In this document: one piece after another, positions 1 to 64,000 of the stretch | Layout of the letters: each line of letters opens with the position of its first letter | Numbering within the stretch: the first letter of the stretch is position 1 | Program-made: the position numbers and the translations under genes | The notes under the pieces: generated by a model | The model's input: only the letters and a program-made list of their open reading frames with translations | The model's database searches: none | Told to the model about the DNA's origin: nothing | Assembly: GCF_014252955.1 (NCBI RefSeq) | Contig: NZ_JACMIA010000001.1 | Coordinates: 2,068,258 to 2,132,257, forward strand | From: Stappia sp. 28M-7 | GTDB taxonomy: Bacteria; Pseudomonadota; Alphaproteobacteria; Rhizobiales; Stappiaceae | Reading direction: 5' to 3' | DNA: 64,000 nt

Positions 1-989
1 TCGCCGCCGAAGGGCTTGCGACCGGCGTTCTGGCCTTCGCACTGCTGCCGGGTTTCGTGATCCTGTCGATTGCCCGCGACCGCATCGGCTGGCGCTACGA
101 GACCTGGCGGCTCGCCCACGGGCTCGGCGCGCTGGCCATCGCCGTGCTGGTGCTGATCCATGCCCGCCACGCCGGCCGCTACAGCGCGGATCCGCAGCTG
201 GCCGGCCTGTGGGCCGTGCTGACGGCGGCGGCGGTGCTGTCGCTGGCGCATGTCTATCTGGTGAAACCGCTGCTGGCGCGCCGCCGCCGCTGGGAGGTGA
301 CGGGCCTGCGGCAGCTGGCCGAGCGCACATGGGAGGTGGTGCTGAGCCCCAGGGGGCACGAGGGGATCTCGTACCGCGCCGGGCAGTTCGCCTGGATCCG
401 CATCGGCGCGCCGGTCTTCTCGCTGCGCGAGAACCCGTTCTCCATCGCCTCGGCGCCGGGCGAGGGCAAGGACCTGCGCTTCGTCATCAAGGAGCTCGGC
501 GACTTCACCGCGACGCTGAGCGGCATTCCGCTCGGCACGCGCGCCTATGTCGACGGGCCGCACGGCAATCTGGTGCTGGAGGGGCGGCAGGGCAGCGGCA
601 TCGCCTTCATCGCCGGCGGCGTCGGCATCGCGCCGATGCTGAGCCTGCTGCGGCAACTGGAGATCGACGGCGATCCGCGCCCGACGGTGCTGGTCTACGG
701 CAACCGCCATGCGGGCCAGATCGCCTGCACGGAGGACCTCGCCCGCATGCGTCGCCAGCACCGGACGGAGGTGGTGCAGGTTCTGTCCGAACCGCCGCAG
801 GGCTGGGAAGGCGAGCGCGGGATGGTCTACGCGGCGCTGGTCACACGGCTGTTCACTGAGGCGCGCCATCGCGATTGGCTCTATGTCCTGTGCGGTCCCG
901 CCCCGATGATGGAGGGCGTCGAGGAGGCGCTGCTCGATCTCGGCGTGGCGCCGCGACAGATCATCTCGGAAAGGTTCCAGCATGACTGA
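1..989 (+). CDS. Ferric-reductase-like membrane flavoprotein, FAD/NAD(P)H-binding part (5' partial)
   Basis: The reading frame is already open at the window edge, so the N-terminus is missing. What remains starts with hydrophobic helices of a ferric-reductase-type membrane domain (a His in LVLIHARH could ligate haem), then a ferredoxin-reductase module. FAD-binding is indicated by ENPFSIAS, and the NAD(P)H half by GGVGIAPMLSLLR and, near the end, CGPAPMMEG. The family moves electrons from NAD(P)H through FAD, and often haem, to an acceptor such as ferric iron. The siderophore operon just downstream suggests a role in releasing iron from ferri-siderophores, which is inference. The stop codon overlaps the next small gene. 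A respiratory-burst-like oxidase or MsrQ-like partner would be alternatives. Confidence 0.8.
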   Translation, partial: AAEGLATGVLAFALLPGFVILSIARDRIGWRYETWRLAHGLGALAIAVLVLIHARHAGRYSADPQLAGLWAVLTAAAVLSLAHVYLVKPLLARRRRWEVTGLRQLAERTWEVVLSPRGHEGISYRAGQFAWIRIGAPVFSLRENPFSIASAPGEGKDLRFVIKELGDFTATLSGIPLGTRAYVDGPHGNLVLEGRQGSGIAFIAGGVGIAPMLSLLRQLEIDGDPRPTVLVYGNRHAGQIACTEDLARMRRQHRTEVVQVLSEPPQGWEGERGMVYAALVTRLFTEARHRDWLYVLCGPAPMMEGVEEALLDLGVAPRQIISERFQHD

Positions 990-1104
990 AAGGCGCCTCC
1001 CGCCGAAGCTGCCGCCGCACACCACGCGCGTGCGGCGGCTCGCTCTCTTCTGGGTCCTCAACGCCGCTCTGGCCGCTGGCATCCTCGTCTTCGCCCTGCG
1101 GTAG
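982..1104 (+). CDS. Small single-helix membrane protein (40 aa)
   Basis: A 40-codon frame starts with ATG eight bases before the end of the flavoprotein gene, so the two are probably translationally coupled. The N-terminal half is rich in Arg, Lys and Pro (MTERRLPPKLPPH). The C-terminal half is one uninterrupted hydrophobic segment (LALFWVLNAALAAGILVFAL) ending in Arg and a TAG stop. The shape, a basic cytosolic tail plus one membrane helix, fits a small accessory subunit of the neighbouring membrane reductase. I do not recognise a family. The overlap and clean helix argue against chance, but its size keeps confidence moderate. Confidence 0.55.
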   Translation: MTERRLPPKLPPHTTRVRRLALFWVLNAALAAGILVFALR

Positions 1105-1157
1105 GTGTGGGCCTGCCGGAGGTCGGTGTGTTCCCGCAGCCGCTCTGGAAGCCAATA

Positions 1158-1192
1158 GGCCCCGGATCTCGCGATGCTCGTCCGGGGTGACG
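1158..1192. repeat. Extragenic palindromic repeat, copy a
   Basis: Imperfect palindrome with arms CCCCGGA (1160-1166) and TCCGGGG (1181-1187) around a CGCGATGC-type centre. The inverse of this unit occurs almost identically at about 44825-44859, so it is a dispersed repeat and not a private terminator. The remaining gap between 1105 and 1488 holds copy b, an AT-rich promoter-like stretch at 1300-1345 and the ribosome site of the next gene; no other gene is seen. Confidence 0.75.
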
Positions 1193-1228
1193 CGCGAAGG
1201 GGATGCGAGGTCGTGCTTCTTTCTCAGG

Positions 1229-1265
1229 CCGTCATTCCGGGCGAGCATCGCGAGACCCGGAACCG
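1229..1265. repeat. Extragenic palindromic repeat, copy b
   Basis: Second copy of the same palindrome family, with arms TTCCGGG (1235-1241) and CCCGGAA (1256-1262) around GCGAGCATCGCGAGA-like sequence. It lies in opposite orientation to copy a, 40 bases away, a paired arrangement usual for such elements. Confidence 0.75.
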
Positions 1266-1488
1266 GAGAGCGGCGGCCCGTTCCCATAGCTCGATCTGCG
1301 GGGTTGAATATATTTTTCGAATTATTGCGCAATATACTTAAGGTCGGTGCGTGTTCGATATCGACTTGTGGCGAAACTGAGACAAAACAAGATTTATACC
1401 TTTGGAGGTGAGCGGGATAATCTTTTCGAACACGTCCGGCAGCAGCCCGGCAAACGGGCCGCCCGGCATGTTCGAGGAGGGCTCAAAC

Positions 1489-2232
1489 GTGATCGTCCGT
1501 ACCTTCAAGGCAGCCGGCGATGCGCCGGTTTTCCGCTACGCCGTGTCCCGCGAAGTGGTGGCCCGCACCGACCAGGTGGGGCACGCGCTCTACGACACGA
1601 CGCTGGCCGCCGGCGCTGCCGACACGGTGACGCGCGATGCCGCCGGCGAGTTTCCCGCGCAGGCGCATTTCTGCCTGTCCGGCACGGGCATGGTGATCGT
1701 CGACGGGCGCAGCGAGCGTGCCTCGCCCGGAACGCTGATCGCCGCGCGGGCGAGCACCGAAGTGAGCTTCATCGCCGAGAGCGAAATGCGCATCTGTACC
1801 GTCTTCGGCGGCGAGGGGCCGCAGGAGGCGATCCGCGCCGACGCGCTGATCCGCCATGTCGACGAGTTCATCGGCACCGAGCGCGATGTCTTCTGGGGCA
1901 ATGGCCAGAGCCGGCGGCTCCTGGTCAAGGCGGACGGCTTCGGCTTTGCCCTGTGCCAGACGCTCGGCAATGCCAACACGGACTCGCCACTGCAGTACCG
2001 GCACCATTTCGAAAGCTGCTACTACGTCTCGGGCAGCGGCGAATATGTCTGGGAGAGCGGCAGCCACCCCATCGACACCAACGGCGCGCGGGCGACCGCC
2101 TTCATCATGAACCGGAACGATGCCCACCGCATGGTGGTGCGTGACCCCTCGATCTGCCTCAGCATCTTCAGCCCGCCCATCGAGGGCACCGAGGCCCATG
2201 ACTTTTCCGGCAAGCGGCCGTCGTCCTACTGA
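1489..2232 (+). CDS. Tandem ectoine-synthase-like (EctC-like) double-cupin protein
   Basis: Start is GTG at 1489, eight bases after GAGGAGG (1474-1480); it gives the VIVRTF opening typical of EctC. The 247-residue protein is two EctC-like cupins in a row, about residues 1-110 and 120-240. The C-terminal unit keeps the EctC pattern around Tyr170, His173 and Glu175, the GSGE turn, His213 and the SPPIEGTEAHDF tail. The Tyr that binds iron in EctC aligns with Phe205. The N-terminal unit has lost the His and Glu ligands (Pro and Gln there) and looks like a degenerate scaffold. EctC closes N-acetyl-diaminobutyrate to ectoine, but no ectA or ectB is present. Its place ahead of the hydroxylase suggests a siderophore-related or osmolyte-like cyclisation; function is unknown. 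Confidence 0.7.
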   Translation: MIVRTFKAAGDAPVFRYAVSREVVARTDQVGHALYDTTLAAGAADTVTRDAAGEFPAQAHFCLSGTGMVIVDGRSERASPGTLIAARASTEVSFIAESEMRICTVFGGEGPQEAIRADALIRHVDEFIGTERDVFWGNGQSRRLLVKADGFGFALCQTLGNANTDSPLQYRHHFESCYYVSGSGEYVWESGSHPIDTNGARATAFIMNRNDAHRMVVRDPSICLSIFSPPIEGTEAHDFSGKRPSSY

Positions 2233-2258
2233 GAGACGCCCTCCAGCGGCCGCCTGAC

Positions 2259-2325
2259 GCGATTTTCTGCGCTTCCGGTGCTCACGTACCCGAACGTACG
2301 CTGCGCTCCGGTTCTCGCAAATCAC
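2259..2325. other. Imperfect inverted repeat in the intergenic space
   Basis: The 276-base gap before the hydroxylase holds an imperfect hairpin with GATTT/AAATC outer arms, CCGG blocks and inner CGTAC/GTACG arms around CCGAA. It may end the cupin transcript or be another dispersed element. Further on, at 2408-2423, is an AT-rich GAATATAATATATTTC block that is probably part of the hydroxylase promoter. No gene is visible here. Confidence 0.35.
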
Positions 2326-2508
2326 GCCATCCGGCGCGCCGGAGATCGTCTCCACCACGGCGGAGCGGGGCTTGGCGGCAATCAGTCGCCAAGCCACCGA
2401 ATGTGCCGAATATAATATATTTCAACTGCTTTGGCCGGATCGCTAAGGTTTTCCTGTCCGCCGCGGATGCCGTCCGCGTCCCGGTTGGCGTCGCTGGAAG
2501 GAGTTTCA

Positions 2509-3870
2509 ATGACGTCGCAATCCGCGCAAAGCGCCGAAGGTCATGTCTTCGACATCATCGGCATCGGTATCGGTCCGTTCAACCTCGGGCTCGCCTGCCT
2601 GACCCAGCCGATCCGCGATCTCGACTGCCTGTTCCTGGAACGCAAGGACCAGTTCAACTGGCATGAGGGAACCTTGCTGGAAACGGCGACGCTGCAGACG
2701 CCCTTCCTGTGCGATCTGGTGACGCTGGCCGATCCGACCAGCGAGTTCAGCTTCCTGAACTACCTGAAGCAGACCGGCCGGATCTACGCCTTCTATGCGT
2801 TCCTGCTGGACACGGAAAACTTCTTCCTGCTGCGCAACGAATTCAACAAATACTACCGCTGGGCCGCCAGCCGTCTCGACAACGTGGTGTTCAACCGCGA
2901 GGTGGAGACGGTCGAATACGACGAGGAGGCCGGCGTCTACCGGGTCACCAGCCTCAACACCAGGATGGGCCAGCGCAAGGTGCTGCTCGCCCGCCGCATC
3001 GTGCTGGGCTCCGGCATGTCGCCGGCGGTGCCCGCACCCTGCGAGGCGGTGCGCGACAAGCTGCTGCACAGCGCCGACTATCTGCGCAACCGCGAGGCGG
3101 TGCGGCAGAGGAAGTCGATCACCGTGGTCGGCTCGGGCCAGAGCGCGGCGGAGGTCTATCACGACCTGCTGAGCGACATAGACCGCTACGGCTACCGGCT
3201 GAACTGGGTGACGCGCTCCTCGCGCCTGGTGCCGCGGGAGCTGACCAAGTTCACCCTGCAGATGACGACGCCGGACTATGCCGACTACTTCTTTTCGCTG
3301 TCGCGGTCCAAGCGCGAGGACCTGGTGCGGGCGATGCAGTCGATCTTCAAGGGCGTCAACCCGTCGCTGATCAACGATATCTACGACCTGCGCTACCGCA
3401 AGCAGCTCGGCGGCGATGTCGACATGATGCTGATCTCCAACACGGAGGTGGAGGCCTGCAGCCACGATGTGGCGAGCGACAGCTTCCGCGTCACCTTCCG
3501 CCAGGTGGAGGAGGAGAAGTCCTTCGAGCTGGAGACCGACGTGCTGATCATGGGCACCGGCTACCGGTTCCGCATGCCGGACTATCTGCGGCCCATCTCC
3601 GATCGCATCAACTGGTGCGGGGAGGGGCGCTTTGCCGTTGCGCGCAACTGCAGCATCGACACCAAGGGCAGCGAGATCTTCGTCCAGAACGCGGAGATTC
3701 ACGCCGACAGCTACCTGCCGCCGGATCTCGGCCAGTCCTGCTACCGCAACTCGATCATCATCCGCGAGGTGCTGGGCAAGGAATACTATCCGGTGGAGCG
3801 CAGCCTTGCCTTCCAGCGCTTCTCCTCGCCCGTGGACGGCCTGACCGCCGCCGTCTCGGCCGGCGGCTGA
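2509..3870 (+). CDS. L-lysine/L-ornithine (diamine) N-monooxygenase of siderophore biosynthesis
   Basis: Flavin N-hydroxylase of the IucD/AlcA/PvdA family: it uses FAD, NADPH and oxygen to hydroxylate the side-chain amine of lysine, ornithine or a diamine, the first step to a hydroxamate. The ATG at 2509 follows GGAAGGAG by five bases. The 453-residue protein has the N-terminal FAD loop GIGIGPFNLGLA, the family block FNWHEG..LLETATLQTPFL, a central NADPH loop VGSGQSAAEVYHDLL and the late ATGY-like motif MGTGYRF. Length is normal. It sits 15 bases ahead of the NIS synthetase. Exact substrate cannot be read from sequence; no N-acyltransferase or decarboxylase gene accompanies it in the window. 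Confidence 0.92.
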   Translation: MTSQSAQSAEGHVFDIIGIGIGPFNLGLACLTQPIRDLDCLFLERKDQFNWHEGTLLETATLQTPFLCDLVTLADPTSEFSFLNYLKQTGRIYAFYAFLLDTENFFLLRNEFNKYYRWAASRLDNVVFNREVETVEYDEEAGVYRVTSLNTRMGQRKVLLARRIVLGSGMSPAVPAPCEAVRDKLLHSADYLRNREAVRQRKSITVVGSGQSAAEVYHDLLSDIDRYGYRLNWVTRSSRLVPRELTKFTLQMTTPDYADYFFSLSRSKREDLVRAMQSIFKGVNPSLINDIYDLRYRKQLGGDVDMMLISNTEVEACSHDVASDSFRVTFRQVEEEKSFELETDVLIMGTGYRFRMPDYLRPISDRINWCGEGRFAVARNCSIDTKGSEIFVQNAEIHADSYLPPDLGQSCYRNSIIIREVLGKEYYPVERSLAFQRFSSPVDGLTAAVSAGG

Positions 3871-3885
3871 CGGGGCACGACGACG

Positions 3886-5784
3886 ATGGACGCGATGACC
3901 GCCGCCCTGCAGACCATGCCGCCGCACGAGCGAGCCGCTGCGCATCTGGAAAGCGACCGCTGGCTGTGGGCCAATCGGCTGCTGGTGCGCAAGGCGATCT
4001 CGGAATTCGCTCACGAGCTGCTGCTCGCGCCCCGCGAGGTGGAGCCGGCGGGCGCCGGCGAGGCCGGACGCTACGTGCTGGAGCAGCCGGCGCTCGGCAT
4101 CGAGTACACGTTCCGCGCAAGGCGCATGCGCCTCGACCACTGGCAGGTGGATGCCCACTCGATCAAGAAGCGGATCAAGGGCGAGCCGGCGCCGCTCGAC
4201 GCGCTGAAATTCATCATCGAGTTCAAGGCGGAACTCGGCATTCGCGATGCGATGATGCCGGTCTATCTCGACGAGATCAGCAGCATTCTCTACGGCAGCG
4301 CCTACAAGGCGGCGACCAAGCCGCACCGGGCCTCCGATCTTGCCGGCGCCGACTTCCAGGCCATCGAGACGGGCATGACCGAGGGCCATCCGTCCTTCGT
4401 CGCCAATAACGGCCGGCTCGGCTTCGACACCGCCGACTATCCGCTCTATGCGCCCGAGGCGGCGGGCCCGCTCTCCATCGTCTGGATCGCGGTCTCCCGC
4501 GAGCATTCGCGCTTCACCGCCATGTCCGGCATCGACCACGACCGCCTGATGGCGGAGGAACTGGGCGAGGACACGGTCGCCGACTACCGGGCGCAGCTGA
4601 CCGGCGAGGGGCTCGATCCCGACCGCTATCACTTCATGCCGGTGCATCCCTGGCAGTGGTTCAACCGCATCTCGATGAGCTTTGCCCCGGAGATCGCCCG
4701 CCGCAACATCGTCTATCTCGGCCTGTCGCGGGACCTCTACCAGCCGCAGCAGTCGATCCGCACGTTCTTCAACGCCTCGGCGCCGTCGAAGCGCTACGTG
4801 AAGATGGCGCTGTCGATCCTCAACATGGGCTTCATGCTGCAGCGCGGCCTGTCGCCGGAGGACATGCAGACGACGCCGGAGATCAACGAGTGGCTGCGCA
4901 ACCTGCTGGCGCGCGACCGCTATCTGCAGGACAACGGCTTCTGCCTGATCTGCGAACAGGCGACGATCAGCTATCGCAACCCCTATTACGAGGAAGGGCT
5001 GGCGGCGGATTCTCCCTACAAGCACGTGCTCGCCGCCCTGTGGCGGGAAAGCCCGGTCAACCTGATCCGGCCCGGCGAACGGCTGATGACGATGGCAGCG
5101 CTCTTGCATCTCGACCCGCAAGGGGATGCGCTGACCGCCAGCCTGATCGAGCGCTCGCGGCTGGGGGCGGAGGAGTGGATCCGCCGCTATCTCAAGGCGT
5201 ATCTGGCGCCGGTGCTGCACTGCTACTACGCCTACGACATCATCTTCATGCCGCATGGCGAGAACGTCATCCTGATCCTGGAGAACGACGCGCCGACGCG
5301 CATCGTCATGAAGGACCTGGCGGAGGAGATGCGCATCCTCAACAGCGGCGCGACGCTGCCGCCGGTGGTGCGGCGCAACTGCGTGGTGCTGGACGATGCG
5401 GTGCGGCTCGACGGCATCTTCACCGATGTCTTCGACTGCTACTTCCGCCATCTGGCGGCGATCCTCGACGAGCGGCAGGTGCTGCCCGAGGCGCGGTTCT
5501 GGGCGCTGGTCGGCGAGTGCGTGCGCGAGTACCAGGCGGCGCAGCCGCAATATGCCGAGAAGTTCGCCCGCCACGACGTCTTCGTGCCGGAGTTCCCGCG
5601 CAACTGCATCAACCGGTTGCAGCTGCGCGACAACCGGCAGCTTCTCGATCCCAACGACCCGGACAAGGGGTTCGAATATGCCGGCACGCTGCCCAATCCG
5701 CTGACCGGTGGGGCGGACGGCTCGCCGGGCCTGCTGCGGCGGGCCGTGGGGCATATCGGGACCTATTTCCTCGGCCCGGGCTGA
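3886..5784 (+). CDS. IucA/IucC-family NRPS-independent siderophore synthetase
   Basis: ATP-dependent ligase that adenylates a carboxylate and condenses it with a hydroxylamine or amine to build hydroxamate siderophores. The 632-residue length matches DesD/AlcC/IucC. Diagnostic stretches are EGHPSFVANNGRLGF, MPVHPWQWFN, the SIRTFFNASAPSKRYVKMAL segment and the IIFMPHGENVIL block of the C-terminal ferric-reductase-like domain. Overall it reads closest to the type C group (DesD, AlcC) that joins N-hydroxy-N-succinyl-diamines into dimers or macrocycles, but this is by eye. Operon partner of the N-monooxygenase upstream. The substrate-supplying acyltransferase is absent nearby, so the product cannot be named. 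Confidence 0.92.
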   Translation: MDAMTAALQTMPPHERAAAHLESDRWLWANRLLVRKAISEFAHELLLAPREVEPAGAGEAGRYVLEQPALGIEYTFRARRMRLDHWQVDAHSIKKRIKGEPAPLDALKFIIEFKAELGIRDAMMPVYLDEISSILYGSAYKAATKPHRASDLAGADFQAIETGMTEGHPSFVANNGRLGFDTADYPLYAPEAAGPLSIVWIAVSREHSRFTAMSGIDHDRLMAEELGEDTVADYRAQLTGEGLDPDRYHFMPVHPWQWFNRISMSFAPEIARRNIVYLGLSRDLYQPQQSIRTFFNASAPSKRYVKMALSILNMGFMLQRGLSPEDMQTTPEINEWLRNLLARDRYLQDNGFCLICEQATISYRNPYYEEGLAADSPYKHVLAALWRESPVNLIRPGERLMTMAALLHLDPQGDALTASLIERSRLGAEEWIRRYLKAYLAPVLHCYYAYDIIFMPHGENVILILENDAPTRIVMKDLAEEMRILNSGATLPPVVRRNCVVLDDAVRLDGIFTDVFDCYFRHLAAILDERQVLPEARFWALVGECVREYQAAQPQYAEKFARHDVFVPEFPRNCINRLQLRDNRQLLDPNDPDKGFEYAGTLPNPLTGGADGSPGLLRRAVGHIGTYFLGPG

Positions 5785-5786
5785 GG

Positions 5787-5830
5787 CCGTTTTCCTCTGT
5801 CTTGCGCTGCTTGCGCAGATATGAAAACGG
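5787..5830 (+). terminator. Hairpin between synthetase and oxygenase genes
   Basis: Arms CCGTTTTC (5787-5794) and GAAAACGG (5823-5830) enclose a second small stem TGCGC/GCGCA. A short T-containing tail follows. It may end or attenuate the synthetase transcript before the oxygenase gene 107 bases later. Confidence 0.45.
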
Positions 5831-5937
5831 ACTTTGTTGCAAGAAACCCTCTCTGGAATACTGAAGGCGCGCCGTCTTTCGAGTGATTTCGGAAGAAAAC
5901 GGCTCGTCATTTCTGCCTATCCGGGAAGGGAAATACG

Positions 5938-6711
5938 ATGTTGAAGGCTATCGAGATTTCGAAGGAGCTCAACGAGGACAGCCTCCGCAAGCTCATTGCG
6001 AAGAACATCGATGCGATCCATGTGCCGGGATTCTATCCGAAGGAGCTGTCGGCGCGATTTGCCGACTGCATCGCCGGCCATTCCGAACTGGAAGCCTACA
6101 AGGTGCAGAACGCGCTGAAGCGCCTCGGCATGGGCTATGTCGATGTCGGCAAGGACGCGGACAACGCCAACCGCTACCACAGCGAGGCGATGCGCTCGAT
6201 CTGGGGCATCCGCGACATGATCTATCCCAACCTGACGCCGCTCGACCATTTCCGCCTGCTGCTGGAGGAGGTCTGGCCGGCGGGCGCGACCATCCAGACC
6301 ATCGACGAGCGCAAGAGCTTCGTTGGCACCTGCAGGGTGATCGACCCGGGCGCCAAGATGCTGCCGCACAACGACCGGCTGGCGCGGATGCTGTCGAACG
6401 GCGCGTCGGACCTGACCGGCCAGCTGGCGGTCAACGTCTATCTCGACATGCCGCCGGAGGGCGGCGAGCTGGAGCTGTGGCTGAGCGAGCCGACGCCGGA
6501 GCAGGACAAGGAGCAGGAGACCCGCGACGGGCTCGACCGCGAGGTGCTGGGCGAGCCGCGGCTGCTGATCCGGCCGGAAAACGGCGACCTGGTGCTGTTC
6601 AACTCGCAGCTGATCCACGGGGTGACGCCGGGCGTCGGCGGGCGTCGGGTGACCATGTCCTGCTTCGTCGGGCATCGCGGCGACGACCAGCCGCTGACCT
6701 ACTGGAGCTGA
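5938..6711 (+). CDS. Fe(II)/2-oxoglutarate-dependent oxygenase
   Basis: A 257-residue non-haem iron oxygenase. The iron triad is His134-x-Asp136 (PHNDRL) with His217 (LIHGVTPG), and Arg226/227 about ten residues later would bind 2-oxoglutarate. Because the motif is His-x-Asp rather than His-x-Gly/Ala, it should hydroxylate or desaturate rather than halogenate. The start ATG follows GGGAAGGGAAAT. Position after the NIS synthetase and before the exporter suggests it tailors a siderophore precursor, for example by hydroxylating a diamine or amino acid. Free amino-acid hydroxylase and halogenase families share this compact shape. The fold is clear; the substrate is inference. Confidence 0.82.
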   Translation: MLKAIEISKELNEDSLRKLIAKNIDAIHVPGFYPKELSARFADCIAGHSELEAYKVQNALKRLGMGYVDVGKDADNANRYHSEAMRSIWGIRDMIYPNLTPLDHFRLLLEEVWPAGATIQTIDERKSFVGTCRVIDPGAKMLPHNDRLARMLSNGASDLTGQLAVNVYLDMPPEGGELELWLSEPTPEQDKEQETRDGLDREVLGEPRLLIRPENGDLVLFNSQLIHGVTPGVGGRRVTMSCFVGHRGDDQPLTYWS

Positions 6712-6745
6712 CGCTCCCGCTGTATCGTTTTGCCGGAACGAAAAG

Positions 6746-6774
6746 GGGCGCGCCTTCGAAATGAGGGCGCGCCC
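6746..6774. terminator. Perfect 9-bp GC hairpin, probable bidirectional terminator
   Basis: GGGCGCGCC (6746-6754) pairs exactly with GGCGCGCCC (6766-6774) over an 11-base loop. It is flanked by A-rich sequence on the left and TAGTCGTTT on the right, so it could stop the siderophore operon and, on the other strand, the exporter gene. Confidence 0.75.
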
Positions 6775-6804
6775 TAGTCGTTTAGGGAGGAACCTTCCGC
6801 CGCC

Positions 6805-6838
6805 AATCCGGCCCGCTTTTGGCAAAGCGGGCCGGATT
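6805..6838 (-). terminator. 15-bp perfect hairpin after the exporter gene
   Basis: AATCCGGCCCGCTTT (6805-6819) and AAAGCGGGCCGGATT (6824-6838) form a perfect 15-bp stem with a TGGC loop, 27 bases past the exporter stop codon. No U-run follows, so it may act as an mRNA-stabilising or Rho-assisted terminator. Confidence 0.7.
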
Positions 6839-6865
6839 CCGCTGATGCGGCGGCCGGTCTTCCGG

Positions 6866-8440
6866 TTACTCGCCCGCCGCCGCGGCTGCCTGGGCCTCCG
6901 GGCCCGAGAGCAGGTCGCGCCGCCGGATCATCAGACCAGAGATGACGATGGCAAGAACCGAAAGCAGGGCGACGATCCACATCAGCACCGAGAAGGCGGA
7001 GGCGAAGCTCGCCTGGCCGAATTCGGTGACGGCCGGCTGGACGTCGATCGGTGCGCTGGCAACGGCACCGGCGAAGTCGCCGCGGGCGATGAAGTTCGCC
7101 GTATTGGTCAGGCCTTCGCCGAGCGCGGTCGCCAGATCGCCCGAGCCGCCGAGCTGCAGCGTGATGCTGGACAGCAGGATGGCGCCGAACACCGAGATCG
7201 ACAGGGTGAAGGAGCCGTGGCGGAAGGTGATGTTGACGCCCGAGGCGACGCCCGCCTTTTCCGGCGGGACGACGGCGGTGGCGACGTTGGAGAGCTCGCC
7301 GTTGATGAGGCCGGTGCCGAGGCCCAACAGCAGGAAGGCGACCACCCACACGACCACCTCGGCCGGCGGAGCGATGGCGAGCCACAGGAAGCCGACGGCG
7401 ACCAGCGCGCAGCCGAAGGCGATGAGACCGCGCACGCCGAGACGCTCGGGCGAGGCGAGCCGTGCGCCGAGCGGGGCGACGAGCAGCAGGGGGATGGTCA
7501 TCGGCAGCAGCATCAGGCCGGCCGAGGACGCGGACATTTCATGCACCACCTGGAAGTAGATCGGCAGGTAGACCAGCATGACCCAGAAGGTGATGCTGTT
7601 GAGCACGCAGACCAGCTGCACGCCGGTGAAGGTGGGAATGCGGAACAGGCGCAGGTCGAAGGCCGGCTTCCTGACGCTGGTCTCGATCCACACGAACAGC
7701 AGGAACAGCACCACGGCGCCGGCAATGGCCGCCAGGATGGTGTCGCTGCCCCAGCCGCGTTCGCCGCCCTCGATCACCGCATAGGACAGGCAGCCCAGCG
7801 CGCCGGTGAAGGTGAGGATGCCCGGCCAGTCCAGGCCGCCCGCATTGTCGTCGGAGGATTCTTCCACGCGCCAGTAGCACAGCGTGATCAGCAGCGCGAC
7901 GATCGGCACGTTGAGCAGGAAGATCCAGCGCCAGCTGAGCAGGTCGACGAGGATGCCGCCGACGATCGGTCCGAAGGCCGCGCCGCACCCGATCGACACG
8001 CCCCACAGCGCGAAGGCCTGGGCCCGGTCGGAGCCCTGGAAGGCGTTGGAGATCAGCGCGACGCCGAGGATCAGCATGGCGGAGGCCGAGAGCCCTTGCG
8101 CGACGCGGCCCCAGATCAGGGCCGTCGGCGTGTCGGCGAGGCCGACGATCAGCGAGGTGACGCCGAACAGCGCGAGGCCGATCACCATCACCCGCCTGCG
8201 GCCGAACCAGTCGGCAATCGCGCCGACGGCGATCAGCACCGAGGTATAGGCGATGTTGTAGGCGTTGATGATCCACTGAAGCTCGGCGAAGCTCGCCTTC
8301 AGCTCCCGCTCGATGGACGGCAGCGCGATGGCGACCACCGTCACGTCGAGAATGACGAGGAACGAGCCGAGCGCGGCGACCGCGAGCGTCGGCCAGTTGT
8401 CCATCAGCGAGGAACGTGGTGTCGATTGGACTGAGGTCAT
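6866..8440 (-). CDS. DHA2-type (EmrB/QacA-like) MFS exporter, candidate siderophore exporter
   Basis: Proton-driven drug:H+ antiporter of 524 residues with about 14 hydrophobic segments. The first helix carries the DHA2 motif LDVTVVAIALPSI, followed by the loop motif GAIADWFGRRRVMV (motif A) and the antiporter motif C-like GAAFGPIVGGIL. It is convergent with the siderophore operon, and such MFS genes usually export the finished siderophore; this role is inferred from context. The start ATG is preceded by only a weak ribosome site. The 235-base gap on its 5' side contains an AT-rich block (8654-8667) that may belong to its promoter. Confidence 0.88.
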   Translation of the reverse strand: MTSVQSTPRSSLMDNWPTLAVAALGSFLVILDVTVVAIALPSIERELKASFAELQWIINAYNIAYTSVLIAVGAIADWFGRRRVMVIGLALFGVTSLIVGLADTPTALIWGRVAQGLSASAMLILGVALISNAFQGSDRAQAFALWGVSIGCGAAFGPIVGGILVDLLSWRWIFLLNVPIVALLITLCYWRVEESSDDNAGGLDWPGILTFTGALGCLSYAVIEGGERGWGSDTILAAIAGAVVLFLLFVWIETSVRKPAFDLRLFRIPTFTGVQLVCVLNSITFWVMLVYLPIYFQVVHEMSASSAGLMLLPMTIPLLLVAPLGARLASPERLGVRGLIAFGCALVAVGFLWLAIAPPAEVVVWVVAFLLLGLGTGLINGELSNVATAVVPPEKAGVASGVNITFRHGSFTLSISVFGAILLSSITLQLGGSGDLATALGEGLTNTANFIARGDFAGAVASAPIDVQPAVTEFGQASFASAFSVLMWIVALLSVLAIVISGLMIRRRDLLSGPEAQAAAAAGE

Positions 8441-8675
8441 TGTCTGTTTCCCGAATGCGTTTGCGGAAGCCGTCGCCGGTTGACGAGGCCTCCGACGGCG
8501 GTGTGCCGTGAAACGACTGCAAGGCGGGAAAGGGGCGGTTCTCCTCCCGCAAGCCCTGCGCGCAAACGATGGCGATCCGGGTGCAACCCCGCATCGTTAT
8601 TGATCTTTTTTCCGCCTTGCACGGGAAAATCTAAAGGCGCCCCGGAAGCGGGGGAAATATATAATTCCGCTGGGT

Positions 8676-9761
8676 TCAGGTGCCTTTGCGACTGAGGTTC
8701 CCGGACGTCCCGAGCGGTGGCAGGACCGTGCCGGGCGGGGGGAGGAACGGCGCAAGGTCCACCGCCTGAAAGCGGCGCGCATGCGTGTGCGACCAGGCAG
8801 GACGGCGGTCGCGGTCGATCATCGCCGCACGGATCCCTTCAGTGAAATCCGGGTGGGTCAGCAGCCGGGAAACCACGGCATATTCGAGGCCGAGCGCGGC
8901 CTCCAGGCTCTGCTGCCGGCGGGCGCACGCAAGCACCTCCAGCGTCAGCGCAAGCGCAAGGGGCGATGCCTTCCCAAGCGCGCGGGCTGCACGCGCGCAG
9001 GGCTCGCCGCCGGCTTCCAGCCGCGCGAGGATCTGCGGCACATCGGGGGCGGCGAAGGCTCGCTCCAGTTCAGGAGGGACGCCGGGAAGTCGGGGGACGC
9101 CCGACCCGGCCGGCACGGGCTCCGGCAGGGCGGCAATGCCCTTTTCGCCGAGCGCCTGGACAAGCTCCGGCATCTGCTGCGAGGCGACCCGGTAGCGCAC
9201 GAGACCGAGCGCGGCGGCCGCATCCGCGCCGAGCTTCTCGCCGGTGAGCGCGATGAAGGCGGCAAGCGGAGCGGGGAGGCCGGAGAGAAGATGCGAGGCG
9301 CCGGAATCGGGGATCCAGCCGATGCCGCATTCCGGCATGGCGAAGCTCGCCCGCTCGCTGGCGACGGGATGGCTTGCATGCAGCGCAAGCCCGAGGCCGC
9401 CGCCCATGGCAACGCCGTCGATCAGCGCGACGACGGGCTTCGGGTAGCGCGCAAGGGTGAGGTCGAGACGATATTCGGCAAGGCAGTGGCCGCGCGCGCC
9501 CTCCACATCGCCCTGGGCGACCCGGCCATGCACGGCGGCAATGTCGCCGCCGGCGCAAAAGGCCCGCCCGCCAACCGCATCTAGGACGACGAGTTCGGTG
9601 GTCGGATCGCAGCGCCAGTCCTCGAGCGCCAAGGCGATGCCGGCAAGCATCGCCTCGCTCAGCATGTTGAGGGCGCGCGGACGGTTCAGAGTGATCCGTC
9701 CGGCGCGGCCCTGGCGCTGCACCACAAGTTCGTCCCGCGAGGGGACGGCGGCCGCGCTCAA
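8676..9761 (-). CDS. Enoyl-CoA hydratase/3-hydroxyisobutyryl-CoA hydrolase-like protein
   Basis: Crotonase-fold protein of about 361 residues, the length of HIBCH enzymes, which hydrolyse 3-hydroxyisobutyryl-CoA in valine breakdown. The family signature is present: AFCAGGDIAAVHG forms the first oxyanion loop, GVAMGGGLGLALHASH the second, and FAMPECGIGWIPDSG contains the acidic residue of the hydrolase group. The reading frame runs open far upstream, but homology begins near RDELVVQRQGRAG, so I place the start at TTG 9761, whose codon overlaps the TGA of the upstream KAS III gene; GTG 9725 is an alternative. As last gene of the minus-strand biosynthetic operon it may act as a hydratase or thioesterase on the pathway thioester. 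Confidence 0.82.
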   Translation of the reverse strand: MSAAAVPSRDELVVQRQGRAGRITLNRPRALNMLSEAMLAGIALALEDWRCDPTTELVVLDAVGGRAFCAGGDIAAVHGRVAQGDVEGARGHCLAEYRLDLTLARYPKPVVALIDGVAMGGGLGLALHASHPVASERASFAMPECGIGWIPDSGASHLLSGLPAPLAAFIALTGEKLGADAAAALGLVRYRVASQQMPELVQALGEKGIAALPEPVPAGSGVPRLPGVPPELERAFAAPDVPQILARLEAGGEPCARAARALGKASPLALALTLEVLACARRQQSLEAALGLEYAVVSRLLTHPDFTEGIRAAMIDRDRRPAWSHTHARRFQAVDLAPFLPPPGTVLPPLGTSGNLSRKGT

Positions 9762-10768
9762 TGGTGGATGAGGGCCGCCGACCAGGCGAAGCCCGCACCA
9801 TTGGAGACGACCATCACCTTGTCGCCGGTGCGGATCAGGTTCTGCTCCACCGCCTCGGCATAGTTGATGACCATGTCGCTTTCCTGGACATGGCCGCGAT
9901 GCTTGAGCGCGCTGGTGTAGACCTTCTCCGGCGGCAGGCCGAACTTCTTCATGAAATAGGCCTGATCCCAGGTCGAGAAGGTCGGATAGACGTAATAGTC
10001 GACGTCGTCGAAGCCGAGGTTCAGCTTGTCGAGCAGCTGGGTCATCACCTTGCCGAACATGCGGAAATTGATCGGGATGACGCCCTCGTTGAACTTGTCC
10101 ATCTTGGCGTACATGTGCAGCAGCCGCTCGGTGACTTCCTCGTTCGGCTGGCGGTTCTGCAGGCCGGGCACGTACCACACATCGTGCAGCCGGCCGATGG
10201 AGATGGTCTCCACGCCAAGGATGCGCGCGCGGGTCGCATTCTTGCGCAGCACCAGGGCGCTGCCGCCGTCGCTCGCCACGGTGATCGGGTAGTAGGTCTT
10301 GTTGAGATCCGGCGTGCGGTCGCCGGCAAAGAGCAGCGCCGTCGACACGTCGTCGTCGGCCAGCATCAGGGAGACGACGGTCTTCAGCGCCAGATGGTAG
10401 CTGGCGCAGCCGCCGGTGTTGACGGCGGTGGCGAAGGCATTGTCCAGCCCCAGTTCCTGCTGCACGAGACCGGCGGCCGACCAGGTCGGCCCGACATAGT
10501 CTTCCGGGATCGAGGTGAAGTCGACGACGAGGTCCACCTCGCCGGGCGCGACGCCGGCCTGGTCGAGGGCGCGGCGCGCGGCGGCGATGGCCAGCACCGA
10601 GGGCAGCTCGTCGGTGACATGGATGTCATGGATGCCGATGTCGCGCTGGAAGTCGATGTTCTTCGACAAGGTGCCGAAGGGCACGTCCTCGTCGCGGAAC
10701 ACGTCCGCCACCAGCTTCTTGTCGGGCGGAAGGTAGAAGGCTTCGGAAAGGATGCCGACGTGGTCCAT
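9758..10768 (-). CDS. KAS III (FabH-like) condensing enzyme, catalytic-Cys subunit
   Basis: Thiolase-fold protein of 336 residues resembling 3-oxoacyl-ACP synthase III. Cys121 in NTGGCASYHLAL aligns with the FabH nucleophile. The usual catalytic His (VPHQAN in FabH) is absent (VYPTFS), and the Asn position carries His293 (HRGHVQESD). The C-terminal glycine-rich strand is SNGAGFAWSAALIHH. The enzyme would take an acyl or aminoacyl thioester onto Cys121 and condense it with a second substrate or transfer it. It lies immediately after a sister gene lacking the Cys, suggesting a heterodimer like PqsB/PqsC. Seen: residues; inferred: partner and chemistry. Confidence 0.85.
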   Translation of the reverse strand: MDHVGILSEAFYLPPDKKLVADVFRDEDVPFGTLSKNIDFQRDIGIHDIHVTDELPSVLAIAAARRALDQAGVAPGEVDLVVDFTSIPEDYVGPTWSAAGLVQQELGLDNAFATAVNTGGCASYHLALKTVVSLMLADDDVSTALLFAGDRTPDLNKTYYPITVASDGGSALVLRKNATRARILGVETISIGRLHDVWYVPGLQNRQPNEEVTERLLHMYAKMDKFNEGVIPINFRMFGKVMTQLLDKLNLGFDDVDYYVYPTFSTWDQAYFMKKFGLPPEKVYTSALKHRGHVQESDMVINYAEAVEQNLIRTGDKVMVVSNGAGFAWSAALIHH

Positions 10769-10782
10769 CTGGATCTCCCTTG

Positions 10783-11799
10783 TCAGTATTTCAGCAAGGT
10801 GGCGCCGTAGAGAAAGCCGTGGCCATGGGTGGCCAGCAGGACATGGGTGCCGGCGGGCGGCGCCTCTTCCTCCAGTTCCAGCATGTTGAGTACGAGGTCC
10901 GAGGCATGCAGGTGCCCGCGCGAGGCAAAGCCCGCCGGCACCAGCCGCTCGCCGGCGCCGAGGCCGTCGCCGACCGCCTGTGCGTCCGAGGCGGAGATGT
11001 TGGCGGTGATGGTGCGGCCGATGTCGCTCCCCGACAGCCCGTGCCGGGCGAGCAGTTTGTCGACCAGTCCCTTGAGCTCGTTGGTGCGGTCGGCGCGCGC
11101 GTGCTTGGCCGCGTCCAGCGTCAGCCGGTAGAGGTCGAGCCGGGTCGGGTGCTTCATGCCGCCGCCGGGAATGTTCAGCACGTCGTGCAGCGCGCCGGTC
11201 GAGCGCATGGCGGTGCCCAGGATCCGGGCGCGGCCCGCGCCGCGCGCCACGATGACGGCGCTGGCCCCATCCCCCAGCACGGTGAGCGGGGCGTCCTTGC
11301 CGGCGATCACCCGGTTGCCGGATATTGCCTGATCGGAGGCCACCAGCAGCACCCGGTGCACATCGTCGTTGGCGAGGATCAGCGCGCGGGCGAACTTGAT
11401 CGCCGCATGCAGGTTCGACGAATGGCCGCCGCTATAGCCGAGGGTGAAGGCGCGCTTGGCGCCGAGTTCGGCCTGCAGCTCGTTGCTCATCGACCAGGCC
11501 GGCTCGACATAGCGCTGCGGCATCATCGAGAAGTCGATGATCGCATCGAGGTCGAGCGGGGTAAGGCCGGCGGTCTCCAGCACCTTGCGCGATACCGCAA
11601 CGGCCATGTCGGTGGGGCTTTCGCCCTCGAAGACATGAACGCTGTCGACGCCGAGCCGCGCGGCGGCGGTGACATCGACCGGGCCCGTCTCGCGGGCAAT
11701 GATCTCGTCGAGCGTGTTGGTGCGCTCGGGCAGGTAATGGGCGGCCGCAAGCAGGCCGACGGGTTCCGTAACGCTGTCTCTGGCGCTTTCGCGGGTCAT
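10783..11799 (-). CDS. KAS III-like protein lacking the catalytic Cys
   Basis: Second FabH-like protein, 338 residues, colinear with its neighbour. At the nucleophile position it has His126 (GYSGGHSSNL) in place of Cys. The catalytic-His position reads TANISAS, and His296 (SRGHLHASD) again replaces Asn. The C-terminus ATHGHGFLYGATLLKY keeps the family ending. Without Cys it cannot form the acyl-enzyme in the usual way, so it is probably the non-catalytic or cavity-shaping half of a heterodimer with the next gene, or has changed chemistry to acyl transfer. The stop lies 14 bases before the partner gene. Confidence 0.82.
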   Translation of the reverse strand: MTRESARDSVTEPVGLLAAAHYLPERTNTLDEIIARETGPVDVTAAARLGVDSVHVFEGESPTDMAVAVSRKVLETAGLTPLDLDAIIDFSMMPQRYVEPAWSMSNELQAELGAKRAFTLGYSGGHSSNLHAAIKFARALILANDDVHRVLLVASDQAISGNRVIAGKDAPLTVLGDGASAVIVARGAGRARILGTAMRSTGALHDVLNIPGGGMKHPTRLDLYRLTLDAAKHARADRTNELKGLVDKLLARHGLSGSDIGRTITANISASDAQAVGDGLGAGERLVPAGFASRGHLHASDLVLNMLELEEEAPPAGTHVLLATHGHGFLYGATLLKY

Positions 11800-11923
11800 G
11801 GGATCCGGCTCCTGGCTGGGAGAAGGGTGCGCGCCGCCCGGCCTGCCTGCTCGCCCGCCAGCCGTGACGGCCAGCGGGCAAGCTCAAGCAGGGCGAGGGC
11901 GAACCAGTGGGGTGCCGAGCCGC

Positions 11924-13645
11924 TCAGGCGGCCCGTGCCGCCCCGGTGCAGGCCTCGATGATGTCCGCCGGCACCGTGTGGTCGTCGTACCAGCGGCCCG
12001 ACAGAGGCTTCTTCACCAGCGCGACATCGGCCGCGTAGGAGAGGATCTCGTCGTTGTGCCGGCCGATCTCCTGGCGCAGCGAGGCGGACAGCCCGCCGTC
12101 GAGCTCATAGGCCCGGTCGACGGAGCCCGTGAGGTAGCGCAGGTGGTCGATGCGGTCGTTGACGATCTTGATCGAGCGCTTGGTGATGCGGCCGAACTCC
12201 GCCTTGTCGTTGGCCATGACCTGCATGGCCTCGTACATGCTGGGCAGGAACTCGTCGCGCTTCATCCACTTGGTCTCGTAGTTCATCGCGTCGCGCCAGC
12301 GCGGCTGGGTGAGCGACTTGCGATGGGACTCAAGATCGCGGTGGAACACCGTGTAGCCGTGCTCCTCCGGCTGCTCGAACCACTGGCAGCCCGGATCGAG
12401 GAACGGCACCATGCCGAAGATCGTCGGGATCACCTTGTCGTTCGGGAAGCGCTGCATCAGCCGGCGCGAATAGGCGACCGTCTCCATTACCGAGGCATGG
12501 GTCTGCTTCGGCATGCCGATCGTGTACCAGAGGTAGAAGCCCTTGATGCCGACATCGAGCGCGGCGGCGATCCAGTCCTCCATCTCCTCGTTGGTATAGG
12601 TGCCGCGCCCGCTGAGCCGGCTGATCTCCACGTCGTGCGATTGCGGCGACAGGTTGATGTAGATGTCGAGGTTGGGCGCGACCTCGGCCATCTGCTTGAG
12701 CACGGACGGCTTGGTCAGGCGGAACTGCTCGAAGGAGACCGAACTGACGACGCCGCTGTCGTTGACCGCCTCCAGGTAGGAGAGCAGGCGCGGGGCGGAT
12801 TCCGAGTAGGCCTGCAGCGTGTAGACGCTGAGCGGGGACTCGGTCTTGGGGAAGGTGGTGATCTCCCGCGCCAGCTGCTCCGAGCGGCGGTGGAAGACGG
12901 TCTTCTTCTCCACGTTCATCATCCGCTGATAGGCCCAGCGCGAGCCCGAGCACCAGCCGCAGCTCTGCTGGCAGCCGGTGTTCGGCAGCACCATCAGGTT
13001 CGGCATGTTCAGCAGGTTGTCGGTCTTGGGGAACATCTTCGACCAGTCGATCGCCACGTCGTTGAGCACGTCGGGCGTGTAGGTATGGCCGTTGTCGACG
13101 ACTTCCCCCTTGTCCTTGTAGACCATGTTCTGGACGTCGAGGCGCCCGCGTACGCCGCGCTTGAGCTGCCCGACGAGATCGGCCAGCGGCTCCAGCGTGT
13201 CGTAGCCGCGGATGACGCCGTCGATCTGCGGGTACTGCATCATCTCGCGGGCATAGTAGGTGGAGACGATGCCGCCGAAGACGACGAAGCTGTCGGGGTG
13301 CACCTTCTTCAGCACCCCGGCGACTTCGATGGAGCCCTGGCAGTGGGGCAGCCAGTGCAGGTCGATGCCGAAGGCGGGGGCGTCGAGATACTGGAACAGC
13401 TTCTCCACGTCGAGCGTGGGGTGCTTCAGCATCAGCGACGCCAGGTTGACGATCTTCACGTCCAGCCCGCGCTCGGCAAGGAAGCTCTTGATCGACAGGA
13501 AGCCGAGCGGGTGCATCTCGAAGATCGGGGTGACGTTGCTGCTCTCCTGGCTGGAATACCAGCCGAGAACGAAGTCGTCCCGGTTGCGGAAGTCGAAGAT
13601 CGCCGGTGCGTGGACCAGGATCAGGTCGGCCTTGATGCGTGTCAT
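11924..13645 (-). CDS. Radical SAM enzyme with B12-binding-like N-terminal domain
   Basis: 573 residues. The N-terminal 150 residues form a cobalamin-binding-type Rossmann region (HPLGFLSIKSFLAERG, then VVFGGIVSTYYARE), as in class B radical SAM methylases and anaerobic Mg-protoporphyrin cyclase relatives. A normal DxHxxG lower-ligand motif is not evident; the stretch reads GIDLHWLPHCQG. The radical SAM core carries Cys225, Cys229 and Cys232 in NTGCQQSCGWCSG, the CX3CX2C set that binds the 4Fe-4S cluster. A long C-terminal region follows. It lies between the carrier-protein gene and the KAS III pair and probably methylates, rearranges or couples an intermediate. Substrate unknown. Confidence 0.85.
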   Translation of the reverse strand: MTRIKADLILVHAPAIFDFRNRDDFVLGWYSSQESSNVTPIFEMHPLGFLSIKSFLAERGLDVKIVNLASLMLKHPTLDVEKLFQYLDAPAFGIDLHWLPHCQGSIEVAGVLKKVHPDSFVVFGGIVSTYYAREMMQYPQIDGVIRGYDTLEPLADLVGQLKRGVRGRLDVQNMVYKDKGEVVDNGHTYTPDVLNDVAIDWSKMFPKTDNLLNMPNLMVLPNTGCQQSCGWCSGSRWAYQRMMNVEKKTVFHRRSEQLAREITTFPKTESPLSVYTLQAYSESAPRLLSYLEAVNDSGVVSSVSFEQFRLTKPSVLKQMAEVAPNLDIYINLSPQSHDVEISRLSGRGTYTNEEMEDWIAAALDVGIKGFYLWYTIGMPKQTHASVMETVAYSRRLMQRFPNDKVIPTIFGMVPFLDPGCQWFEQPEEHGYTVFHRDLESHRKSLTQPRWRDAMNYETKWMKRDEFLPSMYEAMQVMANDKAEFGRITKRSIKIVNDRIDHLRYLTGSVDRAYELDGGLSASLRQEIGRHNDEILSYAADVALVKKPLSGRWYDDHTVPADIIEACTGAARAA

Positions 13646-13691
13646 GGTGTCGCCATCCCTCGGGTACCAGGACGGACGAAGGGCTGGGCCC

Positions 13692-13964
13692 TTACGCCGC
13701 CGCTGACGTGATCTTGCTGTGACAGAAACCGGAGAGCGCGTTCAGCGTCTTGTAGTTCTGCGAGGTGATCTCGTCCTCGTCGATGGCGATGCCGAATTCC
13801 TTTTCCATGTATTCGGTGACCTCGGCGATGCCGAGGGAGTCGAGAATGCCGCTGTCCAGCAGGTTCTCTTCCGGGTCGATGCCGCCCGAAACGTTCACGC
13901 CGGAGTTTTCCATCAGGTAGGCGAGCAGGTTCTTCTGTACGCTCATCAGGTCGGGTGCAGTCAC
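13692..13964 (-). CDS. Free-standing acyl/peptidyl carrier protein
   Basis: 90-residue carrier protein. Ser43 in the GILDSLGIAE motif is the expected phosphopantetheine site. Acidic helix II residues and the ending IDEDEITSQNYKTLNALSGF look like free carriers that work with stand-alone adenylation enzymes (for example PltL/PigG in pyrrole pathways or DltC). It would hold the growing intermediate for the dehydrogenase, radical SAM protein and KAS III pair. The adenylation gene at the far end of the locus is the candidate loader. Start ATG has GGAGAAGG upstream. Confidence 0.9.
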   Translation of the reverse strand: MTAPDLMSVQKNLLAYLMENSGVNVSGGIDPEENLLDSGILDSLGIAEVTEYMEKEFGIAIDEDEITSQNYKTLNALSGFCHSKITSAAA

Positions 13965-14280
13965 GGGCCTTCTCCTCCATCAGGCTGTCGCGGCTCCCCG
14001 CATGGGGACGCCGGACCGTTGCAGTCCGTTCGGGCGCTGAGGGAGTCCCTCTCGCTCCCTGTCATTCGCACGGTGAATGAGTGTATATTTTTGTTGTTGT
14101 TGGAAATTTATCCAATTTAAACAGCTTATTGCCCAATTGCGGCAAGTCAATATCGCCTGTCTGACTGAATATCTATCGATTGATATGAATTTTACGCAGA
14201 GGTATTCGTAGAAATATCAGAGTCTGTTATCGGGATGCGTCCGGCGGGGCGCCGGACGCAAGCAAGGCCGGGCGCGGGCG
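13965..14280 (-). promoter_or_regulatory. AT-rich promoter region of the carrier-protein operon with LysR-type site
   Basis: This 316-base gap is far more AT-rich than its surroundings. At 14169-14186 an interrupted palindrome ATATC-N8-GATAT fits the T-N11-A style of LysR-family operators and could be the target of the LysR regulator 1.8 kb away. The carrier protein, radical SAM, KAS III and hydrolase genes downstream have no other large gap, so they probably start here. Confidence 0.45.
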
Positions 14281-15429
14281 CTACAGACCGAGGGCGCGGG
14301 CGGCGATGGTGCGCTGGATGTCGGACGTGCCGGAATAGAGCAGGCTGCCGACCGCGTCGCGGAAGTCGCGCTCCACCTCGTAGTCGGCCATGTAGCCGTA
14401 GCCGCCATGGATCACGACCGAGTTCTGGCACGAGGCGACCCAGGCCTCGCTCAAGTAGAGCTTGGCGAGCGCGGCCTCCATCGGGCAGCTGCCCTTGGTC
14501 TTCTTCAGCCAGGCGACCTTGTAGAGCAGCAGCCGCGAGGTCTCGTGCCGCAGCTTCATGTCGACGATGCGGTTGGACACCGACTGGAACTTGCCGATCG
14601 GCTTGCGGAACTGGGTGCGCTTGTTGGCGTGGGCGACGCACTGCTCCACCTGGTGTTCCATTGCGCCGACCAGGTTGGCCAGGATCGAACTGCGCTCCCA
14701 CTCCATCGAGTTGTTGAAGATGCGCCCGCCCTGGCCCTCCTTGCCGATGCGCGCGGTGACCGGCACGCGGCAGTCCTCCAGCGTCAGCCAGGCCATCGGC
14801 GAGGTGCGCAGGCCCATCTTGCGGCGGTTCGCGCTGATGGTCAGGCCCGGCGTGTCGCGGTCGACGATGAAGCCGGTGAGGCCGAGCGAGCCGGCGCTCT
14901 TGTCGACCGTGGCGAAGATGACGAAGACATCCGCGACGGGTCCGTTGGTGCAGAACACCTTGGCGCCGTTGAGCACGTAGTGGTCGCCGTCGCGGGTGGC
15001 GGTGGTGCCGAGGCTCATCACGTCGGAGCCGGCCTCGGCCTCGGTGATGCCGTGGGCGCCGATCAGGTCGCCGGCAATCAGCCCGCGCAGGTACTTGTCC
15101 TTCTGCTCCGGCGTGCCGAACTGGGCGATCGGCATCTGCACGGTCCACATCTGGCCGTTCATGCTGAACAGCAGGCCGTTGTCGCGGCAGCCGTAGCCGA
15201 GCGCCTCCATGGCCAGCACCGTGGTGATGATGTCCTGTTCGGCGCCGCCATAGGCCTTCTCGAAGGGAAGGCCGAGGATGCCGAAGCCGGCGATCTTGCG
15301 CCACAGGTCGCGGGACAGGATGCACTCGGCATCGCGCTGCTTGAGGTCGCCCTCGTTGAGCTCGTCCTTGGCGAAGCGGACGACCTTCTCCTTGAAGGCC
15401 TCCTGCTCGGGAGTGAAGCTGAAGTCCAT
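14281..15429 (-). CDS. Acyl-CoA-dehydrogenase-like flavoprotein with relocated catalytic Glu
   Basis: 382 residues from ATG 15429, which follows GAGGAG by six bases. It has the normal ACAD order: N-terminal helices, FAD-binding ITEAEAGSD strand domain, C-terminal helices ending TSDIQRTIAARALGL. In most short-chain ACADs the base is Glu in YEGT; here it is Ser366 (YSGTSDIQR). A Glu at 243 or 245 (SMEWERSS) aligns with the helix-G base of isovaleryl- and long-chain-acyl-CoA dehydrogenases, a position also used, to my recollection, by aminoacyl-carrier-protein dehydrogenases. Next to a free carrier protein it may desaturate a carrier-bound amino-acyl or acyl group. It has its own upstream region and lies 316 bases before the carrier gene. 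Confidence 0.87.
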   Translation of the reverse strand: MDFSFTPEQEAFKEKVVRFAKDELNEGDLKQRDAECILSRDLWRKIAGFGILGLPFEKAYGGAEQDIITTVLAMEALGYGCRDNGLLFSMNGQMWTVQMPIAQFGTPEQKDKYLRGLIAGDLIGAHGITEAEAGSDVMSLGTTATRDGDHYVLNGAKVFCTNGPVADVFVIFATVDKSAGSLGLTGFIVDRDTPGLTISANRRKMGLRTSPMAWLTLEDCRVPVTARIGKEGQGGRIFNNSMEWERSSILANLVGAMEHQVEQCVAHANKRTQFRKPIGKFQSVSNRIVDMKLRHETSRLLLYKVAWLKKTKGSCPMEAALAKLYLSEAWVASCQNSVVIHGGYGYMADYEVERDFRDAVGSLLYSGTSDIQRTIAARALGL

Positions 15430-15948
15430 CTGCGCTCCTCGTGTTCCACTGGGATCTGGCGGGCGGGCATGCACGCCGAAGGTCTGGTCCCCGGCCGGAG
15501 TGCCGTCTCGGCATTTGCGCGGAGGTCCGGCAGGTGGTTGGATGGCGGGGGCAGTTTCGCCTTGCGGGTTACGGCCTACGGACAGGGTTGGAGGCACGCC
15601 TCCGCCGTTGCCTGGGGCCGACTTTTCCCCATGGCGAAAACTTCATTGATAATAGTGACAGTGATCTTGTGGAGAGGGTTATTCTTTGATGTGGCTCAGA
15701 TCGGAATGCTTCTCGCCATTAAGACGAAATACATATGCCATAATTTCCTCCCGTTTTCGTGTTCTCTGCATTGGAATCCGATTTTGTTTATTGCATGGAC
15801 TCCTGAAACGAGAAACTAATTTTAATTACAACCAGAATACAACTTTCCGTTCGTGTCGAGAAATATATATTTTTGCCATATAAAGGTTTGCGTTCGAATT
15901 TTTGGGGACAGCAAAAATCGGCCAATCCTAGGGAGCAGAAGGCAAACA
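15430..15948. promoter_or_regulatory. Divergent control region between dehydrogenase and LysR genes
   Basis: The left 200 bases are GC-rich and hold the dehydrogenase leader. From about 15640 the sequence becomes AT-rich, with a perfect palindrome AAATATATATTT at 15861-15872 and several T-A steps. This is where a LysR autoregulatory operator and both divergent promoters would be expected. No gene is seen. Confidence 0.5.
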
Positions 15949-17007
15949 ATGAATCTGAGAAGGCTCAAGTTCTTTGTAACGGTTGCGGAAGAGTTGCATT
16001 TCGGCAGGGCTGCCGAACGCCTCTGTATGACGCAACCTCCGCTCAGTCAGGCCATTCTGGCATTGGAGGAGGAACTGTCCGTCACGCTGTTCAAGCGGAC
16101 GAAACGAAATGTCGCGCTGACGCCTGTCGGCGAGCACCTTCTGTCCCACGTGAGCAAGCTGCTGCAGGAGGTCGAAGCGCTGCCGGCGCTGGCGCGCCAG
16201 CTTTCCCGGGGCGAGATCGGCTCGCTCAAGCTCGGTTTCGTCACGACGGCGGACTACAATCTGCTGCCGGAGCTGATCAGCCACTACGGCGCCACCTTTC
16301 CGGAGGTGAAGGTGACGCTGAAGGAGATGACCAGCGACCTGCAGGTCGAGGCGTTGATGCAGGGGGACATCAATGCCGGGCTGATCATTCCGCTGCACCA
16401 GACCCTGCACACCTCGCTGTCCTATCTGCCGTTGCTGCATGAGCCGCTGGTGGCGGCGGTGCCGGAAGAGTGGGTGCGGGCAGGGCGTGTGGAGATCGTC
16501 AACGGCCGGCTGAAGATCCAGGACGTTGCCGAGGAACCCCTGGTTCTGTTCCCGCGGCGCTCCGCGCCGGCCTTCCACGACATCATCACCACCTATTTCG
16601 CCGCGAACGGCATCGAGCCCGTCATCGGCCAGGAAGCGATCCAGATGCAGACCATCATCAGCCTGGTCTCGGCCGGGATGGGCTTTGCGCTGGTGCCCGG
16701 CTCGCTGCGCCGGCTGGGGCGCATGGGGGTGCGGTATGTCGGCCTGGAAGGCAAGCCGCCGACGATCGAGACCGGCCTCGTCTGGCGCAAGGAAGATCCC
16801 TCGCCGACGGTGCTGCGCCTGGTGGAGATCGCCCGCAGCCTGGGCGAGCCCGTGTCCGACGACGACGGCAGCGCGGGCGAGGGCCGGGGCAATGGCCGCG
16901 GCGACGGGCTGGGCGGAGGAGCGCCGGGCGTCGGCCTGCCCGAGGCGGCGATGGTGCATGCCCGCCACGACCTGAACAGCCACGGCCACGCCGGCCGGCT
17001 GGACTGA
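15949..17007 (+). CDS. LysR-family transcriptional regulator
   Basis: 352 residues starting MNLRRLKFFVTVAEELHFGR, the standard LysR N-terminal helix-turn-helix (AAERLCMTQPPLSQAI). An effector-binding domain with two subdomains follows (about 90-300). I choose ATG 15949, since upstream in-frame codons add only atypical sequence. It is the best candidate to control the divergent dehydrogenase gene and the carrier-protein operon. The last 50 residues are an unusual Gly/Ala/Asp/His-rich tail (GEGRGNGRGDGLGGG) not normal for the family, perhaps a read-in extension. The effector is unknown; a pathway thioester or amino acid is plausible. Confidence 0.88.
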   Translation: MNLRRLKFFVTVAEELHFGRAAERLCMTQPPLSQAILALEEELSVTLFKRTKRNVALTPVGEHLLSHVSKLLQEVEALPALARQLSRGEIGSLKLGFVTTADYNLLPELISHYGATFPEVKVTLKEMTSDLQVEALMQGDINAGLIIPLHQTLHTSLSYLPLLHEPLVAAVPEEWVRAGRVEIVNGRLKIQDVAEEPLVLFPRRSAPAFHDIITTYFAANGIEPVIGQEAIQMQTIISLVSAGMGFALVPGSLRRLGRMGVRYVGLEGKPPTIETGLVWRKEDPSPTVLRLVEIARSLGEPVSDDDGSAGEGRGNGRGDGLGGGAPGVGLPEAAMVHARHDLNSHGHAGRLD

Positions 17008-17395
17008 CACGGGAAACGTCCCTCCCGCACACTCGAACGCAAACACGAAGGTTGGCGCCGGCTCGGGAGGCTGGCGCCACTGTCCGGCCCGCTCGTTCGG
17101 GCGCATGTCCGGGCGCCGTCCCGCGTCCGCGATTAGGTCGAAAAACGACTTAATACCGCATGACAAATATATTTCTGAAATGAAAGGCGAGGCGATACGG
17201 TCGCCGGAAAGCTGACGGGCACACCTTCCGCAGACGCGAAACAGCGAGGGATTTTAGGCGGTTGCGCCGCTCTCTCGACCTGCTCCGCGAGCCGTGGACA
17301 GGCCGGCCGTGTCCGTCCGGATCGGGAGGCGGCCTGCACGACGGGCCGGAGAAGCGGCGGACCGGCGCCGCGCGCGTTTCCAGGGAGGACTGCGG
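17008..17395 (+). promoter_or_regulatory. Leader and promoter region of ilvD
   Basis: Contains an interrupted hairpin TGGCGCC (17053-17059)/GGCGCCA (17073-17079) that may end the LysR transcript. There is also a small stem AGGTCG-AAAAA-CGACTT at 17135-17151 and the AT-rich palindrome AAATATATTT at 17165-17174. The last part is the ilvD leader with its ribosome site. No gene recognised. Confidence 0.4.
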
Positions 17396-19069
17396 GTGCC
17401 ATACAACGAGCGTTCGAAGACGATTTCGCAAGGGGTCGAGCGTTCGCCGAACAGGGCCATGTTCTATGGCCTCGGCTACACCAAGGAAGATTTCGACAAC
17501 CCGATGATCGGCATTGCCAACGGGCATTCGACGATCACGCCCTGCAACGCCGGTCTCCAGCCGCTCGCCGATGTGGCGGTGAAGGCGATCAAGGAGGCGG
17601 GCGCCAACCCGCAGATCTTCGGCGTGCCCACCATTTCCGACGGCATGTCGATGGGCACGGAAGGCATGAAGTACTCGCTGATCTCGCGCGAGGTCATCGC
17701 CGACTGCGTCGAGATGACGGTGCAGGGCCAGTGGATGGACGGCGTGCTGGTGCTGGGCGGCTGCGACAAGAACAAGCCCGGCGGCATGATCGGCATCGTC
17801 CGCGCCAACGTCCCGGCGATCTACGTTTATGGCGGCACCATCAAGCCGGGCAAGTGGAAGGGGCAGGACCTGTCGGTCATCTCCGCCTTCGAGGCTGTCG
17901 GCGCGATCAAGGCCGGCCGCATGAGCGAAGAGGACTTCGAGGGCATCGAGCGCAACGCCTGCCCGACGACCGGCGCATGCGGGGGCATGTACACCGCCAA
18001 CACCATGAGCTCCTCCTTCGAGGCGCTCGGCATGGCGCTGCTCTACTCCTCGACCATGGCCAATATCGACCAGGAGAAGTTCGACTCCACGGCCGAGTCC
18101 GCCCGCGTTCTCGTCGAGGCGGTGAAGAAGGGCCTGAAGCCGCGTGACATCGTCACCCGCAAGAGCGTCGAGAACGCGATCACCCTGGTGATGGCGACCG
18201 GCGGCTCCACCAACGCGGTGCTGCACTACCTGGCCATCTGCCACGCGGCCGAGGTCGAGTGGACGCTCGACGATTTCGAGCGGATCCGCCGCAAGGTTCC
18301 GGTGATCTGCGATCTCAAGCCGTCCGGCAAGTACATGGCGGTCGACCTGCACAAGGCGGGCGGCGTGCCGCAGATCCTCAAGATCCTGCTGAATGCCGGC
18401 CTGCTGCACGGCGACTGCATGACCATCACCGGCCGCACCCTGGCCGAGGAACTGGCCCATGTGCCGGATGCCCCGCCCGCCGACCAGGACGTCATCCGGC
18501 CGATCGAGGGCGCACTCTATCCGGAAGGCCACCTTGCGATCCTTCGCGGCAACCTGGCCGAGGACGGCGCGGTGGCCAAGATCACCGGCCTGAAGTCGAC
18601 CTCGATCACCGGCCCGGCGCGCGTCTTCGACGACGAGCAGTCGGCGATGGACGCGATCCTCTCCGACCGCATCCGCCCCGGCGATGTGCTGGTGCTGCGC
18701 TATCTCGGCCCGCGCGGCGGACCGGGCATGCCGGAGATGCTGGCCCCGACCTCGGCGATCATCGGCCGCGGTCTCGGCGCCGATGTCGGCCTGATCACCG
18801 ACGGCCGTTTCTCGGGCGGCTCGTGGGGCATGCTGGTTGGCCACGTCACGCCGGAGGCCTATGAGGGCGGCACCATCGCGCTCGTCGAGGAAGGCGACAC
18901 GATCACCATCGACGCCTCGCGCCAGCTGCTGCAGCTGGAGGTGGACGACGAGGAACTGGCCCGGCGCCGCGCCAACTGGCGCCAGCCGGAGCCGCGCTAC
19001 CGCAACGGCGTTCTCGGCAAGTTCGCCCAGCTCGCGCTGCCCGCCAACAAGGGCGCGGTGACGGGCTGA
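17396..19069 (+). CDS. ilvD: Dihydroxy-acid dehydratase (IlvD)
   Basis: Dehydrates 2,3-dihydroxy-isovalerate or -methylvalerate to the 2-oxo acids of valine and isoleucine, using an iron-sulfur cluster. GTG 17396 sits seven bases after AGGGAGG and gives a 557-residue protein. Cluster and metal ligands are in [20 protein letters not shown] and [15 protein letters not shown]; the C-terminal half has the SDGRFSGG-like block [12 protein letters not shown]. The HSTITPCN signature favours IlvD over sugar-acid dehydratases. It is separate from other ilv genes and sits between a LysR gene and a TRAP transporter, so it may be a pathway-dedicated copy supplying 2-oxoisovalerate. That specialised role is inference. 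Confidence 0.92.
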
Positions 19070-19087
19070 CGGAGCCTCGGCAAGCTT

Positions 19088-19110
19088 CGGGGCGGACCGG
19101 ATCCGCCCCG
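19088..19110 (+). terminator. 9-bp GC hairpin after ilvD
   Basis: CGGGGCGGA (19088-19096) pairs with TCCGCCCCG (19102-19110) over a CCGGA loop, 18 bases past the stop. No clear U-run follows. The rest of the gap to 19703 is GC-rich, low-complexity CCGG-type sequence with no credible gene. It turns AT-rich just before the next gene, with GAATAGAATAATATTC at 19671-19686. Confidence 0.55.
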
Positions 19111-19703
19111 TCGCAGCCCAGGGCGGCAACGAAAACGGATAGAGCGGAATGACGATCTGACCGGAACGCGGCCCGCTCTAGGAGGCTGTCCGTCCGGCAT
19201 CCGCACCTCCGGTTGATGGGGGGATGGTGCCGGAGGCTGGACGGGCAGGCTTTCCGGGCGTCAGGACGGGGCATCGGTGCCCGGTCCCGCGGCCCGGCTT
19301 CGCGGTCTCGGCCTGCGGCGCGCAAGCCGCGCTGCGCCGAAATCCGGCCACCTGGCCGAACCGATGAGACCGGCCCCTCAAACCGGGCCGCCAAACGAAC
19401 ATCTGAAACGGGCCACCGAGCCGAGCCGCCAACCCGGGCCAGCTGCGCCCGACTTCAAAGGGGGCGAACGGGGAAGGCAGGGCGGCCGGCAACCGGACCA
19501 GCCGTCTCTGGGCGAGGATGCCAGCGTGTCAGCCGGGGTCGGAAGATCCCGGCCGCTGGCGTTTGCCTGCTCGCTTTGCCGGCTTGTGGTTTCGTGTTTC
19601 AACAGTCACAAGAAATAGAAAAATAGAATTAGACCGGGTCGGGCCCGCTTCATATCCTCATCTTACAATCGAATAGAATAATATTCGCTTGAGGAGGGGA
19701 ATG

Positions 19704-20885
19704 ATGTCGGCCGATGAGTGTTGTTGTTGCTTCCTTGATGTAAGTAACGTGGCGGCGGGGTCGGCGGTTTCCGTCCGTGCGGCAAGAGGAGCTGTAGGCG
19801 CTGGCCGGCGGGGGCGAGGGCGCATGCTGTTCCTGGCCGGAGCCATGGCGCTGGGGCTCGCTCCGGGCTGGATGGCTCCGGCGGAGGCCGCCAGCTATAC
19901 GATGACGATTGCCCATCTCTATCCGGACGACCTTGCCAACAACGAGACCGCGCCGGCCCTCAAGCATTTCGAGCAACTGGTCGAGAGCGCCACGGGCGGC
20001 GACATCGACGTGCAGATCTTCGGCAACGGCGCGCTCGGCGGCGAAGTTGAGGCCGCCCAGCAGGCCCGCGCCGGCAAGACCGTCCAGTCGGTCATGCTGG
20101 GCTCCGGCACGCAGGCCTCCTTCTTCCGCAATTACGAGATGATCACCTCGCCGTTCCTGTTCCCCGACTACCGGACGGCCTGGACCTTCTTCGACAGCCC
20201 GTGGTTCGCCAGGTTCATGAAGCCGATGGTGCAGGAAAGCGGGTTGCGCTACCTCGGCACGCTGGACGATGGCGGCGGCTTCGTCGCCTTCGCCAACAAC
20301 AAGCGGCTGATCACCAAGGTCGAGGACCTCAAGGGCCTGCGCATCCGCATCGAGGAAAACCAGGCGCACATGACGATCATGAGCGCGCTCGGCGCCTCGC
20401 CGACGACGCTGCCCTGGGGCGAGTTGCAGACCGGTCTGGCGACCGGCCTCGTCGACGGCCATTTCCATGCGCCCGGCGTCAACGACATCTTCAAGTTCTC
20501 GGACGTGACCGACTTCACCACCTGGAGCGGCCATGTCTACAACACCATCACCTGGAGCGTCAGCGAGGCCTGGTTCTCGCAGCTGCCCGACGACTACAAG
20601 AAGATCATCGTGACCTCGGCCCGCGAGGCGGTGGCGATGGCGCATGGCATCGCCGCGCAGATCACCGTCATCGGCTGGGTGAACTCCTGCAAGAAGTTCG
20701 AGCAGTGCCACATCCTCTCCGATGCCGAGAAGCAGCGAATGCGCGACATCTCGCAGCCTCTCTATCGCGAGTGGCTGGTGAAGGAGTTCGGGGAGAAGGC
20801 CTCGCTCTACGACGATCTGCGCGCCGAAGTCTCGCGCATCCATAACGAGCTGAACCGTTCCGCCGTCGAGCTTTATCTCGACTGA
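19704..20885 (+). CDS. dctP: TRAP transporter substrate-binding protein (DctP family)
   Basis: Periplasmic receptor for a TRAP importer, which takes up carboxylates using an ion gradient. ATG 19704 (or 19701) follows GAGGAGGGG. About 45 odd residues, including four consecutive Cys (DECCCCF), precede a signal-peptide core RMLFLAGAMALGLAPGWM ending AEA; ATG 19824 may therefore be the functional start. Mature sequence has the DctP pattern: HLYPDDLANNETAPALKHFE, FGNGALGGEVEAAQQ, then LKGLRIRIEENQAH with the ligand Arg, and WGELQTGLATGLVDGHFHAP. First gene of a dctPQM set. Substrate not predictable. Confidence 0.87.
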   Translation: MSADECCCCFLDVSNVAAGSAVSVRAARGAVGAGRRGRGRMLFLAGAMALGLAPGWMAPAEAASYTMTIAHLYPDDLANNETAPALKHFEQLVESATGGDIDVQIFGNGALGGEVEAAQQARAGKTVQSVMLGSGTQASFFRNYEMITSPFLFPDYRTAWTFFDSPWFARFMKPMVQESGLRYLGTLDDGGGFVAFANNKRLITKVEDLKGLRIRIEENQAHMTIMSALGASPTTLPWGELQTGLATGLVDGHFHAPGVNDIFKFSDVTDFTTWSGHVYNTITWSVSEAWFSQLPDDYKKIIVTSAREAVAMAHGIAAQITVIGWVNSCKKFEQCHILSDAEKQRMRDISQPLYREWLVKEFGEKASLYDDLRAEVSRIHNELNRSAVELYLD

Positions 20886-20988
20886 CGCGGCTGGCAGGCG
20901 GCGACGGGGCGTGTCCGGCCGCCGCCTGCCTTTCGCGGACGCGCAAGCGCCGCTCTGGACATCGCCTCCGCCGACCGGGACCGAACCG

Positions 20989-21708
20989 ATGAGCATGACT
21001 TCCACCATTGGGCCGGGAGCGCTTCTTGGCGCCCTGCGCCGGGCCAGTGACATGGTCAACCGCGCCACCATCCTCGTCTGCGCGGTTCTGCTTGCCGTGA
21101 TGCTGCTCGTCTCGGCGGCCGGCATCATGCTGGAACTCGGCTTGGCGCTGGCGGGGCGCTTCGACAGGGCGGACCTGTTCGACAGCGGGCCGCTGGCCTT
21201 CGCCTATGCCAACACCCGTCCCTCGCTGTTCCGCCTGTTCCTGCCCTGGCTCGGCATGCTCAGCATCACCGTCGCGTTCAAGTATGGCGAGCATATCGCC
21301 ATTCTTGCCGTGGCGCGGCGGCTGCCCCGCTGGGCCGCGCGGCTGGCGCAGGCGGTGAACCTGGCCGCCATCGGCCTCTTCGCCCTGGCTCTGGTGTGGT
21401 ACGGGTTCGGCTTCTTCCGCGAGGCCAGCAACCTCTACATCATCTCGCCCAGCCTGCAGGTGACGCACCACTGGACGGCGGCCTCCGTGCCGGTGGCGGG
21501 CGCGATCCTGTGCCTGCACCTCGTCGACGGGATGGCGCTGCTGGAAGAGCGCGGCGCGATCAGCGCGGCAGCCGAGGAGGTCGAGGCGGCGGAGGCGGAG
21601 CTGGAGTTCGGCGACGGGCCGCCGACCGGTGCGGGCGAGCCGGACGACGCCGGCGCGCGCGAAGCCGGCACAGCGACCGCGCGGCGCATTGCGGAGGTCG
21701 CGGGATGA
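20989..21708 (+). CDS. dctQ: TRAP transporter small permease (DctQ family)
   Basis: 239-residue integral membrane subunit with four hydrophobic segments: ATILVCAVLLAVMLLVSAAG near residue 25, FRLFLPWLGMLSITVAF, AVNLAAIGLFALALVWYGF and a last one near VAGAILCLHLVDG. An acidic Ala/Glu-rich tail follows (AAEEVEAAEAELEFG). DctQ bridges DctP and DctM. The stop overlaps the ATG of dctM (ATGA). Confidence 0.87.
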   Translation: MSMTSTIGPGALLGALRRASDMVNRATILVCAVLLAVMLLVSAAGIMLELGLALAGRFDRADLFDSGPLAFAYANTRPSLFRLFLPWLGMLSITVAFKYGEHIAILAVARRLPRWAARLAQAVNLAAIGLFALALVWYGFGFFREASNLYIISPSLQVTHHWTAASVPVAGAILCLHLVDGMALLEERGAISAAAEEVEAAEAELEFGDGPPTGAGEPDDAGAREAGTATARRIAEVAG

Positions 21709-22988
21709 GCGCCTCCGTCGCCTTCATCGTGCTGATGTTCATCGGCCTGCCGCTCGGCCTGGTGCTGACAGCCGCCGGCATGGTCGGCGCCTATTCCATC
21801 GGCGGGGCGGATTTCCTCGGCATTCTTGCCGACCGCTTCTATTCCGGCGTATCGGGCTACGTGCTGATCGCCGTGCCCTATTTCATCATCACCGCCGAGA
21901 TCATGAACCGCGCCGGGCTGACCGAGCGGCTGATCGCCTTTGCCAGCTCGCTGTTCGGCCGGGTGCCGGGGGCGCTGTCGCATGTCAATGTCACCACCTG
22001 CCTGCTGTTCGCCGGGCTGACCGGCGCGGCGGTGACCGAGACGGCGGCCATCGGGCGCACGCTGATCCCCTCCATGCGCAAGGAGGGCTACAGCGCGGCT
22101 TATTGCGCTGCCGTTACAGCCTGTTCGGCCATCGTCGGGCCGATCATCCCGCCCAGCATCATCATGATCGCCTATGCGGCGACCCTGCGGGACACCTCGA
22201 TCCTCGGCCTGTTCGCCGCCGGCATTGTGCCGGGGCTTATGATGGGCCTCGCCATGCTGGTGGTCAGCGGCATCATCTCGTGGCGGCGCGGCTATGCCGG
22301 CCACCAGCGGGTGATGCTCTCGGTGATCGTCTCCACCGGCATCAGCGCGCTGGCGGCGATGGGCATTCCGCTGGTCATTCTCGGCGGTGTGCTGACCGGC
22401 CTGACCACGGTGACCGAGGCCTCGGTGATCGCCTGCATCTATGCCCTGGTGCTCGGCGGCTTCGCCTATCGCCGGCTCAGCCGGCACGACCTGTGGGAAT
22501 CGCTGGTCTCCACGGTCAGCTTCAGCGGCGTGGTGTTCCTGCTGCTCGGCGCGTCCAACGTGCTCGGCTGGTTCGTCACCCGCTCCGGCATCGCCCGTCA
22601 TGCGGCCGAGACCATCGCCACCATGAGCGACAATCCGGTGGTGCAGATCCTGGCGGTCGCCGCGCTGCTCATCGTCATCGGCATGTTCATCGACGTGCTG
22701 CCGGCCATCATCATCGCCGTGCCGGTGCTGGCACCCGCCCTGGTCGAACTCGGCTTCCACCCGCTGCATGCGGGCATGGTGATGCTGCTGGCGCTCAACC
22801 TCGGCAACATCACGCCGCCGGTCGGCCTGACCCTGATGACCGCCGCGCGAATAGCCAACGCCCCATACGAAAGCGCGGTGCGCGAGTCGCTGCCCTTCGC
22901 CTTCGCCCATGTGGTGATCGTGGTGCTGTGCGCGCTGTTCCCGGCCATCACCCTCCTGGTGCCGCGCATGTTCGGCGTGGGCATGTAG
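21705..22988 (+). CDS. dctM: TRAP transporter large permease (DctM family)
   Basis: 427 residues, about 12 hydrophobic segments, the ion-coupled channel subunit of TRAP importers. Family stretches include LIAVPYFIITAEIMNRAGL, TACSAIVGPIIPPSIIMIAY (the conserved PPS hairpin), GVLTGLTTVTEASVIA and LGNITPPVGLTLM. Translationally coupled to dctQ. With dctP and dctQ it gives a complete importer inside the biosynthetic locus, possibly for a precursor or to retrieve the product. Confidence 0.92.
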   Translation: MSASVAFIVLMFIGLPLGLVLTAAGMVGAYSIGGADFLGILADRFYSGVSGYVLIAVPYFIITAEIMNRAGLTERLIAFASSLFGRVPGALSHVNVTTCLLFAGLTGAAVTETAAIGRTLIPSMRKEGYSAAYCAAVTACSAIVGPIIPPSIIMIAYAATLRDTSILGLFAAGIVPGLMMGLAMLVVSGIISWRRGYAGHQRVMLSVIVSTGISALAAMGIPLVILGGVLTGLTTVTEASVIACIYALVLGGFAYRRLSRHDLWESLVSTVSFSGVVFLLLGASNVLGWFVTRSGIARHAAETIATMSDNPVVQILAVAALLIVIGMFIDVLPAIIIAVPVLAPALVELGFHPLHAGMVMLLALNLGNITPPVGLTLMTAARIANAPYESAVRESLPFAFAHVVIVVLCALFPAITLLVPRMFGVGM

Positions 22989-23030
22989 GCGGCTTCCTTT
23001 TCGACCAACGTCACACAGAGAGTGAAGACC

Positions 23031-23708
23031 ATGACCAAGGATCAATCGGTGGAGCGGCTGACCGCAGTCCTGCAGAAGATCGCGGCGGCGGAAGAGGTGC
23101 GCGAGGGCAATCCCGGCCCGGTGACGCTGGTCGCCGTCTCCAAGACCTTCGATGCGGATGCGATCCGCCCGGTGATCGCCGCAGGGGCCCGCGTGTTCGG
23201 CGAGAACAAGGTGCAGGAGGCGCAGGAGAAGTGGCCGGCGCTGAAGGCCGAGTATCCCGACATCGAGCTGCGCCTGCTCGGGCCGCTGCAGTCCAACAAG
23301 GCGAGGGATGCGGTCGCCCTGTTCGACGTGATTGAGTCCGTCGACCGGGAGAAGATCGCCGCCGAGATCTCCCGCGAGATCGCCCGCCAGGGCCGCAGCC
23401 CGCGCCTCTATGTGCAGGTGAATACGGGGCGCGAGCCGCAGAAGGCCGGCATCGATCCGGACGAGGCCATCGCCTTTGTCGAGCGCTGCCGGGATGTGCA
23501 CGGGCTGACCATCGAGGGGCTGATGTGCATCCCGCCGGCAGGCGAGGATCCCGCGCCGCATTTCGAGCTGCTGGCCGCGCTCGCCGACAAGGCGGGCCTT
23601 GCGCGCCGGTCCATGGGCATGTCCGGCGACTACGAGAAGGCGGTGATCTACGGCGCGACCAGCGTACGCGTCGGCTCGGCCATCTTCGGCGCCCGCACCT
23701 ATGCCTGA
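23031..23708 (+). CDS. YggS/PLPBP-family pyridoxal phosphate homeostasis protein
   Basis: 225 residues. Fold type III alanine-racemase-like TIM barrel without the second domain, the YggS/PROSC family, which binds PLP without known catalysis and buffers B6. The PLP lysine is in VAVSKTF (VSK motif), followed by FGENKVQEAQEKW and the phosphate-binding MGMSGDYEKAV and VRVGSAIFGAR stretches. ATG 23031 is preferred; GTG 23022 is possible. In most bacteria yggS lies near proC or cell-division genes; here it is between TRAP and kinase-like genes, so a dedicated role in a PLP-related or amino-acid pathway is possible. Confidence 0.88.
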   Translation: MTKDQSVERLTAVLQKIAAAEEVREGNPGPVTLVAVSKTFDADAIRPVIAAGARVFGENKVQEAQEKWPALKAEYPDIELRLLGPLQSNKARDAVALFDVIESVDREKIAAEISREIARQGRSPRLYVQVNTGREPQKAGIDPDEAIAFVERCRDVHGLTIEGLMCIPPAGEDPAPHFELLAALADKAGLARRSMGMSGDYEKAVIYGATSVRVGSAIFGARTYA

Positions 23709-23753
23709 CCCACGCCCGACCAGCAGTTTTCTTACCATTCAGGACGCTACTCG

Positions 23754-25106
23754 ATGAACATCAACGCTCACCAGAAGCTGGACTACCGGATCACCCACCA
23801 GTTCGACGGCCTGACCATTTCGGACGGCGAGTTCCAGCGCCTGCTCGACATCGCCAGCTGGAACGGCCATGTGCCGACCTTCACCCGGCGCGGCCGCGGC
23901 TCCTGGGAAAGCCTGAACGAGCCCATCGCGCTGAAGGACGACCCCTCGGTCACCTTCCACGCGGCCAAGCTCAAGGGCGTCGGCCTGTGGAACCCGATCC
24001 TGCCGGGCGATGCGGAATATTCCAACAAGCTGCATGACGATGCCGGCAACGACCCGGTGCCGCCGCTGACGGACCTCCTGGAATATCTCGTCACCTATCC
24101 GCATTTCGGCATCTCGAACGAGGGCGAGTACAAGTACGCCTACAGCTCGCCGAGCCCCATCGGCGGCATCGTCCACGAGCGCGCCCATCGCGAGTTCTGG
24201 TCGGCCGAGCGGCTGGTGCGCCACGGCGTGCCGACCATCGCGCCGCTGGCGGTGATCGAGTATGGCGGCAACCTGTCCTTCCAGGGCCAGCCGATGGGCG
24301 CGGTGCTGACGCTCTCGCCCGGCTCCGCCTCCTACCGCATCTCGGAGATCCTGTTCGGTGCCGGCATGGTGCGCGGCAGCGATCCCGCCTTCGACGCCCA
24401 TTACGACGGCATCCGCGAGGCGCTCGGCGTCGAGGGCGACCCGGACGACGAGCGCGTCCGCCTGACGGTGATCTGCAAGCTCGCCCGCGAGGCCGGCAAG
24501 CTGCTGCACGACTTCTCGCTCGCCGAGCTCTACCGCTACTCCGGCGACTGGGGCAATTTCGTCTATTCGGTCGAGAGCAAGCGGCTCTTCCTGATCGACC
24601 TCGATTCCGTGCAGGACATCAACCACCTGCCGCCGACGGCAAAGGCGATGCAGTCCTGGCGCGACCTGGCCAGCGCCATCTACCGGATGGTCGGCAAGCT
24701 CGGCTACCCGACCGCGCTCGGCAAGTACACCATCGACAACCTGATGGAGTTCGACCCGATCGCCGCGAAGATCGCCGGCTATTTCCCGGACGTGCCGGAG
24801 GCCGAGATCCGCACCATCTCCCGCCGCCTGTGGGGCTACTTCATTCCGCATCTGGCGCTGCTGACCAAGCACCGGGACGACATTCTCGGCGGCTGGGACG
24901 GGGACCGGCGCAAGTCCTACAAGATGGACCACGACCTCTTCTACATCCTGGCGCTGACCCTGCTGCGGCCGCTGTTCGAGCACAGCGCGGTCGGGCGCAA
25001 GTATCCGAGCGACATCACCGACGACGAGATGTGGGGCAAGGCCGAGCGCTTCCTCGGCAACCGCTTCCAGTATTTCGCCTGGCTGATGGGCCGGTACGAC
25101 ATTTAG
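23754..25106 (+). CDS. Protein-kinase-like fold protein of unknown substrate
   Basis: 450 residues, not recognised as a named family. The order of motifs suggests a kinase or aminoglycoside-phosphotransferase-like fold. A Lys in AKLKGVG (72/74) may be the ATP-binding lysine, Glu147 in HREFWSAERLVRHGVP a helix-C Glu, His252-Asp253 (LLHDFS) the catalytic loop, Asn268 (GDWGNFVY) a metal ligand and Asp282/Asp284 (LFLIDLDSV) the DFG-like Asp. About 165 C-terminal residues without clear motif follow. It is 17 bases ahead of the adenylation gene, so the two are likely co-expressed. It could phosphorylate a hydroxyl of a small amino-acid intermediate to make a leaving group. Kinase assignment is by pattern only. 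Confidence 0.6.
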   Translation: MNINAHQKLDYRITHQFDGLTISDGEFQRLLDIASWNGHVPTFTRRGRGSWESLNEPIALKDDPSVTFHAAKLKGVGLWNPILPGDAEYSNKLHDDAGNDPVPPLTDLLEYLVTYPHFGISNEGEYKYAYSSPSPIGGIVHERAHREFWSAERLVRHGVPTIAPLAVIEYGGNLSFQGQPMGAVLTLSPGSASYRISEILFGAGMVRGSDPAFDAHYDGIREALGVEGDPDDERVRLTVICKLAREAGKLLHDFSLAELYRYSGDWGNFVYSVESKRLFLIDLDSVQDINHLPPTAKAMQSWRDLASAIYRMVGKLGYPTALGKYTIDNLMEFDPIAAKIAGYFPDVPEAEIRTISRRLWGYFIPHLALLTKHRDDILGGWDGDRRKSYKMDHDLFYILALTLLRPLFEHSAVGRKYPSDITDDEMWGKAERFLGNRFQYFAWLMGRYDI

Positions 25107-25123
25107 AAAATCGGGAGACGACG

Positions 25124-26740
25124 ATGGCGCGCATCATTCCGCGAATGCTTCAGGCTCTGGCACGGCACGCGCCGGAGGCTGCCGCCATCGCCTTCGAGGG
25201 CACGACATGGACGCGGGCGGAGCTGCAGGACTTCGCCGCCCGCGTTGCCGGCGCCCTGCGCGCCGGCGGTGTGCGCCGCGACGACCGGGTCGCGGTCTAT
25301 CTCGACAAGTCGCCGGAGGCGGTCGGCACGCTGCTCGGCGTGATGATGGCGGACGCGATCTGCGTGCCGCTTGATCCGACCGGCCCGGCGCCGCGCCTTG
25401 CCGCCATCCTGAAGGATTGCGAGCCGTCGATGCTCGTCTCCTCCGCCAACAAGGCGAAGCGGCTGGAGGCGCTGGCGGCCGAGGGGTGCGAGCTGCCGCC
25501 GGTGCTGGTGACGGGCGGCGTGCCGCTGGCGCTGTCGGCGGAGGCGCGCGGCATCGCCCCGGTGATGCTGGAGCCCCAGGATGAGACGAAGGATAAGGCG
25601 AGGGGTGAAGCGGCCGCGCCGCCGCCCTCGCAGGTGATCGACGAGGACCTCGCCTATATCCTCTACACCTCCGGCTCGACCGGAAAGCCCAAGGGCGTGA
25701 TGATCAGCCACCGGGCCATCGTCGCCTTCTCAGACTGGGCGGGCGAGTATTTCGCGCTTCACGCGCAGGACCGGGTCGCCTCGCATTCGCCGCTGCATTT
25801 CGACCTGTCGCTGTTCGATGTGTGGACGACGCTGGCGCACGGGGCCTGTGTGCACCTAGTGCCGCAGGGCATTTCCTTCATGGCGACGGACCTGGTGCGC
25901 TTCATCGCCGAAAGCCGCGTGACGGTGTGGCAGTCCGTGCCTTCCGTGCTGCGGATGATTACCCGCCAGCTCGGCGATCCGGGTCCGGAATACGACCAGC
26001 TGCGGCTGATCTTCTTTGCCGGCGAGCCCTATCCGCCGGCGGAGCTGCGCGAGCTGATGAGCCGCCTGCCGAATGCGCGCTACCACAACATCTACGGCGC
26101 GACGGAGATCAACGACGTCACCTGCCACACGCTGACCGGGCTGCCGGATGACGGGCCGCTGCCCATCGGCGTGCCCTGCGCGCACATGGAGGTCCTGGTG
26201 CTGGGCGAGGAGGGGGAGGTGCTGTCGGCGCAAGGCGCGGTCGGCGAGCTGTGCGCCCGCGGGCCGACGCTGGCCAGGGGGTATTGGGGCGATCCCGCGA
26301 TGACGGCGGCGAAGTTCGTCCAGGACCCGCGCCACGATCTCTACCCCGATCCGCTCTACCGCACCGGCGATCTGGTGCGCATCGGCGAGGGAGGCACGCT
26401 TCACTATGTCGGAAGGCGCGACGCCCAGGTGAAGATCCGCGGCTTCCGCGTCAATATCGGCGAGGTCGAGGAGGCCTTGCTGCGCCACGACGCCATCAGC
26501 GAGGTGGCGGTGATCGACGAGCTCGACGCCGACGGCAACCGCACGCTGGCCGCCTGCTTCATCGCGCACCGCGAGGTGCCGGACGCACGCACGCTGAAGC
26601 GCCACTGCCTTGCCTTCCTGCCCAACTACATGGTGCCCGAGCGCTTCGTGCCGGTCGATACCCTGCCGCGTACTTCGACCGGCAAGATCGACCGCCAGGC
26701 ACTGCGACGGCAGCAGGAGGCAATGGCGCAGCCTGCCTGA
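25124..26740 (+). CDS. Free-standing amino-acid adenylation enzyme (ANL superfamily)
   Basis: 538 residues, an adenylation domain without fused carrier domain. Core motifs are LAYILYTSGSTGKPKGVM (A3), HFDLSLFDVW (A4), NIYGATEIND (A5), LYRTGDLVR (A7), GRRDAQVKIRGFRVNIGEVE (A8) and RTSTGKIDRQAL with the catalytic Lys (A10). Asp in FDLS matches the residue that binds the alpha-amino group, so an amino acid is the likely substrate. By alignment with GrsA by eye the pocket reads roughly D-L-F-S-F-A-I-D-V, which I cannot match to a known specificity. Closest in style to DltA or PltF-type loaders. The free carrier protein at 13.7-14.0 kb is the obvious acceptor. Confidence 0.88.
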   Translation: MARIIPRMLQALARHAPEAAAIAFEGTTWTRAELQDFAARVAGALRAGGVRRDDRVAVYLDKSPEAVGTLLGVMMADAICVPLDPTGPAPRLAAILKDCEPSMLVSSANKAKRLEALAAEGCELPPVLVTGGVPLALSAEARGIAPVMLEPQDETKDKARGEAAAPPPSQVIDEDLAYILYTSGSTGKPKGVMISHRAIVAFSDWAGEYFALHAQDRVASHSPLHFDLSLFDVWTTLAHGACVHLVPQGISFMATDLVRFIAESRVTVWQSVPSVLRMITRQLGDPGPEYDQLRLIFFAGEPYPPAELRELMSRLPNARYHNIYGATEINDVTCHTLTGLPDDGPLPIGVPCAHMEVLVLGEEGEVLSAQGAVGELCARGPTLARGYWGDPAMTAAKFVQDPRHDLYPDPLYRTGDLVRIGEGGTLHYVGRRDAQVKIRGFRVNIGEVEEALLRHDAISEVAVIDELDADGNRTLAACFIAHREVPDARTLKRHCLAFLPNYMVPERFVPVDTLPRTSTGKIDRQALRRQQEAMAQPA

Positions 26741-26832
26741 GGGCGCACGCCCTCGAGGGTTTGGAAACGCAAAAGGCGGCGAGCCTCGTCTGCTTGCCGT
26801 CGCGCCGAACCGTTGCCGAAAAGGGGAGGGAA

Positions 26833-26906
26833 TGGAGGCCTCGCCTGGAGTCGAACCAGGATTAAGGGAGTTGCAATCCCTTGCGTAGCCATTCCGCCAC
26901 GAGGCC
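26833..26906 (-). tRNA. tRNA-Cys(GCA)
   Basis: Read on the minus strand, acceptor GGCCTCG pairs with CGAGGCC, followed by discriminator T and an encoded CCA. The anticodon stem AGGGA/TCCCT holds the loop TTGCAAC, giving anticodon GCA (Cys). The T-arm CCTGG-TTCGACT-CCAGG is intact. It is 74 nucleotides long. It sits just after the adenylation gene and could mark the end of an acquired segment, but no integrase is present. Confidence 0.95.
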
Positions 26907-27052
26907 GCAGGGTGTCCGGAGCGCATCTCGCTCCGTCTTTCCTGTAAAAAGACCTTATGGTCTCGCTGGCATGCAATCAATTATAATAATGATATCAATA
27001 TATATAATATAAAAAGTGGTAATTCGCGCGTCGATTGGTCGATGGTAGGAAT

Positions 27053-27514
27053 TTATATTGGAAGGTGTGTGGTGTACTTGGTCTCTTCCAGGATGACCGT
27101 GCTCTGGATTTCGTGCAGGCCCGGCAGCATCACCAGCTTCTCGCGCAAGAGGGTCTGGAAGTGATCCATGTCCCGCACGACGACGCGCAGGTTGAAGTCG
27201 AATTCGCCGAGCATCAGCTGCACCACCTGGATCTCAGGGATCTTCAGGGCTGCTTCCTGGAATACCGAGATCGACTGGCGCCCGTGGCCGGACAGCTTGA
27301 TGCGCACCAGGATGGTCGCGTCGAAGCCGAGCTTGCGACGGTCGAGGATGATCGAGCGGCCGAGGATCACCTTGTCCTCGATCATCCGGTTGATGCGGCG
27401 CGAGCAGGGCGATTGCGACAGGCCGACTCGCTCCGCCACCTCGGTGACGGAGAGGGAACCGTCCTGTTGCAGGACGCGCAGGATCTTCAGGTCGGTTTCG
27501 TCGAGTGGCTGCAT
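27053..27514 (-). CDS. Lrp/AsnC-family regulator
   Basis: 153 residues. N-terminal helix-turn-helix LDETDLKILRVLQQDGSLSV with recognition helix VGLSQSPCSRRINRM, then an RAM/AsnC ligand-binding domain (about 65-150). Divergent from the thiolase operon with 137 bases between, so it probably senses an amino acid or its breakdown product and controls that operon. Its downstream side (26907-27052) is strongly AT-rich and includes a small AGACC-TTAT-GGTCT hairpin. Confidence 0.9.
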   Translation of the reverse strand: MQPLDETDLKILRVLQQDGSLSVTEVAERVGLSQSPCSRRINRMIEDKVILGRSIILDRRKLGFDATILVRIKLSGHGRQSISVFQEAALKIPEIQVVQLMLGEFDFNLRVVVRDMDHFQTLLREKLVMLPGLHEIQSTVILEETKYTTHLPI

Positions 27515-27651
27515 GTTTCAGCTCCGTCTACGCGCTGGCGCGCTGGTTTCATGCGCGCTAGTCTATTCGGACGCCTCGAAAAGACAAGATTAGCCGGATT
27601 GCCGGCTCTATAGTGACGGCGCTGATGGTGTAAGTCGCAGGGAGGAACGCG

Positions 27652-28821
27652 ATGGGAGCCTGCATGATCGGCTGGGCCCATTCCAGGTTCGGCAAATCGG
27701 AAGCGGCAGGAGCGGAGGAGCTCATTGCCGAAGTGGTCGGCGACTGCCTCAGACATGCCGATGTCGGTCCGCAGGAGATCGACGCGATCTTCCTCGGCTC
27801 CTTCAACAACGGATTTTCCAAACAGGATTTCCAGGCCTCTCTGGTCGCCCTCGCGGTGCCCGAGCTGCGCTTCACCCCGGCAACGCGCGTCGAGAATGCC
27901 TGCGCCACCGGCTCGGCCGCGATCCATGCGGGCATCCGCCAGATCGAGAGCGGGCGCGCCCGCCGCGTGCTGGTCGTCGGCGTGGAGAAGATGACCGCGA
28001 CTCCGACGCCGGAGGTCGGCGACATCCTGCTCGGCGCCTCCTACCGCAAGGAAGAGGCCGAGGTCGACGGCGGGTTCGCCGGCGTCTTCGCCAACATCGC
28101 TCAGGCCTATTTCCAGGCCTATGGCGACCGGCGCGAGAGCCTGGCGCGGATCGCCGCCAAGAACCACGCCAACGGCATGGCCAATCCGTATGCGCATATG
28201 CGCAAGGCGTTCGATTTCGACTTCTGCAACGAGGTCTCGGAGAAGAACCCGATCGTCGCCGGCCCGCTGCGCCGCACCGACTGCTCGCTGATCTCCGACG
28301 GGGCGGCGGCGATGGTGATCGCCGACACCGACACCGCGCTGACCACCGCGCCGCGTGCGGTCTATTTCCGCGCCGCCGAGCATGTGAACGACTTCCTGCC
28401 GCTCAGCCGTCGCTCGAAGACTTCCTTCGAAGGCGCTGCAAGGGCTTGGAATTCGGCCTATGAGCGGGCAAAGGTCGGCGTCGCCGATCTCTCCTTCGTC
28501 GAGACCCACGACTGCTTCACCATCGCCGAGCTGCTGGAATACGAGGCCATGGGCCTTGCCCGCGAGGGCGAGGGGCACCGCATCATCGACGAGGGCGTCT
28601 CGGCCTTCGGCGGCCGCCTGCCGGTGAACCCGTCCGGCGGTCTGAAGTCCAAGGGCCATCCCATCGGCGCCACCGGCGTCTCCCAGCATGTGATGGCGGC
28701 GATGCAGCTGTGCGGCGATGCCGGCGACATGCAGCTGCCCCGGGCCGAGCTTGCCGGCGTGTTCAACATGGGCGGCGCGGCGGTCGCCAACTACGTCTCG
28801 ATCCTGGAGCGGCTGAAATGA
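27652..28821 (+). CDS. SCP-x-type thiolase / acetyl-CoA acetyltransferase
   Basis: 389 residues. Nucleophile Cys lies in VENACATGSAAIHAG. The HDCFT motif (SFVETHDCFTIAELLEYE) and the glycine loop NPSGGLKSKGHPIGATG are those of SCP-x/PhlC-like thiolases, which have FNMGGAAVANYVS at the end in place of the usual second Cys. It cleaves 3-oxoacyl-CoA or runs the reverse Claisen or acyl transfer. Such enzymes usually pair with a DUF35 OB-fold protein; here no DUF35 gene is present and two PPC-type genes lie downstream. GGGAGGA precedes the start. The stop overlaps the next ATG. Confidence 0.9.
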   Translation: MGACMIGWAHSRFGKSEAAGAEELIAEVVGDCLRHADVGPQEIDAIFLGSFNNGFSKQDFQASLVALAVPELRFTPATRVENACATGSAAIHAGIRQIESGRARRVLVVGVEKMTATPTPEVGDILLGASYRKEEAEVDGGFAGVFANIAQAYFQAYGDRRESLARIAAKNHANGMANPYAHMRKAFDFDFCNEVSEKNPIVAGPLRRTDCSLISDGAAAMVIADTDTALTTAPRAVYFRAAEHVNDFLPLSRRSKTSFEGAARAWNSAYERAKVGVADLSFVETHDCFTIAELLEYEAMGLAREGEGHRIIDEGVSAFGGRLPVNPSGGLKSKGHPIGATGVSQHVMAAMQLCGDAGDMQLPRAELAGVFNMGGAAVANYVSILERLK

Positions 28822-30428
28822 GGGTGGAAGGCGCCGAGCGCATGTCCAACCGGGTGATGAATCTCGGTGACCTGCTCACCGATGCCGCCCGCCGCCATCC
28901 GGACCGGCCCGCCGTCGTGCATGGCGAACGAATTGTCAGCTGGGCGCAGATGAACGCCCGCGTCGACGCCTTCGCCTATGCGATGGCCGGCCTCGGCATC
29001 GGGCCGGGCGACAAGGTGATCGTCCAGTCGCGCAACTCGGTCGAGATGTTCGAGACCATGTTCGCGGTCTACAAGCTCGGCGCCGTCTGGGTGCCGACCA
29101 ATTTCCGCATCCTGCCGGACGACGTCTCGCATATCGCCAGCTCGTCGCAGGCCAAGGCCATCATCTACGAGCCGGAATTCACCGCCCATGCCGATGCGGC
29201 GCGCGATGCAGGGGCGCAGATCGTCATCTGCATCGGCGAAGCGCGCGCGGGCGAGCATGTCCACGCCGATCTGGTGGCGACTGAGCTCGGCAAGCCCTTC
29301 CGTGCAGCTGCCGTCGAGCGGGACGATCCTTGCTGGTTCTTCTTCACCTCCGGCAGCACCGGCAAGCCGAAGGCGGCCGTGCTCAGCCACGGGCAGATGG
29401 CCTTCGTCATCACCAATCATCTCGCCGACCTGATGCCGGGCACCACCTCGGACGATGCCTCGCTGGTCGTCGCGCCGCTGTCGCACGGGGCGGGCATCCA
29501 TCAGCTGATCCAGGTGGCGCGCTGCGTCACCACCGTGCTGACGGTCTCGCGCAGCCTCGATGCCGACGAGGCGTTCCGCCTGATCGAGCGTCACCGTGTC
29601 TCCAACATGTTCACCGTGCCGAGCATCCTGACCGCGCTGGTCTCCGACCCGGCGGTGGACCGCTACGACCATTCCTCGCTGCGCCATGTCATCTATGCCG
29701 GCGCGCCGATGCTGCGCGAGCACCAGAAGACGGCGCTGCGCAAGCTCGGCCGATGCCTGGTGCAGTATTTCGGCCTCGGCGAGGTGACCGGCAACATCAC
29801 CGTGTTGCCGCCGCATCTGCACGATCCGGAGGACGGGCCAGGCGTGCGCGTCGGCACCTGCGGCTATGCCCGCACCGGCATGCAGATCGAGATCCAGGAC
29901 GACGAGGGCAATGCGCTGCCGCCGGGGGAAAACGGCGAGATCTGCGTCATCGGCCCGGCGGTATTCAACGGCTACTATCGCAATGAGAAGGCCAATGCGG
30001 AGTCCTTCCGAAACGGCTGGTTCCGCACCGGTGATATCGGCCATTTCGACGAGAACGGTTTCCTGTTCATCACCGGGCGCGCCTCGGACATGTTCATTTC
30101 CGGCGGCTCCAACATCTATCCGCTGGAGGTGGAAGAAAAGATCGTCGCCCATCCGGCGGTGGCCGAGGCCTGCGTCGTCGGCATGCCGGACGAGAAATGG
30201 GGCGAGATCGGCGTGGCTGCCATCGTCCTGCAGCCGGGCGCCGAGATCACGCCGGAGCAGCTGAAGGCGGACCTCGCCTCGCGCATCGCCGGCTACAAGA
30301 TCCCCAAGCGTTTCGTTGTCTTCGACGCGCTGCCGCGCTCGGGCTACGGCAAGATCACCAAGAAGGCGGTGCGCGAGCTGCTGGAAAGCCGCCTTGCCGA
30401 AGCGCCGGTACTGGAGGGGGCGAGGTGA
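28818..30428 (+). CDS. Acyl-CoA synthetase (AMP-forming)
   Basis: 536 residues from ATG 28818 (ATGA overlap with the thiolase); ATG 28842, ten bases after GGAAGG, is an alternative. ANL-superfamily motifs: WFFFTSGSTGKPKAAVLSHG, the YFGLGEVTGN A5-type motif, GWFRTGDIGHFDENGFLFI, GRASDMFISGGSNIYPLEVE and a C-terminal catalytic Lys in SGYGKITKKAV. It activates a carboxylic acid to its CoA thioester, feeding the thiolase. Chain length or aromatic preference cannot be read. The end overlaps the GTG of the next gene. Confidence 0.9.
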   Translation: MRVEGAERMSNRVMNLGDLLTDAARRHPDRPAVVHGERIVSWAQMNARVDAFAYAMAGLGIGPGDKVIVQSRNSVEMFETMFAVYKLGAVWVPTNFRILPDDVSHIASSSQAKAIIYEPEFTAHADAARDAGAQIVICIGEARAGEHVHADLVATELGKPFRAAAVERDDPCWFFFTSGSTGKPKAAVLSHGQMAFVITNHLADLMPGTTSDDASLVVAPLSHGAGIHQLIQVARCVTTVLTVSRSLDADEAFRLIERHRVSNMFTVPSILTALVSDPAVDRYDHSSLRHVIYAGAPMLREHQKTALRKLGRCLVQYFGLGEVTGNITVLPPHLHDPEDGPGVRVGTCGYARTGMQIEIQDDEGNALPPGENGEICVIGPAVFNGYYRNEKANAESFRNGWFRTGDIGHFDENGFLFITGRASDMFISGGSNIYPLEVEEKIVAHPAVAEACVVGMPDEKWGEIGVAAIVLQPGAEITPEQLKADLASRIAGYKIPKRFVVFDALPRSGYGKITKKAVRELLESRLAEAPVLEGAR

Positions 30429-30997
30429 GGGGCCCTGGCGGCCTGCCAGCCGCCTCGCGGCTGCTGCGTCAGCCCGGCCCGGTCGCCCGCGACCGGATCA
30501 CCCTCGGCATGGATATCTGCGAGGACGTGCGCTCGGGCCTGGTGCGGCTCGTCCCCGGCACGCCGCTGGTGGAGGCCTTCGGCGCGGCGATGCGCGCGGC
30601 GACCGGCGGCGAGTGGCGGCCCGCCGCCTTCGAGATCCTGTCGGGCGGCTTCGAGCCCTGCATCTACTGCCTTGCCGCACCCGATCCCGGCGGCGAGCGG
30701 GTGGTGACCTACACGCCGATGACGAATGCCGGCGCCGTGCGCGCTTTCGGCGGCTCGGCAACGCTGGGGATCGGCGCCGACGGCGCACCGCTGCTGCATT
30801 GCCACGCCTGGTTCGCCGAACCGCACGAGGGGCGGGTGTTCGGCGGCCATCTCGATACCTTCGCCAGCCGCGTCGGCGGCGAGGGCTTGCGGGTCCGCAT
30901 GATGGTGTTCGACAGCTTCGACATCCGGCAACTGCCCGATGCGGAGACCAACCATACCGTCTTCCGGCCTCTGGACCGTTCAGGAGGGGTGCAATGA
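30425..30997 (+). CDS. PPC/DUF296-like domain protein, first of a pair
   Basis: 190 residues from GTG 30425 (GTGA overlap); the first 30 residues are Gly/Pro/Arg-rich and may be trimmed if ATG 30509 is used. The core looks like the plant-and-prokaryote-conserved (PPC, DUF296) fold: FEILSGGFEPCIYCL, then a central LLHCHAWFAE and GRVFGGHLDTFASRVGG, matching the H...GGHL pattern that lines a shared metal or ligand site in PPC trimers. It is followed by a clearer PPC gene, so both may form a mixed trimer. Biochemical role unknown. Confidence 0.6.
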   Translation: MRGPGGLPAASRLLRQPGPVARDRITLGMDICEDVRSGLVRLVPGTPLVEAFGAAMRAATGGEWRPAAFEILSGGFEPCIYCLAAPDPGGERVVTYTPMTNAGAVRAFGGSATLGIGADGAPLLHCHAWFAEPHEGRVFGGHLDTFASRVGGEGLRVRMMVFDSFDIRQLPDAETNHTVFRPLDRSGGVQ

Positions 30998-31455
30998 GCG
31001 AAGAGGTGAAGCTTGTCAGCGGCCGCACCGGCCGCACCGTCTATGCCCGCGTCCATCCCAACGAGGATCTCGTCCAGGCGGTGGAGAAGATCTGCCTGCG
31101 CGAAGGGCTGGAGCAGTGCTTTCTGCGCGCCGGGCTCGGCAGCCTGACCGACGCCTGCGTCGCCTTTTCCTCCGGCAGCATCAAGGTGGTGCGCGGCCCG
31201 GCGGTGGAGGTGATCGGCATGACCGGCATGGTGGAAGCGGACGAGGCCGGCAATCCGGTCGCTATGCTGCACGGCGTGCTTGCCGAACCGAACGGCACGA
31301 TCAGCGGCGGCCGTTTCCTGCCCGGGCAGAACCCGGTCTGCGTGACCTTCGAGATCGTGCTGGAGGAATGGCTGCCGGATGCGGTGCCGGCCGGCACACT
31401 TGCCGGCGCGCGCTCGGCTCCGGTTTCAGATGCAATGGGAGGTGCACGCGCATGA
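30994..31455 (+). CDS. PPC/DUF296 domain protein, second of a pair
   Basis: 153 residues. AGGAGGGG precedes ATG 30994, which overlaps the previous stop (ATGA). PPC features: YARVHPNEDLVQAVEKIC, FLRAGLGSLTDACVAF, VEVIGMTGMVEADEAGN, MLHGVLAEPNGTISGGRFLPG and the closing strand VTFEIVLEEW. Bacterial PPC proteins are trimers of uncertain function. In this operon, between an acyl-CoA ligase and an SDR, a role as ligand-binding or catalytic partner of the thiolase is conceivable. The stop overlaps the SDR start. Confidence 0.78.
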   Translation: MSEEVKLVSGRTGRTVYARVHPNEDLVQAVEKICLREGLEQCFLRAGLGSLTDACVAFSSGSIKVVRGPAVEVIGMTGMVEADEAGNPVAMLHGVLAEPNGTISGGRFLPGQNPVCVTFEIVLEEWLPDAVPAGTLAGARSAPVSDAMGGARA

Positions 31456-32231
31456 CCGCTCTCAACCGCACGCTCGAGGAGCGCTGCCATATCGTCACCG
31501 GCGGGGCGTCGGGCATCGGCCTTGCCACCGCACGCTGGCTGCTCGCCCGCGGCGCCGACGTGGCGCTGCTCGACATGTCGCGCGAGGCGCTCGACAAGGC
31601 GATCGCCGACCTCTCGGCCGAGTTCGAGGGCGCGTCCGACCGCCTGTTCGGCGCCCGCGCCGACATTCGCGACGAGGGCAGCCTGCAGCTTGCCTTCGAG
31701 GGGATCCAGGAGCGCTTCGGCCGGCCGCTCGCGGGGCTGGTCAACTCCGCCGGCATCGCCCGCGCGGTGCCGTTCCGCGAGACCGATGCGGAGCTGATGC
31801 GCACCGTGCTCGACGTCAACGTGGTCGGAACCTTCCTTGCCGTGCGCGCCTTCGTGGCGGCCGAGCGCGAGCCGGATGCCGCTGTCGTCAACATCGCTTC
31901 CGTGTCCGGCTTGATCGGCAATTCGCTGCGCACCGCCTATGGCGCCTCCAAGGGCGCGGTGGTGACCATGACCAAGGTGATGGCCAGCGAGCTCGCCCCG
32001 ATGGGGGTGCGCGTCAATGCGGTCGCGCCGGGGCCGATCAGCACGCCGCTGCTCGACGGGCTGCACAGCGATGCCGCCCGCAACGCCTGGATCAGCCGCA
32101 TCCCGCAGCGCCGCTACGGCGCTCCGGAAGAGGTGGCCGAGGCCATCGGCTTCATGCTGTCGCCGGCTGCCAGCTTCGTCACCGGCGAGGTTCTGGTGGT
32201 CGATGGAGGGTTTCTGTCAGCCGGTATCTAG
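31452..32231 (+). CDS. Short-chain dehydrogenase/reductase
   Basis: 259 residues, classical SDR: TGGASGIGLATA (cofactor loop), LVNSAGIAR in place of NNAG, Ser of IASVSGLIG, and catalytic YGASKGAVV (Tyr-x-x-x-Lys). Asp after the second strand (LLDMS) favours NAD(H) over NADP(H). The C-terminus VTGEVLVVDGGF is typical of FabG-like members. Last gene of the operon; it would oxidise or reduce a 3-hydroxy/3-oxoacyl intermediate feeding the thiolase. Confidence 0.9.
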   Translation: MTALNRTLEERCHIVTGGASGIGLATARWLLARGADVALLDMSREALDKAIADLSAEFEGASDRLFGARADIRDEGSLQLAFEGIQERFGRPLAGLVNSAGIARAVPFRETDAELMRTVLDVNVVGTFLAVRAFVAAEREPDAAVVNIASVSGLIGNSLRTAYGASKGAVVTMTKVMASELAPMGVRVNAVAPGPISTPLLDGLHSDAARNAWISRIPQRRYGAPEEVAEAIGFMLSPAASFVTGEVLVVDGGFLSAGI

Positions 32232-32371
32232 CAGGCCGGGGACAGAGAAGACACGAGAGCTCCCCCGCCGGTCTCGCCAAGATGCGGTCCGGCGGATCGC
32301 GACGAGCCGGGAGGGGCGTCACGGAACCGCGCCGCAGTTTCCCACCGCTCCGCCCGTCCCGCCGCAACAAA

Positions 32372-32399
32372 GGCCCGCGTCCCGAGAGGGGCGCGGGCC
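32372..32399. terminator. 12-bp hairpin with GAGA loop, convergent terminator
   Basis: GGCCCGCGTCCC and GGGGCGCGGGCC pair over 12 positions (one G-T) with a GAGA tetraloop, followed by ATTTCCGTTT. It lies between the converging SDR and lpd genes and could serve both. Confidence 0.8.
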
Positions 32400-32463
32400 A
32401 TTTCCGTTTCCGCATGAAAGAGACCGGCCAGGGCGCGCCCGGCGAGGCTGCCCCGCCGTCTCG

Positions 32464-33852
32464 TCAGATGTGCAGCGCGTGGCCGAGCGCGGCAAGGCAG
32501 GCTTCCTGCAGGCCCTCGCTCTGGGTCGGGTGGGCATGGATCACCGCACCGATGTCGTCGATCCGCGCGCCCATCTCGATGGCGATGGAGAACGCCGCCG
32601 ACAGCTCCGAAACGCCGCGACCGACCGCCTGCAGTCCGAGGATCAGCCCGTCCTCCTTGCGCGCGACGACGCGCACGAAACCGTCCTCGGCCTCCATCGT
32701 CATGGCGCGGCCATTGGCGGCGAAGGGGAACTGGCCGGTGGTCACCGCGCCGCCCTGTTTCTTCGCCTCGTCCGGCGACAGGCCGCAGGTGACGATCTCC
32801 GGATCGGTGAAGCACACCGCCGGGATGCAGCGCTTGTCCCAGCTGCGCTTGTGGCCGGCAATGATCTCGGCGACCATCTCGCCCTGCGCCATGGCGCGGT
32901 GGGCGAGCATCGGCTCTCCGGTCACGTCGCCGATGGCGAAGACGCCCTGCATCGAGGTCCGGCAGCGGTCGTCGATGCGCAGGAACGGCCCGTCGGTGGC
33001 CAGTCCCAGGCTGGCGATATTGGCGCTGTCGGAGCGCGGACGGCGGCCGACGGTGACCAGCACCTTGTCGGCGGCGATCTCGCGCTCGCTGCCTTCGGCC
33101 GTTTCCACCTTGAGGCCCTTGTCGCCGAGCCCCTTCGCCTTGGTCGACAGCATCACCTCGATGCCGAGCGCCTGCAGCGACTTGAGGACGGGACGGGTGA
33201 GGGCGCTGTCGTATTGCGGCAGGATCCGCTCGGCCGCCTCGACCACGGTCACCTTTGCGCCGAGCTTGGCGAAGGCCGTGCCGATCTCCAGGCCGATATA
33301 GCCGCCGCCGACGACGCACAGCTTTTCCGGAACGGAGCGCAGCGACAGCGCCTCGCTGGAGCTGATCACCGTGTCGCCGAAGGGCAGGAAGGGCAGCTCG
33401 ACCGGGGCCGAGCCGGTGGCGATCACCACCTGTTCGGCGCGGATCTGCACCGAGGTGTCGCCGGTCGTCACCTTGACGGTCTTGCCGTCCTGGAAGGTCG
33501 CCTTGCCGGCGATCAGCCGCACTCCGGACTTTTTCAAGAGGCCCGCGACGCCGGCATTCAGCCGGGTGACGATGCCGTTCTTCCAGTCGACGGTGGCGGA
33601 CAGGTCGATCTGCGGCGAGGCGGCGGTGATGCCGAGCGGCGAGCTGCCGTTGAAATGCGACAGCTTGTGGAACTCTTCGGCCGCGTGGATCAGCGCCTTG
33701 GAGGGGATGCAGCCGACATTCAGGCAGGTGCCGCCGGGCTTCTGCTCGTCGACGATGATCGTGTCGATGCCGAGCTGGCCGGCGCGGATGCCGCAGACAT
33801 AGCCGCCGGGACCGGCGCCGATGATCAGCAGCTTGCAGGTCATGTCGCTCAT
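32464..33852 (-). CDS. lpd: Dihydrolipoyl dehydrogenase (E3) of the branched-chain complex
   Basis: 462 residues. N-terminal FAD loop IGAGPGGYVCGIRAGQLG, redox-active disulfide GGTCLNVGCIPSKALIHAAE, a second nucleotide loop VVGGGYIGLEIGTAFAKLG and the C-terminal His-Glu dyad region HAHPTQSEGLQEA. It reoxidises the lipoyl arm of E2 with NAD+. Last gene of the operon, four bases after E2, as usual for dedicated branched-chain E3 copies. Confidence 0.95.
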   Translation of the reverse strand: MSDMTCKLLIIGAGPGGYVCGIRAGQLGIDTIIVDEQKPGGTCLNVGCIPSKALIHAAEEFHKLSHFNGSSPLGITAASPQIDLSATVDWKNGIVTRLNAGVAGLLKKSGVRLIAGKATFQDGKTVKVTTGDTSVQIRAEQVVIATGSAPVELPFLPFGDTVISSSEALSLRSVPEKLCVVGGGYIGLEIGTAFAKLGAKVTVVEAAERILPQYDSALTRPVLKSLQALGIEVMLSTKAKGLGDKGLKVETAEGSEREIAADKVLVTVGRRPRSDSANIASLGLATDGPFLRIDDRCRTSMQGVFAIGDVTGEPMLAHRAMAQGEMVAEIIAGHKRSWDKRCIPAVCFTDPEIVTCGLSPDEAKKQGGAVTTGQFPFAANGRAMTMEAEDGFVRVVARKEDGLILGLQAVGRGVSELSAAFSIAIEMGARIDDIGAVIHAHPTQSEGLQEACLAALGHALHI

Positions 33853-33856
33853 GGGC

Positions 33857-35194
33857 TCAGTCCTCGACGAACATCAGGGCAGGGGTTTCCAGCAGCGATT
33901 TCAGCTTCTGGACGAAGACGGCGGCATCCCAGCCGTCGATCACGCGGTGATCGAAGGAGCAGGAGATGTTCATCACCTTGCGCGGCTGGAACTCCTTGCC
34001 GTCCCACAAGGGACGCACGGCCATCTTGTTGATGCCGACGATCGCCACCTCCGGGTGGTTGATGATCGGCGTCGTGGCGATGGCGCCGAGCGGCCCGAGC
34101 GAGGTGATGGTGATGGTCGAGCCGGACAGCTCCTCGCGGCTCGCCTTCCCCTCGCGGGCGGCCTCGGCCAGGCGCACCACCTCGGCGGCGCAGTCCCAGA
34201 CCGAGCGCGCTTCCGTGTGGCGGGCGACCGGCACGGTCAGCCCTGCCGGGGTCTGGGTGGCGATGCCGATATGCACGGCGTCGTACTGGCGCACCACGCC
34301 GCCCTCGTCGTCGTAGAGCGCGTTCATCTCGGGCTGCTCGCGCACCGCCATGACGATGGCGCGCATGACGAAGGGCAGCAGGGTCAGCTTGCCGCGGTTC
34401 GCTGCATGCGCCGCGTTCAGCTGGCCGCGCAGCTCCTCCACCGCGGTGACGTCGACTTCCTCGACGATGGTGATGTGCGGGATGCGCGACTTCGACAGCG
34501 CCATCTTCTCGGCGATGCGCCGGCGCATGCCCACCACCTTGACGTCGCGGGTGCCGAGCGCGGGCATGCGCCCGCTTTGGCGCGCGGTCGGCGGCCCGTG
34601 CTCGATATAGGCGTCGAGATCCTCGTGCAGGATGCGCCCGGCCGGACCCGATCCGCCGACCCGGCGCAGGTCGATGCCGGCCTCCTGGGCGCGCCGGCGC
34701 ACGGCCGGAGAGGCAAGCGGCTTCTCGCCGGCCGCCAGCGGACGGTGCGCGGCCGCGGGCCGCGCCGCCTGGGACTGGGAAGCGGGCTGAGATTGGGCCT
34801 TGGCTTCGGGCTTGGCCGGAGATTTTTCTGCCGACTTCTCCGGGGCAGGCGCAGCCGGCTTTTCGCCTGCGGCCTCTGCCGTGTCGTCGGTCTTGTCCTT
34901 TGCCTCCGCCTTGGGGGCGGGGGCGTCCGCTGCGGCGGAGTCGTTGCCTTCGCCCTCGACCTCGATCTGGATGAATTTCGCGCCGATGGCGATCACGTCG
35001 CCCGGTTCGCCGCACAGCCAGACGACCTTGCCGGCAACGGTCGAGGGGATCTCGACCGCGGCCTTGTCGGTCATCACGGTGCCGAGCACATCCTCGTCCT
35101 GGACCTCGTCGCCGATGGCGACGTTCCACTCGGTAAGCTCGGCCTCGGCGATGCCTTCGCCGATATCGGGAAGGGTGATGGTGAAGATACCCAT
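33857..35194 (-). CDS. bkdB: Branched-chain 2-oxoacid dehydrogenase E2 (lipoamide acyltransferase)
   Basis: 445 residues from ATG 35194. N-terminal lipoyl domain with Lys in TVMTDKAAVEIPS, a long Ala/Pro/Lys/Glu-rich linker (about 90-150), an E1/E3-binding domain (LASPAVRRRAQEAGIDLRRV) and the catalytic acyltransferase domain ending with the CSFDHRVIDGWDAA His-x-x-x-Asp motif. It moves isobutyryl, isovaleryl or 2-methylbutyryl groups from E1 to CoA. Operon order E1 alpha, E1 beta, E2, E3 supports the branched-chain type. Confidence 0.94.
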   Translation of the reverse strand: MGIFTITLPDIGEGIAEAELTEWNVAIGDEVQDEDVLGTVMTDKAAVEIPSTVAGKVVWLCGEPGDVIAIGAKFIQIEVEGEGNDSAAADAPAPKAEAKDKTDDTAEAAGEKPAAPAPEKSAEKSPAKPEAKAQSQPASQSQAARPAAAHRPLAAGEKPLASPAVRRRAQEAGIDLRRVGGSGPAGRILHEDLDAYIEHGPPTARQSGRMPALGTRDVKVVGMRRRIAEKMALSKSRIPHITIVEEVDVTAVEELRGQLNAAHAANRGKLTLLPFVMRAIVMAVREQPEMNALYDDEGGVVRQYDAVHIGIATQTPAGLTVPVARHTEARSVWDCAAEVVRLAEAAREGKASREELSGSTITITSLGPLGAIATTPIINHPEVAIVGINKMAVRPLWDGKEFQPRKVMNISCSFDHRVIDGWDAAVFVQKLKSLLETPALMFVED

Positions 35195-35198
35195 GGTC

Positions 35199-36212
35199 TC
35201 AGCCCTCCAGAACCTGCGCGAAGGCGCGCTTGATCCGCTCGGGACCCGGGAAATAGGTCCACTCCTGCGCATGCGGGTAGGGCGTGTCCCAGCCCGTCAC
35301 GCGGACGATCGGCGCTTCCAGGTGATAGAAGCAGCTCTCCTGCACGGCGGCGCACAGCTCGGCGCCGAAGCCGGAGGTCTTGGTCGCCTCGTGGATGACG
35401 ACGCAGCGTCCGGTCTTGCGCACCGAGGCCTCGATGGTCTCCAGGTCCAGCGGCAGCAGCGTGCGCAGGTCGATGATTTCCGCATCGACGCCCGCTTCCT
35501 CGGCCGCCGCCTGGGCGACATAGACCATGGTGCCGTAGGCCAGCACGGTCAGCGCCGAGCCCTCCCGGCGGATCTTCGCCTTGCCCAGCGGCACGGTGAA
35601 GTAGTCCTCGCTGACATCGCCGAGCTCGTGGTTCTTCCACGAGACGACGGGCCGGTCGTGATGGCCGTCGAAGGGACCGTTGTAGAGCCGCTTGGGCTCC
35701 AGGAAGATCACCGGATCCGGGTCCTCGATGGAGGCGAGCAGCAGGCCCTTGGCATCGCGCGGGTTGGACGGCACCACCACCTTCAGGCCGGCGACATGCG
35801 TGAACAGCGCTTCCGGGCTCTGGCTGTGGGTCTGGCCGCCGAAGATGCCGCCGCCGGTCGGCATGCGGATCACCATCGGGCAGGTGAACTGGCCGGCGGA
35901 GCGGTGGCGCATGCGTGCCGCCTCGCTGACGATCTGGTCGTAGGCCGGGTACATGTAGTCGGCGAACTGGATCTCGACGACCGGCTTCAGCCCGTAGGCG
36001 CACATGCCCACGGCGGCGCCGACGATGCCGTTCTCGCTGATCGGCGCGTCGAAGCAGCGGTTGCTGCCGTATTTCTTCTGCAGGCCGGCGGTGCAGCGGA
36101 ACACGCCGCCGAAATAGCCGACATCCTCGCCGAACACGACGACCTGCTTTTCCCGGTCCATCGCAAGGTCATGGGCGTTGCGGATCGCCTCGATCATGGT
36201 CATGCGTGCCAT
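35199..36212 (-). CDS. bkdA2: Branched-chain 2-oxoacid dehydrogenase E1 beta
   Basis: 337 residues from ATG 36212. Typical opening MARMTMIEAIRNAHDLAM, then VFGEDVGYFGGVFR (Glu that activates thiamine diphosphate), PISENGIVGAAVGM and FADYMYPAYDQIVSEAA. The C-terminal half holds IDLRTLLPLDLETI and VTGWDTPYPHAQEW. It forms the thiamine-dependent E1 heterotetramer with the alpha subunit, whose stop is one base before this start. Confidence 0.94.
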   Translation of the reverse strand: MARMTMIEAIRNAHDLAMDREKQVVVFGEDVGYFGGVFRCTAGLQKKYGSNRCFDAPISENGIVGAAVGMCAYGLKPVVEIQFADYMYPAYDQIVSEAARMRHRSAGQFTCPMVIRMPTGGGIFGGQTHSQSPEALFTHVAGLKVVVPSNPRDAKGLLLASIEDPDPVIFLEPKRLYNGPFDGHHDRPVVSWKNHELGDVSEDYFTVPLGKAKIRREGSALTVLAYGTMVYVAQAAAEEAGVDAEIIDLRTLLPLDLETIEASVRKTGRCVVIHEATKTSGFGAELCAAVQESCFYHLEAPIVRVTGWDTPYPHAQEWTYFPGPERIKRAFAQVLEG

Positions 36213-36213
36213 G

Positions 36214-37512
<1,299 letters not shown>

Positions 37513-38664
37513 TCAGGAACGGTCGCGCTCGGCCAGCATGGCACGGGCAACGATCACACGCATGATCTCGTTGGTGCCTTCCAGGATCTGGTGCACGCGC
37601 AGGTCGCGGACAATCTTCTCGATCCCGTAATCCTCGAGATAGCCGTAGCCGCCCAGCATCTGCAGCGCGTCGTTGGCGACGCGGAACGCGGTATCGGTGA
37701 CGAAGCGTTTGGCCATGGCGCAATGCTTGGTCGCGTCGCTTGCGCCCTGGTCCAGCTTCCACGCGGCCTGGCGCAGGAACGCGCGCGATGCCTGCAGCTC
37801 GATCTCCATGTCGGCGAGGCGGAACTGCAGCCCCTGGAACTGGTCGATCGTCTTGCCGAAGGCCTTGCGCTCGCCCATGTAGCGGGTCGCCGCGGTGAGC
37901 GCGCCCTGCGCGCCGCCGAGTGCGCAGGCGGCGATGTTGAGCCGGCCGCCGTCGAGGCCCTTCATGGCATAGGCAAAGCCCTTGCCTTCCTCGCCGAGCA
38001 GGTTTTCCGCCGGCACCGTGCAGTCGTCGAACTGCACCTGGGCGGTCGGCTGCGCCTTCCAGCCCATCTTGTGCTCCGCCGCGCCGAAGGAAAGGCCGGC
38101 GCTACCGTCCTCGACCACCAGCGTCGAGATGCCCTTGGGGCCGTCCTCGCCGGTCCGGCACATCACCACATAGACGTCGGAATAGCCGCCGCCGGAGATG
38201 AACGCCTTGCTGCCATTCAGCACATAGCCTTCGTTGGTGCGGGTCGCGCGGGTGCGCAGGGCCGCCGCGTCCGAGCCCGAGCCCGGCTCGGTCAGGCAGT
38301 AGGAGGCGATGCTTTCCATGCTCGCGAGCGGGGCGAGGAAGCGCTCGCGCAGTTCCTCGCTGCCGTAATTGGCGATCATGCCGGCGCACATGTTGTGGAT
38401 CGAGATGAAGGCCGCGACGGAGGGGCAAGCCTCGGACAACGCCTCGAAGACCAGCGTCGCGTCCAGCCGGGTCAGGCCGGTGCCGCCGTACTCTTCCGGC
38501 ACGTAGAGCGCGCCGAAGCCGAGTTCGCCCGCCTGGCGCAGCACGTCGCGGGGAATGGTGCCGGCCTTTTCCCAGGCGTAGGCATGTGGCGCGATGGCCT
38601 CCCGGCCGAAGTCGCGGGCCATGTCGAAGATGAGGGTCTGCTCCTCGGACAGCGCAAAATCCAT
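37513..38664 (-). CDS. Isobutyryl-CoA-dehydrogenase-like acyl-CoA dehydrogenase
   Basis: 383 residues from ATG 38664, nine bases after GAGGAGG. It has ACAD signature blocks SYCLTEPGSGSDAAALRT (FAD side) and LQMLGGYGYLEDYGIEKIVRDLR, and the usual catalytic Glu in ILEGTNEIMR. Position at the head of the branched-chain complex operon and close resemblance to ACAD8-type enzymes suggest it oxidises isobutyryl-CoA or 2-methylbutyryl-CoA, the products of the complex. Isovaleryl-CoA is less likely because the base is in the short-chain position. Confidence 0.9.
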   Translation of the reverse strand: MDFALSEEQTLIFDMARDFGREAIAPHAYAWEKAGTIPRDVLRQAGELGFGALYVPEEYGGTGLTRLDATLVFEALSEACPSVAAFISIHNMCAGMIANYGSEELRERFLAPLASMESIASYCLTEPGSGSDAAALRTRATRTNEGYVLNGSKAFISGGGYSDVYVVMCRTGEDGPKGISTLVVEDGSAGLSFGAAEHKMGWKAQPTAQVQFDDCTVPAENLLGEEGKGFAYAMKGLDGGRLNIAACALGGAQGALTAATRYMGERKAFGKTIDQFQGLQFRLADMEIELQASRAFLRQAAWKLDQGASDATKHCAMAKRFVTDTAFRVANDALQMLGGYGYLEDYGIEKIVRDLRVHQILEGTNEIMRVIVARAMLAERDRS

Positions 38665-38787
38665 GTACGGCGCCTCCTCGCCTGAAATATGCCCGGTCCC
38701 TGACGATGGCATGAGATGCGGGCCCGTGCACCGGGGGTGTCGGGCGGTCAGGTCTCGGGTGTTTCCAATACTATTGCCCGCTATGAG

Positions 38788-38797
38788 TGAAATTTCA
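38788..38797. promoter_or_regulatory. Palindrome in the divergent acd/bkdR-like region
   Basis: A perfect palindrome TGAAATTTCA lies in the 208-base AT-richer gap between the dehydrogenase and the Lrp-type gene, with a related TGTGAAATATCC further right. It is a reasonable Lrp-family operator or promoter element for both directions; this is inference. Confidence 0.45.
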
Positions 38798-38872
38798 TGC
38801 TGAATTTGCTTCGATTTTGCCGGTGTGTGAAATATCCTTCTGCAATGACGCGATATGAAGGAGGAACGTGTT

Positions 38873-39340
38873 GTGCCGCGACAGCTTGATGACATCGACC
38901 GTCGCATCCTCAAGGCGCTGGTCGCAAACGGGCGTTTGTCCAACACTGAACTGGCGCGCGAGGTCGGCCTGTCGCCGAGCCCGTGCTGGCAGCGGGTGCG
39001 GCGGCTGGAGGAGGAGGGGGTGATCTCCGGCTACACGGCGGTGCTCGATCACGAGGCGCTCGGCGTCGGCGAGACGGTGCTGATCGAGGTCTCGCTCGAC
39101 CGGCACGACCCGGAAGCGCTGGAGGGCTTCGGCAAGGCGATGGCGGAGATCCCGGAGGTGCTGGAGGTCTACCTGATGGCCGGCGACTGCGATTATTTCG
39201 TCAAGGTCGCGGCGAGCGGCACCAAGGGCGTTGAAGAGTTCCTGCGCGAGCGGCTGTTCCCGATCCCGGGCCTGCGCCATTCCAAGTCCAGCTTCTCGCT
39301 GCGCTGCCTGAAGAAGGTGACCTCCTGCGTGCCCGGTTGA
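38873..39340 (+). CDS. Lrp/AsnC-family regulator, BkdR-like
   Basis: An in-frame ATG at 38855 exists, but AAGGAGG (38858-38864) lies inside that extension, eight bases before GTG 38873, so the GTG is the likely start, giving 155 residues. Helix-turn-helix DDIDRRILKALVANGRLSN with NTELAREVGLSPSPCWQRV, followed by the ligand-binding RAM domain. Divergent from the branched-chain dehydrogenase operon, as bkdR is in other proteobacteria, so it probably activates that operon in response to branched-chain amino acids. Confidence 0.9.
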   Translation: MPRQLDDIDRRILKALVANGRLSNTELAREVGLSPSPCWQRVRRLEEEGVISGYTAVLDHEALGVGETVLIEVSLDRHDPEALEGFGKAMAEIPEVLEVYLMAGDCDYFVKVAASGTKGVEEFLRERLFPIPGLRHSKSSFSLRCLKKVTSCVPG

Positions 39341-39370
39341 GTTTTCCGGCGCTGAGGCGGGCGGGGCAGC

Positions 39371-40354
39371 TCAGCCTCGCGGCTCGCGGGTCAGCAGGGC
39401 GAGCACGAAGACGGCCCCCAGCGATGTGGTGACGATGCCGATGGGCAGTTCCTGCGGCGCCAGCAGGGTGCGCGCGGCAATGTCGCTGATCAGGAGCAGC
39501 CCGGCACCGGTTAGCGCGGCCACCGGCACGAAGCGCCCGTGCATCGGCCCGGCGAGCGCGCGCGCGATATGCGGCACCATCAGCCCGACGAAGCCGATCA
39601 CGCCGCTGATCGATACGAAGGCGGCAGTCGCGAAGGCGCACACCAGAAACGTCGTGCGGCGCAGCGCCACCACGTCGACGCCGAGCGTGCGCGCGGTATC
39701 CTCGCCGGCCAGCAGCGCGTCGAAATTGCGGTGGCGGACGAAGGCGAAGGCAAGGATCGCGGCAAGGCCGACCGCCGCGATCGGCAACAGGTCCCAGCGG
39801 GCGAGGCCAAGGCCCCCCAGCGTCCAGAACAGCACGGAATGGGCGGCCCGCTGGTCGCCGGCAAAGACCAGATAGTTGGTCAGCGCCATGAACAGGAACG
39901 AGACCGCGAGCCCCGCCAGCACGAGCCGCGCCGGTCCCCGGTCGCCGAGCCGGGCGATCAGCGCCAGCACGATGACCGAGGCCGCCATGCCGCCGGCAAA
40001 GGCGGCGAGCGGCAGCGTCCACAGGCCGAGCAGGTCGCCGGTGACGGTGATCACCAGCACTGCCCCGGCGGCCGCGCCCGAGGACAGGCCGAACAGGAAC
40101 GGATCGGCCAGGTCGTTGCGCGTCGTCGTCTGCAACAGGCAGCCGACCGTGCCGAGCCCGGCCCCGACCAGCAGCGCCAGCAGCGCGCGCGGCAGGCGCA
40201 GGTCCATGACGATGCGCGCCGTCGGCCCGTCGCCGCCGGCGAGCGCGTCGATCACCGCGCGCACGGGCAGCGGCGTCGAGCCGATGGCAACGGCGGCCAC
40301 CAGCAGCGCGATGACCGCCAGCAGGCTAACCGCCAGGACCAGCGCCAGCCGCAT
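39371..40354 (-). CDS. btuC: Cobalamin-type ABC transporter permease (FecCD family)
   Basis: 327 residues, about ten membrane helices, FecCD fold. Recognisable: VMDLRLPRALLALLVGAGL near residue 50, GFVGLMVPHIARAL near 250 and the ending LPIGIVTTSLGAVFVLALL. Such permeases move siderophores, haem or B12; the riboswitch ahead of the operon makes cobalamin or a corrinoid the probable cargo. Stop-start spacing to the binding-protein gene is three bases. Confidence 0.85.
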   Translation of the reverse strand: MRLALVLAVSLLAVIALLVAAVAIGSTPLPVRAVIDALAGGDGPTARIVMDLRLPRALLALLVGAGLGTVGCLLQTTTRNDLADPFLFGLSSGAAAGAVLVITVTGDLLGLWTLPLAAFAGGMAASVIVLALIARLGDRGPARLVLAGLAVSFLFMALTNYLVFAGDQRAAHSVLFWTLGGLGLARWDLLPIAAVGLAAILAFAFVRHRNFDALLAGEDTARTLGVDVVALRRTTFLVCAFATAAFVSISGVIGFVGLMVPHIARALAGPMHGRFVPVAALTGAGLLLISDIAARTLLAPQELPIGIVTTSLGAVFVLALLTREPRG

Positions 40355-40357
40355 GGC

Positions 40358-41320
40358 TCAGAACGCCTCCGGATGCATGGCCCGGGCGAGCCGCTCGATG
40401 CCCTCGACATTCGCCGGCCCCGGCGTCAGTTCCTCATAGCGCAGAGGCAGATAGCGGGCGTTCTTCACAGCGTCGGTCTGGCTCATCACAGGGTGCGCTT
40501 CCAGGAAGGCGCGCAGCTTGTCCGCCCCGCCGCCGTCCTGGTAGTCGAGCAGGATGATGAACTGCGGGTCGGCTGCCGCCACCGCCTCCCACGAGGTGGT
40601 GCCCCAGCTGGTCTCCATGTCGGCGGTGACGTTGCGCCCGCCGGCCGCCTCGATCATCGCCGTCGGCATGGCGAAGCGGCCGGCGGTGAAGGGCTTGTCC
40701 TCGCCGGAATCGTAGAGGAACACCTTCAGCTCGCGGTTCTCGCCGATGCGCTCGGCCAGCTCCGCCATCCGTGCCTTCCAGCCGTCGACCAGCGCCTGCG
40801 CCTCGGCCTCCTTGCCGAAGATGGTGCCGAGCCGCAGCATGTCGCCATAGAGCAGGTCGAGCGAGGCGGCGGGTCGCGCCTTGTCCAGATGGATGCAGCT
40901 CTCGGTGAGGATCAGCGTCTTGATGCCGTGCGGCGCCAGCGTGTCCGGGGTGACGTCGCCGCCCGGCTTCATGCCGTAGTACCAGCCGGCGAAGAACAGG
41001 TCCGGATCGGCCGCGACGAGATTTTCCAGCGTCGGATATTTCGGCGCGATCTCGGGGATGTCGCCGCGCTTGCGCTCGAACTCCTCGCTGGTCTTGTACC
41101 AGCCGCTGATGCCGCTGACGCCAACCATCCGGTCCTGCAGGCCGAGCGCGAAGGCCATCTCGCTCATGTTGATGTCCTGCACCACGATGCGCTCGGGCGC
41201 AGCCTCGAAGGTCAGCGGCGTCCCGCAATTGTCGACGGTGACGGGAAAGGCGAGGGCCGGTGCGGCAAGGGCCATCGCAGCGGTGAACAGGGAAAGGCGC
41301 TTGAGGCCGGGCTTCTTCAT
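40358..41320 (-). CDS. btuF: Cobalamin-type ABC transporter substrate-binding protein
   Basis: 320 residues with an N-terminal signal peptide (LSLFTAAMALAAPALA) and no lipobox Cys. Class III binding protein: VTVDNCGTPLTFEAAPERIVV start, long central helix, VTADMETSWGTTSWEAVAAADPQFII second lobe. It should deliver a corrinoid to the permease. The sequence also resembles ferric-siderophore binders; assignment to B12 rests on the riboswitch. Confidence 0.8.
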   Translation of the reverse strand: MKKPGLKRLSLFTAAMALAAPALAFPVTVDNCGTPLTFEAAPERIVVQDINMSEMAFALGLQDRMVGVSGISGWYKTSEEFERKRGDIPEIAPKYPTLENLVAADPDLFFAGWYYGMKPGGDVTPDTLAPHGIKTLILTESCIHLDKARPAASLDLLYGDMLRLGTIFGKEAEAQALVDGWKARMAELAERIGENRELKVFLYDSGEDKPFTAGRFAMPTAMIEAAGGRNVTADMETSWGTTSWEAVAAADPQFIILLDYQDGGGADKLRAFLEAHPVMSQTDAVKNARYLPLRYEELTPGPANVEGIERLARAMHPEAF

Positions 41321-41383
41321 GGGGGACAGACTCCTCGTGAGGATGAAAAACCGTGGAACGCTGGGAAAAGGTGAGGGCGCGGC

Positions 41384-42283
41384 TCAGCCGCGCGTCGCCA
41401 CCGCACGCAGATGCGGCGCGCCGGGCGCGGGACGCTCGGGTCCTGAAAGCTCTGATCCTGAAAGCTCGCCGGCGATGCCGGTGCCGAACCGCCCCTCGAT
41501 GGGGATGTCCAGCACGCTGATCTGGCGGGCCTCCACCGGATGCTGCATCCGGTGCATGTCGACGCTGAAGACCGCACGCACCCGCTCGCTCGACAGCACC
41601 TCGACCGGATGGCCGTGCGCGACCAGCCGGCCGCCCTGGATCAGCGCCACATGGCTGGCGAAGGCCTCGATCAGGGTCAGGTCGTGTAAGGCCGCGACCA
41701 CGGTGATGCCGAGGCCGGAGACGAGGCTGAGCAGCTCGCCGCGCGCCAGCGGATCGAGATGGTTCGTCGGCTCGTCCAGGACCAGGATGCGCGGACGCTG
41801 GCAGATGGCGCGGGCGATCTTCGCCCGCTGGCGCTCGCCGCCGGAAATCTCGCTCATGCGCCGGTCGGAAAAGCGCGTCAGGTCGGCCAGCGTCAGCGCC
41901 TCCTGCGTTGCCCTGGCGCGGGCCTCGCGCCCGCCGGTGCGGTGATGCGGCAGCTGGCCGAGCGAGACGTATTGCGAGACGGTCAGCCGGTCGTCGCTTT
42001 CCTCGCTCTGGCCGACATAGGCGATGACGCGGGCGCGCTCGGTGATCGGCACATTGCGATATGGCCTGCCGCCGAGCAGCATTTCGCCGCCGGTCGGCTC
42101 GCTCAGCCCGGCGATCAGCCGGATCAGCGTCGACTTGCCCGCGCCGTTCGGCCCGGCAATGACGAGGATCTCGCCGTCATGCACATGCAGCGTCAGGTCG
42201 GAGAGGAGCGCGTCCGCGCCGCGCGGCCGGTAGGCGACCTCGCGCAGCTCCAGCACCACCGGGGTTCCGCTGTGATGGCTCAT
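41384..42283 (-). CDS. btuD: Cobalamin-type ABC transporter ATPase
   Basis: 299 residues. Walker A GPNGAGKST, Q-loop VGQSEE, signature ISGGERQRAKIARAI, Walker B ILVLDEPTNHLDP and the switch His in ALHDLTL. About 45 C-terminal residues (SGSELSGPERPAPGAPH) extend beyond the usual end. ATG 42283 overlaps the stop of the DUF1636 gene, so the two are coupled. Confidence 0.88.
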   Translation of the reverse strand: MSHHSGTPVVLELREVAYRPRGADALLSDLTLHVHDGEILVIAGPNGAGKSTLIRLIAGLSEPTGGEMLLGGRPYRNVPITERARVIAYVGQSEESDDRLTVSQYVSLGQLPHHRTGGREARARATQEALTLADLTRFSDRRMSEISGGERQRAKIARAICQRPRILVLDEPTNHLDPLARGELLSLVSGLGITVVAALHDLTLIEAFASHVALIQGGRLVAHGHPVEVLSSERVRAVFSVDMHRMQHPVEARQISVLDIPIEGRFGTGIAGELSGSELSGPERPAPGAPHLRAVATRG

Positions 42284-42726
42284 GCGCCGTTCTCCCGGCC
42301 CGGCGATCCGGGGTCGAAAGCGGGCAGGGCGGGCATGCGCGCCAGCGTCTTGCCCTTCAGCCCGTCGGGGCGCTGCAGCGAGGAGCACCAGCCGTCTTCG
42401 AGTTCGCCATATTGCCGGGCGAAGGCGACAAGCGTCTCCACATCGCGTTCCGGCTCGATGTCGCCGAACAGATAGCTCGCCTTGCCGTCGGCCTGATAGG
42501 CGACCGTGCAGGGGCGCGAGCAGCCGGCCATGCAGGCCGCACCCGCCACGCTCACATGCGCCAGGCCTCCCTCGGCAAGTGCGGCGCTCAGGGCCTCGAT
42601 CAGGTCCTTGCCCGGCTGTTCGCGCGTTTGCGGATCGCGGCAGGTGGTGCACACGGTGATGCGGTGCCGGCGCGTATCGGGAGCTGCGTCCATGCGGCGT
42701 TCGCCGAGCGCCAGGTCATGCGCCAT
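42280..42726 (-). CDS. DUF1636 Cys-rich protein of the B12 operon
   Basis: 148 residues from ATG 42726 (ATG 42693 possible). DUF1636 proteins are thioredoxin-like-fold, Cys-rich and often linked to cobalamin genes. Visible here: VCTTCRDP near the start, then AACMAGCSRPCTVAYQ, so five or more Cys could bind a 2Fe-2S cluster or metal. It lies first among the recognised genes after the riboswitch and directly before the ATPase. Function not known; redox or metal delivery for corrinoid use is inference. Confidence 0.78.
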   Translation of the reverse strand: MAHDLALGERRMDAAPDTRRHRITVCTTCRDPQTREQPGKDLIEALSAALAEGGLAHVSVAGAACMAGCSRPCTVAYQADGKASYLFGDIEPERDVETLVAFARQYGELEDGWCSSLQRPDGLKGKTLARMPALPAFDPGSPGRENGA

Positions 42727-42814
42727 GGCGATGCCCCGCACGTTCGCCCGCAAGGTTCGGCAGGCTGCGGATAAAGGCCCTGGATGGGCGGAAAATGGAC
42801 TCGTTGCGTGTCAT
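42716..42814 (-). CDS. Possible 32-aa leader ORF in the riboswitch transcript
   Basis: A short frame MTRNESIFRPSRAFIRSLPN, ending GHRHGA, starts at ATG 42814, six bases after GGAAGG, the best ribosome site in this transcript. It ends inside the first codons of the DUF1636 gene, so its translation could be coupled to that gene. The frame is Arg- and His-containing and matches nothing I recognise. It may be a regulatory leader peptide or chance. Confidence 0.35.
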   Translation of the reverse strand: MTRNESIFRPSRAFIRSLPNLAGERAGHRHGA

Positions 42815-42857
42815 GGCTACCTTCCCGGAACACCCCGTCCGGTCGTCGTTGCGGGAG

Positions 42858-43052
42858 ATGGCAGGTCTCCTGGCTCGCGGGTCCGGTCCGGCCGCGCCTT
42901 CCCGCCCGGCTTCGGGCAGTGGCATCGTGCGGCTGGACCTGGGCCATTCGTCCGGTAAAGGACGTCGGCCCCGGCCGCTTACAGTTGCGGGGGCAGCCAC
43001 GGTCTCGGCCCCTGATGGGTACGCCTCACCGTGTTCCCTTTTCATGCCTCTG
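42858..43052 (-). ncRNA. Cobalamin (AdoCbl) riboswitch
   Basis: Read on the minus strand this has the conserved parts of B12 riboswitches in order: AGGGAACACGGTG, then GGCTGCCCCCGCAACTGTAA, a GCCACTGCCC segment, CGGGAAGGCG, and the closing B12 box GAGCCAGGAGACCTGCC (ending near 42860). The 3' end is about 130 bases ahead of the DUF1636 gene. When cobalamin is bound it should switch off translation or transcription of the downstream importer operon. Confidence 0.95.
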
Positions 43053-43141
43053 GCGGTTCGGCCGTCGGCAACCATCGCCGCCAAACTGGCAGATGACGGG
43101 GACCGCATCAAGACCAATCGCCCAAAGCCATCGCCGCCGTC

Positions 43142-44347
43142 TCACGCCGCGGCGCTGCCCCAGGCGGGGAAGGGGTCGTCGAGCCCGGTCCAGCGCTCCG
43201 GATGGAAGCCCGTATCGGCGACCAGCGCCGCGTCGAGTTCGGCGCGGATCGCCGCCTCGTCCATGCCGCTCGTGCCGATGAAGACGATTTCCTGCCGCCG
43301 GTCGCCCCACACGGGGTGCAGATAGGGCTCCATCGCCCGCCGCCATTCGGGCGACTCGGGCCAGTGCTGGCGCGGCACCGCCGACCACCACAGCCCGCGC
43401 TTTTCAGTGGTGACGAAGGCGCCGGCCTGGCTGATCTCGCCGACGAAACGCGGCCGCGTCGCCAGCCAGAAGAAGCCCTTGGCGCGGATCACGCCCGGCC
43501 AGCTCTTGTTGACGAAGCGGCTCAGCGCGCGCGGGGCGAAGGGGCGGCGCGCCCGGTAGACGAAGGAGCGGATGCCGTATTCCTCCGTTTCCGGCACATG
43601 GTCGGCAAAGCCGTTCAGCTCCTTGAACCACAGCGGATGCTCGTGCGCCTTGTCGAAATCGAAGCGCCCGGTGCCGAGCACGTCGCGCAAGGGAACCGCA
43701 GAGCGGTCGGTCTCCATGATCACCGCATCCGGGTTGAGGGCGCGCACGATCTGGCGCGCGGCTTCGAGATCCAGCGGCCGGGCATCGCTCACCTTGTTGA
43801 GGATGATCGTATCGGCAAACTCGATCTGGTCGACGAGCAGGTCGACCAGGGTGCGCTCGTCGTCCTCGCCGAGCGATTCTCCACGCTCGGTCAGGAAGTC
43901 GGTGGAGCCGTAGTCCTTCAGCAGATTTGCCCCGTCCACCACCGTCACCATCGAATCGAGCCGCGCCACATCGCTCAGGCTCTCGCCGTTCTCGTCGCGG
44001 AATTCGAAGGTCGAGGCGACCGGCAGCGGCTCGGAAATGCCGGTGGATTCGATCACCAGATGGTCGAAGCGGCCCTCCCGGGCCAGCGCCTGCACCTCGC
44101 GCAACAGATCCTCGCGCAGCGTGCAGCAGATGCAGCCATTGGTCATCTCCACCAGCCGCTCCTGCGTGCGCGAGACGTTGCCGCCACCCTCGCGCACCAG
44201 GCTGGCGTCGATGTTCACCTCGCTCATGTCGTTGACGATGACGGCGACCCGCAGCCCCTCGCGATTGTTGAGGATGTGGTTGAGCAGGGTGGTCTTGCCG
44301 GCGCCGAGAAAGCCGGACAGCACAGTAACGGGCAGGCGATTGTCCAT
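43142..44347 (-). CDS. COG0523 (CobW/YciC/ZagA-like) GTPase metallochaperone
   Basis: 401 residues. G3E GTPase with P-loop [18 protein letters not shown], metal motif [13 protein letters not shown] (CxCC), Mg2+ stretch [10 protein letters not shown], and guanine motif ILNKVSD. The C-terminal CobW domain follows ([17 protein letters not shown]..). Members deliver zinc or cobalt to client enzymes. A perfect Zur-type box (44370-44384) sits 23 bases before the start, so this is most likely a zinc-starvation chaperone and not CobW of B12 synthesis, despite the riboswitch operon downstream. Confidence 0.88.
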
Positions 44348-44369
44348 CGCGAAAGCTCCTGAGATATGA

Positions 44370-44384
44370 TGTTATCACATAACA
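44370..44384. promoter_or_regulatory. Zur box upstream of the COG0523 gene
   Basis: TGTTATCACATAACA is a perfect palindrome of the form GTTAT-N3-ATAAC, as known for alphaproteobacterial Zur. Two one-mismatch relatives lie between znuA and znuC. Zur-zinc would repress the gene here. Confidence 0.8.
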
Positions 44385-44444
44385 ATGCTTGACCGAAAGA
44401 AAGGCGGCCGGAACCGCCACGATTATTTAATCTCTCGGCCGTTC

Positions 44445-45120
44445 CCCCGGGGCACGCGAAGCGCGACCCGGGGCCTGTTGGTTGCCAGAGCGGCGACGAG
44501 GACACGCCGATGCGCGCCCACGCCCCGCCTGTCGTCCCGGACGGCGCACGCTTTTGCGCACCACCCTCTCGGTTCGTCATCCCGGACGGCGCGTTAACGC
44601 CGAGCCGGGATCGGAGAGCTGGGAGCCCGTCGACAGCGCTCCCGAACACCACCGCAGACACCGTGCCTCTCCGGTTCCGGGTCGCGCTGCGCTTGCCCGG
44701 AATGACGCCATGAGAGGTTGGGGCGACAAGGCGCCCGCCAAGGGTGCCAATGGTTCCCGGTTCTGCGCTTCGCTTGACCGGGATGACATCCTAAGAGGGA
44801 GGCGCGGCCTCGCATCCTCTCTGCCGTCACCCCGGACGAGCATCGCGAGATCCGGGGCCCATTCGTTCCCAGAGCGGCAGCGAGGACACCGAAACCTCTC
44901 CTTCGTCATCCCGGACGGCGCGTCGGCGCCGAGCCGGGATCGGAGAGCCGGGGGCGCATGAGGTGCGCTCCGGATTTATGCAAAGACCGCCGCGGCTCGC
45001 CGGTCCCGGATCGTCGGCCTTCGGCCTCGTCCGGGAAGACGCCAGACAGAGGCATTCCACCTGATGCCGGCTAAGGGTGCCATTGGGTCCTAGTTCTGCG
45101 TCTCGACCGGTATGGCATCC
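44445..45120. repeat. Array of extragenic palindromic repeats
   Basis: Most of the 792-base gap between the COG0523 gene and znuA consists of palindromes with CCGG-type arms. Clear units with arm coordinates: 44445-44473, 44579-44611 (ATCCCGG/CCGGGAT), 44675-44702 (TTCCGGG/CCCGGAA), 44755-44783 (TCCCGGT/ACCGGGA), 44825-44859, 44908-44940 and 45004-45036; weaker ones lie near 44531 and 45091. The unit at 44825 is nearly identical, inverted, to the one at 1158. Spacers share phrases such as CCAGAGCGGC-GACGAGGACAC. No convincing gene is inside. Confidence 0.85.
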
Positions 45121-45139
45121 CCTTGCGGAAGGCTCAGCC

Positions 45140-46201
45140 TCAGCCGTTGCCGCCAAGGCACTGTTCCATCGAGCTGGCCAGTCCGTCGATCAGGCCGAAA
45201 TAGAGGTCCGGCCCGTCGGCGAGTTCCGCGCCCAGCGGATCGAGGACGCCCGAGCGGGCAGCGGTGCCCTCGGTCACCACCTGGATCAGCTTCGGTTCGA
45301 ACTGCGGTTCGGCGAAGACGCAGGTCGCGCCCAGCTCGCCGATGCGGGCCTTGATCTCGGCGACCCGCTCTGCACCCGGCATCACTTCCGGGCTGACGGT
45401 GATCGAGCCCGAGGCGGTCACGTCGAAACGCTTCTCGAAATACTGGTAGCCGTCGTGGAAGACGATGAAGCCCTTGCCGCGCAGCGGCGTCAGGCGGGCG
45501 TCGATGTCGGCGCGCATCGTCTCGATGCGCTCGACGGTCTTTGCCGCATTGGCCTCATAGGCGGCGGCGTTTTCCGGGTCGGCTTCCGACAGGGCCTCGG
45601 CGATCTCGTTCACCATGGCCTTGGCGTTTTCCGGGTCGAGCCAGATATGCGCGTCGAAGGCTCCGTGCGCGTGCCCGTGGCCGTCAGCGTCTCCATGGTC
45701 GTGACCATGCGCCTCGGCCGTCTCGTGCTTCTCGTCATGATCGTGGCCCGCATGGTCGTCGTGCTTGTCCTCGTCATGGTCGGCATGCCCGTGCTCGCCC
45801 CCATGCTCGCCCCCATGGTCCCCATGATCATGCGCCTCGAACGCGCCGCCCTCGCGGAAGGGGAGCTTGACGAGGCCGTGCGCGTCGATCAGCTCGACGG
45901 ACTTCGCGCCGGTGCCGATGGTCTCGACCGGCTTTTCCAGGAAGGCTTCCAGCTCGTGGCCGATCCAGAAGATCAGGTCGGCATCCTGCAGCGCCCGCGC
46001 CTGCGAGGGGCGCAGGCTGTAGGTGTGCGGCGATCCGGCGCCCTCGATGATCAGCTGCGGTTCGCCGATGCCCTGCATCACCGAGGCCACGAGCGAATGG
46101 ACCGGCTTGATCGAGGCCACCACCTTTGGTGCGGCATGCCCTGCGGCACTCGTCGCAACCAGCAGCGAGGCGGACAGCAGCAGTGTGCGGGCAAGCGTCA
46201 T
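45140..46201 (-). CDS. znuA: Zinc ABC transporter substrate-binding protein ZnuA
   Basis: ATG 46201 follows GGAG by six bases and starts a signal peptide (MTLARTLLLSASLLVATSAA); the more distal ATG at 46225 touches a Zur box and is less likely. Mature protein of the cluster A-I family: zinc ligands expected at His in GSPHTYSL, His in GAFDAHIWLDP, and His in FIVFHDGYQYFEKRF. Between the first two is a long His/Asp/Glu-rich loop (EAHDHGDHGGEHGGEHGH and on) typical of ZnuA and thought to collect zinc. Divergent from znuC with two Zur boxes between. Confidence 0.95.
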   Translation of the reverse strand: MTLARTLLLSASLLVATSAAGHAAPKVVASIKPVHSLVASVMQGIGEPQLIIEGAGSPHTYSLRPSQARALQDADLIFWIGHELEAFLEKPVETIGTGAKSVELIDAHGLVKLPFREGGAFEAHDHGDHGGEHGGEHGHADHDEDKHDDHAGHDHDEKHETAEAHGHDHGDADGHGHAHGAFDAHIWLDPENAKAMVNEIAEALSEADPENAAAYEANAAKTVERIETMRADIDARLTPLRGKGFIVFHDGYQYFEKRFDVTASGSITVSPEVMPGAERVAEIKARIGELGATCVFAEPQFEPKLIQVVTEGTAARSGVLDPLGAELADGPDLYFGLIDGLASSMEQCLGGNG

Positions 46202-46224
46202 GATCGTCTCCGTATCGGCTGACA

Positions 46225-46260
46225 TGTTATAAGATTACATTGTTGCGTTACGCTATAACG
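46225..46260. promoter_or_regulatory. Two Zur boxes in the znuA/znuC divergent region
   Basis: TGTTATAAGATTACA (46225-46239) and CGTTACGCTATAACG (46246-46260) each match GTTAT-N3-ATAAC with one mismatch and lie about two helical turns apart, suited to repression of both divergent transcripts. The remaining sequence to 46389 is the znuC leader. Confidence 0.75.
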
Positions 46261-46389
46261 TGTGAGATACAGGCGGGCAAGCCCCCTGTTGGACCTCTGC
46301 CGAAAAATCTCCCGCATTGCGATACGGGGCGGACTTGCCCACCGCGCGGGGGCGTTGGAGGATGGCTGCGTGAATCAGGATCCAGCTTC

Positions 46390-47295
46390 ATGTTGACGAC
46401 CACAACGAGGCCCGCCGGCGAGGATCTCGTCCGCCTCACAGGTGCCGGCGTGTACCGCGACGGGCGCTGGCTGGTGCGCGGCGTCGATCTCGCCGTGCGC
46501 CGGGGCGAGATCGTCACCTTGATCGGGCCGAACGGCTCGGGCAAATCCACCACGGCCAAGACCGCGCTCGGGCTCATCGCTCCGAGCGAGGGCCAGGCGG
46601 AGCGCTGCCCCGGCCTTGCCGTCGGCTATGTGCCGCAGAAGCTCAGCATCGACTGGACGTTGCCGCTCACCGTCGAGCGGTTCCTCTCGCTCACCGGCCG
46701 CATTTCCTCGCGCGAGACCGATCGCGTGCTGGAGGCGACCGGCATTCCGCATCTAGGCCGCGCCGAGATGCGCAATCTCTCCGGCGGCGAATTCCAGCGC
46801 GCGCTGCTGGCCCGCGCCATGGCCAGAAAGCCCGACCTTCTCGTCCTCGACGAGCCGGTGCAGGGCGTCGACTTTTCCGGCGAGGTCGCCCTTTACGATC
46901 TCATCCGCCGCATCCGCGACGACATCGGCTGCGGCATCCTGCTGATCTCGCACGACCTGCATGTGGTGATGGCGGCGACCGACCATGTCGTCTGCCTCAA
47001 CGGCCATGTCTGCTGCCAGGGCGCGCCGACGGCGGTCGCCTCCAGCGAGGCCTACAAGCAGCTGTTCGGCGCCCGCGCCGATGCGACGCTCGCCGTCTAC
47101 GAGCACAATCACGACCACACCCATCTGGAGGACGGGCGGGTGCTGCATGCCGACGGCAGCATCACCACGCATTGCCATCCGGACGACGGTCACCACCACC
47201 ACGACCACGATCATCACCACCACGATCATGATCACGACCATGATCACGGGGCAGGGGGCGCTGCCGCATCCCCGGCCGGAGGGCGCCATGCTTGA
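46390..47295 (+). CDS. znuC: Zinc ABC transporter ATPase ZnuC with His-rich tail
   Basis: 301 residues from ATG 46390; earlier in-frame starts would overlap the Zur box. Walker A GPNGSGKSTTAK, Q-loop YVPQKL, signature LSGGEFQRALLARAM, Walker B LLVLDEPVQGVD, switch His in SHDLHVV. The last 60 residues carry VYEHNHDHTHLEDGRVLHAD, then a run of alternating His and Asp, an intracellular zinc-binding tail seen in several alphaproteobacterial ZnuC. The end overlaps znuB by eight bases. Confidence 0.94.
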   Translation: MLTTTTRPAGEDLVRLTGAGVYRDGRWLVRGVDLAVRRGEIVTLIGPNGSGKSTTAKTALGLIAPSEGQAERCPGLAVGYVPQKLSIDWTLPLTVERFLSLTGRISSRETDRVLEATGIPHLGRAEMRNLSGGEFQRALLARAMARKPDLLVLDEPVQGVDFSGEVALYDLIRRIRDDIGCGILLISHDLHVVMAATDHVVCLNGHVCCQGAPTAVASSEAYKQLFGARADATLAVYEHNHDHTHLEDGRVLHADGSITTHCHPDDGHHHHDHDHHHHDHDHDHDHGAGGAAASPAGGRHA

Positions 47296-48130
47296 CGACT
47301 TTTTCCTGCGCGCCCTGATCGCCGGCGTCGGCGTCGCCCTCGTTGCCGGGCCGCTCGGCTGCTTCGTCGTGTGGCGGCGGCTCGCCTATTTCGGCGACAC
47401 GCTTTCGCATGCCGCGCTCCTCGGCGTGGCGCTCGCCTTCCTGATGCAGGTCAACATCACGCTGTCGGTCTTCGCCGTCTCGGTGATGGTCTCGCTGGCG
47501 CTGCTCGGCCTGCAGCGGCGGGCTTCGCTGTCCTCGGACGCGTTGCTCGGCCTGCTCGCCCATTCCTCGCTGGCGCTCGGCCTCGTCGCGCTCGCCTTCA
47601 TGAGCTGGGTGCGCATCGACCTGATGGGTTTCCTCTTCGGCGACATTCTCGCCGTGTCGAAGTTCGACATTCTCGCCGTCTATGTCGGCGGCGCCGCGGT
47701 GCTGGCCGTGCTGGTGATGATCTGGACGCCGCTCTTTGCGGCGACGATCAGCCGCGAGCTGGCCGAGGCAGAGGGCTTGCGCCCCGACCGGGCCAACCTG
47801 ATATTCATGATCCTGCTGGCGACCGTCATCGCCATCTCGATGAAGATCGTCGGCGTTCTGCTGATCACGGCGATGCTGATTATTCCCGCGGCCACCGCGC
47901 GCCGACTGTCCGGCGGGCCGGAGCAGATGGCCGTCATCGCGGCCCTTGTCGGGGCTATTGCGGTGGTCGGCGGCTTGTTCGCCTCGCTGGAGTGGGATAC
48001 GCCGTCGGGGCCGTCCATCGTCGTTGCGGCGCTGGTGCTGTTTCTCGCCAGCCTGTCGCCCTTCGCCGAGAAGCTGCCGAAGCTGTTCGGCCGGGATGAA
48101 AAGGGCTCGCGCCCGGGGGAAGCCAAGTGA
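47288..48130 (+). CDS. znuB: Zinc ABC transporter permease ZnuB
   Basis: 280 residues with about eight hydrophobic helices; ABC-3 family (cluster 9). Recognisable: LGCFVVWRRLAYFGDTLSHA near the start, LGLLAHSSLALGLVALAFM, ISRELAEAEGLRPDRANLIF (coupling loop) and KIVGVLLITAMLIIPAATAR. It forms the membrane channel with ZnuC. The next gene, zur, starts 13 bases later. Confidence 0.94.
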   Translation: MLDDFFLRALIAGVGVALVAGPLGCFVVWRRLAYFGDTLSHAALLGVALAFLMQVNITLSVFAVSVMVSLALLGLQRRASLSSDALLGLLAHSSLALGLVALAFMSWVRIDLMGFLFGDILAVSKFDILAVYVGGAAVLAVLVMIWTPLFAATISRELAEAEGLRPDRANLIFMILLATVIAISMKIVGVLLITAMLIIPAATARRLSGGPEQMAVIAALVGAIAVVGGLFASLEWDTPSGPSIVVAALVLFLASLSPFAEKLPKLFGRDEKGSRPGEAK

Positions 48131-48143
48131 TGAGGACCAGTCG

Positions 48144-48551
48144 ATGAGCGGAGAAACCCTGTCCGGCCTGACCCGCAACCAGACGCTGGTCCTGTCGGCA
48201 CTGGAGCGCGCCGGCGCGCCCTTGAGCGCCTACACCATCCTCGACCAGCTGCGCGAGGAGGGCTTCCGCGCTCCGCCGCAGGTCTATCGCGCGCTCGACA
48301 AGCTGGTGGAAATGGGCGCCGTGCACCGGCTGGAAAGCCTCAACGCCTTCGTCGCCTGCCGCCATCCCGACTGCGAGGGCCACGAGACCGCCGCCTTCGC
48401 CATCTGCGAGACCTGCGGACAGGTCCGCGAGCTCAACGACGCGCATCTTGCCCACCACCTGCGCGATCTTGCCGGCAAGGACGGGTTCGTCGTGCGCAAG
48501 TCGACGGTGGAGCTGCGCGGCACCTGCGCAACCTGTCTGGCTGCTGCCTAA
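48144..48551 (+). CDS. zur: Zinc uptake regulator Zur (Fur family)
   Basis: 135 residues. Winged helix around LSAYTILDQLREEGFRAPPQ and VYRALDKLVEMGAVHRL, then the dimerisation domain. Structural zinc Cys pairs are CETCGQ and CATC at the end; sensing residues include His of CRHPDCEGH. Placement in the znuCB operon identifies Zur rather than Fur or Mur. It should autoregulate through the boxes ahead of znuC. Confidence 0.93.
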   Translation: MSGETLSGLTRNQTLVLSALERAGAPLSAYTILDQLREEGFRAPPQVYRALDKLVEMGAVHRLESLNAFVACRHPDCEGHETAAFAICETCGQVRELNDAHLAHHLRDLAGKDGFVVRKSTVELRGTCATCLAAA

Positions 48552-48590
48552 GACAGGCAGGAATGTCTGGCTGCTGCCTGAGGCGGGGCC

Positions 48591-49412
48591 TCAGCGCACC
48601 GCCGCGGCCGGTCCCGCCGCCTGCGGCAGGATGAAGGGAATCTCGCCCGCCGGTACCGCCGACACCCGCAACGGGTGGTCGAACGCCTCGGACACCAGCC
48701 GGTCGGTGATGACCTCTTTCGGTGTTCCCTGCGACAGCAGCCGGCCGCTTTTCATCACCAGGATATGGTCGGCGTAAAGCGCCGTCAGGTTGAGGTCGTG
48801 CAGCACCGCGACGACGCCGCCGCCGGCCCGCGCATAGTCGGCCGCGACATCCATGATCAGGATCTGATGGCGGATATCGAGGCTGGAGATCGGCTCGTCG
48901 AGGAACAGCCAGCGCGGCACCCCGTCCGGGCAGGGCTCCCACACCTGGCACAGCACCCGGGCGAGCTGCACCCGCTGCTGCTCGCCGCCCGACAGCGAGT
49001 GGTACTCGCGCGCGGCAAAGCCGTCGAGATCGACCCGCTCCAGCGCCTCGGCGATGCGTCGGTGCGGCGAGCCGGCAGGGAGCACGCCGCGGCGGATGCC
49101 GAGCCGCACCACTTCGGCGACCGTCAGCGGAAAGGTCAGGCTGGCATGCTGCGGCAGCACCGCGCGCAAGCCGGCCAGCGCCTCCGGCGGCAGGTCGTCG
49201 ACCTCAACGCCGTTGAGCCGCACCCGTCCGCTATGGGGCAGCTCGCCGGTCACCGCCTTCAGCGTCGTGCTCTTGCCCGAGCCGTTCGGCCCGACGATCA
49301 CCGTCACCTGGCCGGCCTTGGCCGCGAAGGAGACATCGCGGACGATGGGCGTGCCGCCCAGCGACACGTGCAGCGCCTCGATCTCGAGAGTGTCGTTCGC
49401 AGGCGTGGTCAT
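48591..49412 (-). CDS. hmuV: Haemin ABC transporter ATPase HmuV
   Basis: 273 residues from ATG 49412 (ATGA overlap with hmuU). Walker A GPNGSGKSTTLKAVTGEL, signature LSGGEQQRVQLARVL, Walker B WLFLDEPISSLD and switch AVLHDLNLTALYAD are those of the HmuV branch. It powers haem import across the inner membrane. Last gene of hmuSTUV. Confidence 0.94.
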   Translation of the reverse strand: MTTPANDTLEIEALHVSLGGTPIVRDVSFAAKAGQVTVIVGPNGSGKSTTLKAVTGELPHSGRVRLNGVEVDDLPPEALAGLRAVLPQHASLTFPLTVAEVVRLGIRRGVLPAGSPHRRIAEALERVDLDGFAAREYHSLSGGEQQRVQLARVLCQVWEPCPDGVPRWLFLDEPISSLDIRHQILIMDVAADYARAGGGVVAVLHDLNLTALYADHILVMKSGRLLSQGTPKEVITDRLVSEAFDHPLRVSAVPAGEIPFILPQAAGPAAAVR

Positions 49413-50524
49413 GAGGTGATCAGCCCTTTCCGCCGCAGCAGGATCCACAGGAAGAACGGCGCGCCGGCGAGCGCGGTGAGAATGCCGATGGGCAGCTCCG
49501 CCGGGGCGACGATGGTGCGGCTCACCGTGTCGGCGAGGATCAGGAGGCTGCCGCCGAGCAGGGCGCAGGCAGGCAGCAGGAACCGGTGGTCCGGGCCGAT
49601 GGTCAGCCGCAGCAGGTGCGGCACGACGATGCCGACGAAGCCGATGCCGCCGCTGACCGCGACGGAGGCGCCGGTCGCCGCCGCCACCGCGACGATGGCG
49701 ATCCGCTTCAGCCGCTGCACGCGGATGCCCAGATGCCCGGCCGCTGCCTCGCCCAGCACCAGGGCGTTGAGCCCGCTTGCCAGGAACGGCACGCCGACCA
49801 GCACGATCGCGATGATCGGCCCCGCCGCCAGGATCTTCTCCCAGTTGGCGCCGGCCAGCGAGCCGAGCCCCCAGAAGTTGAGATCGCGCAGCTGCTGGTC
49901 GTCGGCGACGAAGACCAGAAGGCCCGTGGCAGCCCCCGCCAGCGCCGCCAGCGCGATGCCCGCCAGCAGCATCGTCGCGATGGAGGTCATGCCGCCGCGC
50001 GTGCCGATCCGGTAGAGCGCGAAGGTGGTTACGAGCCCGCCGAGAAACGCCGCCAGCGGCAGCGCGTAGATGCCGAGCACGGCAACCACCGGCGCCAGCG
50101 TCGTGGTGCCGAGCACGATCATCGAGGCGGCGCCCAGCCCTGCGCCGGCCGACACGCCGACGATGCCGGGATCGGCGAGCGGATTGCGGAACAGGCCCTG
50201 CATCACCGCGCCGGACACCGCCAGCGCCGCGCCGATCAGCGCGCCGAGCAGCACGCGCGGCAGCCGCACATCCATCAGCACGATCCGGTCGCGCAGCTCC
50301 GAAGGACTGGCCGCCTCGCCCTGGCCGAACAGCCCGTTGATGGCCGTCGACAGGCTGATCTGCAATGCGCCGGTGGTCAGGGAGAACAGCATCACCGCGA
50401 CAAGCAGCACGGCGAGGCCGGCGATCACCAGCCGTGCCAGCGGCTCGCGATCGCCAAGGCGCGCCCGGGCGGCCACCCGCTCGGGCAGCAGCCGTTCGGA
50501 CAGGGACGAGGTGGTCAGGCTCAC
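49409..50524 (-). CDS. hmuU: Haemin ABC transporter permease HmuU
   Basis: 371 residues, FecCD family, with a cytosolic N-terminal 30 residues and ten helices. Motifs: LMDVRLPRVLLGALIGAALA, FRNPLADPGIVGVSAGAGLG, GIGFVGIVVPHLLRLTIGPD and the ending LPIGILTALAGAPFFLWILL. Fifteen bases separate it from hmuT. Haem specificity is taken from neighbours. Confidence 0.94.
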   Translation of the reverse strand: MSLTTSSLSERLLPERVAARARLGDREPLARLVIAGLAVLLVAVMLFSLTTGALQISLSTAINGLFGQGEAASPSELRDRIVLMDVRLPRVLLGALIGAALAVSGAVMQGLFRNPLADPGIVGVSAGAGLGAASMIVLGTTTLAPVVAVLGIYALPLAAFLGGLVTTFALYRIGTRGGMTSIATMLLAGIALAALAGAATGLLVFVADDQQLRDLNFWGLGSLAGANWEKILAAGPIIAIVLVGVPFLASGLNALVLGEAAAGHLGIRVQRLKRIAIVAVAAATGASVAVSGGIGFVGIVVPHLLRLTIGPDHRFLLPACALLGGSLLILADTVSRTIVAPAELPIGILTALAGAPFFLWILLRRKGLITS

Positions 50525-50539
50525 GGGGCGCGCCTCCTT

Positions 50540-51436
50540 CTACAGGCCCATGTCGGCCAGCTCCGCCGACAGGTCGCGCACGGCAGCGCCGGTGCGCGGG
50601 CCGAAGCCGATCAGGTAGAGGCCGTCCATCTGGATCAGCCGCTTGTTCTGCCCGGCCGGCGTCTGGGCCAGCGCGGCATTGGCGAACACCTGCTCGGCGG
50701 AGGCGGTGTGGCCTTCGCCGCGGCTGATCATCAGGATCACGTCGGGGGCAGCGGCGATCAGCGCTTCGTCGTTGATCTGCTTGTAGCCCTCGAACACGCC
50801 CATGGCGTTGGTCGCGCCGGCCATCTCGATGATGCCGTTGGCGGCCGTGCCCGTTCCGGAAGCGAGGATCCGCCCGCCGTTCATCGACAGGATGAAGAGC
50901 ACGCGCGCATCGCGCCCGCGCGCCTTCGCTTCAGCCACCGCCGCGTCCAGTTCCGCGCCCACCTGCTCGGCGAGCTTCGCCGCCTTGTCGCCCGCGCCGA
51001 TCGCCTCGCCCACCTTCTCGATCTTGCCGAGAATGCCGGCGCGGTCGAAGGTCTCGGGCACTGCGACGTAGGGCACGCCGGCCTCGCGCAGCACGGCGAG
51101 CGCCTCCGGCGGGCCGCTGCCTTCCAGCATCAGGATGGCGTCGGGCCGCACGGACAGCACGCCCTCGGGCGAAAGCGCGCGCATGTAGCCGACATCGGGC
51201 AGCTCGGTGGCCGCGTCCGGGAAGCCGCTGGTGGAGTCGCGCGCCACCAGCCGGCCTTCCTCGCCGAGCGCATAGACGATCTCGGTGACCGAGCCGCCGA
51301 TGGAGACGATGCGCTGCGCGCCCGAGATGTCTCCGGCCTCTTCGGCAAAGGCCGGGGAGGCGGGCAGGGTGAGCACCGCCGCAAGCGCGATGCGGCGAAG
51401 CGCGCGGCCGAGCGGCCGTTGGGAAAGAAGGGTCAT
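50540..51436 (-). CDS. hmuT: Haemin-binding periplasmic protein HmuT
   Basis: About 298 residues from ATG 51436, giving a clean signal peptide (ALRRIALAAVLTLPASPAFA); GTG 51463 overlapping the hmuS stop is an alternative. Class III binding protein with IVSIGGSVTEIVYALGEE, the haem-ligand Tyr probably in DVGYMRALSPEG, the backbone helix and ILMISRGEGHTAS in the second lobe. It hands haem to HmuUV. Confidence 0.92.
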   Translation of the reverse strand: MTLLSQRPLGRALRRIALAAVLTLPASPAFAEEAGDISGAQRIVSIGGSVTEIVYALGEEGRLVARDSTSGFPDAATELPDVGYMRALSPEGVLSVRPDAILMLEGSGPPEALAVLREAGVPYVAVPETFDRAGILGKIEKVGEAIGAGDKAAKLAEQVGAELDAAVAEAKARGRDARVLFILSMNGGRILASGTGTAANGIIEMAGATNAMGVFEGYKQINDEALIAAAPDVILMISRGEGHTASAEQVFANAALAQTPAGQNKRLIQMDGLYLIGFGPRTGAAVRDLSAELADMGL

Positions 51437-51459
51437 GATCCGTCCAGGCTTGTCGTGTT

Positions 51460-52521
51460 TCACTCGGCGGCGACGGTCTCAGGGCGCGCCAGCCCCTCGA
51501 CCAGCTCGCGCCAGTCGGTGCGCTCGACCTTGCCTTCCTTGCGCACGCCGAAGAACTGGATGATCAGCGTGCCGTCGGCGTCATAGGCCTCGATGGAGGT
51601 CACATGGCCGTCGCTGGTCGGCTTGCGCACGGCCCAGGCCTCGGTGATGTGGTCGGTGCGCAGGTGCAGGTGAAAACCGGGATCCATCACGTTGATCCAG
51701 GGGCCCATCGGCGCGATCTTGGCGATGGGTCCGGAATGGATCTGGATGCAGCCGCGATTGCCGACGAAGCACATGATCGGCTGGCCGCTGTCGGCCGCCG
51801 CCTGCATCATTTGCGGCACCGCGCCCTCGGCCAGCGGCCAGGCATAGTCGTCGCCGGCAAGATTCAGCGCGTTCAGCCGGTGCAGGTCGAGGTCGCGCAG
51901 CATTCCGTGGAACTGGTGCGTGTCGGTCAGCGCCTGCCAGCGCTCGCGCAGCGCGTCTTCCTTGTCGCGCTCCAGCGCGGGCCGCGCGGAGATCTCGGCC
52001 GGCGTCACCTCGCTCAGAAGACCCGGCTCCTGATCGTCGGCCAGCAGGCTCTCCACCAGCGCGTTCCAGGCCGCCATGTCGGTGCCGGGGCGCGTATGCA
52101 CCTTGTGCACCGCATCGCCATGGGCGTCGAAGAACTGCAGGCTGTGCCGCTCCACGCCGTCCTCGCCGGTCTTGGCGACGGCAAAGCCGTGCACCCACAC
52201 GGTCGGGAACATGCGCGTGTCGATGTCCGCGCCCAGCATCATTGCGGCGCGCTTGCCGGGCACGAAGCGGTCGTAGACGCCGATCTTCTCGTGCACCGCG
52301 CTCTCGTTGCGGGTCAGCGCCATGACTTCGCCGACGCCGCCCAGACCCTTGAAGATCTCGTCGAAGCGGATCTCGATGCGGCTGACGCCCAGCCCGCAGA
52401 AGGCGGAGACGAATTCCGCCTCGCTCAGCTCCAGCATGCGGGCGAGGTCGCGCTCGCGCATCTTGGGGTTCTCGGCGCGCATGCGGCGGACGTGTTCGTA
52501 ATCGGTAGTTTCGCGAGTCAT
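51460..52521 (-). CDS. hmuS: Haem-degrading/haem-trafficking protein HmuS (HemS/ChuS family)
   Basis: 353 residues from ATG 52521. Two HemS-like repeats: about 1-175 (ESAVHEKIGVYDRF, MLGADIDTRMFPTVWVHGFA) and 190-345 (QFHGMLRDLDLHRLNAL, CFVGNRGCIQIHSGPIAKI, LHLRTDHITEAWAVRKPT). A conserved His in each half binds haem. It accepts imported haem in the cytosol and opens or passes it on. First gene of the operon; IRO-like boxes lie upstream. Confidence 0.94.
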   Translation of the reverse strand: MTRETTDYEHVRRMRAENPKMRERDLARMLELSEAEFVSAFCGLGVSRIEIRFDEIFKGLGGVGEVMALTRNESAVHEKIGVYDRFVPGKRAAMMLGADIDTRMFPTVWVHGFAVAKTGEDGVERHSLQFFDAHGDAVHKVHTRPGTDMAAWNALVESLLADDQEPGLLSEVTPAEISARPALERDKEDALRERWQALTDTHQFHGMLRDLDLHRLNALNLAGDDYAWPLAEGAVPQMMQAAADSGQPIMCFVGNRGCIQIHSGPIAKIAPMGPWINVMDPGFHLHLRTDHITEAWAVRKPTSDGHVTSIEAYDADGTLIIQFFGVRKEGKVERTDWRELVEGLARPETVAAE

Positions 52522-52733
52522 GGGGTCACCTTGTTGCAAGCGGCCGTGCCGCGATCCGCGCCTGGCGGTCTCGCGCCCATACGGGCCGGTCGTGTTCGAC
52601 CTGGGCTTGCACCTTTCCCGGAAGGCTCCGGGTCCGGCGCGGCTCTGCGCGCCACCGCGGTTTTCCGGTGGAAAGGCTGTGCTGGCTAAGGTGCCGAACG
52701 GGTTGCCTGTGATCGGATCGCCGATCTCATACT

Positions 52734-52786
52734 TGACTCAATTACTCATGTTTTGTAACGACATCAATACCTGAGCAAGTTTCTCA
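52734..52786. promoter_or_regulatory. Two IRO-box-like sites between hmuS and the haem receptor
   Basis: TGACTCAATTACTCA (52734-52748) and TGAGCAAGTTTCTCA (52772-52786) both fit TGA-N9-TCA, the iron-rhizobial (IRO) box bound by RirA in Hyphomicrobiales and relatives. They lie in the 335-base divergent gap and could control both directions. The GC-rich left half of the gap is the hmuS leader; no hemP-like small gene was found. Confidence 0.65.
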
Positions 52787-52856
52787 AGTTTTATCAACAT
52801 TCGACGAGCAAGCAAGCGCATGCCAGCGAGCGATCGAGCACGATTGGAGATGTCAA

Positions 52857-54977
52857 ATGGGGCTGGCAGGCTCGTACAGGACTGAAAGGACGGTGGCGGG
52901 CAGGGCCGCTGTCCTGATGAGCGGCGTGGCATTTTGCGCGCTGAGCGGGGTTTCGGGCGCCTTGGCGCAGGACGTTGCGGCGGAGGGCGACACCGGTCGC
53001 GCGACCATGCTGCAGCGCGTCGTCGTCGGCGCAGGCGCCGAGAAGGTGGCGATCGACACGCCGCAGGCGGTGACCGTCCTCGATCAGGAAAGCATCGATG
53101 CCGAGCAGGCGACGACCATCGGCGAGCTGTTCCGCCAGGTGCCGGGCGTCACCATCGTCGGCAGCGACCGTATCGGCGGCCAGTCCTTCAACATCCGCGG
53201 CATCGGCGATCTCGGCTCGTCGGACGAATCGAAGATCATCGTCGCGGTCGACGGCGCGGTGAAGTTCTACGAGCAGTACCGCATGGGCTCGTTCTTCTCC
53301 GATCCCGAGCTCTACAAGCAGGTCGAAGTGCTGCGCGGCCCGGCGTCCTCGACGCTCTACGGGGCAGGCGCCATCGGTGGCGTGATCAACTTCCAGACCA
53401 AGGATCCGGAAGACTTCATCAAGCCGGGCCAGACTGCCGCCGTACGTCTCAAGACGATGTACGATTCCAACAAGGACGGCGCCATGGCGTCCGTCACCGC
53501 GGCCTATGCCTTCTCCGACCAGACCTCGATGCTGCTCAACGGCAACTTCCGCCGCTCCGGCGAGTACGAGAACGGCCTCGGCCAGCCGATCCCCGGCTCG
53601 GACTTCGAGTCCTTCTCCGGCCTTGCCAAGATCGTCCACCGCTTCGGCGACAACAACGAGCAGTCGGTCCGCCTGTCCTACGAGCGTTGGCAGAGCGATG
53701 CGGACGACACGGCCTACTCGCAGACCGGCACGCTGCCCTTCGGCACCATCGACCGCGAGATCCTCGACCAGACCGTCGTCTTCGCCTACGAGAACCCGGC
53801 CAGCGACAATCCCTGGCTCGATCTCAAGCTGAACCTGTCCTTCTCGGACACCAAGGTGAACCAGAGCAACGCCTCGGCGCCGATTCCCTCGCCGTTGTTC
53901 TTCGACAGCGAATACGGCTACCGCACCTGGTCGGGCCGGCTGGAGAACACCTTCGACTACGAAGGCGAGAACATCCGCAACTACTTCACCTTCGGCACGC
54001 AGCTCAGCTACCAGGAGCGTGTCGGCGACACCGTGTTCGGCAAGGTCTCGTTCCACCCCGAGGGCACGGACACCAAGGCCGGCTTCTTCGCGCAGAACGA
54101 GTTCATCTGGAACGACCGGCTGACCCTCATTCCGGGCGTGCGCGTCGACTTCGTCAATCTGGATCCTTCCAGCAGCGTCATCGGCGGCAGCCAGCGGCAC
54201 GAGACGGCGTTCTCGCCCAAGCTCGCGGTCATGTACAAGCTGAACGACACGTTCTCGCTGTTCGGCTCGCTCGCCCATACCGAGCGCGTGCCGACGCTGG
54301 ACGAGCTCTATTCGACCAACGTGCCGGACACCAGCTATCCGGGCGGACGGACAGTCAGCCCGAACCTGACCAAGGAAAGCTCGAACGCGGTCGAGATCGG
54401 CTTCACCATGCAGGCGTTCGACCTGTTCACCTCCGGCGACGGCCTGCAGGTCAAGACCACCGGTTTCTACAACGACCTGAAGGACATGATCGCGCCGAAC
54501 CCGGCACGCGGTCAGGCGACCCCGGTCTCGTACTACGTCAACATCAACGCCGCCGAGATCATGGGCGTCGAGGTCGAGGCCTCGTACGACTCCGAGTTCT
54601 TCTTCGGCAGCCTGGCCTTCAGCCACATCCACGGCGAAGACAAGTCGACCGGCGCCACGCTGACCACCATTCCGGCCGACACGCTGGCTGTGACGCTCGG
54701 CGGCCGCCTGCCGGACTACGACCTGTCCTTCGGCTGGCGTGGTCTGTTCGCCGGCTCCATCGGCACCGGCGCCACTGCGCGGGCGGGCGGCTTCGGCGGC
54801 TATGCGGTGCATGACCTGTTCGCCGACTGGAAGCCGGACGAGGGCATGATGGCCGGTTTCGAGGTCCGCGGTGCGGTGGAGAACCTTTTCGACAAGCAGT
54901 ATCGCAACAACCTCGCCGGCGATGACGGCAAGGGACGCACGTTCAAGTTGACTCTGGCCAAGACCCTTGGATGGTAA
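52857..54977 (+). CDS. hmuR: TonB-dependent haem/haemoglobin outer-membrane receptor
   Basis: 706 residues; GGAG precedes the ATG by seven bases. Signal peptide, then a TonB-box-like MLQRVVVGAG and plug domain (IGELFRQVPGVTIVGS, FNIRGIGDLG, VEVLRGPASSTLYGAGAIGG). The 22-strand barrel ends with VENLFDKQYRNNLAGDDGKG and aromatic Trp. A SPNLTKESSNAVEIG stretch resembles the NPNL-type region of haem receptors. Divergent from hmuSTUV and followed by exb/tonB genes. Strong match to the haemoglobin/transferrin-type receptor group. Confidence 0.93.
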   Translation: MGLAGSYRTERTVAGRAAVLMSGVAFCALSGVSGALAQDVAAEGDTGRATMLQRVVVGAGAEKVAIDTPQAVTVLDQESIDAEQATTIGELFRQVPGVTIVGSDRIGGQSFNIRGIGDLGSSDESKIIVAVDGAVKFYEQYRMGSFFSDPELYKQVEVLRGPASSTLYGAGAIGGVINFQTKDPEDFIKPGQTAAVRLKTMYDSNKDGAMASVTAAYAFSDQTSMLLNGNFRRSGEYENGLGQPIPGSDFESFSGLAKIVHRFGDNNEQSVRLSYERWQSDADDTAYSQTGTLPFGTIDREILDQTVVFAYENPASDNPWLDLKLNLSFSDTKVNQSNASAPIPSPLFFDSEYGYRTWSGRLENTFDYEGENIRNYFTFGTQLSYQERVGDTVFGKVSFHPEGTDTKAGFFAQNEFIWNDRLTLIPGVRVDFVNLDPSSSVIGGSQRHETAFSPKLAVMYKLNDTFSLFGSLAHTERVPTLDELYSTNVPDTSYPGGRTVSPNLTKESSNAVEIGFTMQAFDLFTSGDGLQVKTTGFYNDLKDMIAPNPARGQATPVSYYVNINAAEIMGVEVEASYDSEFFFGSLAFSHIHGEDKSTGATLTTIPADTLAVTLGGRLPDYDLSFGWRGLFAGSIGTGATARAGGFGGYAVHDLFADWKPDEGMMAGFEVRGAVENLFDKQYRNNLAGDDGKGRTFKLTLAKTLGW

Positions 54978-54995
54978 GGCGCATGGGAGAAACGA

Positions 54996-55451
54996 ATGGG
55001 ACGCAGACTTGAAATCGTGGCTGCGGCGGCTTTGACCGCCGCGGCCCTGTGGGCCGGTCAGGCGCGGGCGGCGGAGGAGGCTTCGCCCGAGGCGGCTTCC
55101 GTGTCCGGCCTTCACATCGAGCTGAACCGGGTTGCGGACAATGGCGGCGGCGGGTGCCGCCTTACCTTCGTTGTGCGCAATGCGACGGGCGGCGAGGTGC
55201 CGCAGCCGCGATTCGAGTTTGTGCTCTTCGACAGCGACGGGCTCGTCGACCGGCTGACCACCTTTGACTTCGGTGCGCTCGCGCCGGAAAAGACCTCGGT
55301 TCGCCAGTTCGATCTGGCGGGCGTCGCCTGCGGCAAGCTTGGCCGCATCCTCGTCAACGGTCCGGCTCAGTGCGGCGAGGGCGGTGCTGCGGCCCATTGC
55401 CAGGCGCAGCTGTCGCTCGCCAGCCGGGCCGAAATACCCCTCGGCCGCTAG
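54996..55451 (+). CDS. Secreted protein of unknown function in the haem locus
   Basis: 151 residues with a signal peptide (IVAAAALTAAALWAGQARA). The mature part has a beta-rich pattern: LHIELNRVADNGGGGCRLTF, FVVRNATGGEVPQPRFEFVL, ending in KLGRILVNGPAQCGEGG. Cys residues are evenly spaced (four), so disulfides are likely. Located between receptor and exbB and preceded by GGGAGAAACGA. I recognise no named family; such periplasmic proteins accompany TonB-ExbBD sets in alphaproteobacteria and may assist the Ton complex or bind haem. Confidence 0.7.
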   Translation: MGRRLEIVAAAALTAAALWAGQARAAEEASPEAASVSGLHIELNRVADNGGGGCRLTFVVRNATGGEVPQPRFEFVLFDSDGLVDRLTTFDFGALAPEKTSVRQFDLAGVACGKLGRILVNGPAQCGEGGAAAHCQAQLSLASRAEIPLGR

Positions 55452-55534
55452 GCTGAAACCCGATCGGCCTCAGGCCAAGAGAGCTACACGGGCCGAACGG
55501 CCCCGGAACTTCATGAGCTGTTAGGAACGCACCC

Positions 55535-56242
55535 ATGTCTTTCGCCGACATTCTCGCCTCGATCTCGGGCTTCCTGGAGCTCGGCGGCCCCGTCGTCGCC
55601 GTGCTCGCCGGCCTGTCCGTGATCGCCCTGACTGTGGTGATTCTGAAGCTCGTGCAGTTCTGGACGCAGCGGGTCGGCCGTCCCGGCCGGGCCGAGGCGG
55701 CCGTGCGCCTGTGGGGCCATGGTCGCCGCCGCGAGGCATGGCAGGCGCTCGGCGACATCCGCAGCGCCTCGGAGGAGGCCGTCGCCATCGCCATGCAGTC
55801 GGGCGAGGGCGGCGCTGCCGTCGACAAGGCGCTGGTGGAGGAAGACATCGCCCGCGCCGCGACCCGCCGCCTGCACCGCTACAATGCCGGCATGAAGGCG
55901 CTCGACGCCATCGCCCAGATCGCGCCGCTGCTCGGCCTGTTCGGCACCGTGCTCGGCATGATCGAGGCGTTCCAGAAGCTCCAGTCGGCGGGCAATGCGG
56001 TCGATCCGTCGCTGCTTGCCGGCGGCATCTGGGTGGCGCTGCTGACCACCGCTGTCGGCCTTGCCGTCGCCATGCCGGTCTCGCTCGTCGTCACCTATCT
56101 GGAAGGCCAGATCGAGAACGAGAAGGTCGCCATCGAGACGCTTGCCTCCGCCGTGCTGCTGGAGCAGGCGCGCGGCGGTGCCCGCGCGACCTTTGAAGAG
56201 GTCGAGGCGGGGGGCTACGAACAGGTGGCCAATGCGCATTGA
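55535..56242 (+). CDS. exbB: ExbB/TolQ/MotA-family proton channel subunit
   Basis: 235 residues with three membrane segments: GGPVVAVLAGLSVIALTVVI near 18, IAPLLGLFGTVLGMIEAFQ near 130 and WVALLTTAVGLAVAMPVSLV near 170. The second and third carry the Gly/Thr pattern of the ExbB pore. It forms the energising complex with ExbD and TonB. The end overlaps the first exbD by 11 bases. Confidence 0.92.
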   Translation: MSFADILASISGFLELGGPVVAVLAGLSVIALTVVILKLVQFWTQRVGRPGRAEAAVRLWGHGRRREAWQALGDIRSASEEAVAIAMQSGEGGAAVDKALVEEDIARAATRRLHRYNAGMKALDAIAQIAPLLGLFGTVLGMIEAFQKLQSAGNAVDPSLLAGGIWVALLTTAVGLAVAMPVSLVVTYLEGQIENEKVAIETLASAVLLEQARGGARATFEEVEAGGYEQVANAH

Positions 56243-56621
56243 CTTTGCCAGTCCGCGCCGGCGCCGGCTGTCGCTGACATCGCTGATCGACGTGATCTTC
56301 CTCTTGCTGCTGTTCTTCATGCTGTCCTCGACCTTCACGCGCTTCGCGCAGGTCGATCTGGCGGCGCCCGGCGGCGGCACGGGCGGGGCCGTCACCCGGC
56401 CGGACATCTTCGCGACCGTTGATGCGAACGGCCTCACCGTGAACGGCACCCTCATCGATCCTGAAGCACCGGGCACTGCCGTTTCCGCGCTCGTCGAGGC
56501 CGGGGCGAAGACCGCGCTTCTCGTCCCGCGCGAGGGCGCCCGCGCCCAGGATCTGGTGAGCGCGCTCGAGCTGCTGCGCGGCGGTGGCGAGCTCAAGGTG
56601 ATCGTGGCGAGGCCGAAATGA
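56232..56621 (+). CDS. exbD: ExbD-family protein, first copy
   Basis: 129 residues, one N-terminal helix with the conserved Asp: SLTSLIDVIFLLLLFFMLSS, then a periplasmic domain. The Asp in LIDVIF carries protons in ExbBD. Overlaps exbB and, by ATGA, the next gene. Confidence 0.92.
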   Translation: MRIDFASPRRRRLSLTSLIDVIFLLLLFFMLSSTFTRFAQVDLAAPGGGTGGAVTRPDIFATVDANGLTVNGTLIDPEAPGTAVSALVEAGAKTALLVPREGARAQDLVSALELLRGGGELKVIVARPK

Positions 56622-57070
56622 TCAAGGTTCGCCAGAAGCCGCCCAAGCGTCAGGCGGAAAGCACCATCTCGCTGATCAACATCGTCTTCCTGATGCTGAT
56701 CTTCTTCCTCATCGCTGGCCAGCTGGCCCCGCCGGTCGACCCGGACGTCACGCTTGTCGATACGACCGAGGCGCCGCCGCTGGCCCCGCCCGATGCGTTG
56801 TTCGCCGACAGCGAGGGGCGCCTGTCCCATCGCGGTCAGCCGGTCGAGATCCCCGCCTATCTCGCGGCGCTTGGGGCCATGGGGGAGGCGCAAGCGCCCC
56901 TCACGGCCGACGGCGTGACTGCGCCCGGCGAGGATGCCGGCAATGGCGGCCCCAACGTGTTGCTGGCCGTCGACCGCGATCTCGATGCCGCGCGCATGCT
57001 GGAGATCGCAGACCAGTTGTACCGGGCCGGCGCCGGCAAGGTATCGCTCGTAACCAGGGGAGCTGAGTGA
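56618..57070 (+). CDS. ExbD-family protein, second and divergent copy
   Basis: 150 residues. The helix ISLINIVFLMLIFFLIAGQL has Asn where the first copy has the channel Asp. The periplasmic part is longer and acidic (DVTLVDTTEAPPLAPPD). It may form a mixed dimer with the first ExbD. Its stop overlaps tonB (TGATG). Confidence 0.9.
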   Translation: MIKVRQKPPKRQAESTISLINIVFLMLIFFLIAGQLAPPVDPDVTLVDTTEAPPLAPPDALFADSEGRLSHRGQPVEIPAYLAALGAMGEAQAPLTADGVTAPGEDAGNGGPNVLLAVDRDLDAARMLEIADQLYRAGAGKVSLVTRGAE

Positions 57071-58131
57071 TGAAGCTGAGACCGCATCATGTGGCAGCGG
57101 CTCTCATGATCTCGACGGCGGTTCACGCTTCGGCGGTCGCCGTCATCATGCACGAGAGTTCCGGGGTCCAGATCGAGGGCGGTGGCACCGTCCTGTCGGC
57201 CGAACTCGGCGATGCCTTCGTCGACGCGCTGCAGGCCGGCGCCGACGGCGAGCACACCGAGGTCAACAGCGAGACCTCGGAGGTGGTGACCCCCATCGAC
57301 GCGCCGGAAGGCGAAAAGCCGGTGGAGCACGCCACGGCGCTGGAGGAATCCTTGAGCGAGGAGGCGACCGCGCCGGAGGTCCCGCACAGCGAGACCGTGC
57401 CGCCGGAAGAGGTGGTCGAGGCGGTCCAGCCGCAGGCCGAGCCCACGCCGCAGGTGAGCGAAACCGTCGAGGCGAAGCCGATGGAGATGGCGGCCCTTGC
57501 TCCCGGCATTGTCGCAACGGCCGTGCCCACCGCCGTCGAGACCGCGACCGAGGTTCCCGAGGCTGCCCCCGTCCAGGCCAGCGTCTCGCCGGTCGAGGCG
57601 CAGCCCGTTCCCTCGACCGAGCGGCTCGAGGCGGCCGCCGCCGTGCCCATGCCGCAGGCCAGGCCCAAGGACCTGAAGATCGCCGAGGTCCGACGCGAAG
57701 CGCCGGCCCGCAAGGCCGATACCGTCAAGCGTCAGAAGGAGAAGGCCGCAAGCGTCCGCTCGAAGAAGACCACCAGCGGCCATGGCGGCAACTCGAGCGC
57801 TACGGCCAACAAGGGCGGCGCACAGCGCATCGGCAAGTCGAAGGAGTTCGGCAATGCCGACGCCTCCAGGTATCAGGATGCGATACACAGCCGGATCGAG
57901 CGTGCAAGGCGTCGCGGCAGGGTCGGTCGGATGCGTGGAAAAGCGGTGGTATCTTTCGTCGTCGCCAGCAATGGCGGGCTCGCCGGCGTGCGCCTGATAC
58001 AGAGTTCGGGCAACGAGATCATCGACAAGGCGGCGTTGAAGACGGTGCAGCGGGCTCAGCCGTTCCCCAACATCCCGCCGGAGGCTCGCCGCAAGAGCTG
58101 GGCCTTTACGGTGCCGATCGAATACGAGTGA
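57070..58131 (+). CDS. tonB: TonB energy-transducing protein
   Basis: 353 residues from ATG 57070. N-terminal anchor HHVAAALMISTAVHASAVAV, with the His expected in the TonB helix, then about 190 residues rich in Glu, Ala, Pro and Val that span the periplasm, a basic Lys/Arg/Ser segment (VRSKKTTSGHGGN), and a C-terminal TonB domain: RIERARRRGRVGRMRGKAVV, FVVASNGGLAGVRLIQSSGN, LKTVQRAQPFPNIPPEARR, FTVPIEYE. Longer than E. coli TonB. It energises the haem receptor. Confidence 0.93.
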   Translation: MKLRPHHVAAALMISTAVHASAVAVIMHESSGVQIEGGGTVLSAELGDAFVDALQAGADGEHTEVNSETSEVVTPIDAPEGEKPVEHATALEESLSEEATAPEVPHSETVPPEEVVEAVQPQAEPTPQVSETVEAKPMEMAALAPGIVATAVPTAVETATEVPEAAPVQASVSPVEAQPVPSTERLEAAAAVPMPQARPKDLKIAEVRREAPARKADTVKRQKEKAASVRSKKTTSGHGGNSSATANKGGAQRIGKSKEFGNADASRYQDAIHSRIERARRRGRVGRMRGKAVVSFVVASNGGLAGVRLIQSSGNEIIDKAALKTVQRAQPFPNIPPEARRKSWAFTVPIEYE

Positions 58132-58132
58132 T

Positions 58133-58240
58133 CTTGAGACGCCATTCTCGAAATTCGGCGATTTCGATACGGAATTTCGCAAAATTCGTCTCAAGGCATT
58201 TCAGGCCGGATATGCCCGGGCGGGACCACCGTCCGGGCAT
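58133..58240 (+). terminator. Long inverted repeat and GC hairpin after tonB
   Basis: Two elements: CTTGAGACG (58133-58141)/CGTCTCAAG (58187-58195) with nested CGAAATTC/GAATTTCG (58149-58156, 58172-58179), then a strong 12-bp stem with ATGCCCGG (58212-58219) and CCGGGCAT (58233-58240) outer arms, followed by TCGCTTTT. The second is a good intrinsic terminator; it could also stop the facing DUF2254 gene. Confidence 0.75.
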
Positions 58241-58289
58241 TCGCTTTTGAAGGGCTTGTCCCCGTCTCGTCGGTGCGGGCGGGGCGATG

Positions 58290-59594
58290 TCAGTACCGCC
58301 CGTCCGCGGCCGTCAGGTTGCGATGCGCCTTGTAGAGCTCGTGCGCCACTTCCGCCCGGTCGTCGCGGTTGCGCACGGCCATGTTGGTGTCGGCTGCGAT
58401 GAGGCGCAGATGCGTGCGCAGGATTGCGGCGTGGTCGCCGCGCGAGACCTGGGCCATGCGGCCGATGGCCTGGATGAGGCGCAGCGCCACCATGACATTG
58501 CCGCTGGAGGCGCGCCGCATCGGATGCAGCGCCGTGCCGACGATCTCCTTCACCTCGATCAGCTCCAGCCAAACTCGCGGCTTGCCCTCCTTGTCGCAGA
58601 TCAGCGAGGACGGCGCGCCGCGTTGCAGGATGATCGCCAGCGAGGCGGACAGCTGGTCCAAGGCACTGATTGCCGTATAGGAATCGTTGATGCCCGGCGA
58701 CAGCGCCCGCAGCGCGATCTCGACATTGAGGTGGACGTTGAAGAGGATGTCCCCGTCGGCGGAGCGGGCATCGGCCAGCAGCACCGAGCGGTGCACCGCC
58801 TCCGCCAGCGCCTTTTCCTTGCCGTCGACCCGGTGAAGGATCGCAATCGGCGTGCCGGCAATGATGAAATGGCCGGGCCGCGCCACCACCTGCACGAAGC
58901 CGTCTTCCTCCACCGCATGCCGCAACAGGGCCTCCGCCTGAACGGCGGTGACATAGCCGGACGAGCGCGCCAGGACCGGCTCTCCCTCGCCTTGCGGAAT
59001 GGCGTTGCGGTCGTCCGGCTCCTCCTTCGGCTCGTCGGCGAGCAGCCGGTCGATGGCCGAGCGCAGCGAGCGCTGAGTGCGGGCGATCTCGTTATCCACC
59101 ATCACCCGGCGGGCCGTGTCATGCACGAAATACACGACCCAGAAGAAGCTGGTGGTGGCGAGCGCGATGGCGATCGCGACGGACAGGCGAGGCACTTCCT
59201 CGTCGCCCACCACATAGAGGACAAAGAGGGAATAGAGGAAAGTGGCACCGAGCAGGCCGATGGTCGATTGATTGACACGATTGGCGGTAAAGGTTTCCAG
59301 CAGCCGTGGTCCGATATTGCCCGCCGCCAGCGTGAAAACGACCAGGGTGAGGGAATAGACTAGGCTGATCACCGTCATCATCGCCCCGGCGATTGTGCCC
59401 AGGACGGACCGGGCGCCGCTCGCGGAGATGTTGAGGAAGGGCAGCGCCTCGAAGACGGGATCGACGATATCCGTGCGGTCGATGGAGACCGCAAGACCGG
59501 CCAGCAGCAGGCCACATAATGCCAGGACGGCCGGCACGAAAAGGAAGCCCCTAACCATGCGCTGCAACCGAAGCAGGGAAAGGCTCTTGAACAC
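58290..59594 (-). CDS. DUF2254 membrane protein
   Basis: 434 residues. N-terminal half has four hydrophobic segments ([75 protein letters not shown]) and the family phrase [19 protein letters not shown]. The C-terminal half is soluble, with [20 protein letters not shown] and [20 protein letters not shown]2254 is widespread in proteobacteria without an assigned role. Its 5' end faces the extensin-like gene. Confidence 0.88.
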
Positions 59595-59604
59595 GACGTC
59601 TCCC

Positions 59605-60525
59605 GTGGATCATCCGTTTTTCGGGCAGGCGGCGCCGACCTCGTTGCCCGCAAGCCTATACGCTTGTTGCAGGGCGAGGCGAGGGGGGATTGCATTTGCC
59701 GCCGCTCTGCTGCTCGCCATGACGGCCTCCGGGGTCGGCGCCAAGGCGCCGTTGCCGCAGCCAAGACCCTACCAGGCCGCCCCCGCGCAGGACGGGCGGG
59801 GACAGGCAGAGGATATCCCGGCGCACAAACCGGCAGTCGCCGGTGCCGCAGACAGCGCGGCCCTGCCGCGCCCCAAGCCGCTTGTCCCCGGTTTTGCGTC
59901 CGCCGGCCCGGCGGGCGATGCCGGGAACAGCCACTTCGCCTCCGCACCCGCGAGCGGGGACAAGCCTGCGCCGGACAGCGAGGCCGTCACCGGGTGTATC
60001 GAGGCCCTGCGCCGGGTCGGCGCCACCTTCGAGCGGGTGCCGCCCGTCCCGGGGGCGGGCGCCTGCGGCATCGAGGACGCGGTCTCCGTCTCGGCGGTCG
60101 GCGGCATGGCGCTGGTTCCCGAAGCCGTGCTCTCCTGCGAAACGGCGGCCGTTGCCGCACGTTTCGCCGCGCAGGTCATCGCACCGCTGGCCAGCTCCAC
60201 CCTCGGCTCGGACGTGGCCCAGATCCGCGTCGCGGCCTCCTATCATTGCCGGGGCCGCAACCGCATCGCCGGAGCGCGGCTGAGCGAGCATTCCTTCGGC
60301 CGGGCCATCGATATTCGCGGGCTCATTCTGGAGGACGGGCGGGAGTTCGCCGTCGCCCCGCGCCAGACCGGCGGCGATGCGCGCGCTGCGACGAAGCTCC
60401 AGAAAGCGCTGCGTGCTGCGGCATGCGGACCCTTCACCACCGTGCTCGGGCCCGGCTCGGACGCCTATCACAACGATCACTTCCATCTCGACACCAAGCC
60501 GCGTCGTTCGCCCTATTGCCGCTAA
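59605..60525 (+). CDS. Extensin-like C-terminal domain protein, putative cell-wall peptidase fold
   Basis: About 306 residues from GTG 59605; the frame is open further left over the divergent gene, and TTG 59644 is another choice. A signal-anchor-like helix ([20 protein letters not shown]) is followed by a Pro/Ala-rich linker and the extensin-like domain (about 130-306). His and Asp of [14 protein letters not shown] and His of YHNDHFHLD resemble the zinc ligands of LAS/M15-type D,D-peptidases. Cys residues ([13 protein letters not shown]) may bridge. Likely periplasmic, possibly acting on peptidoglycan. Confidence 0.75.
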
Positions 60526-60612
60526 CTTGTTGAAGGTGAAAGACGCCTTGCACGCGCCGTGCGTCCGGAGTGGGGCAGGTTCGAAAATCGAAATGGAAAC
60601 ATGATCTTGCCG

Positions 60613-60647
60613 GACATTCTTGAATCTGAATTTCGTTCGAGAATGTC
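60613..60647. repeat. Strong palindrome upstream of phaC
   Basis: GACATTCT (60613-60620) and AGAATGTC (60640-60647), extended by GAA/TTC to a stem of about 12 bp with an 11-base loop. In the 282-base gap before phaC, it could be a regulatory operator or a terminator of the extensin-like gene. The rest of the gap is ordinary leader sequence. Confidence 0.55.
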
Positions 60648-60807
60648 GTAAGATGCCCAGCACCTGAGCTCCGGGTGACCGGCGGGGGCATAGCGCTTTC
60701 TCCAGGCGGGGCTGACACAGATCAAGGCGCGCCGCCCGGCATCTGTCAGGATCAAGCTTCGGTCTGCGGACCGCACCGTCCCACGCCCAGCGTTTTTCGA
60801 GGCCGCC

Positions 60808-62637
60808 GTGACCAAGCCTGCGCAAAAGAAAACGGAACTCCTTGCCGGGACCGCCCTTGCCGCGGTCGGCACTCCGCCGGCCGTGCCGCCGGCGGTCGTG
60901 CGAGGCCCGCAGGAGCCTGCCCGCCATCTGCACGAAACGATGGATCGCAGCGTGCGCGCCGCCGTTGCGCGGGTGACCGGCGGGCTTTCGCCGCATGCCT
61001 TCATGGAGGCCTGGAGCGACTGGGCGCTGCACATGAGCCGGGCGCCCGGGCGCCAGCTGGAGCTGCTTGAACGAGCACAGGAAAACGCGCTGAAACTGGC
61101 GGCGGCCTGCATGCCGGGTGCCGAGGGCGAGGCGAGCGCGCCCTTTGTCCCGAAGGATTTCGACCACCGTTTCGAGCATCCCGGCTGGGAGCAGATGCCG
61201 TTCCGCGTCTGGAAACAGGGCTTTCTTGCGGTTCAGGACTGGTGGGACCACGCGACCGACCGCCTGCGCGGGCTGGAGGAGCAGGATGCCAACCGCACCC
61301 GCTTCATGGCGCGGCAGATGCTCGACCTCGTCTCGCCCTCCAACTTCCCCTTGACCAATCCGGAGATCATCGAGGCGACCGTCCGGCAGGGCGGGCGCAA
61401 TTTCGTGGAAGGGGCGACGCATTTCTCGCAGGACATGGTCAAGACGCTGACCCAGCGCCACGACCCGCCGCCCGAGGGCTACAGACTGGGCACCGACCTC
61501 GCGTGCACGCCCGGAACGGTCGTTTACCGCAATGATATCATTGAGCTTATCCAGTATGCGCCGGCGACCGGGACGGTGCAGGCCGAGCCGATCCTGATCG
61601 TTCCGGCCTGGATCATGAAGTACTACATCCTCGACCTGTCGCCGCGCAGCTCGATGGTGAAATACCTCGTCGAGCAGGGCTTCACGGTCTTCATGATCTC
61701 CTGGGTGAACCCCACCGCCGAACAGGCGGACCTGTCGCTGGAGGACTACCGCACGCGCGGCGTCATGGCCGCGCTGGACGCCATTTCGACCATCGTTCCG
61801 GAGCGCCGCATCCATGCCGTCGGCTATTGTCTCGGCGGCACGATGCTGGCGATTGCCGCGGCCACGATGGCGCGCGACTGCGACGAGCGCCTTGCCTCGA
61901 TCACGCTGATGGCCGCGCAGGTGGATTTCGTCGAAGCCGGGGAATTACTGCTCTTTCTCGACGAGAGCCAGGTGGCGTTCCTGGAGGATATGATGTGGGA
62001 CCAGGGTTACCTGGACCGCCCGCAAATGGCGCGCACCTTCGCCGCGATCCGCGCCGAGGACCTGATCTATACCCGCGCCGTGCGGCGCTATCTGCTCGGC
62101 CAGGACGATCTTCCCACCGATATCGGTGTCTGGAACGGGGATACGACGCGGATGCCGGCGCGCATGCACTCGCAGTATCTGCGCGGTCTGTTCCTTGAAA
62201 ACCGGCTCACCGCCGGCCGTTTCGCGGTCGAGGGGCGGGTCATCGCCCTGAAGGATATCTCGGCGCCGATGTTCGTCGTCGCCACCGAGACCGATCACAT
62301 CGCCCCGTGGAAATCCGTCTACAAGACCCAGCTTTTCACCAACAACGACCTGACCTTCGTGCTGACCAAGGGCGGGCATAATGGCGGTATCCTGAGCGAG
62401 CCGGGCCATCCGCGCCGGCACTATCGCCTGTCGCATCGCCCGGCCGGCGCCCATTATTCCGGCCCCGACGGCTGGCAGGAGCAGCACCGGCCGCGTCCCG
62501 GCTCCTGGTGGCCGGAATGGTCTTCCTGGCTTCTTGCCCGCAGCAGCGGAGAGGGGATACCTCCGGCCATCGGCGCGCCGGACAAGGGGTTACCCCCGCT
62601 CGAGCCCGCTCCCGGCAGCTATATCCATTTGGCCTGA
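60808..62637 (+). CDS. phaC: Class I poly(3-hydroxyalkanoate) synthase PhaC
   Basis: 609 residues from GTG 60808. Alpha/beta-hydrolase fold with nucleophile Cys341 in the lipase-box variant GYCLGG; catalytic Asp in TETDHIAPWKSVY and His in KGGHNGGI. The N-terminal region (about 100-200) includes FEHPGWEQMPFRVWKQGFLA and SPSNFPLTNPEII as in class I enzymes. It polymerises 3-hydroxyacyl-CoA into granules. No phaA, phaB or phaR lies in the window. Length is normal. Confidence 0.94.
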   Translation: MTKPAQKKTELLAGTALAAVGTPPAVPPAVVRGPQEPARHLHETMDRSVRAAVARVTGGLSPHAFMEAWSDWALHMSRAPGRQLELLERAQENALKLAAACMPGAEGEASAPFVPKDFDHRFEHPGWEQMPFRVWKQGFLAVQDWWDHATDRLRGLEEQDANRTRFMARQMLDLVSPSNFPLTNPEIIEATVRQGGRNFVEGATHFSQDMVKTLTQRHDPPPEGYRLGTDLACTPGTVVYRNDIIELIQYAPATGTVQAEPILIVPAWIMKYYILDLSPRSSMVKYLVEQGFTVFMISWVNPTAEQADLSLEDYRTRGVMAALDAISTIVPERRIHAVGYCLGGTMLAIAAATMARDCDERLASITLMAAQVDFVEAGELLLFLDESQVAFLEDMMWDQGYLDRPQMARTFAAIRAEDLIYTRAVRRYLLGQDDLPTDIGVWNGDTTRMPARMHSQYLRGLFLENRLTAGRFAVEGRVIALKDISAPMFVVATETDHIAPWKSVYKTQLFTNNDLTFVLTKGGHNGGILSEPGHPRRHYRLSHRPAGAHYSGPDGWQEQHRPRPGSWWPEWSSWLLARSSGEGIPPAIGAPDKGLPPLEPAPGSYIHLA

Positions 62638-62666
62638 GGGCCAGTTGGGGAAGGGGATAAAAAACA

Positions 62667-62681
62667 TGAGTGAAATACTCT
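62667..62681. promoter_or_regulatory. Near-IRO box before the iron-siderophore importer
   Basis: TGAGTGAAATACTCT differs from TGA-N9-TCA at the last base and contains the exact inverted repeat GAGT-GAAAT-ACTC. It is 46 bases ahead of the binding-protein gene and could be an iron-responsive operator. Confidence 0.4.
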
Positions 62682-62726
62682 TGAATTAGCTCTCCCGTCG
62701 GAGTAGCTCTCGCGCATCCCCCTCAG

Positions 62727-63761
62727 ATGCGCGGACTAATCCTCATGTCTTTCAGACTTCCCCTTGCCGCAGCCACGCTCGCTCTGGCCTCTCTTGCCCT
62801 CTCGCCGGCCCAGGCCGAGCCGACCAGCTATCCGCTGACGATCACCAATTGCGGTGTGGAGGTCACGATCGAGAAGGCGCCGCAGCGGGCGGTTGCGCTC
62901 GGCCAGAACAGCGCGGAAATCCTGCTGCTGCTGGGACTTGAAGACCGTCTCGTTGCCTCCGCCTTCTGGCCGACCAAGGTGTTGCCGGAGCTCGCCGAGG
63001 CGAACGAGAAGGTGAAGCTGCTCACCGTGGAACTGCCGACGCTGGAGTCGATCCTGGCACAGGAGCCGGACTTCATTGCCGCCCAGCTGCCGTTGCTGCT
63101 CGGGCCTGACAGCAAGGTGTCCAAGCGCGAGGATTTCGATACGCTCGGGATCCCGAGTTACCTGGCTCCGGGCATCTGCAACACGCGCAAGGACACCGGC
63201 GACTTCTATGGCAGCCGCCAGCAGCTTTGGAACATGGACCTCCTGTACCAGGAGATCGAAGAGCTTGCGCGGATCTTCGACGTTGCCGACCGCGGCGAGC
63301 AGCTGATCGCCGAGTTCAAGAAGCGCGAGGCGGACCTGCGTGCCCGTTTCGGGAACAACCCGGACCTGACCTTCCTGTTCTGGTTCTCCAGCCCGTCGGT
63401 GGCTGACAATGCCTATCTCGGCGGCAAGAACGGCGCCTCCGGCTTCATCGCCGATGTGCTGGGCGGTCGCAACGCCATCACCACCGAGACCGAATGGCCC
63501 ACCGTGGGCTGGGAAGGCATCATCGCCGCCAATCCGACGGTGATCGTCGCGGCCTCCCTCGACCGTGATCGCTGGGATCTCGACAAGGTGGAAAACAAGA
63601 TCGCCTTCCTGAAGAACGATCCGACGGTCAGCCAGATGGAGGCCGTGAAGAACGGCTATATCGTCACCATGAACGGGGCGGCGATGAACCCGACCATCCG
63701 CACCATCTACGGCGCGGAGGAAATCGCGGTCCAGCTCGAGGCGCTCGGGCTGCTGAAGTGA
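62727..63761 (+). CDS. Iron-siderophore ABC transporter substrate-binding protein
   Basis: 344 residues from ATG 62727 (ATG 62745 also fits). Signal peptide LPLAAATLALASLALSPAQA. Class III binding-protein features: LTITNCGVEVTIEKAPQRAV, LGQNSAEILLLLGLEDRLV, then TLESILAQEPDFIAAQ and EWPTVGWEGIIAANPTVIVA. It belongs with ferric-siderophore receptors such as FecB/FhuD-like proteins and may serve the NIS siderophore of the left end, which is inference. Overlaps the permease start (GTGA). Confidence 0.87.
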   Translation: MRGLILMSFRLPLAAATLALASLALSPAQAEPTSYPLTITNCGVEVTIEKAPQRAVALGQNSAEILLLLGLEDRLVASAFWPTKVLPELAEANEKVKLLTVELPTLESILAQEPDFIAAQLPLLLGPDSKVSKREDFDTLGIPSYLAPGICNTRKDTGDFYGSRQQLWNMDLLYQEIEELARIFDVADRGEQLIAEFKKREADLRARFGNNPDLTFLFWFSSPSVADNAYLGGKNGASGFIADVLGGRNAITTETEWPTVGWEGIIAANPTVIVAASLDRDRWDLDKVENKIAFLKNDPTVSQMEAVKNGYIVTMNGAAMNPTIRTIYGAEEIAVQLEALGLLK

Positions 63762-64000
63762 GGATATCCCCGTCCAGGGCGAGCCTGCGGTTCGCGGTAT
63801 TGCTCGTGGGGGCGCTGGCAATCCTGATGCTGGCGATCGCCACGGCGGTGGGGATAGGCGAGATGCATATCCCGCTGCGAACCGTCGTGCTCGCCGTGAC
63901 CAACCAGTTCGGCTGGACCTCAGCGGAGATCAGCCGCATCCAGGCCAGCGTCATCTGGGACCTGCGGCTCAGCCGTGCGCTCGTCGCCGCCCTTTGCGGC
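63758..64000 (+). CDS. FecCD-family iron-siderophore permease (3' partial)
   Basis: The first 81 codons from GTG 63758 are in the window. A basic N-terminus (RISPSRASLRF) leads into a first membrane helix AVLLVGALAILMLAIATAVG, then GEMHIPLRTVVLAVTNQFGW and VIWDLRLSRALVAALCG, the RLPR-type segment of FecCD permeases. The gene continues past the window edge. Confidence 0.88.
   Translation, partial: MRISPSRASLRFAVLLVGALAILMLAIATAVGIGEMHIPLRTVVLAVTNQFGWTSAEISRIQASVIWDLRLSRALVAALCG

What the first reader, a model, noticed from the sequence alone, without database searches (positions are those of the whole stretch)
8676..26740. Possible undescribed small-molecule locus: carrier protein, free adenylation enzyme, radical SAM/B12-like enzyme and paired KAS III proteins
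Seen: a free carrier protein with GILDSLG, an ACAD-like flavoprotein, a CX3CX2C radical SAM protein, two KAS III-like proteins and a HIBCH-like hydrolase on one strand; IlvD, a full TRAP importer, a YggS protein, a kinase-like protein and a stand-alone adenylation enzyme on the other, with a LysR gene between. From family knowledge, adenylation enzyme plus free carrier plus ACAD is the logic of carrier-bound amino-acid oxidation (pyrrole pathways). Inference: an amino acid is loaded on the carrier, oxidised, altered by radical SAM chemistry and released or condensed by the KAS III pair. I know no described pathway with this set.
Basis: partly seen in the sequence, partly recalled or inferred. 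Interest (0 to 1): 0.85.

Follow-up and report, generated by a model that had tools for sequence, protein, structure and literature searches.

The report
Small-molecule cluster with private tRNA-Cys
Marine Stappia bacteria carry one conserved gene cluster that appears to load, oxidise and methylate a proline-like amino acid on a carrier protein, and it brings its own spare cysteine tRNA gene, hinting that cysteine-tRNA is either a building block or the target of the unknown product.

Summary
Both recur in one Mesorhizobium strain and, scattered, in one Salinarimonadaceae MAG. "No described pathway with this set" is only partly right. Adenylation enzyme, free carrier, prolyl-ACP-dehydrogenase-type ACAD, B12/radical SAM enzyme and KAS III-like transferase is the enzyme logic of the clorobiocin methylpyrrole pathway (CloN2-CloN6). 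The Mesorhizobium copy also has a second cysteinyl-tRNA synthetase gene overlapping the hydrolase gene. Best reading: an oxidised, C-methylated proline-like acyl unit is built on the carrier and moved by the KAS III pair; the spare tRNA-Cys, CysRS and dehydratase protect the producer, feed the pathway, or are passengers. The chemistry is inferred; co-occurrence and spare genes are shown.

The parts
5938..6711 (+). Fe(II)/2-oxoglutarate oxygenase (WelO5-like; HxD motif read by eye, so a hydroxylase rather than a halogenase); possible accessory tailoring gene in Stappia
   Evidence: PF22814 46.7 bits; in the same 12 of 14 Stappia genomes as the cluster (in G003 at the edge of another contig); no match in the Mesorhizobium stretches
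6866..8440 (-). MFS efflux transporter, candidate exporter; membership uncertain
   Evidence: PF07690; adjacent in most carriers but no match in the G008 stretch and a 13% fragment in G011; also next to a siderophore locus
8676..9761 (-). HIBCH-like acyl-thioester hydrolase (ECH_2), candidate release enzyme; TTG start assumed
   Evidence: the Glu and Asp recalled as catalytic are kept in all 13 sequences aligned (none found in the MAG); start candidates
9758..10768 (-). KAS III-A, Cys121-His293-Asp298
   Evidence: triad in 14 of 14
10783..11799 (-). KAS III-B; Ser127 in the window at the nucleophile position, His and Asp kept
   Evidence: at the position of KAS III-A Cys121 Ser in 11 and Cys in 3 of 14, His and Asp in 14 of 14
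11924..13645 (-). cobalamin-binding radical SAM enzyme, candidate C-methylase
   Evidence: PF02310, TIGR04190 below cut-off; CxxxCxxC in 14 of 14
13692..13964 (-). free carrier protein (phosphopantetheine site), GTG start
   Evidence: PF00550; LDSLG in 14 of 14
14281..15429 (-). ACAD of the prolyl-ACP dehydrogenase type
   Evidence: best solved relative 4irn 434.7 bits; SMEWER motif in 14 of 14; Met57 of the open frame taken as start
15949..17007 (+). LysR-type regulator between the arms
   Evidence: PF00126/PF03466
17165..17178 (+). conserved footprint AAATATATTTCTGA ahead of ilvD
   Evidence: within 3 mismatches in 13 of 13 intergenic stretches, Mesorhizobium included; one round of shuffled stretches reached at most 4; place checked
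17396..19069 (+). extra dihydroxy-acid dehydratase (IlvD); start of the conserved part given
   Evidence: TIGR00110 734 > 618 bits; a match of 1155 bits or more in the 12 carriers, best 224 bits in the two non-carriers
19701..20885 (+). DctP, TRAP substrate-binding protein (start approximate)
   Evidence: PF03480
20989..21708 (+). DctQ, TRAP small membrane subunit (start approximate)
   Evidence: PF04290
21705..22988 (+). DctM, TRAP large membrane subunit
   Evidence: PF06808
23022..23708 (+). YggS-family PLP-binding protein
   Evidence: TIGR00044 over cut-off
23754..25106 (+). unclassified conserved protein (ORFX); kinase-like motifs GDWGN...LIDLDS by eye
   Evidence: no Pfam or NCBIfam match for the window protein up to E = 10; in 12 of 61 relatives, all Stappia
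25124..26740 (+). stand-alone amino-acid adenylation enzyme, pocket DLFQFAIDV
   Evidence: TIGR01733; pocket stretch best matches the solved prolyl ligase 6o6e; pocket read
26833..26906 (-). extra tRNA-Cys (GCA), distinct from the housekeeping tRNA-Cys
   Evidence: ARAGORN; same place in 10 of 10 further Stappia loci scanned and in Mesorhizobium; sequences
32464..37512 (-). branched-chain 2-oxoacid dehydrogenase genes, conserved neighbour, membership unproven
   Evidence: within the next 20 kb in 7 of 7 Stappia flanks fetched, and about 1 kb beyond the tRNA in Mesorhizobium

Best explanation
One transferable biosynthetic cluster. The adenylation enzyme loads a small proline-like amino acid on the free carrier; the ACAD oxidises it there; the cobalamin/radical SAM enzyme C-methylates the bound unit; KAS III-A (with KAS III-B as partner or second transferase) takes the acyl group on its active-site Cys and passes it to an acceptor, or condenses it; the HIBCH-like enzyme hydrolyses the final or stalled thioester. 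The TRAP importer brings in a precursor, LysR controls both arms, and in Stappia a hydroxylase and perhaps the MFS pump finish and export the product. Spare copies of core functions (tRNA-Cys, in Mesorhizobium also CysRS, and a dihydroxy-acid dehydratase) protect the producer or feed the pathway. Shown: the gene set, its co-occurrence, intact active-site motifs, the spare copies. Inferred: the substrate, the order of steps, the product, the regulation, and the roles of the spare copies, TRAP, YggS and ORFX.
For: Markers of both arms in 12 of 14 Stappia, neither in G009/G013; gene order in 11 Stappia stretches, Mesorhizobium and, rearranged, the MAG; adenylation relative in the MAG on another contig. 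ACAD closest to prolyl-ACP dehydrogenase. Adenylation pocket stretch closest to the prolyl ligase 6o6e, 93.8 bits against 60.5 for the next. KAS III-A Cys-His-Asp in 14 of 14; its solved relatives are led by DpsC and include CerJ and ChlB3. CloN precedent. Extra tRNA-Cys, extra CysRS, extra IlvD. Footprint shared with Mesorhizobium ahead of ilvD.
Against: The adenylation pocket shares only 3 of the 9 positions read with the prolyl ligase, so proline itself is doubtful. The radical SAM enzyme is below the TIGR04190 cut-off and has no credible solved relative; methylation is assumed. CloN6 and CloN2 sequences were not compared. The MAG has no HIBCH or tRNA-Cys on the cluster contig and its parts are scattered. 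The best solved relative of KAS III-A, DpsC, is described as a condensing enzyme. No motif ahead of the carrier gene was shared by more than 7 of 12 stretches, so common control of the arms is not shown. TRAP, YggS and ORFX have no assigned step.
Confidence: 0.5

Rival explanations
1. The spare tRNA-Cys and CysRS mean that Cys-tRNA is a substrate: the pathway joins cysteine from Cys-tRNA to the carrier-made acyl unit, with the extra CysRS (or ORFX) as transfer enzyme, as SbzA uses Ile-tRNA.
For: tRNA-Cys at the same place in two genera and distinct from the housekeeping copy; extra CysRS gene overlapping the HIBCH gene in Mesorhizobium, with KMAKS where the 4 other sequences aligned have KMSKS, on a long branch; SbzA precedent (PMC12945691 section 6).
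Against: No LanB-like ligase, FemX-like or CDPS family was hit among the cluster proteins scanned; each of the 14 Stappia genomes has one CysRS match; no tRNA-Cys on the MAG's cluster contig.
Confidence: 0.2
2. Self-protection: the product attacks CysRS or tRNA-Cys (and perhaps dihydroxy-acid dehydratase), and the spare copies are insensitive versions.
For: Extra copies of core functions in one cluster: IlvD, tRNA-Cys, CysRS in Mesorhizobium; dehydratase precedent aspterric acid/AstD (passages of PMC11528067) and IleRS precedent SbzA.
Against: The CysRS tree shows no special type in carrier Stappia: the two non-carriers nest among the 11 carriers placed (G008 not in the tree). The Stappia spare tRNA keeps the anticodon, acceptor stem and discriminator base of the housekeeping one; Mesorhizobium differs by one acceptor pair.
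Confidence: 0.25
3. The tRNA-Cys is a passenger: the cluster travels as an island that integrated at a tRNA-Cys gene and kept a full copy; the Mesorhizobium CysRS is an unrelated neighbour.
For: The tRNA 3' end faces the cluster, the usual orientation of islands at tRNA genes (recalled); patchy distribution.
Against: No second copy of the tRNA 3' end (23 bases, up to 3 mismatches) in the 64 kb window; the housekeeping tRNA-Cys lies elsewhere in a context shared by a carrier and the two non-carriers; the CysRS start overlaps the HIBCH stop. Integrases and island ends beyond the window were not searched.
Confidence: 0.35
4. Primary metabolism: the arms are a branched-chain acid uptake and degradation locus (IlvD, TRAP, HIBCH, ACAD, branched-chain oxoacid dehydrogenase nearby) rather than a specialised-metabolite cluster.
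For: bkd genes near the cluster in 7 of 7 flanks fetched and in Mesorhizobium (not checked in the non-carriers); methylmalonate-semialdehyde dehydrogenase ahead of ilvD in the MAG.
Against: A free carrier with an adenylation enzyme and a prolyl-ACP-type ACAD is not part of valine catabolism (family knowledge); patchy occurrence, 12 of 61 relatives.
Confidence: 0.12

Closest known systems
Clorobiocin/coumermycin methylpyrrole pathway (CloN1-CloN7)
   Same: Adenylation enzyme, free carrier, ACAD, proposed radical SAM methylase and a transferase acting on a carrier-bound proline-derived acyl unit (passages of PMC11218499, and PMC10849742; that CloN2 is KAS III-like is recalled)
   Different: One carrier only, a KAS III pair, HIBCH-like hydrolase, TRAP importer, extra IlvD, ORFX, tRNA-Cys; homology with CloN2 and CloN6 not tested
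Prolyl-ACP dehydrogenase 4irn (AnaB of anatoxin synthesis, name recalled)
   Same: ACAD 434.7 bits, SMEWER shared in the alignment
   Different: The adenylation pocket and the rest of the locus differ
KAS III-like enzymes ChlB3, CerJ and DpsC
   Same: Nucleophile, His and an Asp five residues after the His; DpsC best solved relative of KAS III-A
   Different: Low similarity (best 73.7 bits); two adjacent genes, one with Ser or Cys as nucleophile
SB-203208 cluster (SbzA, extra IleRS)
   Same: Extra aminoacyl-tRNA synthetase inside a biosynthetic cluster (Mesorhizobium only)
   Different: CysRS, not IleRS, plus a spare tRNA gene; no extra synthetase in Stappia
Aspterric acid self-resistance (AstD, extra dihydroxy-acid dehydratase)
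   Same: Extra dehydratase with its Fe-S motifs beside biosynthetic genes
   Different: Bacterial; no terpene-type gene among the locus genes scanned; insensitivity not tested

Membership tests
CloN-type carrier-bound methylpyrrole pathway | free carrier with phosphopantetheine site | tested here: met
   PF00550, LDSLG in 14 of 14
CloN-type carrier-bound methylpyrrole pathway | ACAD of the prolyl-carrier dehydrogenase group | tested here: met
   4irn 434.7 bits, next solved relative 319 bits; NCBIfam PigA and RedW best but under cut-off
CloN-type carrier-bound methylpyrrole pathway | adenylation enzyme specific for L-proline | tested here: inconclusive
   nearest solved relative of the pocket stretch is the prolyl ligase, but 6 of 9 pocket positions differ; pocket identical in 9 of 12 rows read (G007 dropped as truncated, MAG read apart)
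CloN-type carrier-bound methylpyrrole pathway | homologue of the methylase CloN6 | not tested
   domain type matches; CloN6 sequence was not in hand
CloN-type carrier-bound methylpyrrole pathway | KAS III-like acyltransferase (CloN2 role) | tested here: inconclusive
   acyltransferase-type triad present; activity and CloN2 homology untested
CloN-type carrier-bound methylpyrrole pathway | second carrier (CloN1) | tested here: not met
   one carrier gene among the locus genes scanned
TIGR04190 equivalog (Ta0216-type B12/radical SAM) | score over the curated cut-off of 500 bits | tested here: not met
   396.4 bits
IlvD dihydroxy-acid dehydratase (TIGR00110) | score over the curated cut-off, Fe-S cysteine motifs | tested here: met
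   734 > 618.15 bits; GGCDKN in 14 of 14, [10 protein letters not shown] exact in 13 of 14
Self-resistance dehydratase of the AstD kind | insensitivity to the cluster's own product | not testable with these tools
   needs the product and an enzyme assay
SbzA-type extra aminoacyl-tRNA synthetase | second synthetase gene inside the cluster | tested here: inconclusive
   met in Mesorhizobium, not in Stappia or the MAG (one CysRS match, on another contig)
PEARL (LanB-like peptide aminoacyl-tRNA ligase) pathway | LanB-like ligase gene in the locus | tested here: not met
   no such family among the locus proteins scanned

The most novel reading that the evidence does not exclude
A thiotemplated small-molecule cluster that carries its own tRNA-Cys, and in one host its own CysRS, because cysteinyl-tRNA is either a building block of the product or the process the product attacks: a biosynthetic cluster with a dedicated tRNA gene, built around a new C-methylated imino-acid acyl unit.
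Probability: 0.4. Interest if true: 0.85.

Novelty: new variant of a known kind. Interest (0 to 1): 0.6.

Why it matters
If the spare tRNA-Cys and CysRS are functional parts, the cluster points to a natural product that uses or blocks cysteinyl-tRNA. Searches for such a case returned no paper; a broader one held 65 papers, of which I saw the listing of 15. The library holds open-licence papers only. The locus would also give a marine alphaproteobacterial system for carrier-bound cobalamin/radical SAM chemistry. If the spare copies are passengers, it remains an uncharacterised relative, in logic, of the clorobiocin unit.

Tried and rejected
Considered and set aside: two unrelated loci side by side (against it: co-occurrence); IlvD as the only dehydratase (the two genomes without the cluster keep other paralogues; whether one of those is a true dihydroxy-acid dehydratase was not scanned); the window Lrp gene at 27053 as part of the set (the Mesorhizobium Lrp gene beside its tRNA is closer to the regulator at 38855 next to bkd, 48% against 30%); a special CysRS type in carrier Stappia (not seen); the two Actinobacteria B12/radical SAM loci as relatives of the cluster (only that gene matches; around it in L055 lie hydrogenase, TatC and other genes; L054 was not scanned against Pfam).

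The joint alignment puts Ser (11) or Cys (3) opposite Cys121 with His and Asp kept, so the idea of an inactive partner is dropped. Two of the 12 IlvD matches carry a TGA inside the matched span; it lies at query residue 16, ahead of the conserved start.

Led nowhere: structure prediction of ORFX from one sequence, mean pLDDT 35, so no fold search was run; profile search of solved structures with ORFX (best E 0.98); a SelO hit in 1 of 6 ORFX members, E 0.031, not relied on; plasmid collection searches with the radical SAM protein and ORFX (no match). CloN6 and CloN2 were not compared because their sequences were not in hand. G003 and G007 stretches are cut by contig ends.

Full report
What is there. 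The window lies in a 5.13 Mb genome of the genus Stappia, judged by the named records of near-identical loci. Minus arm, in transcription order: ACAD, carrier, B12/radical SAM enzyme, KAS III-B, KAS III-A, HIBCH-like hydrolase. Plus arm: LysR, IlvD, DctP, DctQ, DctM, YggS, ORFX, adenylation enzyme. A tRNA-Cys gene follows on the opposite strand at 26833-26906.

Are the two arms one thing? The radical SAM protein has a near full-length match at 86% identity or more in 12 of 14 Stappia genomes, none in the other 2 (G009, G013), and only weak matches (at most 38.7 bits) in 7 of the other 47 relatives searched. Among 385 genomes of the class, 1, the own genome, had a strong match. ORFX, from the other arm, is in the same 12 and in none of the other 49 of 61; it is in 1 of 146 Mesorhizobium genomes. 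The genes lie in the same order in the 11 further Stappia stretches, two of them cut by contig ends. A scan of the species-genome collection with the radical SAM protein gave 12 loci: 7 in records titled Stappia, 1 in a MAG titled Rhodobacteraceae with the Stappia layout, Mesorhizobium sp. Root554, a Salinarimonadaceae MAG, and 2 Actinobacteria at 37% identity; the search reaches close relatives only. In the 2 Actinobacteria only the radical SAM gene matches the window. Mesorhizobium keeps both arms, with an extra TRAP importer between LysR and ACAD. In the MAG, IlvD to ORFX plus ACAD, and the carrier-radical SAM-KAS III unit, lie far apart on one 44.8 kb contig, and an adenylation relative (52% identity to the Mesorhizobium one) lies on another contig; no HIBCH was found on the cluster contig.

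What the enzymes look like. The ACAD's best solved relative is a prolyl-ACP dehydrogenase (4irn, 434.7 bits; next 319 bits), and the motif SMEWER, shared in that alignment, is in 14 of 14 sequences. That its Glu is the catalytic base is recalled. The adenylation pocket stretch matches the L-prolyl ligase 6o6e best (93.8 bits, next 60.5). Read from that alignment, the pocket is DLFQFAIDV against DLLYLALVC, 3 of 9 the same; the mapping of pocket positions is recalled knowledge. The pocket is identical in 9 of 12 rows read, with one or two changes in the other 3. G007 was dropped as truncated; for the MAG 8 of 9 positions were read, one of them different. The substrate is thus probably a small, proline-like amino acid with a polar feature, not certainly proline.

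The KAS III pair. KAS III-A keeps Cys121, His293 and Asp298 in 14 of 14. KAS III-B has Ser (11, the window among them) or Cys (3) at the nucleophile position and keeps His and Asp in 14 of 14 (which corrects my motif reading). A paper on ChlB3 describes Cys113-His296-Asp301, shared with CerJ, as the triad of a KAS III-like acyltransferase, and DpsC as a condensing enzyme with Ser-His-His (passages of PMC9573744). DpsC is also the best solved relative of KAS III-A (73.7 bits). Transfer is favoured; condensation is not excluded. The HIBCH Glu and Asp are kept in all 13 rows aligned.

Comparison with the known. In clorobiocin, CloN4 activates proline, CloN5 carries it, CloN3 oxidises it, CloN2 moves it to CloN1, CloN6 methylates and CloN7 transfers (passages of PMC11218499); CloN6 is proposed to be a radical methylase (passages of PMC10849742). 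The Stappia minus arm plus the adenylation enzyme works on paper like this set. Membership is not claimed: no second carrier, no proven proline specificity, CloN6 and CloN2 homology untested.

What is new. (1) Extra tRNA-Cys. ARAGORN finds tRNA-Cys just beyond the adenylation gene in the window, in 10 of 10 further Stappia loci scanned (G007 was not scanned) and in Mesorhizobium; of the 14 loci given to, 11 have it, and the 3 without are two MAG stretches and the other half of the Mesorhizobium locus. By BLAST with the window's tRNA, the carriers G000, G008 and G011 have two full-length matches, the non-carriers G009 and G013 one (11 genomes given). A limit of that search: it found no full-length match in G014 and G020 and missed the Mesorhizobium cluster copy, so a divergent second copy in the non-carriers is not excluded. 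The housekeeping copy of G000 lies in a context shared with G009 and G013. The 11 Stappia cluster copies form a distinct type, with C where the housekeeping copies have A at the end of the anticodon loop; Stappia and Mesorhizobium cluster copies share a T in the T stem where the 8 housekeeping and 2 MAG copies aligned have C. (2) Extra CysRS. In Mesorhizobium a CysRS gene starts inside the end of the HIBCH gene, and another CysRS lies elsewhere in the genome. It keeps HIGN, has KMAKS where the 4 other sequences aligned have KMSKS and sits on a long branch. Each Stappia genome has one CysRS match, and the tree shows no special type in carriers (G008 not included). (3) Extra dihydroxy-acid dehydratase, over the TIGR00110 cut-off, at 1155 bits or more in the 12 carriers, best 224 bits in the 2 non-carriers. 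(4) Branched-chain oxoacid dehydrogenase genes lie near the cluster in 7 of 7 Stappia flanks fetched and in Mesorhizobium; the non-carriers were not checked. (5) A 2-oxoglutarate oxygenase gene at 5938 is in the same 12 of 14 genomes.

How it most likely works is in Best explanation. Supported by sequence: loading, carrier-bound oxidation, an enzyme-bound acyl intermediate. Inferred: methylation, transfer, release, export, regulation, and the roles of TRAP, YggS and ORFX. For the spare copies three readings stay open: Cys-tRNA as substrate (precedent SbzA; PMC12945691 abstract, outline, one passage and section 6 seen), self-protection (precedents SbzA and AstD, passages of PMC11528067), or a passenger tRNA at an island end. 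Against the last: no repeat of the tRNA 3' end elsewhere in the window and the overlap of CysRS with HIBCH. For it: the orientation of the tRNA and the patchy distribution.

Literature. Searches for TIGR04190, a CysRS self-resistance cluster, tRNA-Cys with tRNA-dependent clusters and a dedicated tRNA with self-resistance returned no paper. The Stappia searches returned one paper, on hopanoids (listing), and 136 papers of which 15 were listed, none with a Stappia term (listing). The library holds open-licence papers only, so this is weak evidence of absence.

Verdict. Observation confirmed; interpretation partly supported; a new variant of a known kind, with an unusual tRNA/CysRS feature that deserves a bench test.

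Noticed in passing
window 57-6711: Siderophore-type genes next to the cluster: NAD-binding reductase, ectoine-synthase-like cupin, lysine/ornithine N-monooxygenase, IucA/IucC synthetase; the last two gave no match in the stretches fetched for G008 and G011.
   Followed up: partly
L051:4993-8087: A second TRAP importer (DctP and DctM confirmed by Pfam, a DctQ-sized ORF between) sits between LysR and ACAD in the Mesorhizobium version of the cluster.
   Followed up: partly
L099:2243-4836: In the Salinarimonadaceae MAG a purC gene and a methylmalonate-semialdehyde dehydrogenase gene (both over their cut-offs) precede ilvD.
   Followed up: no
window 19611-19635: Conserved AT-rich stretch AGAAATAGAAAAATAGAATTAGACC between ilvD and dctP; its two 14-base parts are matched within 3 mismatches in 12 of 13 intergenic stretches.
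   Followed up: no
L103, L104 (CysRS of G013 and G009): CysRS of the two Stappia without the cluster sits on a long shared branch (0.57) inside the genus.
   Followed up: no
window 39371-54977: Iron, haem and zinc uptake genes: FecCD permeases, periplasmic binding protein, ABC ATPases, ZnuA, HemS/ChuX, TonB-dependent receptor, and a CobW protein.
   Followed up: no
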